From NCBI GenBank assembly GCA_037833965.1, contig AP031353.1, positions 24,864,501 through 24,928,500 of the forward strand: 64,000 nt of DNA. Direction: 5' to 3'. The notes under the pieces were generated by a model. It was not told the origin of the DNA, searched no databases, and was given only the letters and a program-made list of their open reading frames with translations. The stretch is from Marchantia polymorpha subsp. ruderalis. Its lineage: Eukaryota; Streptophyta; Marchantiopsida; Marchantiales; Marchantiaceae. Position numbers and translations under genes: made by a program. How positions within the stretch are numbered: position 1 is the first letter of the stretch; each line of letters opens with the position of its first letter. This document shows positions 1-64,000 of this stretch, one piece after another.

Positions 1-2
1 CG

Positions 3-2804
3 AGAGCCACACGGAAACTCCGTCGAGATTCAGAAAAAGCCGTGGAAACAAAACGGCGAACTAAAAAGAAGACTCCCGGTGAGGACTCTGCAGAAAGATC
101 GCCATCACCGACTACTGGAAGACAAAGGTGTTCCAGTTCACCTACCGAGAGCATTGAGCTAACGATTCTATTGGACATCCCTCCGACAGGAACTCTTCCT
201 GAGTTTGGCCAACCTAGGATCAGTCCGTCGACAGGATCACCGATGGCAGAACATCAAGCCAATCTCCGCCAGGTGTTTTCCCAACCTACCACCAAACATT
301 CGTATCCAAGATACACGGGAACGGGCGACGACGATGATGCAGATTCATACATAAAGCTCTTCGAGTCTGTCTCCATCGCCAATCGTGAGACCAGTGATGA
401 AGACAGATTACGAATCTTTCCTAGCCTGCTACGCAAACGAGCGCGTAGCTGGTACAACCATGAGAGCACCGACCCCACTGGCATCCGGACCTGGGCTCAG
501 CTCAAGGAAAAGTTTCTGAAGCGGTTCCGCGAACTCGGATATGACAGTCGAGTTCTGACCCGGCTTCGAAATCTTCGACGCGAGCGGAAGGAGAATCTTC
601 GAGACTACACTGAGAGATTCCAAGACCTCCTAGATCGAATTCCGAAGACAGGCCCGGGAGAACCGTATTCGGTACAACAGGCAGTGGATTGGTATGTGAC
701 AGGGCTCCCAAGAGAAATGGAGACCTTCTGTAGGAGAGGCAAGACTGACACAATCCAAGATGTGATAGCTTCCGCGGAGACCTTTGAGACGTCAACCCTT
801 GACACTCGAAGACGCGACCGACGGTCGACGAAGAAGAAGTCGCAAGGCGGACGTCGGAAGAGAAGGAACTCGCCTTCCTCGACAGAAGAATCAAGCTCCT
901 CCGAATCAAGTTCTTCCTCGGAAGAGGAAGAGGACTCGTCATCTTCAGAAGAAGAAAGACGGAAGAAGAAACGCAGTGCGATCAAGAAGAAGGATCGAGG
1001 TAAGGGAATCCCAGTGAAGACTCAAGGGGACATCGCAGCCAAGGTAGACAACCTGGTGAAGAATTTTGCGGACCTGAAAGTTCATGTAGTGGGAGGCCAA
1101 GACCGACGTAAATCACCTGCAAGACAACGAGCGAATCTCTGGTGTACTACGTGCGGACAGGTGGGACATGCCAACACGGAGTGCATGTCCGCGAGGCCAT
1201 CTTACCCAGTGAATGCGGTCGAATGGGCACCACAGTGGGAGAACCCCATGTATTATGCTGAGCCGCCTATGTATTATGCTGAGCAGGTGGAGGACACCGC
1301 CTACTCGGTACAGACAGCTCCAGCTACAACTCCGAACCCACCGGTGCATATACCGCGCTTTGTTCCGAGGGAAATGGCGGGTACACTCCCACCAAGACGC
1401 ATGGCACCTCCAGGAAATCACACAGGAAATCACCGACCTCGACCACAATTCGATGGTTGCTACAACTGCGGAGACATGGGGCATTACGCGCCAAGTTGTC
1501 CCCACCCGAGGAAGCCAATGGGGTATGCACCATTGTGCAGCAATTGCAAGAAGTCCGGACATACAGCAGCTGAATGTGACCAGCCCCAAATCCCTAGGCC
1601 AGCCGTGCGTTTCGTATCAACACCTGGCAAGGAAGAGGTGCAGGTCAACCAGGTAGAACTGAGTCTGGACCCAGCTGAAGGAGACGAAGTATGGCCAGAG
1701 GAAGAAGTAATGTGCGGCCGGGTAGAAACCCGAAGTTCGAAGAGGAGAGGAGAAGGCCATGAGGACACTCGCCGCCTCGAGCGTAGGGAAGAGAGGAGGA
1801 AGTCTAAAGAAGTTAGAGAAGGCCAAAGGAGAACGCCAAGTACACCTCCGGCTATGAGAAACACCCAGCCGGAGCAGAACTCAGAAAAGGCGGACAGGTA
1901 TTCAGAAGAGTTCCGGACTCGAGATTACCTTCCGGACATCAAAGATGAGGTGAGTCACCTCATCAAGGAAGCACTGGGCGCCGGAATGACATCCGACGAC
2001 CGGAAGGCAGTTAGGCCCCCTACACCCCTTCCGACCGCGAGTACAGGGAAACTTCCGGCCGTGACTTCCAGCACTCCCTACGACATAGTGAAAGACATGG
2101 GGAGCCAGAGGGCAAATATTTCCTTCCACCAGTTGTTGGAAGACAATAAGACGTACAGGAGGATGCTGATGCTTTCGTTGCGCCGACCACGCAAACCCCG
2201 AAAAGAGAAACTTCCGGCTGTGTACAGAGTGGAAGGAGGAGACCTGGGACCTCCAGAGATCGAAGTAGAGATCGGAGGCTGCGTCATTCAGAAGGTACCA
2301 GTGGACTCCGGCTCGGGCGTGAATATCATGACCGAGGAGACAGCGAACTCCTTGGGGTTCCAGACCTTCGAGCCTACATCCCGAGTATTGCGACTGGCCG
2401 ATCAAACACGCAGAATGCCACTAGGAATGTTGAGCAATGTGAGAACCAACATTGGAGGAGTGGACTTTCAACTGTCCTACATAATACTGCAACCTCTGAT
2501 GAAGAAAGGTTATGATGTGCTGCTTGGCAGACCGTGGCTATACGAAGCCAAAGCAAGGTGTGACTGGAGTAGGAAGAGATTACAGTTCCGTAGCCCTGCG
2601 GACCCTCCGACTGTCATTACCGTACCGTGGACCAAGGTACCCCATGAGGGCGAAACACCTTCCACCACCTCCGGTTACACAACCGGAGGGGAGACCAGCT
2701 CAACATGCACTTCAGAGACCGAAACGTCGGAAGACTTTGTGGGCTACGTCACTTGCTGCTCCATTGAGGAGGAAAGAGACGAGGTGTATCCGGATGAGGA
2801 ATAG
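3..2804 (+). CDS. gag-protease polyprotein of the gypsy element (5' partial)
   Basis: The frame is open from the left edge; its first ATG in the window is at 243. The N-terminal half (about 300-800) has the helical tryptophan-bearing gag pattern of plant retrotransposons. A serine/glutamate-rich acidic stretch follows (about 870-960). Then come CCHC-type zinc knuckles at about 1141-1182, 1459-1500 and 1534-1575, which bind element RNA in the capsid. The retropepsin-like aspartic protease lies near the end (about 2300-2550), centred on VPVDSGSG. The frame ends before pol begins, so gag-protease and pol occupy separate frames. Confidence 0.88.
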   Translation, partial: RATRKLRRDSEKAVETKRRTKKKTPGEDSAERSPSPTTGRQRCSSSPTESIELTILLDIPPTGTLPEFGQPRISPSTGSPMAEHQANLRQVFSQPTTKHSYPRYTGTGDDDDADSYIKLFESVSIANRETSDEDRLRIFPSLLRKRARSWYNHESTDPTGIRTWAQLKEKFLKRFRELGYDSRVLTRLRNLRRERKENLRDYTERFQDLLDRIPKTGPGEPYSVQQAVDWYVTGLPREMETFCRRGKTDTIQDVIASAETFETSTLDTRRRDRRSTKKKSQGGRRKRRNSPSSTEESSSSESSSSSEEEEDSSSSEEERRKKKRSAIKKKDRGKGIPVKTQGDIAAKVDNLVKNFADLKVHVVGGQDRRKSPARQRANLWCTTCGQVGHANTECMSARPSYPVNAVEWAPQWENPMYYAEPPMYYAEQVEDTAYSVQTAPATTPNPPVHIPRFVPREMAGTLPPRRMAPPGNHTGNHRPRPQFDGCYNCGDMGHYAPSCPHPRKPMGYAPLCSNCKKSGHTAAECDQPQIPRPAVRFVSTPGKEEVQVNQVELSLDPAEGDEVWPEEEVMCGRVETRSSKRRGEGHEDTRRLERREERRKSKEVREGQRRTPSTPPAMRNTQPEQNSEKADRYSEEFRTRDYLPDIKDEVSHLIKEALGAGMTSDDRKAVRPPTPLPTASTGKLPAVTSSTPYDIVKDMGSQRANISFHQLLEDNKTYRRMLMLSLRRPRKPRKEKLPAVYRVEGGDLGPPEIEVEIGGCVIQKVPVDSGSGVNIMTEETANSLGFQTFEPTSRVLRLADQTRRMPLGMLSNVRTNIGGVDFQLSYIILQPLMKKGYDVLLGRPWLYEAKARCDWSRKRLQFRSPADPPTVITVPWTKVPHEGETPSTTSGYTTGGETSSTCTSETETSEDFVGYVTCCSIEEERDEVYPDEE

Positions 2805-2903
2805 CAACTAGCAGCCGGACTGGGCAGAAGCGAAATCAGTCACACAGAGGGGATTGTTGACCCGAGTGATTGCTGCGAACTGCAGCTCAGTCCAGGTAAA
2901 GGC

Positions 2904-5645
2904 TTGAAGGTGTCAAGCCAGGTACAAGGCGAAGAGTTGAACAGGGTACAGGCGTTTCTTCGCCAGTATGAGGATGTCTTCGCATGGAAGATTGAAGACA
3001 TGAAAGGCATACCTGCAAGGTATGGAGAGCACAGGATCGACTTGTTGGACGAGGCAGTTCCGGTTCGCCAACGCCAATACAGGCTCAACCCAAAATATTC
3101 ATTATTGGTGAAGGACGAAATCGATAAGTACCTGAGCGCAGGAATCATCTACCCGGTACTTAGTAGCGAGTGGGTGTCGCCTATCGTGATCGTGCCCAAG
3201 AAACTGACGGGTAAGATCCGGGTGTGCCAGGACTTTCGAAAGCTGAACGCAGCAACGAGGAAGGACCATCACCCTCTTCCTTTCACGGACTCTATTTTAG
3301 ACCATGTAGCAGGGCATGAATGCTACAGTTTCCTAGACGGATTTTCCGGCTACAACCAGGTGTCCATCAGGGAACAGGACAAGGACAAAACAACCTTCAC
3401 AACCGACTGGGGAACCTATGCTTATCACAAGATGCCGTTCGGTCTGTGCAACGCGCCAGCGACGTTCCAGCGGATGATGACAAACATCTTCCAAGAGCAC
3501 CTGAGGAAGTTCCTAGAAATTTTCATCGACGACTTTTGTGTCTTCGGTAAGAGGTCGGAGCACCTTAACCATCTTCGGCAAACGTTCGACAGGTGTAGGG
3601 AAAGCAGCTTGTCCTTACACCCTGAGAAATGTTTTTTCTTCATGACCAGCGGAATCCTGCTGGGGCACCGAGTTTCGTCCGATGGCATTGCAGTGGATGT
3701 AGAGAAGGTGAAGATTATTCTCGAACTGCAGCCGCCAACGAATCTGCGTGAGTTGAGGGCCTTCCTTGGCCATGTAGGTTATTACAGAAGGTTCATAAAT
3801 ATGTACGCCATCTTGGCAGCCGATCTGACGAAGCTGCTTAAGAAGGATGAACCCTATGTGTGGGGCAAGGAGCAACAGCTGGCCTTTGAAACGCTCAAAG
3901 CCAAACTGACGACTGCTCCGGTTCTGAGAAGTCCGGATTGGAACAGACCTTTCCATGTCTATGTAGACACGTCGGCGTTTGCAATCGGGGTGGTTCTCAG
4001 TCAGAAGGACGACAACAAGAAAGACTACCCGATTTACTTCGCGAGTCGTCAGTTGTCAGCAGCAGAGAAGAAGTACACGACAACTGAGAGGGAGGCGTTG
4101 GGAATGGTGTACTCCTGTAAGAAGTTCCGACATTATTTGATCTGCTATGAGTTCGTGTTTCATGTAGATCATTACGCCTTACAGCACCTAGTGAAGAAGG
4201 CGGATCTGTCCGGACGAATTGCCAGGTGGGTACTACTGCTGCAGGAATTCACCTACACTGTACAGACACGGAAAGGCGTTCACCATGAGAACGCGGACTA
4301 CCTCTCCCGACTATGGACCGAACCAATAGAGGAGGAAGTAGTGGATGATTTTCCCGACGAACAACTTTTTCAGTTGTCCGCCAGTCACGAGTCCAGGTAC
4401 GCGGACTTATACAGGTTTCTGCTCACACTCCAATGTCCGGAAGGATTGGATGCGGAGCAGCGCACAGTCTTCGTTCATAAAGCGGGACCTTACCAGCTCC
4501 AACAAGGGGTCTTGTTCAAGAAAATGGCAGACGAGAGGTTGTGCAGATGTCTAGAGGAGTCTGAAGTACCGCGAGTTGTCAAAGCCATGCACACAGAAGA
4601 CGCTGGTGGTCACTACGCCACCAGAAACACAGTGACCAAAATTGTGAATGCAGGATACTGGTGGCCGACGATGTTCAAAGATGTACACGACTACGTTCGC
4701 AAATGCGACAGCTGCCAGAGGACGGGAAGGCCGACTCCGACCACGAGATGGCCTCTTACACCAATAATGCCATTGGCACCATTTGAAAAGTGGGGGATCG
4801 ACTTCGTGGGACCAATACAACCTGTCACTAAAGGCACGCGCAGGCGCTACATATTGGTAGCAACAGACTATGCGACCAAGATGGTGGAGGCAGAAGCCAC
4901 AAGGCACGACGACGCAGCCGCAGTAGCACGGTTCCTATTCGAATCAATCATCACCCGCTACGGGTGCCCCCTAGAAATAGTCAGTGACAGAGGAACGCAC
5001 TTTCTGAATCAGGTGATAGAAAGTTTGACGCGGCACTTCCAGATTAAGCATCGGAAGACTACTCCATACAACCCCAAGGCAAATGGTCTGACAGAGAAGT
5101 CCAATGGATTACTCTGTAAGATACTCCTCAAAGTGACTGTAAACCATGCTCATGACTGGGATACCAAGCTACCGGCCGCCTTATGGGCATATAGAACGGC
5201 AGAAAAAGTCACCACCAGGCAAACACCTTACTTCCTAGTTTATGGGCAGCATCCGATCTTACCCATCGAATTCGAGATACCTACCAAGAGGACCTTAGAT
5301 CAGAGAAGGCTGGACGCGGAAGAAAGTCAGGCATATCGACTGCAAGAGGTAATGGCACTGGAGGAAAGACGTCAAGAGGCCGAAGATCGGACAAAGCAAT
5401 TACAACTCAGGCGGAAGGAGAAGTACGATCGAAGGCTCAAACCAGTACTGCTGGAGAAGGGCGATTTGGCTCTGCTATACGATAGCAGACATGCTAGATT
5501 TCCAGGCAAGCTCCACTTGAGGTGGATGGGACCTTACAAGGTGATAGAAGTTTTTCCAAATGGATCCATCCAACTCGCAGAACTGACGGGAGAATGGTTA
5601 GGCACCCGCGTGAACGGATGGCGTCTGAAGAAATACCACGTGTAA
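2904..5645 (+). CDS. pol polyprotein: reverse transcriptase, RNase H, integrase
   Basis: The frame begins 99 bases after gag ends, with no nearby ATG at its left end. How it is expressed cannot be seen. Parts in order: reverse transcriptase (about 3050-3800, with FLDGFSGYNQV and FIDDF), RNase H (about 3940-4310, starting VYVDTSAFAIG), the integrase HHCC zinc finger (about 4590-4725), the integrase catalytic core (about 4790-5150, with GIDFVGP and SDRGTHF), and a C-terminal chromatin-side region ending at RLKKYHV. It copies the element RNA to DNA and inserts it in the nucleus. The length, about 910 codons, is normal for gypsy pol without protease, which here sits on the gag frame. Confidence 0.92.
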   Translation: MKVSSQVQGEELNRVQAFLRQYEDVFAWKIEDMKGIPARYGEHRIDLLDEAVPVRQRQYRLNPKYSLLVKDEIDKYLSAGIIYPVLSSEWVSPIVIVPKKLTGKIRVCQDFRKLNAATRKDHHPLPFTDSILDHVAGHECYSFLDGFSGYNQVSIREQDKDKTTFTTDWGTYAYHKMPFGLCNAPATFQRMMTNIFQEHLRKFLEIFIDDFCVFGKRSEHLNHLRQTFDRCRESSLSLHPEKCFFFMTSGILLGHRVSSDGIAVDVEKVKIILELQPPTNLRELRAFLGHVGYYRRFINMYAILAADLTKLLKKDEPYVWGKEQQLAFETLKAKLTTAPVLRSPDWNRPFHVYVDTSAFAIGVVLSQKDDNKKDYPIYFASRQLSAAEKKYTTTEREALGMVYSCKKFRHYLICYEFVFHVDHYALQHLVKKADLSGRIARWVLLLQEFTYTVQTRKGVHHENADYLSRLWTEPIEEEVVDDFPDEQLFQLSASHESRYADLYRFLLTLQCPEGLDAEQRTVFVHKAGPYQLQQGVLFKKMADERLCRCLEESEVPRVVKAMHTEDAGGHYATRNTVTKIVNAGYWWPTMFKDVHDYVRKCDSCQRTGRPTPTTRWPLTPIMPLAPFEKWGIDFVGPIQPVTKGTRRRYILVATDYATKMVEAEATRHDDAAAVARFLFESIITRYGCPLEIVSDRGTHFLNQVIESLTRHFQIKHRKTTPYNPKANGLTEKSNGLLCKILLKVTVNHAHDWDTKLPAALWAYRTAEKVTTRQTPYFLVYGQHPILPIEFEIPTKRTLDQRRLDAEESQAYRLQEVMALEERRQEAEDRTKQLQLRRKEKYDRRLKPVLLEKGDLALLYDSRHARFPGKLHLRWMGPYKVIEVFPNGSIQLAELTGEWLGTRVNGWRLKKYHV

Positions 5646-5670
5646 ATGTTCGCGTGGGCGCTCACAATTG

Positions 5671-5682
5671 AGGAGGGGGGCA
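5671..5682 (+). other. polypurine tract of the gypsy element
   Basis: AGGAGGGGGGCA lies directly before the LTR start TGTGGTA, where plus-strand DNA synthesis is primed in this class. It fixes the left edge of the 3' LTR 37 bases after the end of pol. Confidence 0.8.
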
Positions 5683-7032
5683 TGTGGTAACACACTTTTT
5701 GTTTTTTTGCAGAATTTAAACAATTTTAGAAAACTAGTACCAAAGCAGTGTTTGTAGCTAGAGAAGGGTACGCTAAATAGAGTGGATTGATGAGATCGTC
5801 ACGAGGGCACAAAGAATCACGTAGTCGGATGTACCAACGCCAACGTCTTCGGCGCCTTCGGCAAAGACTTCTTTTTGAGGTGTCTCTACTCACGCGCCTC
5901 TAGCGTACAAGGAAGCTACGCTTCCGGCGCAGACACCTCAGGAGGAGGTTTTGCTAAAGACGTCAGGAGAAGGGCCCGGACCTCTAAAGGCATCCGACCA
6001 TGAGTGCGCCTTCGGCGAAGCGCCGCTAGCGCGGAAAGGGAAAACCTTCATAACAATCGGGATACACGGTAGATCCAGTTGGTTGAAGTTGCATTAGAAA
6101 GAGCTCGGGACGCTCGTTCTAACGAGCCCAAGAGCGCCGGAGATGGATCAGGAATGGAGAAGTTATGAGCGTCGGAAAACTCGTAGCCGGACATGCGCCG
6201 TTCGCGCTAGGGTTCACAGCCGGAAAGGATTCCCGTACGCCCTCGGCGATGCGCCTTCGGCGGAATCACGCGCTCACAGGAGGAAACCAACTCAGAGTCG
6301 GAAGCGCCTTTGGCGGCTGTTCATGGAAGGAAAGCGCCGGTCGGATGTACGCCTCCGACGTGGCGCTGACGGCCGGATGCGCTGGCACGAGTTGCGCTGA
6401 CGGATATGCGCTGGCAGCAACGGACGAGGCATAAAGGACAAAATAGGCGGTACGACTGCGCGCCGGCGTAATTCGCTCCGGCTGGATGTGCGCCTCCAGC
6501 AAGGCGCCGACGGATAATGAACGCACCAGCGGCGACACGCCTCCGGAGAAGGGCGGGTTAGGAAAAGACAACAGGGCCGACGTATACCCTGCAGCGGACT
6601 CGAGTCCGGAAGGTGGCGGCGGCGGGAGAATTCAACGTTTAAGCATGCGAATGCGCGCAAGGCGGAGACGTGAATTCGCGCATGCAAAGGGCGAACCGTT
6701 AAGCCGTATAGCCGGCTGCGTACGTTGCAACCAGTAAGAACGTTGGACGTTCTTGAAATCGGAGAAGAAAAGACTGCGCTCCAGTCTCATTCTCTCATTC
6801 TTGACTTTGCAATTTCCAGTTCCAAGATTACGCGCAAGGGCGGAGCGACCTGCAGTGAGAGTAGAGAGTGCGGAGACGAGTTGCACAAGGATCTTGGCGG
6901 ACCTCGAAAGAATTGGGAGTAGCGATCTTGAACGAGCGCAGAGAGAGTGAGCAGTCAGTGCTTGAGTGGCCGACGCGCAGTGGCGATTGTGAGAGAGTGA
7001 GCGAAAGAACGTTTGTGTGTGCAGGCAACGCA

Positions 7033-9588
7033 ATGTCGAAGGTTCCCCAACTGCGAGTGTCTCCACTCAGGGTGCCGCAGATCGGTCTACGCGCATTTCA
7101 AGATGTGCTGACGAGGCTGAAGCTCGATTTTCTCCTCTGGGGGTGGAATTGGACGTGTCCGGAGATGGTGCGCGAGTATCTGCAAGAGAGACACAAGCCT
7201 TCTCGCGGATTTCGCCCACACCCAGAGAGATGGGAAATTTGCAATTGGGCGCAGGTGTTGGGCAGGTGTGCCGGCGAGGAAGGGGATCTCCTCTTCGAGG
7301 CCGATAGCGTGAAGGTGTCCCAGGAGGAAGAAGTCTCTTACAATGAGCTCTTCAAAGTGGCCAGACATCCCAAGAACGGTTTCCGGACTCGGGATTACAA
7401 GGATCGATTGCGGAGAAATGTCGCGACAGCATTGCTGCAGATATTGCAGCCGACCAAGACCGCTTACATGCATGGTTGGCAGGTAGAGTTCGTGGAGCTA
7501 GTGTTGTCAGGAGCTCCGGTGCATTGGGCACGGCTCCTGTGGAAGGTGACGCGCCAACATGCGCAAGAAGAGAGGGGAGGAACGCTCAATCATCTATCGC
7601 CTTACTTAATCGTGTTTTACCGGGCGATGGGATGTTTGACGAATGCTGAGAAAACTCGGTTTCCGCAGCTGAGCCGGTCTTATCCAGGTAGATATTCGAG
7701 GGAGGCCGAAGTAGACACGGATCCGGACGAGGAACCTGCCAGTACGCCTCCGGCTCCGGCTCCAGCCAGAGCAGCAGAAGAACGTCGAAGTGAGCGCATT
7801 CCGCGCAAGCGGAAGTGGGATGAGAGACCTGAGGACAGGCAGCCGGAAGTACCAGCTGCGCCGACTCGTGGTCGGCCCACCCCCGAGCCTCATAGTCGAC
7901 CAAAACAGAGGGCACGCAGGATGCCAACTGTTACTGAGGAGACCAGGCGAACTCCGACCCGGCGGAATCTCACACAGGAAGAGATAATCGCTCAGGTTCT
8001 AGGGAAGACGGCAGAAACCTCTGCACAGAAGGCACCACGGCCTTCGGGAGGAGATGGACGGACTGACAGCCGGCCGACTGCGAGTCGGATGACTGAAGGT
8101 CGACAGACGGAAGGAAGGCCAACTGAACGGCGCGTTGAACCGGACAGCAGGCCGGAAACGGAAGAGAGTTTGGCTGACGAGCCAACAATCCTCAGAGGGT
8201 CGTCTTCGGCGGAAGGCACTTCTGGAAGAACGCCCCCAACAAGCAGGCCAAGTGGAGTCAAGACGCGCAGGGTGTATCCGACTCCCAGTCGGACAACTGC
8301 TGGTCGGCCGACTGCGAGTCGGACAACAGAGAGTCAGCCGGATTCGCCGACTGCGAGACGGATGGGGCCAACGACCAGTGTGCGGACGCCTTCGGCGGAC
8401 GCACCTTCAGCAAGGACACCTTCCGCGCAGATTGCGCCGGAAGGACAGGCAGCAGAAGCGGGCGGTGCAAGAGTGACAAAAGTCACTGCGGCGTCGACCC
8501 CTTCACAAACCGAAGATCGAGCCGGAACAGGGGCTCAAGCAGTGGGATCTCCCACTGCCCTGGATATTTTAGCAGGCAGTGGAGCAGCAGTCGCAGCAGA
8601 AGCTGCTGCGCGCCACAGTTCCAGGGAGTCGCCAAGGGATTCAGTGGCGACTGAGATCCTCGAGACTGAGGATGAGACGAGCTCGGAAGAGCAAGAAGAG
8701 GATTCGGTGCAGAAAACGCCAACAGGGGTGCTGTGCGAACAGATAGTTCCACTCCTGCGATATCTGGATCGCAAGACATCCAAATACGCAAGTGCCTTAA
8801 AACCGCAGTCTTATGTGGAGACAATCAGGCGAAGGACGAGGAGCAAGGTGGCAAGGTGGGCCTCTAGATGCGGAGTATATGTGGATAGGAACACCGCCCT
8901 CCGACAACACCTGGCGGTCACCCAGAAGCTGTACCAAGCCTTGCAGCAGCAGAAGGAGGATGCGGCGACGAAGAATCAGGCGGAGGCCGAACTAATACGG
9001 GCAAAGATCGAGTCGGAACTGCAGGAGGAGCGGAGACAGAACGAAGTCCTAGCAGCCGAGCTTGCGCGCCAGACGCGCGCCTTAGAGGAAAGTCAAAGAG
9101 CCCGGAAGGAGGATGAGGAGTTGTTGTGCAACTTGCAAACCGAGTGCTCGGATTTGAGGACACAACGTGCGGATTTAGAAATGCAACTGGCAGAGGTGGA
9201 GAGCAGCTGCAGGGCACGAGGAGAGTTGGCGGCACGGGTGACTCGTTGTCTAAACGGATACACCCATTGGGAGGTGGCAGCTCAAGAGAGGGTTACACTC
9301 CGGGAGTTCGAGCTTCGGGCGGCGGCATTGACGGAAGGTGACAGTCGGAGTCGGCGGCGAGTGGCAAGAAAATTAGAAACTTTCTTGTCGGGTGCGCGCG
9401 ACACTATGGCGCACTTGCAGTCGGAAGTCACTGCAGCACTCCGACGCCTGGGGTTACGCAGCCGGTCGGAAGACTGGCAAGGTAGAGATAGTACGCGGAG
9501 CAGTCCGGCGCGCAGGAGGCGCAGCACCGGATCTGCTGAGTGCAGTAGAGTAGTTTGGTTTCGCGCAGATGCTGCGAGTGGTAGATAG
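7033..9588 (+). CDS. extra open frame inside the LTR, about 851 residues
   Basis: I chose the ATG at 7033 (MSKVPQLRV); the frame is open further left. Residues about 1-220 look like a folded tryptophan-rich domain, including LSGAPVHWARLLWK and NHLSPYLIVFYRAMGCLT. The spacing loosely recalls the 'putative plant transposon protein' domain of some retrotransposon ORFs, but I cannot confirm this. Residues about 225-560 are disordered Pro/Thr/Arg/Ser repeats with recurring RPTASR/TEGR-type words. Residues about 620-780 form a long heptad-like coiled coil (LQQQKED... LAAELARQTRALEE). It lies in the sense orientation. Function unknown; extra sense ORFs downstream of pol are known from Tat-lineage gypsy elements. 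Confidence 0.6.
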   Translation: MSKVPQLRVSPLRVPQIGLRAFQDVLTRLKLDFLLWGWNWTCPEMVREYLQERHKPSRGFRPHPERWEICNWAQVLGRCAGEEGDLLFEADSVKVSQEEEVSYNELFKVARHPKNGFRTRDYKDRLRRNVATALLQILQPTKTAYMHGWQVEFVELVLSGAPVHWARLLWKVTRQHAQEERGGTLNHLSPYLIVFYRAMGCLTNAEKTRFPQLSRSYPGRYSREAEVDTDPDEEPASTPPAPAPARAAEERRSERIPRKRKWDERPEDRQPEVPAAPTRGRPTPEPHSRPKQRARRMPTVTEETRRTPTRRNLTQEEIIAQVLGKTAETSAQKAPRPSGGDGRTDSRPTASRMTEGRQTEGRPTERRVEPDSRPETEESLADEPTILRGSSSAEGTSGRTPPTSRPSGVKTRRVYPTPSRTTAGRPTASRTTESQPDSPTARRMGPTTSVRTPSADAPSARTPSAQIAPEGQAAEAGGARVTKVTAASTPSQTEDRAGTGAQAVGSPTALDILAGSGAAVAAEAAARHSSRESPRDSVATEILETEDETSSEEQEEDSVQKTPTGVLCEQIVPLLRYLDRKTSKYASALKPQSYVETIRRRTRSKVARWASRCGVYVDRNTALRQHLAVTQKLYQALQQQKEDAATKNQAEAELIRAKIESELQEERRQNEVLAAELARQTRALEESQRARKEDEELLCNLQTECSDLRTQRADLEMQLAEVESSCRARGELAARVTRCLNGYTHWEVAAQERVTLREFELRAAALTEGDSRSRRRVARKLETFLSGARDTMAHLQSEVTAALRRLGLRSRSEDWQGRDSTRSSPARRRRSTGSAECSRVVWFRADAASGR

Positions 9589-9621
9589 GATAGCGTAGTG
9601 CTAGTTAGGATCTTTTGAGAG

Positions 9622-9627
9622 TATAAA
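9622..9627 (+). promoter_or_regulatory. TATA-like box in the LTR
   Basis: TATAAA in the context GAGTATAAAGTAG lies 33 bases after the LTR reading frame. It is a plausible core promoter for element transcription, which would make everything to its left U3. No start site is visible, so this rests on the motif and its position. Confidence 0.4.
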
Positions 9628-11207
9628 GTAGATCAAGGCGTTTTGCCTTGGGACTCTTCCAGTTTCGGAAGTGCAGATCAGGAACTCACTTTCTTGGCGT
9701 GTTTGTGCATTTTGGTCCTGGCACCACGTAGAGAAGCTGCAGCATAGCGAAGTTACCGTATGTTGTAGTTGAAGGCCTTCGGCTGAATGTTCAGAGCTAG
9801 TACCCGGTTAGAGACTTGAGTAGTGCGGATCTGCACCTGCGGGTGATTTCTGATGCTCAGAGCCGGCTGCGAGTTAGAGACTTGAACAGTTCCCCCTTAC
9901 TCCTTCGAGTGACATATCCTGATTGTACTCCTACGGGAAGTTTCCCCTGAATGCCAATGTGAAGTTTCATTACTTCGTGTAAACCTTGGTTTGTAATTCA
10001 GGTTGTGTGTGTGTTACTGGATCGTGTTTTCAGTAAGTTCTCAGTCGGGTCTGCACTCCCTGCGTTTTGTGTGATAGTCGAGGGTGACGTCCACGGCGTA
10101 CGTAGAGGCTTCGTTCCGAAGTGAGAAGTCCAGTCCGGGTACCCCCGCTAGTTCCTGGCGGAAGGGCAGTAAAAGCCGGAGTGGGAGGCACTTCCTGCAG
10201 AACCTCTGAGTGAACTTGCGAGACACTTTCCTCCTGAAATCCGAAGCGGAGGTCCTGACCGACCTCCGAGTTGTGCTTTTTGCCAGTTTCAGGTGTGTGT
10301 GTGTGTGTGTTGAGTGACCAAGCTGTACCGTGCATCCTCCGAGCATCCTCCGAGTTGAGTTCCTCCTCCGAGTCGAGCCTCCGAGTCGAGCACTACAGTA
10401 TTTCTGGGAGTGACAGTCGCCTAGAATTCAAACTCTACCAAAAGTCTGTTAAATGTGACACTTTTACTCTGTGTGTTGCCTCTGTCCCTGTGGGTTCGAT
10501 CTTTTTACCACCATACTGCAGTTTTAGCCTTTGGTGGGTTATTACAGCCGTACAATTTCCAACCCCGAAGGCGCATTTCTAGGGCCGAAGGCGGATTTCC
10601 CGCCGACGCCGAAGCGCCTGTGCGTAGGCGGCCTTCGCTCGTCCGCCTGTGCAGAGGTGTTAGTCCTCCCCGCCTACAAGTAGTCGACATTCGCGGCGGA
10701 CATCCCGCCGACTTCAAACCCTATTTCGCCTACGCGTATGCGGACTTCCCTCGTCCGCACATAGGACAACTTTCCTCGCCTACTCGTAGGCGAGAAGCTG
10801 AGTGTCTTGCGACCTTCATAACTCCCGGAGTCCTACTCCGTTTGTGGCGTTCTTGGGCTCGTTAGAATCAGCGCGTCGAGCTCTTTCCAACAAAACCCTA
10901 ATCAAGTCAAGGCGTTTAGGAATTGACCAGATCCTGAAGGATTCCTCTAGCGCCGAAGGCGCAGCGCTGAAGGCGGATTTCGCGCCTTGGGTCGAAGGGG
11001 TTACTCCTTCAGAGCCCGTATCTAGGGCGATGCCTGTCCCAGGCATTGCGCCCAACTCCTGGATTCTACGAGATCTTTCGAGATTCTCCGAGATCCTCCA
11101 GTTTCACTCTATTTTGATGCACCGATGGCTATTTACACTGCTGCCGCGGTACAGTTTTCCAAAAAATGTTTTAAATTCCTCAAAAATACCAAAAGTGGGG
11201 TACCACA

Positions 11208-11620
11208 ACTTACCGAAATTTCTGTATATTATTATATACAGAAAATAATTGTATTATTTTATTTAGTTGAATTTTCATGGTATTAATACGATTAAAATAT
11301 TATTAATAATAATATTATTAATAATTACATTATTAACAAAAAATGGTCGAATCATTATATCGAGAGTTTGATTAGAGTAGGAAGAAATTTTCACTATAGC
11401 AGCGCAAGATGAAAGCAAACTCCAACTCTTTTTTCGTCAACAATATTTTTCTAATGTAGATTACAAAAAAGTATGAAACTAATATTTGGAAACTGGAATG
11501 AATTTTTTCAAAGAAATTGAAAATTAAAAAAGTCTATAACTATAAACTCTATTAAAATACTAATGTATTTTCTTGTGAAGTAGAAAAGTGTTGTTTAATA
11601 TTCCGCAGAAGAAGCACGGG
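11208..11620. other. AT-rich host flank, no gene seen
   Basis: Composition drops sharply to AT-rich right after the LTR. It holds short AT palindromes (about 11222-11245 and 11290-11325) and no convincing coding frame. Its first five bases (ACTTA) are the expected target-site copy, but the matching copy is outside the window. Confidence 0.6.
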
Positions 11621-11624
11621 AGTA

Positions 11625-13350
11625 GATAATTTTCTAATCAAAAAGTATAAGTCTTAGGAGATGAGATTTTAAATCCTTTTCGCCTTCTAATCAGAGTCTT
11701 TAAATCTCAACTAAAGTTCTTCAATGTCACAATCATTCGTGGAGTTCTGAAAATGCTCTGCTAACAAAATGCAACAAAATAAATAAATGAAATGAAAACG
11801 TTGTTTAATGAGAACTTAGAAGTCTCTGTTTGAATGGACGTACAAACTTTATATACAGGGTAAATCATAATATTAGGTTATTATGAATAAGTGTTACATT
11901 TTATTGACCAAGAATATATTGGGATCTTATATTATATGCTTATATTTGATGTTTGTTTGAAAACGGTACCTTGTAGATGGGTCATGCCACACACAATCAC
12001 AAACTGTTTTAATGCTTATCATGAAGTACGAAGAAGCGATAGTCATCAACACCAAATGCACTTCAAGTAGCCAAATGTACTTCTTGATCGTGTTTCAAGG
12101 ATTAATCTAAGGAATGTGAAGCTTGATTCGTATATCTAAAAATCAGCACAGCAAAATCTAGCATTGAAATTTCCACTATTGACGATACTGTCTTTCTATT
12201 AATTCGGATGAATAAAGTTTTATTTATTAGTTAGTTATTAATGTTAGTATTCTGTTTTAGAATGTGTGCTCACACTTAACTTTAAGTTTAACGGGACTTA
12301 CGTCAGATACCCAAAGCTGTCCAGTACCGTCCAGAAATGCAGAATCTTATGATGGCATGGCAAGGAGAAAACTCATTTCTTAGTTCCATTTAATATCTTC
12401 TATACTTGTGCAATTATGAGCAAGCAGCCCAAAGTAAATTCTTCAGGAATTAAGAAAAATATTCCTAAGAAACAGAAATTTCATCTAATTTCGTACTGAA
12501 TGTGCAGAAAGTCATACAGTTGATCGGCAGCTATGATTCGTCGAGCTACACAGGTGTGCTTCAAATAAGTTAGCACATCTATCATGCGCTAATGGCTGCC
12601 ATATGTGTGATAAAGATTTCTCACATCTAGTCCACCCTCCTCCACTCGCAGTCTAATTGATAGGGGGCCGAATTTAGTACCCGTGTCTGCCATATAAAAT
12701 TGGTTTGTATGGTCAAGTTCACAAATTTTGTGGCAGAAGATCCTTGTTTGCATTGAAAAATTGGTAAGCAATGCGAGTCCCAGTTTCTTATATGCACACA
12801 TATTCTAAACATCATGTGCAAGCCTTTATATATATGTATATATACCTACAACACAAGTTAGAAGGGTGTGGCAGGTTATATCATCCCACAATATGTGTTA
12901 AGAAATCTTAAGTGCCAGATCTTTTGATGATTCATTAAATTTGACATAGCTTTCTTTGGTTTCTATGATTAACGCTTAATTGTATAACATCTTCGTTGGT
13001 TTGATTTCTCATTTTTCTCATTTGATTTTCAAGTTTTACTTCCTATGATGTGCAGATTTTTTACCTACTCAAGCTCTGCAAACTTCTAACTGTGTTTATA
13101 AGAGCCTGACATATCTACTTTTATCAAGACTTATGATTTTCTATGATTAAGTTGAAATCAGAGATTTTTCAGTGTTCTTATAATGATAACTTAATACTGT
13201 GTGTACAAAACGTTGATTTCTTTCGCTATCGATTTAAACTGTTGTAAGATTGACAAGTGTTGAACTTCCTTTAACAGTATTCTGACTACTTCAAATGAAT
13301 ATATTGTCTTCAAAATTTCACACAATATCTTACAAATTTTTACTTCGAGT
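11625..13350 (+). repeat. dispersed repeat R, copy 1 (about 1.7 kb)
   Basis: It aligns along its whole length with 38155-39890, and its first part with 34360-35236. Landmarks are a block around GGTACCTTGTAGATGGGTCA (about 11966), ACTTACGTCAGATACCCAAA (about 12296), and CTTAAGTGCCAGAT (about 12908). Near 12995-13140 is a decayed relative of the small hydrophobic frame (reading about LISFDFQVLL) found in the units listed below, so R appears to be a divergent long form of that unit. No 46-nt core follows it in the same orientation. Confidence 0.8.
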
Positions 13351-13693
13351 ACATTTTAAAAAAATATTCTAACCCCTAACATCACGATCTAACTCTCTGC
13401 TGTGTTTGACTACAAGCAAGTCAGGACAATGTTATATTAGCTCGTTGTCTGACTTTAATGGCATTATACTTGGATTGGACATGGGCGGTCAATATTCTAT
13501 ACTAATGTGAACGAGCTTCCTTGCTTAATCAAGCTAAAAAATTATAATATAATTATAATATCAAAACAATGTGATTAGACTAAACTTTTCCGAATTATAT
13601 GCCCATGCGTGAAGATATCATTTTGATTCATCAATGTTACATGAATTTTCAAATCAAACGTACACAATATATATATTAATTCAGGCCTAGTAA

Positions 13694-13739
13694 AGCTAAT
13701 TGAGGAGTTGAACCTCATATATGGTCCGCCTTAGCTGCC
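13694..13739 (-). other. 46-nt tRNA-half-like core, unit A1
   Basis: On the minus strand it reads GGC, AGCTAA, a 12-nt linker, ATGAGG, TTCAACT, CCTCAA, TTAGCT. AGCTAA pairs with TTAGCT, and (A)TGAGG pairs with CCTCA(A) around the 7-nt loop, giving a stacked acceptor/T-arm-like hairpin. The first T-stem pair is lost in this copy (A opposite A). It is preceded by TTTTTGTAG and lies about 240 bases after the A1 frame. Confidence 0.85.
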
Positions 13740-13979
13740 TACAAAAATCTAAACAAAAATTTAATTTGAAAAAGAAACACACGTAAAAACTGTAAAATAT
13801 ATGTACAATTAGAAAAATTTTATAAGAAAATTTTGAATGTTTTTCCAATCATCTCTTAAAAATTGTAATTGCAAATTAGAAGAATCCAAAATTGCTTAAG
13901 AATAACAAGAAGTTGTAATTATACATATAGATATGTACTTTGAACATTAGTGAACATTATAATATTTAAAACCTAAAAC

Positions 13980-14114
13980 TCAGATGAGAAATATTGACAA
14001 GATAAACATTAGTATAAAATTCATAATAGAGTCATAATTATGCATCAAGGACAAAATTAGATATGAAATCAACACATAAAAGATGAAAATCAACGAGTCA
14101 TTCAAGAAATACAT
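13980..14114 (-). CDS. small hydrophobic protein, unit A1
   Basis: I chose the ATG at 14114, matching the A2 and A3 relatives (MSFLYEL there, MYFLNDS here); the open frame extends upstream to 14204. About 44 residues, almost wholly hydrophobic, with the subfamily word FYVLISYLILSL followed by a short polar YNYD-type turn and a second hydrophobic run, so a two-pass membrane hairpin is likely. TTATTGCAG just upstream resembles a splice acceptor, suggesting an intron in the leader. The TATA-like motif ATTAACCCATAAG is at about 14282-14300. The protein family is unrecognised. Expression is unproven. Confidence 0.4.
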   Translation of the reverse strand: MYFLNDSLIFIFYVLISYLILSLMHNYDSIMNFILMFILSIFLI

Positions 14115-14389
14115 GATTTTGAAGTAAAAAAAGTGCCTGCAATAAGATAAATAAGAACATGCAAAGTTGAAAAAGTACAGCATGTAACAAATAAACTTGA
14201 CCAATATAGCAATAAACTGAAAGGATTTTAAATGGAAATATTGAAGTATGTGTTTGAAATGAGGAACAACATTCAGTACTACACTTATGGGTTAATGCAA
14301 ATGCATTCTATTTTTAGATAGAATTGTTTTTGCTAAAAGCTTGAGAGTTTGGAGAATAAAGCGTAGAAGTATTTATACGAGTTGTTATA

Positions 14390-15060
14390 TATCTGTACAT
14401 TTGTGACGTATGGGTTTTAACTTCACCGGGTCATGTTATGGGTTTTGGCCAAATTTCAGTATGGTGGTATAGTTGGGATTAAGGATAAACTCGCTTTGTT
14501 GCGTACATGGATCCGATTGCTTTTAGCGCGTGAACTGGTGTATTCTTCAAAGAACATAATAAAAATAACCGTGAACCTTTTGTCTGCAACGATGCGGCTA
14601 TTCTCAGATTATCGCCTTTTGCTAAACCGGATTACGAGCTATACGCCTAGTGTGGTACATATTAAATGAGATTTAGCCGAGGAAAACCTGACATCGTTAT
14701 TATTTCTGTTCGACGTGATCTTATAAGTTCAGAGGTCTCTTATAAATCCCTTGACATTTGAAATTTGTTCCTGGAGGTCCTGGTTTTCATTATTAAAGTC
14801 TGTAAGATTGAGCGTAATTTTCCGCTGCAGTTAGTGAACTGGAGGATAAAGAATTGGGTACGTCTTGCAGATAGAATGTTGCAGTCCTATGCTGGGAAGT
14901 GCGTATACCAGTTATCTCTATACTCGGGATTACAATTTTTCTCTTCTCCACTGTCACTTTCTCAATACGAAGCGTGAAGTTCAGTTTCAGAGTTTAAAGC
15001 TACTAACGGCGTAAACCCTCTTCCGTTTATCTCCTGTTGCTTTACCAGGAATGTTACTTT
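14390..15060. other. non-unit sequence, possible decayed gene fragment
   Basis: GC content rises slightly here. The minus strand at about 14717-14825 reads as a polar, coiled-coil-like peptide (TDFNNENQDLQEQISNVKGF) just after a TGCAG that could be a splice acceptor. Plus-strand frames at 14433-14669 and 14765-14977 are no better supported. I recognise no family; this may be a remnant of a host exon. Confidence 0.25.
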
Positions 15061-15235
15061 TTTAATTTAATGTACACGCATGTATAACATGAATGAGATG
15101 AATTGATTTACTTTTGTCCAGAGAGCTTGGATTTTGATGGCAGTTTCCAAAATTTACATAATATCTTCATGATTTTAACTTTTGAGATCCTGAAACGAAA
15201 CAGGTTAAAAACACTACCCGAGACTATTAATTTAC

Positions 15236-15470
15236 GGCCTCATGGATCTCCACCTAAGGGGCAAGAAGGTAGGAGTACATCACAGAGTTGACAATCAATG
15301 ATGACCACATGCTACAATCACAACCTCCCCTACCCTAAGTGTGTAAGCATTTATTTGAGGCCTCATGGATCTCCACCTAAGGGGCAAAAAGGTACGAGTA
15401 CATCACACAGTTGACAATGAATGATTACCACATGATACGATCACAATCCCCCTACCCTAGGTGTGTAAGC
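15236..15470 (+). repeat. tandem duplication, two units of about 120 bp
   Basis: Two direct copies start at GGCCTCATGGATCTCCACCT (15236 and 15359, period 123) and run to GTGTGTAAGC. They differ at scattered positions, so the duplication is not very recent. No coding frame runs through them. Confidence 0.85.
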
Positions 15471-15689
15471 GTCATCATTAGTTCAACTTTTTAGTGCAGA
15501 TTATAATAATCCAACAGCTAGAAGAGCTTTTCTGATGGAAAAAATTAGATTTCCCTAAATATGTCAATGTGTCACCTGACTAAGCCATGTGATAGTAAAA
15601 ATCATGTTTAGCTATGCAGCAAATCATTTATGAATAAAAGAACAAGCTGCAAATATAAATGCTTGCATTTATTCAAAAAAGCTAAAAGA

Positions 15690-15946
15690 CCTCATAGTCC
15701 TTGTTTAGTTGCATGCACATAGGCTTTAAGTGAAAAATCATCATGACAAGCCCTTCTGTACATTGTACTTTAGTAAAGCACTCATGTATAGTAATTCGCG
15801 AAAGTTAATTAGAACATACATCGATTACAGTTGTTTGAAAAAAACAGTTATACAATTCTAACCTAAACAAATAGCAACAGTTCTGCATAAACCCGTAAGT
15901 TGAGCACGTGGAAGTGTTCAGCCAACCAGCTAAATACTGCTAGAAT
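15690..15946 (+). promoter_or_regulatory. upstream and TATA-like region of unit B1
   Basis: It shares blocks with 20560-20830 (unit G): AAATCATCAT, a CATTGTACTTTAGT-like block with AAAGCACT, then ACATCGATTACAGTTGTTTG, then GCATAAACCCGTAAG at about 15885-15899. The last motif contains a TATA-like ATAAA and recurs before most units in the window. The following AAGTGTTCAGCC is shared with B2 and G. Confidence 0.5.
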
Positions 15947-16069
15947 TTGCCATTCAAATCCTCTAATTATCTTCTGTTTATTTCTTCTAGTGCTTTATTA
16001 CTCTTTCTCTTTTTTATTTTACTTTCATTCTATTTTGCATTAAAGCAAGCTTTATTTCCGATCCTAATT

Positions 16070-16234
16070 ATGGCTTTTGTGCATGATTTGTTCGTAGTTT
16101 TGGTGACATTGTTGATATTTTTTGTATACCATGTTCTTGTAAATTATGAGATGAATACTTACATGCGAATTGCATATATGATTTTACTATGGGTACTTAC
16201 TGTTGTGTTTACACGAGCCTGGAAATTTTTTTGA
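16070..16234 (+). CDS. small two-pass hydrophobic protein, unit B1
   Basis: I chose the ATG at 16070 (MAFVHDLF) because units C and E start with the same ATGG(C/G)-type context; an open frame reaches back to 15947, but TTCTTCTAG inside it looks like a splice acceptor. About 54 residues: hydrophobic run 1 (LVTLLIFFVYHVLV), a polar turn NYEMNTYMR, and run 2 (AYMILLWVLTVVF), ending RAWKFF. NYEM and the terminal AW are the family signature. It is very close to B2. No known family recognised; likely a membrane hairpin if translated. Confidence 0.45.
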   Translation: MAFVHDLFVVLVTLLIFFVYHVLVNYEMNTYMRIAYMILLWVLTVVFTRAWKFF

Positions 16235-16472
16235 TTTTGATCTTATCTTTTTTCTATACTTTTTGAATGTAAAGTTTGTATAATGTATTTAGCATGATTA
16301 AGGAACCCTGTATTTATAGCAAGTTAAAAGTTTTGCTTTGAGTTACAAATTTGTAGAGTTGTAAAAATATTAAATGCAAAACCACAAGTAATATTTGTAC
16401 ATATCTTTATATTATATTTTTCTCTTTTTGAAGCTTTTTTTTCGGATTAATTATTTTGATTAGTTTTTTGTA

Positions 16473-16518
16473 GGCAGCTAAGGCGGACCATACTTGAGGT
16501 TCAACTCCTCAATTATCT
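16473..16518 (+). other. 46-nt tRNA-half-like core, unit B1
   Basis: Preceded by TTTTTTGTAG. T-arm-like stem TTGAGG/CCTCAA and loop TTCAACT are perfect; the outer stem AGCTAA/TTATCT has one mismatch. Sequence downstream to about 16665 is shared with B2, so the duplicated unit runs past the core. Confidence 0.88.
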
Positions 16519-17150
16519 ACAATCAAAATATATTTGCAATAATATAAGAAAAATTATTAAGGCAAAATAAAACTAAAAAAAAAGAGAATATCTGTCAATG
16601 AACCTATATATATATATATTGTAGAATATTATATATTTAGCCATTATAAATGTATAATTACATAATTAACAACAGTGTATTATCTATACTACTTTGCAAT
16701 TTTAGCATCAAGAAATTTCAGTGATATGTTGAACACAGAATGAAGTGAAATAAAAAATGTAGATTAGAAACTTCTCAGTTCATCTCCTTTATATTCTCGG
16801 TATTTTACATAGACTCTTCAGTTGTCATTTAAAATTTAGAATATAGATTTTTCATGTGCAGTTCCATCTGATATATCAAATGCTGACTATCTAATCTAAT
16901 CTCAAACATCTAACCAAAATAATTTGTTTAAAATCATAAACTTATAGCTAAAGAATCATTGAAATATAAATGCAATTGTCAAAATATGATAAGATCAATT
17001 TAGATGCTCAGATTTGTATGATATTGAAACTTACATTAAAAATAATTTAAAAGTTTAAAGAAAATAGAAACAAAAGTGGGATAAAATTATAAAAGACACA
17101 CATCTATTCAAATACTATGTGAAAATTGTAATTGAAAATCAAAACATGTT

Positions 17151-17363
17151 TTAAGCTGGAATGAACAAAATAACTACTAACCATAGTAAAAAAACACATG
17201 CATATATCAAACCCAATTTTGTTAGATATGCAAATTGCATGTGTGTGGACATTTCATTGATTACCGTTAAATAAAAATGAAACAAGACTAACAAAAACAT
17301 CATAACAATGCACAGGTTATGCACTGGGTACATAATTATAAACAAATAGGCAAGGTGGATCAA
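17151..17363 (-). CDS. small hydrophobic protein, unit D
   Basis: About 70 residues from the first start; a shorter form starts at MFLLVLFHF. It keeps the family layout: hydrophobic run, INEMSTHMQFAYL turn (compare NYEMNTYMRIAYM in B1), second run ending LLWLVVILFIPA. The TATA-like AAAAACCCATAAGGTGAG is at about 17481-17500 and a CACATCATTGTACTT block at about 17657-17682, both on the minus strand. I found no 46-nt core downstream, so it is an incomplete unit. Confidence 0.4.
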   Translation of the reverse strand: MIHLAYLFIIMYPVHNLCIVMMFLLVLFHFYLTVINEMSTHMQFAYLTKLGLIYACVFLLWLVVILFIPA

Positions 17364-17519
17364 AACTGGATTGAAGTTAATTCACTGCCACATATAACCA
17401 ATGAAGATTCAAATGAAATGATTGGATTTTCAAATGAAAACAAAGAAGATTTTATACCTATGGATACAAGTTCTTACATTCTCACCTTATGGGTTTTTCT
17501 AAGTATTATTACGTAGTGC

Positions 17520-18240
17520 TTCTTTCTCAGCCGTTTCGACGAGTTTCCTTAAGGAACTTTATTTTTCGTATCAAATCTTTATACATGATGATTTATTTTT
17601 GTAATAAACGTTTGACTTGTAAACACCTATGAACTGCTTCAATGCCAATCATAAAAGTACAATGATGTGAGAATTGTAATGCAACACAGCTTTGAAAATA
17701 GCAAATTTGATTTGTCATCATTTTCCCTTCCGTCAAATCTGCAATAGTTCATCGCTATCGTGAGCTTTCCCCAGCCCTCACGTGATCTTCCCTTTAAGAT
17801 CAACAAATCATAAACTTTAATCTTTTATTTGCAACAAGTACTATCTAATCCATCTGGTTATTTCAAAACTTTTGGCTAATCTTGTAAACTCCATCGTACT
17901 TGTTTACACTTTTGAGAACTCTCACATCAATGATGTGACTCTTCGAATAGAAGAAGGTTCATATTTGTTCTCAATCAATAGTGATGAGTCTTAGAAAAAA
18001 ATTAATTTAGTGAATTATTTTTCATATTTGAAATAATATACATCACTTCTAAATAAAACATTGATGCTCATTCTTTAGATAAAAAATAATAATTATGTCT
18101 TGCCTATTAAAATGATTTTATCATCATGGATTAGTTTAAAAAGTTTTTATCATAATTCAATTTGATTTGTTTTGAGCCACTGAGTACGTATCAAGAAAAA
18201 AAATATATAATATAATTTTTTTCGACAAGTACAACTCTGA
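17520..18240. other. intergenic, upstream part of unit D then unassigned
   Basis: The left 160 bases are the promoter side of unit D. The rest is AT-rich with no convincing frame, RNA or repeat that I can name. Confidence 0.5.
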
Positions 18241-18441
18241 AAATGGGAGCGACTACATCCAAGGATAACTGTATCTTATTTACTTTGGAAAATTCATGCC
18301 TAACGTTAATATCTTTTGGTTTCGTGTTAGACCATTGTACATCTGATGAATATTCGATTTTTTCTCGCAGTATGTTGATGACAGTAGATATTTTTGTAAA
18401 TAGTCCTCTTTTAATTTCTTTTTCCCCCTAATTCGAACTTT

Positions 18442-18472
18442 TTGGAACGACAAAAAGTTTTTGTCGTTCCAA
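18442..18472. repeat. perfect inverted repeat, 15-bp arms
   Basis: TTGGAACGACAAAAA and its exact complement are separated by a single G. It could form a cruciform or hairpin. It is not followed by a T tract typical of a terminator, and it lies in the upstream region of unit C3. Confidence 0.9.
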
Positions 18473-18852
18473 TTGGAGTCGTGTACACAAAGAAGCACCC
18501 AGCTTTTGGTATATAACAGTGAGACCTTCTCTGCCTCGAACCCGCTTATTCTGGAAAACCTAACAGAATATAACGCATTTGTCATGTGCATATAATATCT
18601 TGTGCTGTCCGAACGACCTTCATACACTGAAATGATTACATTATTAGGAAGCGAACTTGTTGCTTTATTGGGTAGTTTGTCTTATGTCATTAAGGGTACC
18701 GCATCATTGCATTAATTGCGTTTTTATATATCAGAGCACCCTTCTATGTTAACACTGCATCTGACTTTTATTAATATTTAGAGTATAAATTAGTTTCTTG
18801 GTCATTTATCACAATTATGTGGTTTTTTTAACAACTTGATTATAGTAGTGGC

Positions 18853-19000
18853 TGTAATGTTAATCTCACTTGATTTTCATGCTATATTAAAGTGCGAGAT
18901 TTCCACTGAAGCTCAAAATGCATTGATTCTCTTACTATGGTAACTAGATATCGTGTTTCCACAAGCTTGGAATCATTTATGGTCCAGTCTTGGGTGAATT
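18853..19000 (+). pseudogene. decayed small hydrophobic protein, unit C3
   Basis: The frame reads VMLISLDFHAILK then CEISTEAQNALILLLW, clearly the C subfamily (compare LISLDFHVILNYEMSIEAKNALI in C2). It is broken by a stop after LLLW and has no intact start, then continues as DIVFPQAWNHL. The upstream block TATGTCATTAAGGGTACCGC (18683) matches the boxes before C1 and C2. Confidence 0.7.
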
Positions 19001-19276
19001 TCTGTACAGATGTTGTGCAAAAAACAATACATTTCTTGTAGTGTTAGCTTCAGTAATAAATATTGTATGTACAGAAGTGTAGAATTTTTTTCGTGAATTT
19101 ACATATGGTATAGCTGATGTATACCTCAATTAGACTTATTTTATTTTGATCATTATGCACAAGTAATTAACTTCTTCATATTTTTTTAGGATCATTTCTT
19201 TATTGGATCAACTGTTTTGATTGTATATTATTATATCATTTTATTAGACTTAATTTAATTAAATCATATATATCTA

Positions 19277-19322
19277 GGCAGCTAAGGCAGACCGTATTTG
19301 AGGTTTAACTCCTTTACTAGCT
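19277..19322 (+). other. 46-nt core, unit C3 (degenerate)
   Basis: Same 46-nt length and position after a TAG, but with a changed loop (TTTAACT) and mismatches in both stems (TTGAGG/CCTTTA and AGCTAA/CTAGCT). This is consistent with decay alongside its broken frame. Confidence 0.8.
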
Positions 19323-19329
19323 AACTTCG

Positions 19330-20030
19330 TCAATTCAATTTTTTTAATTGAATTTTATATAAAATTAAAATTCGATTTTTAATACTAAATGATAAAACAT
19401 CTTCAAAGACAACTGCTTTGAATGATTGAAAGATGCAGTTTACAACTGAAATTTGATAATTGAAAAATACTCAAAAACATTTTATAATGGCTGAATAATC
19501 TATATCCTAAATTATGTAGCAATTATGTGCGTACTCGAATTTAATAAACTTTAATTTATTTTTAATTTTAAGAATATAGGAAAAAAATACCAACAGCTTA
19601 TTGATTTTAGTTGTCCTTAATTTACCATTTCCAGACATACTTTAGCCCAAAACAATCTGCTTACAAAAATCTTTCCATCTTTCCAATCTAACATACCCAT
19701 ATAAAATTTTTGTGTCCAAAATGTGCTTGAGATTCTTAAATTTTACTAAGATAATTACTTTAACGTAAGTAATATATGCTTTCTATTCCAGAAAACCAAA
19801 GAAAGTGATTTTAAAAAATTACATGTTTTGTCTAGCATATTTAATTTAACATGATATTATTGCAACGTCAACCTCAATTTTAGAGGAAAGTCGGTGAGAT
19901 CTCTCATTGTGCTAAATCCTCACGTGAAAATACTGGATTGACAAACCAGAGATTCTTACAAATCAAGCAATGTTGTTCTTTTTGTATATTTTTTCAATAG
20001 GTTTAGCCATAGACTACAACCACAACCAAA
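19330..20030. other. AT-rich spacer, no gene seen
   Basis: I see no coding frame, core or repeat boundary here beyond low-complexity AT sequence. Confidence 0.5.
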
Positions 20031-20044
20031 TCGTGTTGCTTGAG

Positions 20045-20545
20045 GCGTATGACCGCGAAAAAAAATCATCAGTTGAGTTATGCTAATGGTCTCCCTGGGC
20101 AGCTGATCAACTCCATCGTTGTAGTGCCAAGTCCTGCCGTCTCAGAAGACTCTGGTACGAGGGGTCCCGGTGAGCTCATCTGGCTGTGGAGCTCACCGGT
20201 AAAGATGAGCCGAGATGGCCAGGATGTCCGCACAGGAGACGTCCAGGGGCACTCGACCTCCACGACAAGATTAAGAAACGTCACGGCCTCTAATCCACTG
20301 AGAGAGAGACTGGGAGTTGCATATTTCTTGGCCTTTGGGCTAGCAATTTGAAGCCCGGTTTGGACAATGGTAGCACCGTCAGCTCCTTAGACTATCGCGT
20401 CTTGTGACCAGAGGCGAAGTAGAGCTGGCGGGTTCACGAGATCATTTCCATGGTGCTTCTCATTACAGACCTCTGTATGTCCATGACGGTACGACAATCT
20501 GTATCATAGAGCTGCCTAGTGCTGGTGGCGTAACTGCGATCACGG
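20045..20545 (-). pseudogene. class III peroxidase pseudogene fragment
   Basis: Minus-strand translation in shifting frames recovers the secretory plant peroxidase order: YDTDCRTVMDIQRSVM and ASLLRL (N-terminal helices), a region aligning with the distal-haem motif, VEVECP, DVSCADILAIS (the family hallmark VSCADIL), then DELTGTPRTRVF and a DGRT-like turn. Class III peroxidases oxidise phenolics with hydrogen peroxide in the cell wall. Here the distal motif RLHFHDC reads RLWSQDA, so the catalytic histidine is gone, and there are stops and frame changes. It covers about one exon or two and is GC-richer than its surroundings. Confidence 0.8.
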
Positions 20546-20559
20546 CAGCAAATATGCTT

Positions 20560-20830
20560 TAATGAGAAATCATCATTGTACAGTACTTTTTAGTTTATAG
20601 TTTCCATTAAAGCACTAATCAATAGTGAGTCACATCACTTAAAGGTATACGATAACAAACATCGATTACAGTTGTTTGAAAAGAAACCGTTATACATATC
20701 CAAGCTAAATAAATAGCAGCAGTTTTGCATAAACCCGTAAGATTAGAACGTGAAAGTGTTCAGCCATCCAGCTAAATACTTATAGATTTTTACATTAGAA
20801 TCCTTTAAATATCTTCTGTTTATTTGTTCT
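20560..20830 (+). repeat. 5' half of a B-type unit (unit G)
   Basis: It matches the promoter side of B1: ACATCGATTACAGTTGTTTG, then GCATAAACCCGTAAG at about 20727-20741, AAGTGTTCAGCC, and the pyrimidine tract ending TTGTTCTAG. After that acceptor-like TAG the similarity stops; no peptide frame or core follows in this orientation. It is a truncated unit. Confidence 0.75.
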
Positions 20831-21143
20831 AGATCTAAGTCCAAAAAATTCACCCTTCATGAGGATGTTATAAACATTTCGATGTATAGAAAAATAATTC
20901 AGAGTTGCAATTGTCGGTAAAGATAGAGTTGAAAACTCTTTTTCATTAACTGTCATGTAATAGAATGAACAATGGTATAGCAAAGCATATATAATTTAAG
21001 TCATGATTAATTTATTGCTCAGCCAAAGATATTGGAAAAATTACTCTATTTTCTTTATTATATTTATTTGTGTTTATATCAAGTCAATCTTGCTTTTTTT
21101 TTAACTACAGTTCCTTTCTATATCATTATAGATAGACCAATTT

Positions 21144-21189
21144 AGCTAACTGAGGAGTTGAACCTCAAAAATGGTCCGCCTTAGCTGCC
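21144..21189 (-). other. 46-nt tRNA-half-like core, unit C1
   Basis: Minus-strand core preceded by GATTTTTGTAG. Both stems are intact, the last T-stem pair becoming a T-G wobble; loop TTCAACT. It lies about 250 bases after the C1 frame. Confidence 0.88.
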
Positions 21190-21441
21190 TACAAAAATCC
21201 AATCAAAATACTTAATCCGAAAAAGCAAGTTTCAAATATGGAAAAAAGAAATCACTAAATTGGATCTGTACAAAAGAACAAATTATGTCAGAATAATTTG
21301 GATATACATCAGCTGCACCAAAATATAAATCAAATCAAACAAAATAACAACTCTGTATATAAAATACTCATTAATTAGGCCAGCATCACAAAACAAATAA
21401 TTTTTTTATGTGCATAATATATACATGGTTGTAATCCTGGA

Positions 21442-21606
21442 TCATAACTGATTCCAAGCTTGTGAAAACACAATAGCTAGTAACCATAGTAAGAGTATCA
21501 ATGCATTTTTAGTTTCAATGGACACCTCATAGTTTAGTATAACATGAAAATCAAGTGAGATCAACAACAAAACTAGAACTATGAACAATTTGTTAAAAAT
21601 ACCCAT
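21442..21606 (-). CDS. small two-pass hydrophobic protein, unit C1
   Basis: I chose the ATG at 21606 (MGIFNKLF), homologous to C2; the frame opens at 21624. 54 residues: FNKLFIVLVLLLISLDFHVIL, a polar turn NYEVSIETKNA, LILLLWLLAIVF, ending SQAWNQL. Two membrane passes are likely. Upstream on the minus strand are ATAAAACCATAAGATGAG (21811-21828) and the conserved box TCATTAAGATTACCGCATCA (within 21961-21990), so promoter side, frame and core are all present: a complete unit. Confidence 0.5.
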   Translation of the reverse strand: MGIFNKLFIVLVLLLISLDFHVILNYEVSIETKNALILLLWLLAIVFSQAWNQL

Positions 21607-21960
21607 AGTTGTGAACAATGACAAACACTAACTATAATGTAAAATGTTAACAAAACACTAACTGCAATGTAAAATATAAACAAAATCAGCTACAAGGTTA
21701 AAGCAGAATAATGCTATGACAAATATAAACGCAATGCATACAACAACGAAATGGCAGAAAACTAAAGTAAGAGTGGAGTGTTTACATGAAATCATGTATA
21801 TGATTTCATTCTCATCTTATGGTTTTATTCAAAACTGTTGTTTCAATAGTTACTTGGAAAAAGAAATCGTTGAGTTCCTTGTATTCGAATGATACTTAAT
21901 ATCATTCAAATGAGGATGGGCTTTAATGCAGAGATTGATGGCTTTAATGCTATCCATAAA

Positions 21961-21990
21961 GTACAATGATGCGGTAATCTTAATGACATA
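21961..21990 (-). promoter_or_regulatory. conserved upstream box of unit C1
   Basis: On the minus strand: TATGTCATTAAGATTACCGC followed by ATCATTGTAC. Close versions precede C2 (about 33719-33748, minus), C3 (18683-18708) and E2 (about 40143-40168), and a weaker one precedes D (about 17657-17682, minus). The spacing to the TATA-like motif is about 130 bases here. Conservation across subfamilies suggests a shared promoter element. Confidence 0.45.
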
Positions 21991-22129
21991 AAAGACAAAT
22001 AATTCAAAAAATTAAGAATTTCGCTTCCTGGTAATGTAAACATTTCCATTTAATTATGTCGCTCGGACACAACAATCTTGAATCGTCTTGAATCTTGAAT
22101 CAACAATCTTGAATCGTCTTGAACATGAT

Positions 22130-22870
22130 TTTAATTGGAAGGAAACATCATTCGCAATAGGGGAAAAGAGAAATAATTAGAGAAGTAATCACAAAAATAT
22201 ACACTATCATCAATATAAGCAAGAAGAATACATCTGAGATGTAAAATAGTTTAAGTTGAAAGCAATAGAGATCAAGCTTACGTAAAAAAACTAGTTAGTA
22301 ATCAATTTAACATTATTACAAACTGTAGAGCATTATGAGTCAAAGTAAAAACTTCTTCCATGATTTTTAAGCACACTAACAAATTATTAGAGCATGAGGA
22401 GGTAGAAAATGTGCAAGTCATAGGATAATTAGAACTGAAAATCGAATGAGAGTCAAAATCTACCAATATGATTGATTGGGGAAAAATGAACAATTATTCT
22501 GAGAATATTAATGTTGAATAACTTTCAATCTCACAAAATGAGACTCAGTCTGGTTTACTTGCAATTTAGCTAAAAATCGAACTTGAAGTAAAATTCAACT
22601 TTGATAAGAAGGACTTAACACGCATTTTTTCTACAAATTATTAGATTTTTCTCATGCATTTCAACTTTAATTTACAATCATTATACGCTAAACCATAAAT
22701 CAACGAACTATGAATATACTTAATGAAGTGATCTAAAACATATAAAGCTTAAAATTTTTTCTATATATGTTCTTTAGAAATGAAGAATATAGCTCCTTGA
22801 TATGTACCACAGGAGTTGATTAAAAAACAAATTGAAAAATTATTTACGGAGCTAATGAAAAACGAGAGAT
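22130..22870. other. far-upstream repeat shared with C-type units
   Basis: About 22130-22460 matches 33930-34340 and 36470-36885 (for example ATTATGAGTCAAAGTAAAAAC and GAGGTAGAAAAT...CATAGGATA). A short tandem duplication of CAACAATCTTGAATCGTCTTGAA lies just before it (about 22065-22125). No protein frame is supported. The right end is the promoter side of unit E1. Confidence 0.55.
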
Positions 22871-23061
22871 ATGCAGAAACCCATAAGCAGAGCATGTGTG
22901 AATATCCACCCATCAATTATATTACCTCTTCTTGTCATTTTTCAAGTCTTCTCATTTCGTTGCTTTGATTAATGCGTGCTCTTGTAGCAGTGCGTTACTC
23001 AGCTTACAATGCTTTTTGTTAATACTACATAAAACAATTGATTGAGTTACACTTCACAAAT

Positions 23062-23295
23062 ATGGCGTTATTTTGCTATTTGTTGTTGATATCATTACAT
23101 TTTAAAATATTACTAACCTATGAGATGTCCATACACAGGCAGGTTGCATACCTACACATACTTTATTTCCTAGCTAATGTATTTACAAAATTTGAAATCG
23201 ATTCTAATTTAAATTTACAATTTTTTATAAATTTGAGCAATGGAAGTATTTTTCTGTGTACTTCTAACAGCAAAGGAAATGAAAAATGTAATTAA
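23062..23295 (+). CDS. small hydrophobic protein, unit E1
   Basis: I chose the ATG at 23062 (MALFCYLLLISL), which matches the start context of the other units. Family features are LLLISLHFKILLTYEMSIHRQVAYL and a second run LYFLANVF; after it the usual AW is replaced by TKFEIDSN and the frame runs on 25-30 residues, so the C-terminus is probably altered. The upstream ATGCAGAAACCCATAAGCAG motif is at about 22871-22890, and a leader block TGCGTGCTCTTGTAGCAGTG is shared with E2, E3 and E4. Confidence 0.4.
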   Translation: MALFCYLLLISLHFKILLTYEMSIHRQVAYLHILYFLANVFTKFEIDSNLNLQFFINLSNGSIFLCTSNSKGNEKCN

Positions 23296-23460
23296 AAATG
23301 CTTGAATTTTATTTGAACTAAGGCTTTTGTAGCATTTTTCCCGAAATTTTCTTATTATATTTGTATGTGAATTTGTAATTTTTTAACATTATTTTTGGAA
23401 AGCTTTCTTATTTTTTTTGAGTTTTGTATTTTGGATTTGTTATTTTGTTAGAATTTTGTA

Positions 23461-23506
23461 GGCAGCTAGGGCGGATCATACTTGAGGTTCAACTCCTCAA
23501 TTAGCT
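23461..23506 (+). other. 46-nt tRNA-half-like core, unit E1
   Basis: Preceded by ATTTTGTA. The outer stem is AGCTAG/TTAGCT, where the last pair becomes a G-T wobble, so pairing is kept; inner stem TTGAGG/CCTCAA and loop TTCAACT are perfect. Downstream TATGCATGTTC is shared with E4. Confidence 0.88.
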
Positions 23507-23559
23507 ATGCATGTTCCACTTTATTTTGGTTCTAAATTAGATTTTATTTTTAAATTTTA

Positions 23560-25980
23560 TCTTTGATTAACCATGACTTTTTGAGACGAGATGCAAATGA
23601 AAATTGATTCATTGATACACCCAAAGATCTCATAAAATCTTATGTTAAGTGAAAAGAATTATGCAATCTTTGATCATTATTATGAAGCAATTAATTTTTT
23701 ATGCACCATTTTTTGCACCTTATTTTTTATTTTTTATTACTGTTTTGATTGTATTGCAGGATACTTTTTGTCAACATCATCAAATTCAACAGCTGAATCT
23801 GTAAAACTCTCTTTAAAATGAATCAATTATATTCTAATATTGTCCAATGAACTACTCAATTTTGTGGATAGATTGTCATTGTGGCAAATAACAACTTAAA
23901 AAGCTCTTACTGTGTTTTTTTCTGTCGCATCAATTACATCATGTCTAGTAAATCTTAGCATGTGCATAACAAATCAAAATGCTGGAATATATTATCCCCT
24001 TCTTAAAAACCAATATACTTGGTATAATAACAATACATAAGTCTGATTAACTGATACAAGATTGATACGTGGAGACAAAAAAAATTAATTTATTTTGGAA
24101 CTTTTTGTTTCTTGAATGAATGAACTTTTTCCTGTATATCTCAAAAAAGTTTCAAAAAATTGCAGTAATGAAGGCATTCAAAATCAATCCGGGTGGTTTG
24201 AAATTTTTATCAGTGATTTTCATACTGTGCTTTGCCCATAGTTCATGATTATTGTTTTTTCTAAGTATGAACAAATGTGCCTAGATATCACAATAGCCAA
24301 ACCGTGCTTATGTCAGAAGCCCAAAGCACTCTGTGGGCCAACAATGCAGAACATTGATAACAATCCAAACTGCCATAGCTTTGCAGGACTACTTCAATTC
24401 ATTCCAGAAGTTAAAATTTCATTTCTTCTGTAGTTGTGAAGTCATGAACAGCAAAAATTAGTAAAATCTGAAGAAACATTCAAGTGAAGATACTTAAAAA
24501 ACAAAAATGAGTTTTAATCCCTGACTGGGTCTCCAGGAAGTCACATAGTTGGATTTTCCGTTGTTATTGGTCTACCTACAGAAATGTGCTTTTTAAACAT
24601 ATGTAATACACTTTGCGTTGAAGTCAGAGCATCATAGGATTGCGTGTAAGGTGATTTAATTATGAATAGATCAGGGCATTAGCATACACAGAGTTTCATA
24701 TCACGATGGAGATTTGAATGAAAGTGGATGTTTGAAAGTCATCAATGGCATCATCAAATCTCAAGCTTGAACATGTTAGCAACCGATGTCTAAGATGTCA
24801 GTAAAGTTGATGTTAAGTTTGAGGTCTTTCAAGCGTTTGAAGTAAATGCAAATATTTGGATATGCAAATTATTATTTTCTTTTTTATTTCAAAAAGGTAC
24901 ATTTCAAAATACTCTATTTCAATCTCTTCAGAATATAAAGCAGATATCTTACATTTTAATACACCATCCACATATTGTGAAACGCACAATTAGGAAGGTT
25001 GATCCAATAAATCACTCCACTTGCTACGAAGTGATCTGTTTCTTATTCATAGCCAAGTGATGATATAAATCATGATGCCAATAATGGCTGACATGCTTGC
25101 CATTATTCATACTAGCTTTTTAGTGCCGACGATTTCAAAAGAGAATCGCTATCTGACCCAATTTTCAGTCAACAAGTCTAACTCTAAAATACAAGGTATA
25201 GCATCTATCTTGCTTGCTTTGGCCATTTCATGCCTCAGTCTAGTCTCTTATGAACAAAATGTTTTATTTAGAGTACGTTGTTTGTATGGATATCTGAGAT
25301 TACCTTGAGCCATGCGTTTTTCATCGCTGCAGCAATTTTTGATCAAGATCGTGACCTAATTGAGTAACCATTATGATCATCACATAATTGTACTTTATAT
25401 TAGCAATAAAAGAATGATCGTACCTTTATATGCATGATGCAGTGATAAAATAATTCCTGAGAAAACATAGACTGCAAAGATATCATTTATTAGTAAGATA
25501 ATTATTTAATTCATTTGTTCAAAAGAAGCATTTCATGTTTGTCCGATTTTCCTTCCCTTTGAGGAAGCGCAAAGTAGTTTCACAATAGATTGTTTGCTAA
25601 TTCATTTAAGAGAAAAGCAAATTAGAAATTTTGATAAGAGTAGCTGGGCATTATGACTAGATAATCATAATGACAGGTCATAATTATGACCTGTCTTCAA
25701 GTTGGCATTTAATATTAAATGATTGTGAATAAAATCAATAATATATATACACAACTTACTAACATATGAAATACTTTTCCAAGTTAATCAAAAAATTGCT
25801 CCCGTATAATCCCATACTTTTAGAATGTGAAAGAGTCCACGCAACCATACAAATAATTCTGAAATTTCATAGTAGTTTCCTATAATTTGCGTTTCTCTAT
25901 TTGCTTTGGTGCGTCATTCTAGTTTGATCTTTATTTTATACTTTGCAAGTTATTAACGTCTGGAGCAAGCTTGTTGTGTT
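23560..25980. other. long AT-rich stretch without a supported gene
   Basis: About 24080-24660 is a repeat also present inverted at about 54640-55200 and, in part, at 56870-57070. It shares ACAAATGTGCC and AGAAGCCCAAAGCACTC words with repeat R, suggesting it is an old upstream part of the unit family. I see no protein or RNA gene in the rest. A perfect palindrome at 25672-25695 is listed separately. Confidence 0.5.
25672..25695. repeat. 24-bp perfect palindrome
   Basis: GACAGGTCATAA followed directly by its exact complement. Perfect dyad symmetry without spacer could be a cruciform or a dimeric protein site; nothing nearby says which. Confidence 0.9.
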
Positions 25981-25987
25981 CATAGAT

Positions 25988-26152
25988 ATGGCTTTTTAGC
26001 ATGAAATGTCCATAATTATGGTTGTATTGTTGATGTTATTAGTATTTCATATTTTAAAACACTATGATATAAGCGTTTACATGCAGTTTGCATATCTAGT
26101 TTTATTATGTTTACTTAGTATTGTTTTTTATAAAGCTTCTGATGTTCTATGA
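25988..26152 (+). pseudogene. decayed small hydrophobic protein, unit F
   Basis: From ATGGCTTTT the frame stops early, then continues as MSIIMVVLLMLLVFHILKHY, DISVYMQFAYLVLLCLLSIVF and KASDVL. This is B-like: compare VYHVLVNYEMNTYMRIAYMI. The signature NYEM has become HYDI. The core that follows is well preserved. Confidence 0.65.
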
Positions 26153-26429
26153 TTTCAATTGTGTAAACTTGTACAGTTATTGAATATAGTACATTCATTA
26201 CATGGATATTATGAATTGTGTCTGTTTATAATAACCTGAAAATTTGGACTTGGAGTTCAAATTTTGAAAAAAATTCACCATCCAAATTATGATTATTATA
26301 TTATGTCCATTTAGTACAAATGTATTTTTATATATTAGGAATATCTTTGTATTAATTTTCTTCTTTGATTTTCTGTTTTCTTATATTTGCTCAATTTTTG
26401 GGATTAATTATTTTGACAAGATTTTTGTA

Positions 26430-26475
26430 GGCGGCTAAGGCGGATCATTTTTGAGATTCAACTCCTCAATTAGCT
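26430..26475 (+). other. 46-nt tRNA-half-like core, unit F
   Basis: Preceded by GATTTTTGTAG. The outer stem and loop are perfect; the inner stem is TTGAGA/CCTCAA with one mismatch at the loop-closing pair. The core is kept although the peptide frame upstream is broken. Confidence 0.87.
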
Positions 26476-26783
26476 AATTTTCTACTGATTATTATATTTA
26501 ATGATTTTTATCTCAAAAAAATGTCCACTTAATAAATCAAAGAATATATATTTTAGAGAAAATAGAGTCATTTTTTTCACTTTCTTTAGTTAAGTAATGA
26601 AATAATCATAATGTAAATAATCCTCTGCTTTGCTAAAAAATGGTTTATTCTATTATATATCAGAGTGAATATAAGAAACTTTCCTACTTCAAATCTTTAT
26701 CGAGAAGCTGAGAATCACAACTGATTGAGTTATATGAACCAATTGGCTATAATTTGTTATCTACAGAAGAAAATAAATTATGA

Positions 26784-27237
26784 TTCCCATGTGCAATGGA
26801 AGGATCTGCCCAATTTTCATCATTTATTTATGTTGCAACTATGGTTGCAGCTTGTCTTTTTCTAGTTGCTAGAATGTTTACTCTTTTTCAGATGGTAACA
26901 TTTGTTATGAGTATCATTTCTTGGACATGTGCTGATAGAGCTTTATTAGCAGCTACTATTGCTTTAGCTTAAAGAGGTCTTAAAAAAGATTAAGCTTATT
27001 CAACAATGTCACAATTAGAATATGTGAAGTTAGCATTAGGCATCGGATCTTATAAAGCTGGTTCATTTCATCTTACTGTCCGTAATTATCCTTTGCCTCC
27101 CTGTCCGCATTCAACTACGGATTACGATACTCAATTCAATTTTCTAACACATCATATGTGGATAAAGGAATTTTTTTTTAGTTGGTGCTGCTGTTGCACA
27201 TGTTGCTAGTTTCATGGAAAAAGATTACTATGCAACA
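26784..27237 (+). pseudogene. nuclear plastid DNA (NUPT): ndhF fragment joined to psaA fragment
   Basis: 26784-about 27077 translates in one frame as decayed NdhF (chloroplast NADH dehydrogenase-like subunit 5): CAMEG, YVATMVAACLFLVARMF, then stops, then [20 protein letters not shown], against the usual [20 protein letters not shown]. About 27084-27237 matches photosystem I Psa[26 protein letters not shown], then, after a frame change, [19 protein letters not shown]. These genes are not neighbours in known plastomes, so this is a rearranged or composite insertion. Two internal stops in the ndhF part show it is a fossil. It abuts copy A of the divergent gene pair. Confidence 0.88.
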
Positions 27238-27299
27238 TCTTAATAAAACAATATTTTGAATAGAACATAGAAAGCTTCGGTAATATGACAACATATGAA

Positions 27300-28192
27300 T
27301 GTATGGCTCCGAGTACACACTTGCTTCCTCATCTTCGGTCGACTTACACACGAAGATAAGCAGCAGCCAAAACGCAGAGTTGCAACTCATACTCAGCACT
27401 TGTTGGATCTTGTGCTCTTCTCTCTCATTTGTGTCAGGAATTCCTGACGTACCTTCAAAGCGCACCAAGGATATATACGGAGAAGACGAGGTGGGTTGCA
27501 GTGAGTCCGATGCAACAGATCCAAAGAATCTCGCAAAGATGCGCTCGTTGACCAGGCGGTTAATTGCAACGGTGAACTCTCTAATTGTACCGGTGATTTT
27601 AAAACTTTTGAATCTCGAACAACCGTTGTTCTCGTCAGGAATATCAAGCTAGTTGATGAAAAGAAAATGAATCAGAATTGTTTCAACTTGAAGATCAACT
27701 ACTCATTGCTGCCAGCTCAGCTGACAACAGTTCAGTAGCATAGTTTTCAAAAGATTGAAATTCTTCAAGGATGATGAGACCTCGAGGAATAGATATACGT
27801 TGTCAGTCTTCAGTAGATCGGATCTCTGTGACACATCCGTTGCGTAGTGTCTTTTCGGGCATTTCATGTGCCATGAAAGATTTCAAACTGATACGTGTCA
27901 AGATGCGAATCCAGCACAACTCCAAGCCCTGGAGATGAGTCAAATTTGAGCTCTGACATTGATTTATAGCGTCACGCTGCTAGTTGCAAGACACCGGTCC
28001 TTGCAACTAGGTCAAGATTCGCTGCCGAGTACCCAGTGCTACTTGTATAAATCCTCGCTGTGCAGACCTTTGAGCTGCATTTGCTGGAAGGTGAGGACCT
28101 CCAAGTTCTCTTGTGGTTTTGGAGCTTTCCACTCTGCACAAATCAACTAATCGGACCTCACGGCTATTATCGCTCCATTCTGTAGCCGACAT
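27300..28192 (-). pseudogene. unrecognised gene, copy A (minus member of divergent pair), truncated
   Basis: The minus strand carries GCSRFKSFKITGTIREFTVA, INRLVNERIF, SGIPDTNEREEHKI and MSCNSAFWLLLIFVC, in one frame interrupted by a stop. Similarity to copies B and C ends at the word SEPY (about 27303), where unrelated sequence leading to the plastid fragment begins; the 3' part of the gene is therefore missing. I recognise no family. The upstream segment (ATDVSQRSDLLKTDNVY...) is open in this copy. Confidence 0.6.
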
Positions 28193-28263
28193 CGGCCACC
28201 AAGTTTTGTGTGGTTCTGAGGTAATTCTCAGATCGAAGTGACAGTCTGTAGTTGGTCATTACG

Positions 28264-28419
28264 ATGGACTCCGGAACAGGGAATGATACTGAGTCTTACA
28301 TTTGTCAATTATTGGGCAAGAATATCATCGGCTACATCACGATTGCTATGTCTGGTTTGGGAGTCATTGTACCAGGATACTATTTTATCTCAAGGTTGTA
28401 TCAAATCAAAGTCATGTAG
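28264..28419 (+). pseudogene. unrecognised gene, copy A (plus member of divergent pair), truncated
   Basis: Starts MDSGTGNDTESYICQLLG, a hydrophilic cysteine-bearing head, then one membrane segment (YITIAMSGLGVIVPGYY), then ISRLYQIKVM, where it is cut by the 5' edge of unit B2. Copies B and C continue with ENQIRERYARHILHSQ-type sequence. The two members are divergently oriented with about 70 bp between their starts, so they may have shared a promoter. Confidence 0.6.
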
Positions 28420-28620
28420 CAAATAGCAGCAGTTTGCATAAACCCATAAGTTGAGAACGTGGAAGTGTTCAGCCAACCACCTAAATACTGCTAGAATTTG
28501 CCATTCAAATCCTCTTATCATCTTCTGTTTATTTCTTCTAGTGCTTTAATACTCTTTCTCTTTTTTATTTTACTTTCATTCTATTTTTCATTTAAGCAAG
28601 CTTTATTTCTGATCCTAATT

Positions 28621-28785
28621 ATGGCTTTTGTGCATGATTTGTTTGTAATTTTGGTGACATTGTTGATATTTTATGTATACCATGTTCTTGTAAATTATGA
28701 GATGAATACTTACATGCGAATTGCATATATGATTTTACTATGGGTACTTACTGTTGTTTTCAAACGAGCCTGGAAATTTTTTTGA
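28621..28785 (+). CDS. small two-pass hydrophobic protein, unit B2
   Basis: 54 residues from MAFVHDLF; it differs from B1 at only about three residues in this stretch (V/I, F/Y, T/K), ending FKRAWKFF. Layout: hydrophobic run, NYEMNTYMR turn, hydrophobic run, C-terminal RAWKFF. Upstream is the pyrimidine-rich TTCTTCTAG acceptor-like site as in B1. Unrecognised family. Confidence 0.45.
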   Translation: MAFVHDLFVILVTLLIFYVYHVLVNYEMNTYMRIAYMILLWVLTVVFKRAWKFF

Positions 28786-29027
28786 TTTGACCTTATCTTT
28801 TTTGTATACTTTTTTAATGTAAAGTTTGTATGATGTATTTAGGATGATAAAAGAAGCTTGTATTAATAGCAAGTTAAAAATTTTGCTTTGAGTTACAAAT
28901 TTGTAGAATTGTAAAAAAATTAAATGCAAAACCACAAGTAATATTTTTACATATCTTTACATCATTTTATTTTTTTTTCTCTTTTTTCTCTTTTTTTCGC
29001 ATTAACTATTTTGATTAGTTTTTTGTA

Positions 29028-29073
29028 GGCAGCTAAGGCGGACCATACTTGAGGTTCAACTCCTCAATTAGCT
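29028..29073 (+). other. 46-nt tRNA-half-like core, unit B2
   Basis: Perfect consensus: GGC, AGCTAA, GGCGGACCATAC, TTGAGG, TTCAACT, CCTCAA, TTAGCT. GGTTCAACTCC is also a near match to the tRNA B-box consensus. Preceded by TTTTTTGTAG. Confidence 0.92.
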
Positions 29074-29162
29074 ACAATCAAAATATATTTGCAATAATAT
29101 AAGAGATATTATTCAGGGCAAAATACATTAAAAAAGAAGATAATATCTGTCAATGAACCAGA

Positions 29163-29196
<34 letters not shown>
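29163..29196. repeat. (AT)n microsatellite
   Basis: An uninterrupted AT run inside the 3' flank shared by B1 and B2. B1 has a shorter run at the matching place. Confidence 0.9.
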
Positions 29197-29197
<1 letters not shown>

Positions 29198-29370
29198 GCC
29201 ATTATAAATAAGTATTTACATAATTAAATAATTAATATCTGCTATTTGATCTTAATTTATAATCTTTTCAAAATCATATTTGCTATATTTATAATTGTCT
29301 AAAAAATAATTTCCTATTGAAGATATGAAAAACAAAAATTGTGAACCAATTAAACTTTGTTAACCTACTT

Positions 29371-29474
29371 TAGACACAAATAATAAATGTCAATGATGAA
29401 TCTGAATTTTAATTCTGAATTTTTATAGATTGTTGAAATTTTATACCCCATTGAATTTCATAACTTTGTGTCTA
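29371..29474. mobile_element. short TA-flanked MITE, copy 1
   Basis: About 100 bp bounded by TA on each side, with terminal inverted repeats GACACAAATAATAAATGTCA and its near complement ending TTTGTGTC. Related copies lie at 49376-49489 and 51803-51906. TA duplication and a GACACGAA...TTCGTGTC terminus suggest a Tc1/mariner-type (Stowaway-like) non-autonomous element; no transposase is present. Confidence 0.65.
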
Positions 29475-29729
29475 TAATCTAGTCCTCATAGTCCTATAAT
29501 CTAGTCCTCATAACTTCGTGTCGATGAGGACTAGATTCTGTGCTGTGCTTTGGCAAAACTAAGCTATAATAAATTAAATGATAGAAAATGAATTTATGAT
29601 CAATGACAACATTTACACGTGATAGTAGGCTAAGTTTCTTCGATTATACATAACACTTGCATCAACAACGAACCCTTAGATCATGCATCTTCTTGTAGGT
29701 AGACAATATAAACATAGAAGAAAACTATG

Positions 29730-30983
29730 TTAAGTTTTGTGTTGATTGCAATATCTAAAATCAAAAAATAGTTTTTCTTCTATCTTATATGTATAAAGAT
29801 CTACTACAAAATTCCATAGCAAGGATAACATATACAGAGTTTCAGAACTCAAATGTGCATTACTCACGAATCCTCTTGATTGATTTGAGCTAACAATTGA
29901 TTGACTTGAGCGAACACTGGTGCATCTTGAAAATTGAGAAACCTTCTCAAAGATTCTGTGTCCACCTTCTACCCTAATCCCCTTGCTGCTAACGAGTTGC
30001 TCCTTGCCATTGAAGCGGAAGTTTGTGTCGCTATGTGAATCCAGGATGTTGCTTCTCCCCAACTCGATAAACAGTATTCTTTCCACATTCACCAAACTTT
30101 GGAGGTTCAAAATCCTGTGACTGTATGGCTCCAAGTACACACTTGCTTCCTCATCTTCGGTCGACTTACAGTCGAAGATAAGCAGCAGCCAAAACGCAGA
30201 ATTGCAACTCATACTTAGCACTTGTGGGATCTTGCACTCTTCTCTCTCACTTGTGTCAGGAATTCCTGACCTACCTTCCAAGCGCACCAATATATATACG
30301 GAGAAGACGAGGTGGGTTGCTGCGAGTCCGATCCAACAGAATCAAAGAATCTCGCAATGATGCGCTCGTTGACCAGGCGGTTGGTTGCAACGGTGAACTC
30401 TCAAATTGTACCGGTGATTTGAATCTCGAACAATCGTTTTTCTCGTCAGGAATATCAAGCTCGTTGATGAAAAGAAAATGAATCAGAATTGTTTCAACTT
30501 GAAGATTAACTACTCATTCCTGCCAGCTCAGCTGACAGCAGTTCAGTTGCATACTTTTCAAAAGATTGAAATTCTTCAAGGATGATGAGACCTCGATAAA
30601 TAGGTATGCGTTGTAAGTCTTCAGTAGATCGGATCTCTATGACACATCCGTTGTGCAATGTCTTTTCGGGCATTTTAAGTGCCATGGAAGATTTCAAACT
30701 GATACCTGTCAAGATGCGAATCCAGCACAACTCCAAACCCTGGAGATGGTCTCAGATCGATGAATCAAAACTGAGCACTGACTTTGATAAAAACCGTCAC
30801 GCTGCTAGCTGCAAGACACTGGTGCTTGCAATGGTCAAGATTCGCTTCCGAGTACCCAGTGCTACTTGTATAAATCCTAGCTGTGCAGACCTTTGAGCTG
30901 CATTTGATGGAAGCTGAGGACTTCCAAGTTCTCTTGTGTTTCGGAGCTTTCCACTCTGTACAAATCAGCTGATCGGACCTCAC
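29730..30983 (-). pseudogene. unrecognised gene, copy B (minus member of divergent pair)
   Basis: The longest piece (29730-30290) contains SGIPDTSEREECKIPQ, MSCNSAFWLLLIFDC, SLVNVERILFIELGRSN, NFRFNGKEQLV and RIFEKVSQFSRC, all shared with copy C, then a tail not found in C. The upstream pieces (about 30506-30983) share SDQLIC.EWKAP and KVCTARIYTSSTG. A small deletion relative to A and C shifts the frame near 30410, so the gene is broken. Hydrophobic WLLLIFDC may be a membrane or core strand. Family unknown. Confidence 0.6.
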
Positions 30984-31085
30984 GGCTATTATCGCTCCAT
31001 TCTGTAGCCGACATAGGCCACCAAGTTTTTTGTAGGTCTGAGGTGATTCTCAGATCTAAGCGACAGTCTGTAGTTGGTCATTACG

Positions 31086-31380
31086 ATGGATTCTGGAACA
31101 GGGAATGATACTGAGTCTTGCACGTGTCAATTACTGGGCAAGAATATCATCGGCTACATCACGAATGCTATGTCTGCTTTAGGAATCATTGTAACAGAAT
31201 ACTAAATATTTCAAGGTTGTATCAAATCAAAGTCATTGAAAATCAAATTAGAGAACGTTATGCGAGGCACATTCTACACTCACAAGCAGTAGGAAATTTC
31301 TGTGTCAAATTCAATGGAGTAGAAAGATATACGCCTCGAGATGTTCTGGTGCAGAACCCATCGGGCAGGTATATGATATG
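31086..31380 (+). pseudogene. unrecognised gene, copy B (plus member of divergent pair)
   Basis: MDSGTGNDTESCTCQLLGKN then a membrane segment, interrupted by an early stop after GIIVTEY, then in another frame ISRLYQIKVIENQIRERYAR, HILHSQAVGNFCVKFNG and ERYTPRDVLVQNPSGRYM. A foldback at 31385 replaces the end seen in copy C. Its start faces the minus member about 100 bp away. Confidence 0.6.
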
Positions 31381-31384
31381 AAAG

Positions 31385-31425
31385 TTTACCTTTTGATTGC
31401 TATCATATAGCAATCAAAAGGTAAA
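31385..31425. repeat. perfect foldback, 19-bp arms and 3-nt loop
   Basis: TTTACCTTTTGATTGCTAT, CAT, then the exact complement. Copy C has only a single arm-like sequence (about 60808-60828) at this place, so the second arm is an inverted duplication gained in copy B. It ends the plus member of the pair. Confidence 0.92.
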
Positions 31426-31439
31426 TTTCTACAACTGAT

Positions 31440-33230
31440 GCAGCTTCAACCTCGGAAGGTCCAGAGAGAGATGCCATTGAAAGTTTGGAATCAGAAAAGA
31501 CGGAAGAGCTTGCAGTTGTTAATTAAAGCTAAAAGTCGTCATGACATTGGAGAAGTGAATTATGATCCTTGATTATCCACAGATATTTAACGGCTGGAGT
31601 CCAATCTACTGGCACATCACAAAATTTCTGTAGTTTCATGACATAGTGCAGCATGCTTCATCATATTCAATGTTTAAAGTTTTCCAATGTTCTCAACTTC
31701 CAGGTTGAAATTTGTTCAAGCATGTCATATTGGAATATGGACTGGAATTGGATCGATGAGTAGTCCCGCTAGTCCCGGCCTCATTCTCAAACCCTTCCCG
31801 GAGTTGGGTAACCCCGTTAGCGCGAGCCACCCATGGGAATAGATTCGCATTACTCATGATACACACGCTGAGCAGCAAATCACCAGCTCCATTCTAGCTC
31901 TTTAAGTAATAAAAGTTGTGTTAATTCTTTTGCAGTGCTTAGATGTTTTTACTTCTTTGCTTTATCTTCTGTCACATTTCAGAGCCCTATACATGGGAGA
32001 AGATTTCGATAATGCAATGGAGGTTTCTATAAGTGCATGGCTTTATTATTATAAATAAGGCACTCTAGACATATATCCCCACGTATGAGGAGAGGGAACA
32101 TTAAAGTAGCTAGTTTGCCAAGTTAAATACGCTACAGTTGTCATTAGTTGTTGTCGCTCCCGTTTTCAGAGTTCCACTCGTTGACAGAAATTGAATTAAA
32201 TACCTCTCTTCTTCTTACGTCGTCAGTAGCATGTACTAGTATTGATCATGGTTCTCGATTTGTGCGTGTCATCCTTGCGCAGGGGTCATGCTAGATTTCT
32301 CTGTATCGTTCCAATTATATCGGATATCCCCGAAGGAACATCAACTTTATAGAAGAGCCGAATATCGGCATCAAGACTTATTCTATCAGTCCGCTATGAA
32401 GAAAGTGAACAAATCACTCCATGATGATATATTCTATCAATATTAGTGATTGTTGATTTCATTAAATGTGGCTGGTGTACTGAAACCAAATCAACCTCCA
32501 CATATAACATGGCAAATGCACTGAGACTGGAGACTTCAATAAGCTCCATGAATTCGAGATACTTGTAGCGTGCATAGAATAGACGACATATCAAGATATC
32601 TGGATTTTACTTCAATAGCTGAGATACCCCATGGTCCACGTCAACTGTACAGACATCTTAGACGGGGGCTGTTAAAATTGTAACTGCCTCCGGTGATTTC
32701 GAAATAGTCATTTCCGTTTGGTAATCTTACAAATTCAGATTTCAGGATGAAAATCTGTCGAGGTTATTTCCTTGACATGCTCATAATAATATTCTAAAGC
32801 AGCAGCCCTCTTGTACATAGACTTAAACGCGATGTGTCCTGGTTACGTATTGAAACATACTTTGAAATTAGAGTTCATTATCTTCCGACTTAATGACACA
32901 TTGTTGAATGATAATCGATACAAGTCGACTGTGTTCATAAACTCGTCGTCGTGACAATGAAGAAGTTGGTTTTCTTCAAAGCCTACAGTTGGAAGTAAAA
33001 TGATATTTAAAATCTCTGCTAAGAATGAAACTTTTTAATAAGAAGATGATAGATGATTTATGAATGAGAATATATTACTTTTAGGTAATGTTCACAAATA
33101 TCAATCCTATCAAGGATTTAAAGAGAATTAGATCTGTAGCAAAAACAATTTTGGGATCGACACTTAATAAAAAAAACTAGTTAGAAAACTTTCTTGCATT
33201 CACGTCGTGATAGTAAAAGTCATGTTTAGG
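31440..33230. other. 3' flank of copy B; decayed gene-like sequence
   Basis: 31440-32100 matches 60830-61510 (3' of copy C), including GAGTTGGGTAACCCCGTTAG, so the duplicated segment is longer than the gene pair. On the minus strand 32394-32594 is open (ICRLFYARYKYLEFMELIEV), and about 32640-32760 reads SEFVRLPNGNDYFEITGGSY, which looks protein-like. Neither is recognised. The rest is unassigned. Confidence 0.4.
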
Positions 33231-33253
33231 ATGTAAGGAGATGCAAACCTGGA

Positions 33254-33418
33254 TCATAAATGATTCCAAGCTTGTGAAAAAAAAATAGCTAGTAACCATA
33301 GTAAAATTATCAATGCATTCTTAGCTTCAATGGACATCTCATAGTTTAATATAACATGAAAATCAAGTGAGATTAACAGCACAACCAGAACCATGAACAA
33401 TTTGTTAAAAAGACCCAT
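33254..33418 (-). CDS. small two-pass hydrophobic protein, unit C2
   Basis: I chose the ATG at 33418 (MGLFNKLFMVLVVLLISL). 54 residues, with DFHVILNYEMSIEAKNALI and LLWLLAIFFSQAWNHL. It is the cleanest match to C1 and C3. On the minus strand the TATA-like AAAACCATAAGAAGAG is at about 33591-33606 and the conserved upstream box at 33719-33748. I found no core in the expected 300 bases after it, so either it is lost or this copy was cut at its 3' side. Confidence 0.45.
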   Translation of the reverse strand: MGLFNKLFMVLVVLLISLDFHVILNYEMSIEAKNALIILLWLLAIFFSQAWNHL

Positions 33419-33837
33419 GATTTTGTACAATGACACTAACTGCAGTGTAAAACATAATAAAAAATCAGCTGCAAGGTTGAAATAGAATAATGCTCTGATT
33501 TATATAAATGCAATGCATACAACAACAAAATGGCAGATTTCTGACAGAAAAGTATGGAATTTATTTGAATGCATGTATATGATTACATTCTCTTCTTATG
33601 GTTTTACTCAAAGCAGTTGTTTCAATAATAACTTGTAAATAAAATCCTTGACGTCTTTATATTCAAATTATGCTCAAGTTCCTAACAATAAGTATGGTCT
33701 GGCGATGCAATCCATCAAGTACAATGATGTGGTTATCTTAATGACATAAAAACAATTTGCCCAGAGAGATAATAATTTTGATTCCTGATAGTGTTAAAAT
33801 TTTCATTTAATAAAGTCGCTGGGACAGAAAGAATATT

Positions 33838-34345
33838 TTGATCACATAACAAATTAGCTGATTTCTGTTAATAAAATTGAGAATCAACTGGTTTGAAGAA
33901 GAGAGAATCTCACTACTCTTTGACTGCGCTTCCTCGTGAACATGACTCTAATCGGAAAAAACATTATTTCGCATTATGGGAAAAGGAAATAAAGATCAAA
34001 GAATTAATTACAAAAAATTATGAATTCAGTAGTAATATCCGCTGTTGTCAAAATACTGCAAGAAGAAGTTGAATTTTCATCATATGCACAATAGTCTAAA
34101 GTCAAAAGCAAAAGATAATAAACTTATGTGAACAGAGTAGTTAGTATTCTAAAAATATTGAACATATTAGATATGTTCAATATTGTTTGACTTTCAATTA
34201 CTGTACAATATTATGAGTCAAAATAAAAACTTATTTCAGGCTTTTAAAAGCACAATATTAACATTCTAGAGTATGAAGAGGTAGAAATTCTGCATGTCAT
34301 AGGATAGTAAACTTGAAAAAAAAATGAGATTTAAAACAAACTTAG
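33838..34345 (-). repeat. C-type upstream repeat, copy 1
   Basis: About 500 bp matching 36391-36885, and more distantly 22130-22460. Landmarks are CACATAACAAATT, AAGAAGAGAGAATCTCACT and TGCAAGAAGAAGTTGAATTT. It lies upstream of C2 in transcription direction, as its relative does for C1. Confidence 0.75.
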
Positions 34346-34359
34346 ATGATAAGCCACAG

Positions 34360-35236
34360 TCATGATGAAATGAAAGCATTTTTTAATGAAAAATGTGAAG
34401 TCTCTATTTGAATGGACAAACAAAATTTTAATACAAAACTCAGGGTACTATGAAGAAGTATTACTTTTCATTAAACAAAAATTTATTGAGATCTTATTTT
34501 ATATGCTTATATTTGATGATTGTTTGAAAACGGTACCATGTCGATGGGTCACGCCACACACAATCATTAACTGTTTATGTGCTTATCATGAAGTACGATG
34601 AAGTGATAATCATGATTACCAAATGCACTTCAAATAACCAAATGTACTTCATGATCGTGTTTTTCACGGATTATTCTGAGGAATATGGAGCTTGTTTCGT
34701 ATATCTAAAAATCAGCACAGCCAAATCCAGCATTGAAATTTCCAGTAATGACGATACTGTCTTTGCGTTAACTGGGATGATTGAAGTTTTATCTTTGCGT
34801 TTTAGCATGTGTGCTCACACTTGACTTAAAGTCAAACGGGACTTATGTCAGTTACCCAAAGCTGTCATGTACGGGCGGAAATGCAGAATCTTATGATGGC
34901 ATAGCAAGGAGAAAACACATTTCTTACTTCCATTGAATATCTTCTATACTTGTGCAGGCACGAGCAAGCAGCCAGAAGTAAATTCTTCAGGAATTATACA
35001 AAAAACATGAGTTTTCTTTAATTTCGTACTGAGTGTGCAGAAAGTCATACAGTTGATAGTCAGCTGTTATTCGTAGAGCTACACAAGTGTGCTTCAAAGA
35101 AGTAAGCACACCTTTCAGGCTGTGGCTTGCATATCTGTGACAAGGATTGTTCACATATAGTCCACGCTCCTCTCGCTCGAAGTCTGATTGATAGGGGGCC
35201 GATTTCAGTACCATATGAAATTGGTTTACATGGTCA
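34360..35236 (+). repeat. dispersed repeat R, copy 2 (5' part only)
   Basis: Matches R copies 1 and 3 from TTTTTTAATGA through GGTACCATGTCGATGGGTCA (about 34540) to TGGTCAAGTT, where it stops and unit A2 begins. This junction shows R sequence serving as, or replaced by, the upstream part of a unit. Confidence 0.8.
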
Positions 35237-35456
35237 AGTTATATATATCTAAAAATAGAAAGTAGTTGCATTAAACCATAAGTGAAGTATTGAATTTTTT
35301 CCCTCATTTCATACAATTACTTGTATATTCTCAATTTGAATCCTCTTACTTTATCACTATTTTGATTGGATTTATGTGCTGCATGTTTTAGTTTTTGTAT
35401 TTTGCATTTTCTCCATATTTGACTTATTAAAAGCAATTTTCTTTACTTGCAAAATC

Positions 35457-35591
35457 ATGTCTTTTTTGTATGAATTGATGATTATCATGTTTTATGTGTT
35501 GATTTCATATCTGATTTTGTCTCTTCTGTATAATTTTGACTTAATTTTGACCTTTATATTTATGTTTATATTGTCTATTTATCTCATTTGA
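35457..35591 (+). CDS. small hydrophobic protein, unit A2
   Basis: I chose the ATG at 35457 (MSFLYELMIIM); a longer open frame to 35376 lacks an ATG. 44 residues, with FYVLISYLILSLLYNFD and a second run LTFIFMFILSIYLI. It is closely related to A3 and A1. TTAAACCATAAGTG at about 35271-35284 is the TATA-like motif, preceded by ATCTAAAAATAGAAAGTAGT, which is identical before A3. Confidence 0.42.
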   Translation: MSFLYELMIIMFYVLISYLILSLLYNFDLILTFIFMFILSIYLI

Positions 35592-35778
35592 GTTTGATTT
35601 TTGATGATAATTAATGTTCAAATCCTATGTATATATTTATAAGTATCACTTTCTACTATTTTTACTCAATTTTTGGGTGCTTATGATTTGCAATTACAAC
35701 TTTGCAGGGATGATTGAATCCAGGTTATTTTTATAATCTTTTGATCATTGTATATATATATATATATATACAATGAGT

Positions 35779-35844
35779 TAAACCCTAAACCCTAAACCCT
35801 AAAACCCTAAACCCTAAACCCTAAAACCCTAAACCCTAAACCCT
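35779..35844. repeat. interstitial telomere repeats (CCCTAAA)n
   Basis: About nine plant-type telomere units in a regular 7-7-8 pattern (every third unit CCCTAAAA, so a 22-bp period), flanked on both sides by (AT)n. It lies in the spacer of unit A2; the aligned spacer of A3 (about 46700-46740) has no such tract. Confidence 0.97.
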
Positions 35845-35845
35845 G

Positions 35846-35877
<32 letters not shown>

Positions 35878-35937
35878 TATATAATTAATTTAACTTGTGT
35901 TTTTTTTCCGGATTAATTTTCTTTTTAGATTTTTGTA

Positions 35938-35983
35938 GGCAGCTAAGGCGGCCCGTTTTTGAGGTTCAACTCCTCAATTAGCT
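35938..35983 (+). other. 46-nt tRNA-half-like core, unit A2
   Basis: Both stems and loop TTCAACT are perfect; the linker is changed (GGCGGCCCGTTT). Preceded by GATTTTTGTAG. It lies about 350 bases after the frame because of the telomere and AT insertions. Confidence 0.9.
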
Positions 35984-35989
35984 TTGAAT

Positions 35990-36358
35990 TAACCTGGATT
36001 CATATACCATTTATTGACGTATGCTTTGGATAAATTTTGATAAATACAAAAATTATATCCTAACTTGTCATCATATTTTCAAAGCATGTTGAATATCAAT
36101 ATCCATATGAATTGAAATTTATTTTTATTCAGGTTTTTCTTTTTTTCCACTTTATAGTAAGTTCAGAAAATCAATTTGTGATCAATGACAACATTTATAC
36201 TTCATACTAAGCTCAGCTCCGTCGATCATACATAACACTGGCATCAATACGGATACTTAAATTAAGAATCTTCATGTGGATCGAAAGTATGACTTCAGTA
36301 TTATATTTCAAAATATATATGAATTCGCTATGATATGTGATTTTAGTTATATATTTTA

Positions 36359-36393
<35 letters not shown>

Positions 36394-38150
36394 ATAACAA
36401 ATTCGCTGATTTCTGTTATTAAATTCAAGAATCAACTGGTTTTAAGAAGAGAGAATCTCACTGCTCTTTAACTGACTCTAATTGGAAGGGAAGTTATTTC
36501 AAGATTTGGGAAAAGGAAAATAGATTGGAAAATTAATTAAAAATTAATACTCAATTTATTAGTAATATCAGTTGTTGTCAAAATACTGCAAGAAGAAGTT
36601 GAATTTTCATCATATGCACAATGGTCTAAGTCGAAAGCAAAAGATCATAACCTTATGTGAACAGAGTAGTTAGTATTCATTCTAGCAATATTAAACAAAT
36701 TGTTTGACTTTCAATTACTGTAGAATATTATGAGTCACAATAACAACTTATTCCAGGCTTTAAAAAGCACAATATTAACTTTCTAAAGTATGGAGAGGTA
36801 GAAAAACTGCATGTCATAGGATAGTAAAACTTGAAAAAAAAATGAGTTAAAAAACAAACCAAGATGATAAGGCCACAGCCATGTAGAAAAGAAGAATTTG
36901 GATCATGTTTTGATTTATTATATAATCCAGCACTATTGATCTCTTAAAATGGAATCAGTGAATGATTTTACTTTCAACACCCGCATAACTTCAAACATAC
37001 ATATGATACTGCAAGTGATGTATAGAACATGCAAGCATATAAGAAACTAGGACTTGCATTACGTCAGTAGTTATTTCATGCATACAAGGACTTGCTGCCA
37101 CAACAGTTGTAAACTCGACCATATAAACCCAATTTTATATGATATAAACATGTGCTTGAAATTGGACCCCATTCCATAAGATTTCAAGCTAGAGGAGGCT
37201 AGACTAGATATGAGTGATCTTGATTATAACCCGCCGGCCATTTAAGCATCACTGGTGGATGATAGGCAAATGGCTTACGGCGATATTAGCGCACATGATA
37301 ATGGGCAGAGAGAGATAGGCGTTATTGTTCAAATGTTTTAAAGGAGGCTAGACAATCGCAAATCAAAAACTAGTTTCTAATCAAATCAGCGCGAATGTAA
37401 TAACTAGATTTTGTTGGATAAATCAAACCTGCAAACACAGTCATTGGGAGATTTGTGAACGTCAAGTGTATACACGAAAAAAAACATAATCCACTTCATG
37501 GCTTGCACTGTTGATTTTGATTTTAAATCATGTAATTTGCTGGAATCTGGATTCTTCAGACCAGCTTCTCCAGCAAAGACACTGAATGTTATGACTCTAG
37601 GCAAATTTCTGTACTATCAACTTTGGTTTTTTGCTTGGATCTGACAGAAGTGCACACCATCATCTTCATCCGTGGAATTGCAAGTTCATATTTTTCTAAA
37701 TATTCCACCCGCTCCAAATAAACAGACTTGGATTTTAGAAAATCTTAAGCGAATAGTTTTGGAGTTGATGAAATGAAATCCCTACATCAGTAATGGATAT
37801 TTCACATATTGGTCCCTATACTCATTGGATCCAGCCCAATTTCCGATATTATCAATCTGGCGAGTCCGTAAGATATTTGCCTACAATTATGATAAAGAGA
37901 GACTGAAGAAGTCAATGTGCATAAAATGTTGATGTTTTGATATTTAGAACCATCAAAATGCTTGATTAATTGGATTTTCAGATCAAACATAAATATATTT
38001 ATTTTTTGTATAGCCAAATTAAATTTTTGAGATCAAATAAATATATATAATTTGTACCCACATTTTTCTACCCAATTTTTAATTATTTTTTTACATGCCT
38101 AAGTATTTTGAAATTTGTGACTTCATAAAAAAAGTGGCATTATTTTCTAT
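35990..38150. other. AT-rich, second C-type upstream repeat, one coding-like patch
   Basis: 36160-36300 shares GATCAATGACAACATTTA and following words with 29580, 49510 and 51930. 36391-36885 is the second copy of the C-type upstream repeat, here without a nearby C frame. An (AT)n run lies at about 36365-36390. About 37250-37340 reads DDRQMAYGDISAHDNGQREI on the plus strand, protein-like but unrecognised. No gene is supported. Confidence 0.45.
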
Positions 38151-38154
38151 TCAC

Positions 38155-39890
38155 GAAGCTAGACTATAATTTTCTAATCAAAGTGTATAATTCTTACAAG
38201 ATGAGATTTTATATCCTTTCAGGCTTCTAATCAGAGTCTTTCGATCTCAACTAAAGTTCTTCAATGTCACAATCATTCGTGTATTTCTGATAATAATCTG
38301 CTACTAAACTGCAACAACAATTTTTGAATTGAAAGCATTTTTTAATGATATATTAGAAGTCTATATGTGAATGGCCGTACAAATATTTTATACAAACCTC
38401 AGGGTATTATGAATCAGTGTTACTTTTAACTGACCAAGAATATATTGAAATCTTATTTTATATGCTTATTATTTGATGTTTGTTTGAAAACGCTACCATG
38501 TCGATGGGTCACGCAACACACAATCACAAACTGTTATAATGCTTATAATGAAGTATGATGAAGCGATAATCATCATTACCAAGTACACTTCAAATAGGCA
38601 AATGTACATCATCATCGTGTTTCACGGAATAATTTGAGGATTGTGACTCTTGTTTCGTATATCTAAAAATCAGCACAGCCAAATCCAGCATTAAAATCTC
38701 CAGCACTAATGACGATACTCTCTCTGTATTAACTCGGGTGATTGAAGTTTTATCGTTGCTTTTTAGCTTGTGTGCTCACACTTGACTTTAAGTCAAACGG
38801 GACTTACGTCAGATACCCAAAGCTGTCCAGTACGGGCCGGAAATGCAGAATCTTATGATGGCTTTCAGGGATGGCATAGAGAAAACGCATTTCTTAGTTC
38901 CATTTTATTTCTTCTATACTTGAGCAGGCATGAGCAAGCAGCCCGAAGTAAATTCTTCAGGAATTCAAAAAAAAATTACTAAAAAACAGGAATTTTATTT
39001 CATTTCGTACTGAATGTGCAGAAAGTCATACAATTGATTGTCAGCTGCTATTCGTCGAGCGACACAAGTGTGCTTCAAATAAGTAAGCACACCTATCATG
39101 CGCTAATGGCTGGCATATATGTGATAACGATCGCTCACATTTAGTCCACCCTCCTCTCCCTCGAAGTCTAATTGATAGGGGGCCGATTTTAGTACCCCTG
39201 TCTGCCATATAAAATTGGTTTGTATGGTCAAGTCCACAAATTTTGTGGCAGAAGGTCCTTGTATGCATTGAATATTTTTTTATGCAATTCAAGTCCCAGT
39301 TTCTTATTTGCACACATATAAACATCACGTGCAAGCCTTTTTATATCTTTGCGCTTGGGGCAATGACGCAGTAAGTGAGGTGAAACCGAGACGCGTCAAT
39401 TGCTGGTTGAAACTATTTCTATATATATATATATATATATATAACACAAGTTACAAATGTGTGGCAAGTTTTGACATCCCACAAGATGTGTTAAGAAATC
39501 TTAAGTGCCAGATTTTATAATAATTCAAAATTTGACATAGCTTTCTTTGGTTTGAATAATTTTGGCTTAATTGTATAACCTCTTAGTTGGTTTGATTTAT
39601 TATTCTTCTCATTTGATTTTCAAGTTTTACTTTCTATAATATGCAGATCTCTTACCTACTCATGCTCTGCAAACTTCTCATTGTGTTTATAAAAGCCTGG
39701 ATTATATACCTTTTATTAAGTTATTATGATTATGTTGAACATCAGATATTTCTTTCAGTGATTTTATAATGATTGCTTAATACTGTGTTTACAAAAGCTT
39801 GATTTCTGCCGCAATCGATTTAGACTATTGTACGATTGACAAGTATTGAACTTCTTTTGACAGTATTCTCACTACTTCAAATGTTTTCTT
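38155..39890 (+). repeat. dispersed repeat R, copy 3 (about 1.7 kb)
   Basis: Full-length relative of copy 1 at 11625-13350. It differs by a U4 snRNA-derived insertion at 39345 and an (AT)n run after it. A decayed hydrophobic frame (about 39595-39720) ends the repeat as in copy 1. Confidence 0.82.
39345..39420 (+). pseudogene. U4 snRNA fragment, 3'-truncated, copy 1
   Basis: Starts ATCTTTGCGCTTGGGGCAAT and runs through the U4 5' stem-loop (GTGAGGTGAAACCGAGACGC) and the U6-pairing region (CAATTGCTGGTTGAAACTAT), then stops. This is the 5' half of plant U4; the central and 3' domains and the Sm site are missing. R copy 1 lacks it, giving an empty site. 3'-truncated snRNA copies are a known class of retropseudogene. 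Confidence 0.85.
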
Positions 39891-40569
39891 AACTTTTTTA
39901 TCATTTTCAATTATTTTAATAGATTTATTTAATTTTATAATTTCTTTTTTCCCCTATTTCGGATTCCCCATCCAATAAAAGTCATGTTCACGAGAAGTCA
40001 TGATTTTGATTTAAGAATAGTGATTCTTTCTCTTTTTCAAACCGTTTGATTCTGGTTCAAAATACCAGAAAATAGGTTCATTTGTTAGATGCATAGACTT
40101 GATTACATAGAAATCATTACATAGTTTGAAAATTTTTCCGGGTGTTATTAAGATTACCGCATCATTAAATTTTATGGATAGTGCTGAAGCCGTTAATTTC
40201 TGCGTCTTGAACCCATATACATCGTAATGATCTTAACCATAATCGATAAATTTCGTGGGAACTATGTATCCCCTTCAAGATTTGCTCAACTCTGGTAGTT
40301 TTGTATGAGACATCATCAGTTGATTTAAACAAAGCAGATGAGTGTAATGAAATTATAAATTGGAAACTACACTATCTAGAAATTTCCTAGAGTACTTGTT
40401 CATAATGATTGCTTCGTCATAATGAAAATATAGTACAGCGATTAGGACGAAGATGTACTGTTTGCACTTAAATAGCTGATACGTTATATATCGTGTGACT
40501 TCTTGATATATGCCACAGGAGTATAATAGAAATTTTTTATTTTCGTAGCCAATGAAAAACAAGACACAT

Positions 40570-40880
40570 GCATAAACCCATAAGCTGAGCATCTATAAAT
40601 TTCCACCCATCAATGTATATTACTTCTCTAACAACACTTTCCAAATCCTCTCATTTCCATGCTTTGAACAATGCGTGCTCTTGTTGCAGTGTGTTATTCA
40701 GCTTCTAATATCTCTTGTTGATGTTTGTATTTGACACTTGATTCAGTGGGGTTTCATATATGTGGAGTTATTTTACTTTTTGTACATCTTTATGATTTTG
40801 TTGTTGATCTCATTGAATTTTCATATTTACTATCCTGAGATGTCCATACCTATTATAATACTTACACAGGCTTGGCACCG
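40570..40880 (+). pseudogene. decayed unit E2
   Basis: GCATAAACCCATAAGCTGAG (about 40570-40590), the leader block AATGCGTGCTCTTGTTGCAG, then ATTTTCATATTTACTATCCTG-type remnants of the hydrophobic frame with the YEMSI-like CCTGAGATGTCCATACC; the NYEM-to-AW part is shortened. The conserved upstream box is at 40143-40168. No core is found before 41090. Confidence 0.6.
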
Positions 40881-40989
40881 ATTCTAATTTTGATTTACAA
40901 AGTTAGGTATATGTTGAGAAACAGAATTATTCTTGTTGCAAACTTCTATTAGCATAAACAACATTCTTATTACAAATGATTGAATTTTC

Positions 40990-41900
40990 TTAGGATTGAG
41001 GTTTTTGTAGCGTGTTTTTTTCCGATTTTCTTAAGATAATGTTTGTAACTATTCTTGAATATTAAATAGGCAATAATGCCCGTAGGATGTGAAGTAGAAC
41101 GATTGGAAAATAATTCAATCATTCTACTCAGACGCAGCAGTATGGAGTCGATGATGTTGACCAGATAATCTAGTCTTATAACTTCAACATATAAACGAAC
41201 CACTGAATGATCCACAGCTGACTGGGAATGCAGAAGTTATATGGCAAGTAAATCAAAAAAATTTCATGGTCCGGTTGATTGTGTCGTAATGCTCATGATG
41301 AAGCCCCGGAAGTTCACAGTTTAACAACATCCAAAAGTTCTCTTCTTCACACCCTTTGCTTCTGGGAAAAACCAGAAATATAGGCATTTGTTAGATACAC
41401 AAACCTTTGTGTCCAAACGACTTTATTAGACGCGATTGATTACATCATGACAAAGAAATTAGTTATTTTTTTGAGTAGCTCGTCATGATGAACATCGCTA
41501 CTTTGCACTTGGTTTGTATCATAAAAGAAGCTAAATTCTTACAACAAGAAGCCCTTAGATACTTGAATGACCTTAAACAGCCATAAAAAACTCTCTTATT
41601 TCATTGTTGTACTTGTTGTTTTCAATTAGCAATGCATCATCATACTTTGATTTTATTCAATATAATGTATGAGGCATATTTATTCAAGAAATGAAATTAA
41701 CTTAAATATCATTTATGTAATATATTGTATATTAAGATTATTGTGTACGAGAGATTTCAATAACCACATTACTAGGGTAAATTATTCATTGTTATTTTTT
41801 CATTGTAGTAAATACACAGTACTCCATTAGTGGGCCATCTTTTCTGCAATAAATCGCTATTTACTCATATATCACAGCTTTTGCACAATTTTCAAGTAAA
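40990..41900. other. AT-rich spacer related to the 50.3-53.3 kb repeats
   Basis: About 41090-41230 and 41330-41420 share words with 50330-50660 and 52740-53060 (ATTCTACTCAGACGCAGCA, TTTGCTTCTGG). No coding frame is supported. Confidence 0.45.
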
Positions 41901-42033
41901 TGCGGGGAGCTCTACTAGGTCTTCGTTGGAGGAAACCGTTAACTCCATATTCGGACTTACTGACTTACATGCTCCCTAGAATGGCGTACGTGGTTGTACC
42001 CGCCTCGACTAGTCAAGTCAGCATGTGACGCAT

Positions 42034-42336
42034 CTACACCCGCAACTGGAATTTAAAAGAACCAGATGCCCGGTTCGCAGCGGGATTTACTTCAGGTTCA
42101 CTCTTGCATGGCAGGGCATTTGTGAAATAGAAACTTGGGTACAAGAGAACTGATCCTATGTACTCAAAGAAAAACAGAGTAATATATCCACCTTGAGGAC
42201 CCAAGTCCTTGCACAACACCTTTGCATGATACCCTTCAATGTACTTCATTTCTTCCAAATTAGTTGGTCGTACTCTCAAGAGACAGGGTAAGACGTTGTC
42301 TGGCTGGATAGAACTTCCGTAGTTGAACCAAACCAC
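42034..42336 (-). pseudogene. exon-like fragment of very-long-chain enoyl-CoA reductase
   Basis: The minus strand reads KDLGPQGGYITLFFFEYIGS and VLLYPSFYF at about 42124-42210, matching the conserved KDLGAQ..TLFFFEY.GPLLIYP.FYYF block of plant ECR (CER10/TSC13 family), the ER enzyme that reduces trans-2-enoyl-CoA in very-long-chain fatty acid elongation. The preceding PTNLEEMKYIEGYHAKVLC fits less well. The catalytic steroid-reductase domain is absent, so this is at most one exon, probably a fragment. Confidence 0.6.
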
Positions 42337-42339
42337 GAC

Positions 42340-43190
42340 TAGAAACTCAGATTATAATGTGTTTGTGAACATTGGATATCCGTTGCAGTATAAGACAGGA
42401 GCCTGTGGAGCCATGCTCCACAAGCGGGGCTCCTTAGAAAGGAGCACGGCGCGGTCTCGCATTGTCGTACTACGCGCACGCTGCCCTAGTTGTAGACACC
42501 GGTGGTTGGACAAAGTGGTCGTTGTGTCAGTGTCTTAAGCTATCTAATTACCATTTAGCGCTCCCTGCCACTGGCACTGAACGTCTCGCATTCGGTTTGT
42601 GATAAGCACAAGTGTACAATCGCGCTGCTTTCCTGCCACTCACAGTGTCTGTCCCTGTTGGACCTCCTGTTTTGCGATCTCTATACTCTATACTCGTGTG
42701 AGCTTTTATCTCCCACCCTTAGCGTTGTAGTCCGGGTGGGGGTCCAAGCCTGCACATATATCTACCTTAGCCACCACAACTCTCCATTCTCTTACCCAAC
42801 CCCATGAAGCACCACTATTAAGGCTTCAAATTTTGAGAGTTCTTTTCTGAATCCACACAACCCTCACTGTTGAGGGTGCAGCTCTTCTCCTACACCTTGC
42901 CTCCACTCACACCAACTAACCAAAGTACATGAATCCCAAAACCATCAGAAACCAACTGTAAAGAGAGCCGCGCTCAGTTCCTACACTATGAATCCACGAC
43001 AACCCACACTGAGGCTATAGCCCCGTTCCTACTCTCTCGAAGTCGAATCTCCAAACACCAACACGAGACTGCCCTATAAGCAACACGGAGCTGCCTTATA
43101 AGCAACACGGGGCCGCCTCCGAGGCACCCCGGAAATCCAGGGAGTTACAACCAAAGTAACACCTGGCACCCTATCCTATCCAACCTTATC
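42340..43190. other. GC-richer stretch, no frame supported
   Basis: It contains a short repeat of CCTTATAAGCAACACGG(A/G)GC-type words (about 43070-43115) and pyrimidine-rich sequence. It lies just downstream of the 638-codon frame and may be its 3' untranslated region or an intron. Confidence 0.35.
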
Positions 43191-43194
43191 CACC

Positions 43195-45108
43195 TTATCT
43201 ATCCAAGTCTTCGAAGTTTGGTAAGTGACCACGCTGACCCTCAAACCTTTGCTTGTCATCTGCTGACGATTGAGTCTGCTCATCCTCCAGCGTTGTGAAA
43301 GGGTCTGCAAAAGCACTGGAATTCCTGTCCTCAGAATCAGCATCTGTAGCCGTATTCTCACAGCAGCCTGTTCGCTGTCTTAACTCAAACACCTGTTCTT
43401 CCGCTATCTTCTTACAAACTTCACGCTCATTTACCTCATGAGGCTTCACCTCGGTGCAAAGACTGTGACTGTGTCCTTGAAAGTCAGGTATCTTCTCTCT
43501 AGCTATATCATCATGGACTAGACGTTCTTGGCCTTCAAGCTCTCCCTTTCTGTTGCTCTCATGGCCAAAATCTCGCACCTCAACTACTTTCTGCTTGCCT
43601 ACCTCACGGAAGGTCAAGCTCTCTTGGACTTCCTGCACCGTCTCCTTATTGACCTGGTAGCTCAGATTGAGCTCCCCAACTTCGATCACAATCTGCTTGT
43701 CGATCTTGGTGCAGACACTATCCTTGCGCCCGCCGACCATCATCTCTCTGTCCACCTCTTTACAAGCTGCAATTTCATGGACTTCAACGTCTTCATCAGT
43801 CATCCGCTCGCTTGTCTCTCTGTCTACTACTTGGATCAACACGTTTTCGGGAAAGTCACGGGAAGCTCCATGCACCAACTCTTCGGCGCTGTCATTACAA
43901 CCTCTATCCTCTTCTACATCGGTCACAATGAGGCCAACAATCTCTTGGCTAGTTGGCTCCTCCGTACTTCCAAGCATGTTCTCACTTGCTTTCGACAATG
44001 GCTTACTAACAACAGAATCTCGAGCCTTTGCAGAAGTACTCGTAACTACACCTAATTCACAACAGGCAAACGACGGAGCCTGAGCTCGAGGGCTCACGGA
44101 ACATGCACTCTTGAGTACTCCAGACAGTGGCTCCATACGCAAGCTATGTACTCTCTCTACTGGAAACGAGGCTGAGGTACTTGTGATGGGATTTAGATCT
44201 GCACTCTGTTCTCTATTTGACTCTATACAAAGGTGGAGCACCAGATGTATCTGCTCATCAGATTCCACATGCACTGCTTCGAAGTGGCTACTTTCGGGTG
44301 GAACACTTGGAATATCTGCTTGGACCCTATCTTCTGACCTACCTCCAAATGCTAATGAGTCTTGCACAGACCTAGCTATTGACTTCCCATCAGAAGACTT
44401 ACTGGTTGACAACTCGATTGAAGAACTGTCATGCTCGTTCAATACGACATGCCAACCATTTACAAGGGGTACTTCGGCCTCCAAGATTTCCTTGCTCTTG
44501 TTAACTGTTGGGTCGGCCATTTTTGCCTCACGCAGCGCCTCTTTTGGACTAGATTGAAGGTGGTCTACACCAATCCCACCGGGATCTTGGGTAGTTCCAG
44601 CCTGTGGTTCTTGCTTGGTAAGGCTTTGAAACCTAGCCCGAGTCCGAAAGTTCCTCCGGTGCTTTCGTGACCAGCTTTTAACAAAAAGTTTATCTAGCTC
44701 ATCTGAGATGTGCTCCGGAATACTTTCAAGAGCTTCGTCCCCTTTGTATACTTTATGCTTTACTACTCGAACATCTGGAGCAAACGCTTCAACCTCTACT
44801 TCGGCACAAAATTCTAATACTCGTTTCTTCCCCCGCTCTCTCAATCTCCTAGTCCAGCAGAGACCTTCTCCTCGTTCCTCATGTCCTTCTTGTGAAGAGA
44901 CCGAACTCATGCCTTTCTCTCGCTTGAGAGACCAAGACTCGTTCACTTGTTTTTTAGCCTGAACTCTGGATTTTCCCCGGTTTCCTTTCTGCTGCAGCCG
45001 CCGTTTAGATGTCTTCTTATGGCGTCCAGAACCAATTTGAACCTCCCAATGGATCGCTTGACTCTCGTCGAGCAATTTCTTCTTTTCCGACTTCAGCCGT
45101 TCTTTCAC
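43195..45108 (-). CDS. large exon of an unrecognised, mostly disordered protein
   Basis: About 638 open codons without an early ATG (first at 44916), so I read it as an internal or last exon. Residues 1-60 are Lys/Arg-rich. About 95-165 is the best-ordered part (VEAFAPDVRVVKHKVYKGDE, ISDELDKLFVKSWSRKHRR). The middle is Ser/Thr/acid-rich. About 430-600 shows degenerate repeats of some 18 residues with the pattern K-x-x-V-x-E-V (KQIVIEVGEL, KETVQEVQES, KQKVVEVRDF, EEQVFELRQR). No enzyme motif or membrane segment. It differs strongly in composition from the AT-rich flanks. Family unknown; a nuclear or chromatin-type host gene is possible. Confidence 0.5.
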   Translation of the reverse strand: MKERLKSEKKKLLDESQAIHWEVQIGSGRHKKTSKRRLQQKGNRGKSRVQAKKQVNESWSLKREKGMSSVSSQEGHEERGEGLCWTRRLRERGKKRVLEFCAEVEVEAFAPDVRVVKHKVYKGDEALESIPEHISDELDKLFVKSWSRKHRRNFRTRARFQSLTKQEPQAGTTQDPGGIGVDHLQSSPKEALREAKMADPTVNKSKEILEAEVPLVNGWHVVLNEHDSSSIELSTSKSSDGKSIARSVQDSLAFGGRSEDRVQADIPSVPPESSHFEAVHVESDEQIHLVLHLCIESNREQSADLNPITSTSASFPVERVHSLRMEPLSGVLKSACSVSPRAQAPSFACCELGVVTSTSAKARDSVVSKPLSKASENMLGSTEEPTSQEIVGLIVTDVEEDRGCNDSAEELVHGASRDFPENVLIQVVDRETSERMTDEDVEVHEIAACKEVDREMMVGGRKDSVCTKIDKQIVIEVGELNLSYQVNKETVQEVQESLTFREVGKQKVVEVRDFGHESNRKGELEGQERLVHDDIAREKIPDFQGHSHSLCTEVKPHEVNEREVCKKIAEEQVFELRQRTGCCENTATDADSEDRNSSAFADPFTTLEDEQTQSSADDKQRFEGQRGHLPNFEDLDR

Positions 45109-45329
45109 CCGCTCGCTTCTCCTTTCATCCCTTCTTCTTCGTCAGAGCTCTGTTTTCCGTATAACTAGCCTCCAAAGGCCGACATTTCCGCACCCTCTAT
45201 CGAAAACTGCCGCATTCTCTCGCTTCAGAGCTCCGATTATCGACGAACTTATTCATCCCCACCGCACAGTGCTCGAACGAGGGAAATGCTCACGCCCATG
45301 TCACACAGATCGCCTCCCTTCCTCTTCCT

Positions 45330-45880
45330 CTTCCCTTTCCCCTGTCTTCCTCTTGCTCTTCCTCCTCATCCTCACTCTCTGAATTATCCTCGCTCATGAT
45401 CTCGCTCTTTTTCTCTTCCATCCCTGTCCCGTTCATGATCTCTTCCACGGTCTTTCTCCTTTAATCGCGACTTCTGACGATCCTTCTCCTCTCGTTCTCT
45501 CTCCTTGTCCCTGTCTTTGTCTCGCTCCGCGACCTTCTCTCTATCTTTCTCCCGCTCCTTCTCGCTCATGTTCCTTCCCTCTATCCCTGTCGTGTTCTCT
45601 GATTCTACCATCCTTTTCCTTCTCTGGGTCCTTTGCCCTATCCTTCTTCTTCTCGGAATCTCGATCTTTCTCTTTAGACTTCAGCTTCTCCTTCTCGCGA
45701 ATTTTCTCCCTTTCCTTCTCTCGCTCCCTATCCTTATCCCGTATTTTATCCCGCTCCCTCTCTTTCTCTCTATCTTTCTCCTTCTCAATGGTCCGGAGAC
45801 CCTCTGCCCTCTGCCTTTCCTCCTCGTCCTTCACCTGCGACTTCTCTCTTGCCAGGCCCGTTCTTGATACTTAACAGATA
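45330..45880 (-). CDS. alternating-charge (RE/RD/KE) exon region upstream of the 638-codon frame
   Basis: Two overlapping minus-strand frames (45541-45834 and 45384-45611) both encode long RE/KD/RD runs (EKDREKERERDKIRDKDRER; EKEREKDREKVAERDKDRDK), followed by an acidic piece SEDNSESEDEEEEQEED. Such runs are typical of nuclear pre-mRNA splicing proteins and some helicase N-termini, but the low complexity prevents a family call. The switch between frames means an intron, or a frameshift and loss of function. It may be the 5' part of the same gene as 43195-45108. Confidence 0.4.
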
Positions 45881-46406
45881 CATTCAATAAATAATCTACG
45901 TCTACTTACGTTACTAACTACTACTAACCTACTACTACTCTATTAAATAATTTTTCTTTTCTTTTCTTTGTCAAAAGTCCCTAATATATCATACTAACTA
46001 ATGCTAATTATTTAATTGAGTTCATAATTGAACTCACAACTCGGTGAAGAGATTTGCAACCAGAAATGCAATATATAAGAATCTATTTTAAAATGGCTTA
46101 AATCCATAACTCAAAAAAGTTGAAAGTTTATATTGAAACATATAAATATAAATACGTTTTATATTGTAAACTCTCATGCTTACCAAAATTTATCATATCT
46201 AAAAATAGAAAGTAGTTGCATTAAACCATAAGTGAAGTATTGAATTTTATCCCTTGTTTCATACAATTACTTGTATATTTTCATTATTATTCCTCTTACT
46301 TTATCGCAATTTTGATTGAGTTTCTGTCTTGCATGCTTTAGTATTTCTATTTTGCATATTCTTCAGATTTGACTTATTACAAGCAATTCTTTTTACTTGC
46401 AAAATC

Positions 46407-46550
46407 ATGTCTTTTTTGTATGAACTGATGATTTTCATGTTTTTCATGTTTTATGTGTTGATTTCATATCTAATTTTGTCTCTTCTGTATAATTATGACT
46501 TAATTTTGACTTTTATATTTATGTTTATATTGTCTATTTGTATCATTTGA
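46407..46550 (+). CDS. small hydrophobic protein, unit A3
   Basis: I chose the ATG at 46407 (MSFLYELMIFMFFMFYVLIS). 47 residues; compared with A2 it has three extra residues in FMFFMFYVL from a short in-frame duplication of CATGTTTTT. It has YNYD at the turn and LTFIFMFILSICII at the end. The TATA-like TTAAACCATAAGTG is at about 46221-46234. The sequence before it, ATCTAAAAATAGAAAGTAGT, is identical to that before A2. Confidence 0.42.
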   Translation: MSFLYELMIFMFFMFYVLISYLILSLLYNYDLILTFIFMFILSICII

Positions 46551-46809
46551 GTTTGATTTTTAACAATAATGGATGTTAAAATTCTATGTATATATATATA
46601 ACTATCATATTCTAATATTTTTACACAATTTTTGGATGCTTATGATTTGCAATTAAAATTTTGCAGGGATGATGAAATTCAGGTAATTTTTTTAATATTT
46701 TGATCAATGTATATACACATAGAAATATATGTTACTATAATTTGATTCTTCATTTTTCAATTATAACGTGTCTTTTTCTCCGGATTAATTTTCTGTTTGC
46801 ATTTTTGTA

Positions 46810-46855
46810 GGCAGCTAAGGCGGACCATTTTTGAGGTTCAACTCCTCAATTAGCT
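46810..46855 (+). other. 46-nt tRNA-half-like core, unit A3
   Basis: Perfect consensus with linker GGCGGACCATTT. Preceded by CATTTTTGTAG. 3' flank CCTGAATTCAT is shared with A1 and A2. Confidence 0.92.
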
Positions 46856-47077
46856 TCAAATAAGCCTGAATTCATAAATCATTTATTTACGTAGGATTTG
46901 AAAATTTATATGATTTTGGTAAATCATGAAATATATCCAACTTGTAATCATATATTCAAATCATGTTGATATCAATATCCATATATATTAAATTTCATTA
47001 TTATTCAGCTATTTCTTTTTTGAAATTTAAAATTTCAAAAAAAAAAATTTTTAGGTCAATTATTTTGTTAGAATGTA

Positions 47078-47123
47078 GATAGCTAAGGCAGAATTTAATT
47101 GAATTTCAGTACCTAAATTAGCT
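47078..47123 (+). other. 46-nt core, degenerate, orphan
   Basis: AGCTAA and TTAGCT of the outer stem are intact and the spacing is still 46 nt, but the inner stem and loop have changed (TTGAAT, TTCAGTA, CCTAAA). It follows TAGAATGTA and precedes TATGCATATCC, a flank like E1 and E4, so it is the 3' end of a lost E-type unit. Confidence 0.7.
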
Positions 47124-47289
47124 ATGCATATCCAAAATTTATTTTACATAAAGTTTTATGTCAACAAGATGATTTTATTTGAATTTTATGTTTAATAGAA
47201 CATGATCTTTTGACACAAAATATAATGAAAATTAATGCATTGATGTTCTCAATTATTTTATAACTTTTTCTGTTTTGTTTTCTCTCATT

Positions 47290-47580
47290 TCTCTGCTTTG
47301 ATTAATGCGTGATCTTGTAGCACTGTGTTCAATATATCTTTTTAATATTAGTATTTAATACTTGATGCAGTTCATTTTCATACAATATAGCGTTAATTTT
47401 AATATTTGTACATATTTGTGACTCTTTTGTTGATCTCACTGGTTTTTCATATTATACTAACCTATGAGATGCCTAGATACATGCAGGTTGCATTTCTACT
47501 CATACTTTATTTCCTAGCTTTTGTATTAATCCAAGATTGAAATCCATTGTAATCTTGATTCACAATTTTTTTATAGATAG
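47290..47580 (+). pseudogene. decayed unit E3
   Basis: AATGCGTGATCTTGTAGCA, then GTTGATCTCACTGGTTTTTC, CTATGAGATGCC and ATGCAGGTTGCATTTCTACT match E1 in order, but no open frame remains. No TATA-like motif is clear and no core follows. Confidence 0.55.
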
Positions 47581-47599
47581 TGAGAAATAAGAGTGTTTC

Positions 47600-48710
47600 T
47601 GTTTAATCTTCTATACCAGAGTTCAATGCCAATCAAGGCTAGATATCCAGCTGCATAACATTAAATCAAACTAAGTTAATGTTTAAAACTAAGTTGATGT
47701 CAGACAGTACACAACATGAATATTTTTAGAGAAGGTTTTCATAATTTCGCAACAGTTTTCCTATAAAAATAAATTTGCATGCAAAATGTGAGATGATTTT
47801 TAAATTTTCATGTGGAAGAACATCTGATAGAGGCCCTTGATCTCTCAAACAATTTTATCTTAAACCTTTCGGAGGTAGGATTGCTCAATCAGTTGCCGTG
47901 ACTAAACTACTTGTAGTTTGTCCGCAATCCTATCACGTTCTCCCACCACTATCGGAAAGAAGCCCTCAGCTATTTCAATGATTCTGAAAAAGATGTATGT
48001 TTTTTAAACCTTTACTGTCCTGGCTTTTTAAGCCCCAGTGTATTTCTGGCAGGAAGAATCTATCAAGCTGGTGCTTTAACTCACGGGTTCAAGATTGGCC
48101 ATGTGATTTTCTACCTCCAAGTAATTATAAACTTTAACTTGAAAGTTCTACCATTTGATAGTTGAATTGGTTACAATTCCAATTTTTAATCGGTTAGAAT
48201 TTGTATACTATGTATGGCTTATTTTTATCATGGTTCAAAACGCAAGATGCAAGGTAAAAAGATATTGGAAAACATGCAGCCTTACATGTCCCTTGAAATC
48301 AACTGTTCTCCAGGATTCCATGAAAATATTTTAACATCTACACTTGTTTTCAAAAGCGGGTTCTCGACACCCTCTATCTGTAGAAAAATCTTCTTGAACT
48401 ATATATGTTGGCTCTTACTGATTCACAATGATGTCTCATGTCGCATGTCTCAGTTGGTTCACGAAGCTGCCAATTTCCTCTAACATGCTGGTAAGAACAT
48501 GCTGCATATGCAATCAATGTGAATGTTTTAGGAAAAAGTTACAAATCTGGAAGATATTATTTCAATAAGCTTCCGCAGAACGCACTGATGAGAACATTGT
48601 GTTTTCATCAAATGACTACAAATGATCATTTATTGCAGATGATATTTCTGAAAGCATTTCGACTAACTTTTTCAGTGTATTGTGAAGAAAAGAGTTGGTC
48701 CATTCCCATA
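47600..48710. other. unassigned stretch with short frames
   Basis: Frames at 48214-48483 and 48519-48752 have no recognisable motif; the latter overlaps the U4 fragment, so it is not credible. No gene is supported. Confidence 0.45.
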
Positions 48711-48713
48711 TCT

Positions 48714-48778
48714 ATCTTTGCGCTTGGGGCAATGAAGCAGTTAGCGAGGTGAAACCGAGACGCGTTAATTTCTGAGTG
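48714..48778 (+). pseudogene. U4 snRNA fragment, 3'-truncated, copy 2
   Basis: ATCTTTGCGCTTGGGGCAAT, then GTTAGCGAGGTGAAACCGAG and ACGCGTTAATT, with similarity to copy 1 fading in the U6-pairing region. It shares GTGAAACCGAGACGCGT with copy 1, which may reflect this organism's own U4 sequence. It covers less of U4 than copy 1. Confidence 0.75.
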
Positions 48779-49371
48779 ACTATTAGCATCCATGCACTCA
48801 TAATGTCTTTTATCCTCCTCCGCTCCATGCGGTGCACGATTTTACTACTGAGTTTCAGGACCTGAGACAAGACCACAAAGTTTCAAAAATGACTTGAAAC
48901 AAGACCACAAAATGAGTGCACCTCTCCCTCTTCCACTTGCGCGCGGTAAGAAGCAATTACCCCATAAATCTTTGCCTTTTGGAAAAACGGGCCACCAGCA
49001 GGTTCATGAGGCGTGTATATTCTGGCTCAGATCCTTGAAGTTCAGTATTTTGAAGAAGGATTTTGCATCAAGTCAAATCAAAACGATCTTTTCATATTCT
49101 GATTAGCATTAAATCAACCAAATCCAGAAGTTTACAATCCAATTAGCGACGAAAATTATCTACTAAATGAAGTTATTTCAGAACCTTTGGCGAAGCTTGC
49201 AAACAACTAGGTACTCTTCGACGCTACTCAGATAATAATGTTAAACTTTGAAATTTAATTTATAATTATTTTCACAATTGGAACAAACTTAAATCATAAT
49301 TGTCTAAAAAATTATTACCTATTGAAGTTATTGAAAAATAAAAATATGAGAACCAATCAATATTTTAACTG

Positions 49372-51033
49372 CTTAAGACACGAATTATAAATGATGAATT
49401 TAAATTCAAAATCTGAAATTTTTTAAAATTTCAGATTCAAATTCAATTTAAAATTTTATACCCCATTGACATTCATAACTTCGTGTCTGTAATAAGTTAA
49501 GAAAGTTAATTTGTGATCAATGACAACATTTACACGTGATAGTAAGCTCAGCTTCTTTGATCATTCATAACACTTGCATTAATAACGAGCCCTTAAATTA
49601 CGAATCTTCTTGTGGATCGAAAATATGAACATAGTATCTTTTTCAAACAATCTAGAAAAACGTATTATCACAGTAGTCATCTTTTCTGTCTGTTATAAAA
49701 GTGTGAGTGTAATAGAAAAAACTTTACCGAACAACATCCAGGGTATCAAAAATACAGTGTATAAACAAGAGTCTAGATGCAGCACGGGGAGGGTGAGGTA
49801 GAGGAGGATTCCCATATCCAAACGACCACTCCCATTAGTGATTGGATTATTCCCAGCCGGTAATAGCAACAATAAATCATAACAACATTAACAAGGTAAG
49901 TAGAATATATTTATCCATAAAATAAATATAACCTGCCTCCTAAGGTTACAAGTATTCATAATCCCAGGGCTAATCTACGTTTTTCCAGAGGCAAGGGAGC
50001 CAAAACTTGCATCAACAATTTTCTCCACATATATGTATCAATTTTAATTCAACTATTCATTTAGGTCGGGATCCTTTACAAATATATCCACATTGTGAAG
50101 CGATTGCAATCACAATCTTAGTTTTCACTCGGTGTGTAGACTTTATTGAAAGGTCAACTTATTTGGTGTTAATTTGTATACTCCAGCAGTTCAAAGATAC
50201 GAAATAAGTCCGCAATTGAGCAGAGCAAACCTTTGCTGAAACAGATGTTATCATGCGCAGTATTATAGCATCTCACATCACGACAATGGCACTAGGGTAA
50301 GGGAATTTTACTAGACTAGATCAGAACATAACCCAATCATTCTACTGAGAAGTTTACAGATGCAGCACGATGGAATCGATGATCTCGACCATATGAATTT
50401 GTATTATATAACATGAAGATATAACTATTCATTCATTGAGAATTCCTGATGCACAGTTGATTGAGAGGGCTGGAATTTATGGAAAATAGTAAAAAAAATT
50501 ACATGTTCCGGTTCATTGTAGGGTATTGTTCACGAGGAAGCACCGGATGTTTAGGTTCACAACATTAAAACATTCTCTGCTTTGAACACTTTGCTTCTGG
50601 AAAAAATCAAATTAACTCATCTAACAAACGCTAGATGCACATAGTTTTCTATTACGTCCAAGTGAATTTCATAGAAGAGAATGATAACGTTATCAGATAG
50701 AGAATTTGATTTCTTTGGGGGATATTTTGACATTCTGTGACCATAAATATTCAAACAGCGTGCTTTTTGGATAGCATCAAATCAGTTAATTATCGCAACG
50801 AGTATTTCTTTGATATTTTATGAGCTTAAGCAAACCTATTAAATTATTTCATTTTATTGTTGTATGTGTTGCGTTTAGCTGGCAGTGCATTATCCTACTT
50901 TAAATTTCATCCAATATAATGTTTGATGTCTTTATATACATTTTCAAAGTCCTAGGAGCACAACGGCCTAAACCCTCTATAGTTGAGTGGCGACAGTTAT
51001 AAATGGTTGAAGGAACATATTGCGAGAGTTGAC
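49372..51033 (+). repeat. direct repeat T, copy 1 (about 1.65 kb)
   Basis: Aligns with 51799-53446 at an offset of about 2410 bases. Landmarks are GATCAATGACAACATTTACACG (about 49515), TGCAGCACGGGGAGGGTGAG (about 49780), ATGGCACTAGGGTAAGGGAATT (about 50286) and GAACATATTGCGAGAGTTGAC (end). It starts with the MITE. No coding frame is conserved between copies. Confidence 0.85.
49376..49489. mobile_element. short MITE, copy 2
   Basis: GACACGAATTATAAATG at the left and the near complement CATTGACATTCATAACTTCG...GTGTC at the right. About 110 bp, with an internal self-complementary AAATTTCAGATT / AATCTGAAATTT stretch. The TA flanks are less clear here than in copies 1 and 3. Confidence 0.6.
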
Positions 51034-51039
51034 TTGAAC

Positions 51040-51795
51040 CACTTAGAACCAGATCCATAATCATCATACCCTTTATAGCCTGAATCAAGAAATGTTGTGG
51101 GATCAAGAGTCTATCACTCAAGATCTTGTGAATTGCATTCTTTTATTACTTTGTGTTGCCTGGAGTCATTAGTTGAAACCACTAACGAACTGAGATGGGT
51201 GGCAGAGATTCAATGCTTGCTTTTGCTTGCCAGTCAGGTGCCTTCCTGACAAGGAGTGCATACTCAGTCCATTGCGTATTTAGGCCAGGATTATCAAGTG
51301 ACTAATTGAAATGTACATAAGAATAAAAGAAGGAAATAGCACATCAAGCCTGGCATTGATGAAATCGAAGGAGTAAGTAAGATGGTACCAGACTAGAATA
51401 CAAAATAAGTTGATCATTCAAAGTCCGAATAAACCATTACGTAGACGACTTCAAGGACATTACAGACAATTTCACTCCAGCTTCGGTAGGTGAACGCCAG
51501 CACAGGAACTTCTCGTGTTTCTTGACGTTGACATCTTGACAATCTGATATGTCACAATCTGGTGGGTGCAAATGACTTCTCATTATTTCTATGGTCTCCA
51601 GCTAACGGGAACTTCTAATACTCAACGCTGACTGCTCAATCATAAATTAATCAAGTTAGAGAATTAATAAATTTAGATTTGTATATGAATTTACAATTCA
51701 TAGGATCCGAGGATCGGAACATATGATTCATATGATCGGACTCCTCGGATCCGCGGAATATAACAATGTATATTACAATTCATGAATAAATTTAA
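51040..51795. other. spacer between the T repeats
   Basis: No gene seen. An inverted repeat near its right end is listed separately. Confidence 0.5.
51703..51752. repeat. inverted repeat, 11-bp arms
   Basis: GGATCCGAGGA and its exact complement TCCTCGGATCC enclose 28 bases that are themselves partly self-complementary (CATATGATTCATATG). It is GC-rich for this region, so it may be a small foldback insertion. Confidence 0.85.
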
Positions 51796-51798
51796 TCT

Positions 51799-53446
51799 AC
51801 TTTAGACACGAATTATAAATGTCAATGATGAATTTAAATTTAATATCTGAAAAAAAAAATTAGTTTAACATTTCATACTTCATTGACATTCATAACTTCG
51901 TGTCTATAATAAGTTTGTAATAATAAGTTGTCATCAATAACAACATTAACACGTGATAGTAAGCTAAGCTTCTTCGATTATACATCACACTTGCATCAAT
52001 AATGAACCCTTAGATTGCAAATCTTCTTGTGGGTCGAAAATATAAAAATAGTATCTTATTTCAAAGTAGGTAGAAAATGTAACATCACAGTAGTCATCTT
52101 TTCTGTCTGTTGTAAAAGTATGCGCGTAATAGATGAAAACTAAACCTAAGTACATCCAGGGTATTTAAAAGACCCAGTGTATTTACAAGAGTCTAGATGC
52201 AGCACGGGGAGGGTGAGGTATAGGAGGATTCCCATATCCAAAAAATTACTCCCATCTGTGATTGGATTATTCCCAGGATTTTTAATGACAACATTCAAAA
52301 AGTAACCGGAATATATTTATCCATAAAATAAATATAACCTGCCTGCTAAAGTTACAAGTATTCATAATTCCAAGGCTAATCTACGCTATTTCAGAGGCAA
52401 GGGAGGCAAAGCTTGCATCAACAATTTTCTCCACATATATGTATCATTTTTTATTCAACTAATCATTTAGGTGGGGATCCTTTACAAATCTATCCACATT
52501 GTAAAGCGATGACACACGTTGCAATCATAATACTCCTGTTCACTCGGTGTGAAGATCTTATTGAGAGGTCAACTTATTTGGTGTGAATGAGTAAAATCCA
52601 GCCGTAAAGATATGAAATAAGTCGGCAATCGAGAAGAGCAAATCTATGTTAAAACAGAGGTTATCAAACGCAGTATTATAACATCTCAAATCACGAAAAT
52701 GGCACTAGGGTTAGGGAATTTTACTAGATTAGATCAGAAAATAACCCAATCATTCTAATGAGAAGTTTACAAATGCAGCAGGATGGAGTCCATGATCTTA
52801 ACCATATTATATAACATCAAGATATAAACGATTCACTCATTGATAATTCCTGACGCACAGTTGATTGAGACGGCCGGAATTCATGGAAAATAGTAAAAAA
52901 AAAGTTACATGTTCCGGTTATTTGTAGGGTAATGCTCAAGAGGAAGCACCGGATGTTTAGGTTCACAACATTAAAACATTCTCTGCGCTGAACACTTTGC
53001 TTTTGGAAAAAAAACCAAATAAACGCATCTACCAAACGTTAGATGCACATAGTTTTCTGTTATGTCCAAATGAAATTAATACAAGAGAATGATAACGTTA
53101 TCAGATAGAGAATTTGATTATTTTTTTGGGAATATTTTGACATTTTGTGGCCATAAATATTGAAACACCTTACTTTGTGGATAGCATCAAAGCAGTTAAC
53201 TATCACAACGAGTATTTCTTTGATATTTTTATGAGCTTAAGCAAACCTATTAAATTATTTCATTTTATCGTTGTATGTGTTGCGTTTAGTTAGCAGTGCA
53301 TTATCATAGTTTAAATTTCATCCAATATAATGTTTGATGTCCGCATATACAAAATTCAAAGTACTAGGAGCACAACGGCCTAAATCCTCTATAGTTGAAT
53401 CGCGACAGTTATAAATGGTTGAAGGAACATATTGCGAGAGTTGACT
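51799..53446 (+). repeat. direct repeat T, copy 2 (about 1.65 kb)
   Basis: Same order as copy 1; it has AGGGTTAGGGAATT where copy 1 has AGGGTAAGGGAATT. After GAGAGTTGACT the two copies diverge, marking the right edge of the duplication. Confidence 0.85.
51803..51906. mobile_element. short TA-flanked MITE, copy 3
   Basis: TA, GACACGAATTATAAATGTCA, an AT-rich centre, then TGACATTCATAACTTCGTGTC, TA. Its TIRs are the most intact of the three copies and the TA duplication is clear. Confidence 0.68.
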
Positions 53447-53449
53447 AAG

Positions 53450-54050
53450 GAGGCTACCCAAACTCACTAGGGCTGATATATCTCCACCCTCGTGATGGTG
53501 CTGATTGCGTTTCTAGCCATTAATTACAACTAAACTTGTTGCCAGCTTGCAAATCCGCCTGTTTGATTTAGGTTTTAATCTGTGCATACTGACATTATAT
53601 TGTCACTACATAGTACTGCATACTGATTATAGTGTATGAAGGTAAAGATAAAAATAACACTTCTGTTTGAAACTCTAGCGTTTGAATGTACGAGTTCTAT
53701 CCATTCGTTTGAAAAATTCAAAGTTTTCTCTTCAAATACTCTAATTTCATTTCTAATTTTCTTGGATTTATCCGTAGAAGTGCATTATCCTTTCTCTAAT
53801 TTCCATCCTATATCTATCAATATTTCATACTTCAGCTAACTTTCTTTTTTTCATCATAATTATGGCTTTCCATATAACTAGTTCATAGTTTTCAGTTCTT
53901 CGTTAGACTCGTTTGAATCTTACTTTAAACAAACCAATGAAATGACTCCAAACATGCAATTTGAAAATCTGATAAAAATAGGCATGCTCTTAACATGCAA
54001 TTTCAACATGATAAAGCTATAGTTTAAACATTTTTTATTTATTTTTTATA
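53450..54050 (+). repeat. unit H1, decayed relative of the small-protein unit
   Basis: Matches 62215-63000 from GGCTACCCAAACTCACTAGG (about 53454) through TTGTTGCCAGCTTGCAAA to AACATGCAATTTCAACATGA. Inside are ATAATTATGGCTTTCC and AACCAATGAAATGACTCCAA...ACATGCAATTTG, the positions of the start and NYEM turn in B units, but no intact frame. The 53636-53839 frame upstream is not conserved as protein. No core follows. Confidence 0.65.
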
Positions 54051-54059
54051 AAAATAAGG

Positions 54060-55600
54060 ATTCTTATCAAGTGATAATTTTTAACTATACATATGTTAAA
54101 AAAATTTAAGACATATTTTATTTTGAAAATAAAATTTTTAATTTTGAAATTCTCATTTATTGTTAAGATTTTAAATCATTTACTTTACAAAAATTAGTTT
54201 CAATAAAAAAAAATTCATCAATTTCTGTTAGTATCAAAGAATAAATAAATTTAAATACATTCTGTATTCTCTTATATATGAAGTGATTGCTTTTTTTATT
54301 TTAGATACACATCCATTGAATATATTAAAAAATAGACAAATCTCTGGTCTCAGCGTGGTCGTTTTAACAATTTGTGTGGTCGTTTTAACATTCATTCTTG
54401 TGTATATATATATTAATTATTGAATCACAATATTCACAATCATTCGACATTGAATGCCAACTAGATTCATAGTTATGATTTGCCATTATGATTATCCAAT
54501 TATAATGCCCAACTACTTTATTAAAATTTTCTAATTCGCTTTTGTATCAAACGAATTAACAAACATTCTACTCTGAAATTACTATAAGACAAACATAGAA
54601 TTCCAAATCTCCATTCCAGTATGAAACTATGTGAATGCTAATGCCCTGATCTATTCATAATAAAATCATCTTTCACGCAATCTTATCATTTTCTAACTTC
54701 AACGCAAACTTTTTGTTTCTAAAGCACACTTCTATAGCTGGACCAATAACAGCAGAGAATCTAAATGTGTGACTTCCTGCAGATCCAGTCAGGAATTATG
54801 ATTTATTCCAGTTCTTTAAGTATCTTCATTTCAATGTTTCTTCAGATTTTACTTATGTTTGCTGTTCATGACTTCACAATTATAGACTTCACATCCAAGG
54901 AAGAAACGAATTTTTATCTTGTGGAATGAATGGATAATTGCCAAGCTTTGGCAATTATCAATGTTCTGCATCTCGGGCCCTCAGAAGAGTGCTTTGGGTT
55001 TCTGACGTAGCTACATTACATCTGGGCACATTTTTTCATACTTAAAAAATAATCCCAAATTTTGGGCGAAACACTGTATGAAACACAGTGAAAATTTAAA
55101 AAAGTTAAAAAATTAAAAACCATCCGGATGAATTTTGGTTGCCTTCATTACTACATTTGTTTGCGATTTCTTGAGATATACAGAAAAAAGTTCACAACCC
55201 AACAAACAGAAAGTTCCCAACAAAACAAAACTACCGTCTCCACGTATCAGTTAATCAGACTTATGTGTTATTATTTTATTGAGAGTATTTGTTTTTCAAG
55301 AAAAAAAATTTCACAAACATATCCACATTTCGAAGTACTGAACTCATGTCATAATTGCAATTCTCATTTGCTAGGTGTCTAAGTCCGAGTAATAATTCAA
55401 CTTTCAACCTAACTAATATATTTCAGCATTTTGACTTTTATGCTCATGCACATGCTAAGACTTCCAAGATATGATAAAATTGATGATATAAAGAAGTAAC
55501 ACAGACCAAAATATTTTTAAGTCGTTATCCTCATGAACATTTGTGAAAATGTCAAATGAATACTCACAAAATTGGATAGTTTATTGGACAGAATTAGAAT
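54060..55600. other. AT-rich spacer with inverted copy of the 24 kb repeat
   Basis: About 54640-55200 is the minus-strand relative of 24080-24660 (shared AATGAAGGCA, AAATGTGCCCAGAT, CAGAAACCCAAAGCACTC). No gene is supported in the remainder. Confidence 0.5.
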
Positions 55601-55981
55601 ATAATCAAGTCATATTACAGAGTTTACAGATGCAGCGGTTGACTTTAATAATGTTGACAAAAATAATTTTCTTACCTTGTTTATTTATACTCGTTTGTAC
55701 TACAAAATTAATTTTTTAACATCATCAGAGCCAAAATAGTAACAAAAAAATTTTAATCTTTGCATACAAAATTATGATGCATACAAAATCAATTGCTTCA
55801 TAGTGATAAAAGATTATGTAATGTTTTACTAAACATATAATATTATGAGATTTTTTAGTACATCAATGAATGTACCGAAGTTTGCATCTTGAGTCAAAAA
55901 GTAATGATATAATGAAGATATAATTAAAAAATAAATCTTGCTGAGACTAAGTACATATACAAAAAAATGTTGAACATGCAT

Positions 55982-56027
55982 AGCTAATTGATTAGTTGAA
56001 CCTTAAGTATGGTCTGCCTTAGCTGCA
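55982..56027 (-). other. 46-nt core, unit E4
   Basis: On the minus strand the outer stem AGCTAA/TTAGCT is perfect and the loop is TTCAACT, but the inner stem has mismatches (TTAAGG/AATCAA). Length is still 46. Preceded by TTTTTGTAT rather than GTAG. Confidence 0.82.
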
Positions 56028-56259
56028 TACAAAAAGAAAAAAAATAAGTCCGAAAATAAATATTGGGAAAAAATTAAGCTTAAAATGTCAAAATATTACA
56101 AATATAATAAGAAAACTTTCGGAAAATTTTACTACAAAAACCTGAAATCAAAGAAAATTCAACCACTTTCAATTACAGTTTTCATTACCTATGCTGATAG
56201 AAGCATATAAAAACATCTTTCTATTTCTCAAAATATATACAAAATTGAAGACCAAAATT

Positions 56260-56620
56260 AGATTTCATTCCAAAGCTTGCGTAAATACAATAGCTAGGAA
56301 ATAAAGTGTGAGTTGGTATGCAACTTGCATGTATGTGGAATCTCATAGATTAGTAAAATTTGAAAATCCAATGATATCAACAACAAAATCACAAATATGT
56401 AGTAATAGTAAAATAACGCCATATCTATGAATTATAACTCAATGAAACGTGAAAATAATAATAATAAAAAAAATTATTTTAGTTGAGTAGCGCACTGCTA
56501 CAAGAGCACGCACTACTCAAAGCAACGAAATGAGAGAATTTGGAAAGTGATAAGGAGAAGTAATATATTTGATGGGTGGAAAGTCACACATGCTCAGCTT
56601 ATGGGTTTATACATGTCTTG
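56260..56620 (-). pseudogene. unit E4, small hydrophobic protein frame broken
   Basis: Minus strand: TATAAACCCATAAGCTGAGC (about 56593-56612), leader block GCGTGCTCTTGTAGCAGTGC, then MALFYYYYIFVILLLISLDF and QILLIYEI. The frame shifts in the turn (IYEIPHTC instead of TYEMSIH), so the second hydrophobic run is out of frame. 56630-56830 upstream matches the far-upstream part of E2 and E1. Confidence 0.65.
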
Positions 56621-56839
56621 TTTTTCATTAACTCCTTAAATATAGATTTTCAATTTAATTTTTAATCAACTCCTGTGGTAACAAGGACTCATGCGATTAA
56701 CGTCTATTAGCTATCTAAATGCAAACAGTACATTTGTGTCCTAGTCACTGTACTATTTTGTCATTTTGACGTGGTAATCATTATAAACAAGTACTCTAGG
56801 TAGCAAATCTGGTGTAGTTTTCAGTCATGAGCAAGCAAA

Positions 56840-58620
56840 CTTAGGTAAATCCATAAGGATTATTCAAGGACGTAAGCACCGTTTGGATACCGTTTGGTCT
56901 GGGCACATCTGTTCGTGTTTGGAGAAACAATAATTATAAATGATGGGCGAAGCATCGCATGAAACACAGTGATGAAATTTCAACCACCCGGATAAATTAT
57001 GGGTGCCTTCATTACTGGATTTGTTAGTGCTGTTTTTGAGATATACAGAACAAAGTTCACAACCTTTTGGCTCATTCATTTATTATGAATTTTGAAATAT
57101 ATGTTTTGGGAATCTTATGGATGTTGATTGTGATGGAATACCAAAGTACCAAATTACAGTTTTTCATCAAATTTTTAGATTATGCTTCATCTATCTCTAT
57201 CGGAAAGGAACGAGTGTACTCAATGTATGTCAACTGAACCAGAGAGCTCAATAATTGACGAAATCCTTTGATGTATCTAGTTTTCCTTCTACAAGCACTC
57301 AGACCAGAATGTAGGAGCTCCTTGAAGTAGCAAAGACTGTATGTATCATTTAATGTACCTGTGAACGGGTTCTTTACCGTTATTGCAATACGTACCAGCA
57401 AAGTACCAAGGAGATATAAAAATGTATATAAGAAGAATAAGGGATAAGCTGGGAATTATTTTATTTCATCTAGCTTTCTTTTTCAAATATCTACAACTCT
57501 CTTCAGGTGGACCAAATGCATATGTAGGATATATATAATAAATTTTTCTAGAGGTTTGAAGTTTAAATTAAGTAAATCATAAATTTGATATTTGAAACTT
57601 GATATTTGACATTTTATTGGAAATATCATCCGTACACAGAGAATGCTAGCAGAATTTGATATCTCATTTTCCAAGTGCTTTTTGTATATTAAGAGTTTTT
57701 GGAAAAACGATGTGGAAGAAAAAAATTTGTAATATATTACCGACAAACTAAATTCTACCCAATATTCTTGTAAAAATTATATGCAAACATAATGCTCTAT
57801 ACTCATAGCATAAATCCAAGAGCGTGAGCAGTAAACATGTTATAGAAAGCTTAAGTTCAAAAGTGAACTTTTATATGAGACTAATACTTTATAAAACTTT
57901 GTCACGTATGATTGATAAAATCAAGGCTAATGATTTAATATAAAAATGTGAAAAAAAAGTAAATAATCATCAAAAAAATTGAAATTTTTGAGGCATCTTA
58001 TCTATGACTCTCTGGGTGATTTTTTTATTTTGAATGACATTCTGATGCAATGCAAACATGCCATATTTATATTTCAAGCTATAAAGTTTAGTGGGTGGGA
58101 AATTCTGCAAGTATTTTCATTTTTTAAAATGCATTATATTCCACCATTTGTCACCATATATTAATGTTAATATGAATTTCCATACAAATATATATATATA
58201 TATATATGAGGGAAATATCATCGATACTTACCCAAATTTCAAGTATGTATTATGCTTAATTTCATTCAATTCATTTGGTCGAGTTTAACAATTTATTACC
58301 TTAATCATTTATTTCAAAAATAAGAATTTGTCTCTTAGAATGTCTCATTATTCAAGAGAAGCATACTTATCATAATATTCAGAATATTAGTTTTTTGGTG
58401 GTATCAAAAATTTCATTTTTAAGCGAGACGAATAAGTAAATCATAAATTGGTACGTCATGATAGATCTAATTCTCTCAGATCTTGACTGAAAAGTCACAA
58501 AAACTTAAGTAAATTCAAAAACTATACTAATTTTATCAAAAATTAAAAATCATCAAAACTCAATCATTTTGAAAATTACTAATATACTGAAAATCTCCAA
58601 ATTAAGTTAGAGAATAAATG
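56840..58620. other. AT-rich stretch, no gene seen
   Basis: 56870-57070 is a minus-strand relative of the 24 kb upstream repeat. A (TA)n run lies at about 58186-58207. Short frames here lack any recognisable motif. Confidence 0.5.
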
Positions 58621-58639
58621 AATTCAGATATGTAAATGA

Positions 58640-59055
58640 ATATATGTCATTCGTTATCGAAGAAGATACGTGATGACAGACCCTTCGCTATGACGGAACT
58701 GATCCTACCGCTTTTGAAAGTACGCATGTTTGACGGTACTCTGCCCCCCTCAGCGAGTGCAAACAACTCCATGGCCAGAACAAGATTATGTCAAGTCCAT
58801 GGAACTTTTGTGTTGATCTAATCCTCCGCTGTGGCAGCCGCTAAGACTGACCTGAATCGTAATATCGACCTTAAACGACAAAACGTTTGAGAATTTAGTG
58901 CTGATATAAAATCGCTGGTTGAGTGCAGGCTATAGTCTTGGAGCAATCCAGCCAAAATGATATTTCTGCAAATCTGGACGAACATCCACATGTAAAACAG
59001 GTCATGAAAACGTGTATCCTGTTCGGGGAGTTTGGCAAGAATGATCGCGCCAGGT
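58640..59055 (+). pseudogene. unrecognised gene fragment with an exon-like 3' part
   Basis: One frame reads IRDDRPFAMTELILPLLKVR, MFDGTLPPSASANNSMARTR, stop, SSAVAAAKTDLNRNIDLKRQ, stop, EFSADIKSLVEC. Then after GAGTGCAG (acceptor-like, about 58927) a second frame reads AIVLEQSSQNDISANLDEHP, HVKQVMKTCILFGEFGKNDR, up to CGCGCCAG followed by GTATGG, a good donor-like site. GC is higher than in the flanks. The protein is not recognised; two stops in the first part argue for decay. Confidence 0.4.
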
Positions 59056-59278
59056 ATGGAATTTGGTAATAGAAACTTTCACTTGGAAGATAGAAGAAAA
59101 ATCATATTGTACTTCTAGATATTTTAATCAGAAGAAAACGTTGTACATGAAAGTGAGTTTCATCCACAAAGTTTTGTGTTGATTGCAATATCTAGAATCA
59201 CAAAAAAAAAATTCTTCTATCTTACATGTAGAAAACTTCTACTACAAAATTCCATAGCAAGGATAACGTATACAGAGT

Positions 59279-59945
59279 TTAGAAACTCAAATGTGCATTA
59301 CTCACGAATCCTCTTGATTGATTTGAGCTAACACGGGTGCATCTTGAAAATTGAGAAACCTTCTCAAAGATTCTGTGTCCACCTTCTACCCTAATCCCCT
59401 TGCTGGTAACGAGTTGCTCCTTGCCATTAAAGCGGAAGTTTGTGTCGCTCTGTGCATCCAGAATGTTGCTTCTCCCCAACTCGATGAAGAGTATTCTTTC
59501 CACATTCACCAAACTTTGGAGGTTCAAAGTCCTGTGACTGTATGGCTCCGAGTACACACTTGCTTCCTCATCTTCGATCGACTTACACACGAAGATAAGC
59601 AGCAGCCAAAACGCAGAGTTGCAACTCATACTCATCACTTGTGGGATCTTGTGCTCTTCTCTCTCGTTTGTGTCAGGAATTCCTGACCTACCTTCCAAGC
59701 GCACCAAGCATATATACGGAGAAGACGAGGTGGGTTGCTGTAAGTCCGATACAACAGAATCAAAGAATCTCGAAAAGATGCGCTCGTTGACCAGGCGGTT
59801 GATTGCAACGGTGAACTCTCTAATTGTACCGGTGATTTTAAAACTTTTGAATCTCGAACAACCCTTGTTCTTGTCAGGAATATCAAGCTCGTTGATGAAA
59901 AGAAAATGAATCAGAATTGTTTCAACTTGAAGATGAACTACTCAT
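59279..59945 (-). CDS. unrecognised gene, copy C (minus member of divergent pair), main exon
   Basis: About 220 codons are open without interruption on the minus strand, the best-preserved of the three copies: ILIHFLFINELDIPDKNKGC, FKITGTIREFTVAINRLVNE, FSRFFDSVVSDLQQPTSSSP, SGIPDTNEREEHKIPQ, MSCNSAFWLLLIFVC, SLVNVERILFIELGRSN, NFRFNGKEQLV, RIFEKVSQFSRC. An ATG-led part starts at 59707. All three copies have a stop codon just before this stretch, so it is either an exon start or an old shared lesion. No family recognised. Confidence 0.45.
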
Positions 59946-59955
59946 TGCTGCCAGC

Positions 59956-60411
59956 TCAGCTGACAAAGTTCAGTAGCATAGTTTTCAAAAGATTGAAATT
60001 CTTCAAGGATGATGAGACCTCGAGGAATAGATATGCGTTGTCAGTCTTCAGTAGATCGGATCTCTGTGACATATCCGTTGTGCAATGTCTTTTTGGCTGC
60101 ATTTCAAGTGCCATGGACGATATCAAACTGTACCTGTCAAGATGCGAATCCAGAACAACTCCAAGCCGTGGAGATGGTCTCCGATCGATGAGTCGAATTT
60201 GAGCACTGACGTTGATATATACCGTCACGCTGCTAGTTGCAAGACACCGGTCCTTGCAATGGTCAAGGTTCGCTGCCGAGTGCCCAGTGCTACTTGTATA
60301 AATCCTCGCTGTGCAGACCTTTGAGCTGCATTTGCTGGAAGGTAATGACTTCCAAGTTCTCTTGTGGTTCGGAGCTTTCCACTCTGCACAAATCAGCTGA
60401 TCGGACCTCAC
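59956..60411 (-). CDS. unrecognised gene, copy C, upstream open frame
   Basis: 151 codons from ATG at 60411: MRSDQLICAEWKAPNHKRTW, KVCTARIYTSSTGHSAANLD, LATSSVTVYINVSAQI, SDLLKTDNAYLFLEVSSSLK. Its copy A and B counterparts are open only in part and in different frames, so only segments are reliable. It lies directly upstream of the main exon on the same strand and about 100 bp from the start of the plus member. Confidence 0.35.
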   Translation of the reverse strand: MRSDQLICAEWKAPNHKRTWKSLPSSKCSSKVCTARIYTSSTGHSAANLDHCKDRCLATSSVTVYINVSAQIRLIDRRPSPRLGVVLDSHLDRYSLISSMALEMQPKRHCTTDMSQRSDLLKTDNAYLFLEVSSSLKNFNLLKTMLLNFVS

Positions 60412-60513
60412 GGCTATTATCGCTCCATTCTATAGCCGACATAGGCCACCAAGTTTTGTGTAGGTCTGAGGTGATTCTCAGATCTAAGCGACAGTCTGTA
60501 GTTGGTCATTACG

Positions 60514-60822
60514 ATGGATTCCGCAACAGGGAATGATACTGAGTCTTGCATTTGTCAATTATTGGGCAAGAATATCGTCGGCTACATCACGATTGCTATG
60601 TCTGCTTTGGGAGTCATTGTACCAGGATACTATTGTATCTCAAGGTTGTATCAAATCACAGTTATTGAAAGTCGAATTAGAGAATGTTATGCGAGGCACA
60701 TTCTACACTCACAAGCAGTAGGAAATTTCAGGGTCAACTTCAATGGAGAAGAAAGATATACGCCTCGAGATGTTCTGGTGCAGAACCCATCGGGCAGGTA
60801 CATGATAGCAGTCAAAAGATAA
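60514..60822 (+). CDS. unrecognised single-pass protein, copy C (plus member of divergent pair)
   Basis: 102 residues: a cysteine-bearing head MDSATGNDTESCICQLLG, one membrane segment about residues 21-42 (VGYITIAMSALGVIVPGYY), then a soluble basic tail ISRLYQITVIESRIRECYAR, HILHSQAVGNFRVNFNGEER, YTPRDVLVQNPSGRYMIAVK. It is the only intact copy of three (A is cut, B interrupted). The short divergent spacing from the minus member suggests a shared promoter. No family recognised. Confidence 0.45.
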   Translation: MDSATGNDTESCICQLLGKNIVGYITIAMSALGVIVPGYYCISRLYQITVIESRIRECYARHILHSQAVGNFRVNFNGEERYTPRDVLVQNPSGRYMIAVKR

Positions 60823-60829
60823 ATTTCTA

Positions 60830-62200
60830 CAACTGATGAAGCTTCAACCTCGGAAGGTCCAGAGAGAGATGCCATTGAAAGTTTGGAATCTGAAAAGACG
60901 GAAGAGCTTGCATTTTTTCATTAAAGCTAAAATTCGTCATGACATTGGAGGAGTGAAGTATGATCCTTGATTATCCACAGATATGTAGCGGCTGGAGTCC
61001 AATCTACTGGAACATCACAAAGTATCTGTAGTTTCATGACATAGTGCAACATGCTTCATCATATTAAATGTTTGAAGTCTTCCAATGTTCTCAACTTCCA
61101 GGTTGAAATTTGTTCAAGCATGTCATCCTGGAATATGGACTGGAATTGGATCGATGAGTAGTCCCGGCCTCATTCTCAAACCACTCCCGGAGTTGGGTAA
61201 CCCCGTTAGCGCGAGCCACTCATGGCAATAAATTCACACTACTCATGATAAACACGCTGAGCAGGAAATCACCAGCTCCATTGTGGCTCTTTAAGTACTA
61301 AAAGTTGTGTTGATTCTTTTGCAATGCTTAGATGTTTTTACTTCTTCGCTTTATCTTCTTTGCTTTATCTTCTGTTACATTTTGGAGCGCTATACATGGG
61401 AGAATATATCGATAGAGCAAAGGAGGTTTCTCTATGTGCATGGCTTTAATATTATTAAACAGGCTCTCTAGACATATTTCCCCACGTATGAGGAGAGGGA
61501 ACACTAAATGTAGCTGATGAATTGAAATATAAGGTATATCGTTATGCCTGAAAAGTTTCAAGATACTCGAATGTAAGATATGCTTGCATATTCAGATTCT
61601 TGAAGTTTACTTCAAAAGCTGGGAGACCTCATAGTTCGCATCAACTCTATGGACATCTTAGACGGCGTTGGGAAAATCTTGCAGCGAGGTTTCGAAAATG
61701 CCACGGTTGACTTCGAGACACACACTTCAATATTTTCTTTATCCAAATCTGAATTTCAGGTTGAAATTATGTGGAAGGAAATGCCTCGACCAAATGATGA
61801 TAGATATCCATTCCAGGAATCATTCCACTAGCTTCAACACAATGTGTCCTGGTCTCCTGTATAGAACACAATTTTGTAGTTTGACCAGTAACAGCCATCA
61901 ATAAACTTGTAGTGTTGAAAGCCAAGCTTCTTGCAGGAAACTCCATCCATGAAGTCTTCCATGAAGTGTTACTCCAAGTATATCACTCCAAGTATATCTT
62001 TCCAATGTGAAACATAAGATAAAATTAAGAAGTTAAAATGTCTTCATCTTACAGCACTGCAAACGCAAAATTTTTGACATACAACTTACAATGATTGTCA
62101 CTCAGATGATAAAAAGTACAGAACTACATTTGAGAGCACTGCAAATCGTGTTCACATAAAACTTACATAATATTACATGATTTTGACCTCGGATGCTCAT
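60830..62200. other. 3' flank of copy C, unassigned
   Basis: 60830-61510 matches 31440-32100 (3' of copy B), including GAGTTGGGTAACCCCGTTAG and CCCCACGTATGAGGAGAGGG. About 61600-61870 is loosely related to 32600-32850. Short frames (61649-61831, 61668-61904) overlap each other and are not supported. Confidence 0.45.
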
Positions 62201-62214
62201 GGCTGGCTCACGCT

Positions 62215-63000
62215 AACGGGGCTACCCAAACCCACTAGGGCTGATTTATCTCCACCCTCGTGATGGTGATAATTGTGTTTCTAGCCCTTAATTTCAACTA
62301 AACTTGTTGCCAGCTTGCAAACCCGCCTGGTTGATTTAGGTTTAAATCGGCGCATACTGAAAAGAAATTCATTTTCGCGGTTTTATAATTTTTTTTACTT
62401 AAAACCGTTCATACCAGGAAATAAATACATGGTCGAAAGAGCAAAGATGAATAATTTTAAAATTATTTGTCATTATGATTATGACATCATTGTACAGCAT
62501 AACAGCATTAAAAAAGTTTGCAAGTTTTTACTGCGCGACCACTGATGTATTATTCCTCTTAGGGAAGCACCGGTTTTAATGATTTTAGATGGAAATTACA
62601 GTCTCTGAAGGTAAAGATAGAAATAATACTTATGTTTGAAACTTTAGGGTTTGAATGTACGAATTATATCCATTCGTTTGAAAATTTCTGGGATTTTTAT
62701 TCAAAATACTCTAATTTCATTTCTTTATTTCTAGGATATATCCGTAGAAGTGCATTATCCTTTCTCTATTTTCCTCCTTATATCTATCAAGTTTTCATAC
62801 TTCAGCTGACTTTCCTTTGTTCATCGTAATTATGGCTTTCCGTATAACTAGTTCATAGTTTTACGTTCTTCGTTAGACTCGTTTGAATCTTATTTTAAAC
62901 AAACCAATGAAATGACTTCAAACATGCAATTTGCAAATCTGATAAAATTAGGCATGCTTTAAACATGCCATTTCAACATGATAAACCTACATAGTAGCTT
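62215..63000 (+). repeat. unit H2, decayed relative of the small-protein unit
   Basis: Partner of H1. It begins GGGGCTACCCAAACCCACTA, directly after CTCACGCTAACG, which is the complement of the GTTAGCGCGAG seen at about 61205 and 31816. It keeps GTAATTATGGCTTTCC and AACCAATGAAATGACTTC...ACATGCAATTTG but has no open hydrophobic frame. About 180 bp near 62370-62560 are absent from H1. Confidence 0.65.
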
Positions 63001-63235
63001 TAACATTATTTTTTATTTTTTTAATACAATTTTTTATTTTGGAAATTACTTTTTGAATTTTTAAATTTTAATTCATCGTTAAATTTACTTTAAAAAATTA
63101 TATCTAATTATTAAAAAAAATTTCATCAAATTTTGTTAGTTTTAAAGAAAACATTTTTGTTAATATTTAAAAATTAAATCATAAAAATGTAATTGATTTT
63201 GTTAAAATTACGGATACAACATTTGATCAACGTGT

Positions 63236-63281
63236 AGCTAATTGAGAAGTTGAATCCCAAGTGCGATCTGTCTTAGCTGAA
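63236..63281 (-). other. 46-nt core, unit E5, with a compensatory pair change
   Basis: Minus strand: TTC, AGCTAA, GACAGATCGCAC, TTGGGA, TTCAACT, TCTCAA, TTAGCT. Relative to consensus the loop-closing pair changes from G-C to A-T on both sides and another pair becomes a G-T wobble, so the fold is kept although the sequence drifts. The outer stem is perfect. Confidence 0.85.
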
Positions 63282-63539
63282 TACAACATCTTAATCAAAA
63301 GAATTAATCTCAATTTAGATTGTTAAAAGAAAAAAGCTTACAAGATAATAAATTACAAAGATATATACAAATATCAACATATAATAATACATGAATTTAG
63401 TTTTTAGTCAAAAAAATGTTCAATTATTTGTTTAAACGACTGTTATTTTTCATTAATCAAGCTTGCACTATACAACCAAAAAAACATTCATTTATCAAGG
63501 GTATTCATCCTACATTCATTCTCATCGATAAGAATTGTA

Positions 63540-63860
63540 AATTTCAATCATAAATAATATTTAGCTTTTGTAAAACTAGTTTTCAAATTATCACAATATG
63601 TATGTAGACATATTGTAGATTAATAAAATATGAAAACCCAATGATATAAACAAAAAAATCACAAATATAAATAAATTATATAATATCATTACATAAAAAA
63701 AATTATATAATAGAATAATGCATTGCTACAAGAAAACATGGTAATCAACAAAATAAAATGAGATTATTTGAAAAGACTAATAGACAATCACTTATATTGT
63801 AGGATGAAAAGTCAATCATATTTGATAAATGTATTGAGTCATAAGTCTTGTTTTGCTTTA
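63540..63860 (-). pseudogene. decayed unit E5
   Basis: Minus strand: CATGTTTTCTTGTAGCAATG (leader block), ATTTGTGATTTTTTTGTTTA, ATCATTGGGTTTTCATATTT, TACAATATGTCTACATACAT in the order of E4, but without an intact frame. The TATA-like motif is not clear near 63840. Confidence 0.5.
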
Positions 63861-64000
63861 TGTTTAACTTAATGTTTCATATTTTTTCATGATTTTCTCC
63901 TTTTTTTGAATTTTTTTTTCCCGAAAAAAATTTATTTGGAGTTACAAAAACTTCAACATTGTTACGGATGCAAAGTGGTTTATTGGTTTCGAAGAAAAAA

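Follow-up and report, generated by a model that had tools for sequence, protein, structure and literature searches.

Conserved stem-loops in the 3′ untranslated regions of gene families are a familiar general kind of RNA element. mascRNA and menRNA, which are cut from MALAT1 and MEN-beta, possess regions analogous to the acceptor stem and the T stem-loop, plus a longer equivalent of the anticodon stem (PMC11693755); and in a group of plant L1 elements the last 45 nt diverge by 0.144 against 0.570 overall and form a hairpin with compensatory changes (PMC3747384).

In the 64,000-nucleotide stretch of Marchantia polymorpha subsp. ruderalis DNA analysed here (the window), a repeated unit carries an open reading frame (ORF) and then, on the same strand, a strongly conserved 46-nt core. 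We favour, tentatively and at somewhat less than an even chance, the reading that this core acts in cis as an RNA hairpin within the 3′ untranslated part of duplicated plant genes for membrane microproteins of about 44 to 54 residues.

A conserved 46-nt repeat

An earlier note had listed 12 cores, each exactly 46 nt long, and every one was recovered at its position and strand (its entry "28028+1000" denoting 29028): on the forward strand at 16473..16518, 19277..19322, 23461..23506, 26430..26475, 29028..29073 (consensus-like), 35938..35983, 46810..46855, and 47078..47123 (the most diverged, with the unit upstream of about −30 missing), and on the reverse strand at 13694..13739, 21144..21189, 55982..56027, and 63236..63281. 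The 12 align without gaps at a mean column identity of 90%, have no indels and hence an invariant length in all window copies, and end in TTAGCT in 10 cases, TTATCT in one, and CTAGCT in one. A weight matrix built from them and scanned across the window scores 40 to 81 on the cores and nothing further above 4, the top score in six simulated 64-kb strands being −2; a covariance model built from the same 12 and run over the window with filters off gives the cores 58–77 bits, which are high by construction, and a next-best match of 12.3 bits (E 0.32). The 46-nt repeat is real and strongly conserved, far above chance.

The core is also the most conserved part of the repeated unit, which spans roughly 800 nt. 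Its mean pairwise divergence is 0.139 among the 10 units that were aligned (0.167 among all 12), compared in those 10 with 0.269 for the 36 nt preceding it and 0.459 from −600 to −37, and the core is the less diverged in all 45 pairs. Among duplicates with common flanks, compared by a global aligner so permissive of gaps that the flank divergences come out low, the core has changed less than the flanks in 21144/26430 (P 0.007) and in 13694/35938/46810 (P 0.0095–0.043), and core-specific constraint is not significant in 16473/29028 (P 0.20) or in the group 23461/55982/47078 (P 0.33–0.88). A degenerate core pattern, narrow enough to fit just 4 of the 12 cores themselves, had 0 matches in viral and 0 in prokaryote contigs, both collections without plants; a 14-nt stretch of the core had no literature text match; and the plant snRNA upstream element gave 9 matches at up to 2 mismatches, against 16.1 expected.

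Two candidate folds

From a block plan AGCTAA-12 nt-TTGAGG-TTCAACT-CCTCAA-TTAGCT, the earlier note had read a mimic of the top half of a tRNA, its acceptor and T stems stacked to 12 pairs, that could be cut by RNase P/Z or act as an internal Pol III promoter. By the usual consensuses, TTCAACT literally fits a T-loop, as had been claimed, and GGTTCAACTCC a B box, but only about 11 nt separate GGTTCAACTCC from the end of the closest stretch resembling an A box, a shorter spacing than in a tRNA gene. The block plan and its 6+6-bp stack are exact in just three copies (29028, 35938, and 46810), and the 12-pair fold is fully kept in 6 of the 12, the other six accounting for 11 unpaired cells among 144. 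The covariation check which the earlier note had itself named as its refuting test, run on the 12 copies in the window, found none for this fold: there is one doubly changed cell, a count that 189 of 500 shuffles also attain (permutation p 0.75), and this lone change, pair 27/35 in 63236, is accounted for equally by an alternative fold that has pairs 16/27 and 11/35. ARAGORN found no tRNA, and Rfam returned nothing tRNA-like, either for the window or for the stretch of sequence surrounding the 29028 core. The same search of that stretch gave one chance-level MIR848 match on the opposite strand. With neither covariation nor tRNA-like matches the proposed mimic is unsupported, and we find it barely credible. 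Its likeness to mascRNA and menRNA would lie in a short tRNA-like module within a longer transcript, but the T-arm helix here does not covary and 12 nt replace the rest of the structure (PMC11693755). A sequence can look convincingly like a T-loop and a B box by coincidence; the helix that covaries is another one.

That other helix belongs to the RNAalifold consensus, an irregular hairpin pairing columns 4–8 with 42–46, 9–11 with 35–37, and 13–17 with 26–30. In this fold, which was selected from the very 12 sequences on which covariation was scored, 95.5% of cells are paired, and there are 4 covarying pairs and 6 doubly changed cells, each count reached by 0 of 500 shuffles; column permutation gives p 0.0012 for cells paired, 0.024 for covarying pairs, and 0.006 for doubly changed cells, permutation with refolding gives 0.021 and 0.0095, and dropping 47078 and 19277 leaves 0.12 for pairs and 0.03 for cells. 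All 13 pairs form in 13694, 21144, and 46810; compensatory pairs occur at 13/30 in 19277, at 16/27 in 26430, at 16/27 and 17/26 in 47078, and at 11/35 and 16/27 in 63236; 23461 has a U-G at 16/27; and pairs are broken at 6/44 in 16473, at 15/28 in 35938, at 13/30 in both 47078 and 63236, and at 10/36, 11/35, and 13/30 in 55982. Pair 14/29 is G-U in all 12 copies and would be C-A on the opposite strand; the double changes score equally well on either strand, and taken together with this G-U they favour an RNA role on one strand. Folding energies are ordinary, with z from −1.04 to 0.09 for the cores (values given for 8 of the 12) and, with 30-nt flanks, −3.4 in 29028 only and −1.43 to 0.97 in the other 11. 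Because of these energies, and because fold and covariation come from one alignment, our confidence that pairing in a hairpin has been maintained by compensatory change is only moderate. The core probably folds as a hairpin other than the tRNA-like one, and the earlier description of a structured RNA survives to that extent, with a different structure.

Further structures were considered. A long microRNA-like hairpin was rejected, in that stems are predicted to reach into the flanks in 29028, 16473, 63236, and 47078, yet only 29028 has a low z; on the opposite strand, the lowest z for cores with flanks was −2.27, again in 29028. The T-arm-like helix and a GGACC/GGUUC helix have near-equal predicted energies in 29028 and 46810 (−9.9 and −10.0 kcal/mol), and would share the outer stem and be mutually exclusive, so that the core might switch between two RNA states in the 3′ region of genes that form a new microprotein family in plants, a reading we judge very improbable. 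Resemblances to SECIS, k-turn, ENE, and U3 elements were considered as well.

The upstream reading frame

Upstream of the core on the same strand is an ORF of 44–54 codons encoding a hydrophobic protein, and the family has 8 open members: 54-aa ORFs in the units of 29028 (28621..28785, +), 16473 (16070..16234, +), and 21144 (21442..21606, −) and in a coreless copy of the unit (33254..33418, −); 44-aa ORFs in the units of 35938 (35457..35591, +) and 13694 (13980..14114, −); a 47-aa ORF with a 9-nt in-frame length difference in the 46810 unit (46407..46550, +); and a 77-aa ORF of the same family, with a later stop, in the 23461 unit (23062..23295, +). Seven of the 12 cores follow an open ORF on their own strand and four a broken one, and one (47078) lies in a truncated unit; the four core-bearing units with a broken ORF are likely pseudogenes. 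The ORF stop lies 165 nt from the core in 23461 and, in six other copies, 238, 240, 242, 252, 259, and 346 nt from it.

The encoded peptides change conservatively, being more similar to one another than substitution-matched permutations predict, in frame 0 (combined p 1.1e-5 across 4 contrasts) but not in frames 1 and 2 (p 0.20 and 0.64); pN/pS is 0.26–0.43 in 5 within-group comparisons and 0.59–0.71 between groups; gap openings are rarer within the ORF in 15 of the 15 pairs compared; and length differences of 9 nt and 18 nt are both in frame. A mismatch-periodicity scan for coding passed the 1% level in 3 of 529 scan windows, against 5.3 expected, changed-codon counts alone gave p 0.061, and DNA divergence in the ORF (0.411) is hardly lower than in the unit (0.459); among these coding tests, only the similarity-based one gives a clear signal. 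Judged from sequence comparison, the coding evidence is mixed but net positive, and translation of the ORF, now or recently, appears moderately supported. Pfam assigned the 8 members to no convincing family (one member reached E 0.044), and a PDB search with one member found no relative.

We envisage that ORF and core would be carried on a single transcript, and that the hairpin may be bound by an RNA-binding protein which would act on mRNA stability, localisation, or the 3′ end. The open ORF copy at 33254..33418, which has no core, counts against this reading.

Rival readings and known systems

The core could instead be the start of a spliced exon, the T-rich tract and AG before it serving as 3′ splice site and the hairpin being partly incidental; we consider this rather unlikely. 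The tract looks the part: in the 29028 copy it occupies 28992..29027 (+) with GTAG at the boundary, the T fraction at −20 to −3 averages 0.62 over the 12 copies (0.39–0.83) against a background of 0.34, a value that 1.4% of background stretches attain, as do 1.1% of pre-AG stretches, and these 36 nt diverge less (0.269) than the remainder of the unit (0.459). In 10 of the 12 copies the boundary is marked by TAG, and in 11 core positions 4–5 are AG; every copy has at least one of the two. However, no conserved donor was found upstream of the tract in the 10 aligned copies, where three alignment-dependent GT columns (in at least 7 of 10) lack a preceding AG; protein constraint is absent from the core frame that lacks an early stop; and conservation over 46 nt with paired changes exceeds what an acceptor needs. 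A terminal coding exon was rejected, the frame QLRRTILEVQLLN-stop being open in most copies but unconstrained: open frame 2 of the core has no excess of silent changes in 7 pairs (p 0.32–1.00), and frame 1, which a stop codon interrupts within the core, reaches p 0.01 in one pair (23461/55982). Nor does the 5′ block make a splice donor, since GTAAG in 16473 is ATAAG in its sister 29028.

Alternatively, the core might serve a non-autonomous retroelement as its 3′ recognition hairpin, like the conserved last ~45 nt of stringent plant L1 LINEs and their SINEs, with the units as copies of the element; this also seems to us unlikely. The contrast of 0.139 with 0.459 is nearly that given for the plant L1 group (PMC3747384), and the pattern of such elements, compensatory changes in a 3′ end conserved far beyond the body, is indeed what we see. 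At 28420 and 35245, two contexts unrelated to each other, the unit has an abrupt start. Of 58 matches that join different flank groups, 26 end at the core end or a few bases from it, and 31 run on, albeit weakly (61% median identity, the DNA being AT-rich); between members of one group, shared sequence extends further than the core, to +196 in 16473/29028 and beyond +500 in 23461/55982. Element copies ending at or just after the hairpin, with a tail, are not what is seen here. Neither poly(A) nor a repeat tail adjoins the core end, no reverse transcriptase was seen in the unit, the core is preceded by a small ORF with coding behaviour, and twelve more partial unit matches stop short of the core. 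A Helitron end was rejected: Helitrons have a 3′ hairpin, then CTRR at the end, then T, and 0 of 12 cores have CTRR followed by T. Constraint on DNA, such as a protein-binding site, or local gene conversion might keep the cores alike with no RNA role, and the modest covariation and ordinary energies would suit such an account; but conversion tracts would hardly be confined to one and the same stretch of 46 nt in every one of the 45 pairs, and RNA on one strand is favoured by the paired changes together with the G-U of pair 14/29, so that we regard it as quite unlikely.

If the 3′ untranslated hairpin were confirmed, a rapidly duplicating family of genes for membrane microproteins would have in common a structured RNA element of invariant length, neither the element being in Rfam nor the gene family convincingly in Pfam, and it would have to be asked what fixes 46 nt while the surroundings drift to about 45% divergence. 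By description rather than direct sequence comparison, the core is like the 3′ hairpin of the plant L1-clade LINE group and of ZmSINE2 and ZmSINE3 in its size of about 45–50 nt, its conservation far above that of the element, its compensatory changes, and its occurrence in plants; it differs in that shared within-group sequence extends past it, in that no LINE gene or tail is seen, and in that its unit carries a small membrane-protein ORF (PMC3747384). Compared with conserved 3′-UTR stem-loops, the core matches no Rfam family and its host gene family has no Pfam name, but it is like them in lying behind an ORF, in its single-strand orientation, and in the conservation of both sequence and pairing.

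The 46-nt core and its fold

All 12 copies of the 46-nt core described in the earlier note were recovered at the same coordinates and strands, each 46 nt long: 13694(-), 16473(+), 19277(+), 21144(-), 23461(+), 26430(+), 29028(+), 35938(+), 46810(+), 47078(+), 55982(-), and 63236(-). They align without gaps at a mean column identity of 90%; a weight matrix derived from the 12 gives them scores of 40 to 81 and every other window site 4 or less (best score in six simulated 64-kb strands, -2), and a covariance model, run with filters off, gives them 58 to 77 bits and at most 12.3 bits elsewhere in the window, both models having been trained on the same 12 cores they score. The exact block plan proposed for the core (AGCTAA, 12 nt, TTGAGG, TTCAACT, CCTCAA, TTAGCT) holds in 3 copies and fails in the rest. 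No Rfam family matches the core, and searching viral and prokaryote contigs with a narrow core pattern gave 0 matches.

The tRNA acceptor/T-arm mimic suggested for this plan did not survive covariation analysis: 92.4% of 144 cells (one base pair in one copy) are paired versus a shuffle mean of 92.3%, 1 cell is changed on both sides across the 12 cores, and the score was equalled or beaten by 172 of 500 shuffles. In a further test, columns were swapped only where their consensus base was identical, so that consensus and relatedness were retained; p was 0.75 for covariation, whether counted by pair or by cell, and 0.11 for the number of cells paired. All pairs of this fold form in 6 of 12 copies; ARAGORN found no tRNA, and the only gathering-level Rfam matches in the window, one U6-like and one U4-like sequence, lie outside the cores.

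A different hairpin, obtained by single-sequence folding of several cores and by RNAalifold, is probable, short of proof. It pairs alignment columns 4-8/42-46, 9-11/35-37, and 13-17/26-30 around an 8-nt loop, with 95.5% of 156 cells paired and 4 pairs and 6 cells changed on both sides, each value reached by 0 of 500 shuffles. The double changes are GC to AU at 11/35 (63236) and 13/30 (19277); CG to UA at 16/27 (26430 and 63236; U-G in 23461) and 17/26 (47078); and CG to AU at 16/27 (47078). Permutation p values for cells and pairs are 0.006 and 0.024; 0.0095 and 0.021 with every permuted alignment refolded; 0.007 and 0.025 minus 47078; and 0.03 and 0.12 minus both 47078 and 19277. All 13 pairs form in 7 of 12 copies. 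The double changes score equally well on the opposite strand, but G-U at pair 14/29 in every one of the 12 cores favors the strand as given. Predicted folding energies are unremarkable, with z between -1.04 and 0.09 in 8 of the 12 cores; with 30-nt flanks, 29028 alone of the 12 stands out (z -3.4). Of 10 aligned units, 8 retain AG|GTTCAA (or GTTTAA), a possible weak splice donor, around columns 25-31.

The repeated unit and its small ORF

The cores form part of a longer repeat unit; the 16473 and 29028 copies measure 802 and 808 nt. Its profile has 25 window matches: 11 reach the core, 12 stop ahead of the core position, and 2 correspond to upstream parts of the 35938 and 46810 units; 47078, keeping only about 30 nt of upstream unit, is unmatched. 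Identity rises from 0.42-0.67 (-600 to -37) through 0.70-0.76 in the stretches spanning the final 36 nt before the core to 0.83-0.89 in the core itself; over 10 units, mean pairwise divergence in these three parts is 0.459, 0.269, and 0.139, with the core lower in 45 of 45 pairs. Among 58 matches crossing the core between flank groups (duplicates sharing sequence around it), 26 end at +44 to +51 and 31 extend past +60 (median identity 61%, AT-rich DNA); within groups, some pairs match for 150 to more than 500 nt past the core. In duplicates that share flanks, the core has changed more slowly than those flanks for 21144/26430 (P 0.007) and for 13694/35938/46810 (P 0.0095-0.043); in 16473/29028 the difference is not significant (P 0.20), and in 23461/55982/47078 the core is not slower (P 0.33-0.88).

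A small ORF of 44-54 codons (77 in 23461) lies upstream on the core's own strand and is open in 7 of 12 units. Its stop is 165 nt from the core in 23461 and 238-346 nt from it in the six other copies; the ORF is broken in 19277, 26430, 55982, and 63236, 47078 has lost the part carrying it, and an eighth open member (33254-33418) lies in a unit copy without a core. In the 35938 unit, ORF and core are separated by DNA that includes a short TAAACCC array (35779-35844), resembling plant telomere repeats. The peptide is very hydrophobic, with by eye about two possible membrane spans, and fits no Pfam family convincingly. Sequence evidence that the ORF is coding is mixed but, on balance, positive. 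In favor are i) pN/pS of 0.26-0.43 in 5 within-group comparisons; ii) conservative changes in the ORF frame (combined p 1.1e-5), in contrast to the two remaining frames (0.20 and 0.64); iii) fewer gaps inside the ORF in 15 of 15 pairs; and iv) differences in length that keep the frame (9 and 18 nt). Against it, however, a mismatch-periodicity scan gave no coding signal, composition-matched counting of changed codons gave p 0.061, between-group pN/pS is 0.59-0.71, and ORF DNA divergence (0.411) is hardly below the unit's 0.459.

Surroundings in the window

A Ty3/gypsy LTR retrotransposon with gag, protease-like, RT, RNase H, and integrase sequences lies in the first 10 kb, its frames (1-9600) about 50-57% GC; beyond the integrase frame, a third open frame of 907 codons matches no Pfam family convincingly. 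The remainder is mostly AT-rich with many old duplications. The U6-like sequence lies at 32237-32339 (-; 80.5 bits) and the U4-like sequence at 39345-39490 (+; 69.5 bits), the latter at a junction of duplicated blocks (a related block, 12827-13297, resumes within the U4-like part); a second U4-like sequence at 48714-48832 (+; 36.2 bits) is under the gathering score. Recent duplicates at 27296-28415, 29732-32111, and 59169-61515, about 89-93% identical, contain another short ORF with a hydrophobic product (MDSxTGNDTES...); it stays open over 51 codons at 28264 and over a longer stretch at 60502-60819. At 43198-45870 (-), a 648-codon open frame at about 47-49% GC has arginine/glutamate/lysine-rich (SR-like) frames upstream; two frames scanned from this region gave no convincing Pfam match.

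Possible origins of the core

We favor the core as a hairpin in the 3′-untranslated part of microprotein genes that form a duplicated family. The order of ORF then core, their common strand, and the conservation are observed; ORF and core would share one transcript, and a factor would presumably bind the hairpin. We keep alive a possible splice acceptor at the core boundary, where a T-rich tract (T fraction 0.62 versus 0.34 in the background) ends in AG, although an upstream search found no conserved donor. Also kept alive is a possible retroelement origin, by analogy with a plant L1 group whose conserved last 45 nt our numbers resemble (in that group, divergence of 0.144 versus 0.570 overall; PMC3747384), whereas our units extend beyond the core and lack a tail. 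Conserved hairpins close to the 3′ ends of genes are known as a kind; neither this element nor its host genes has a name in the libraries searched.
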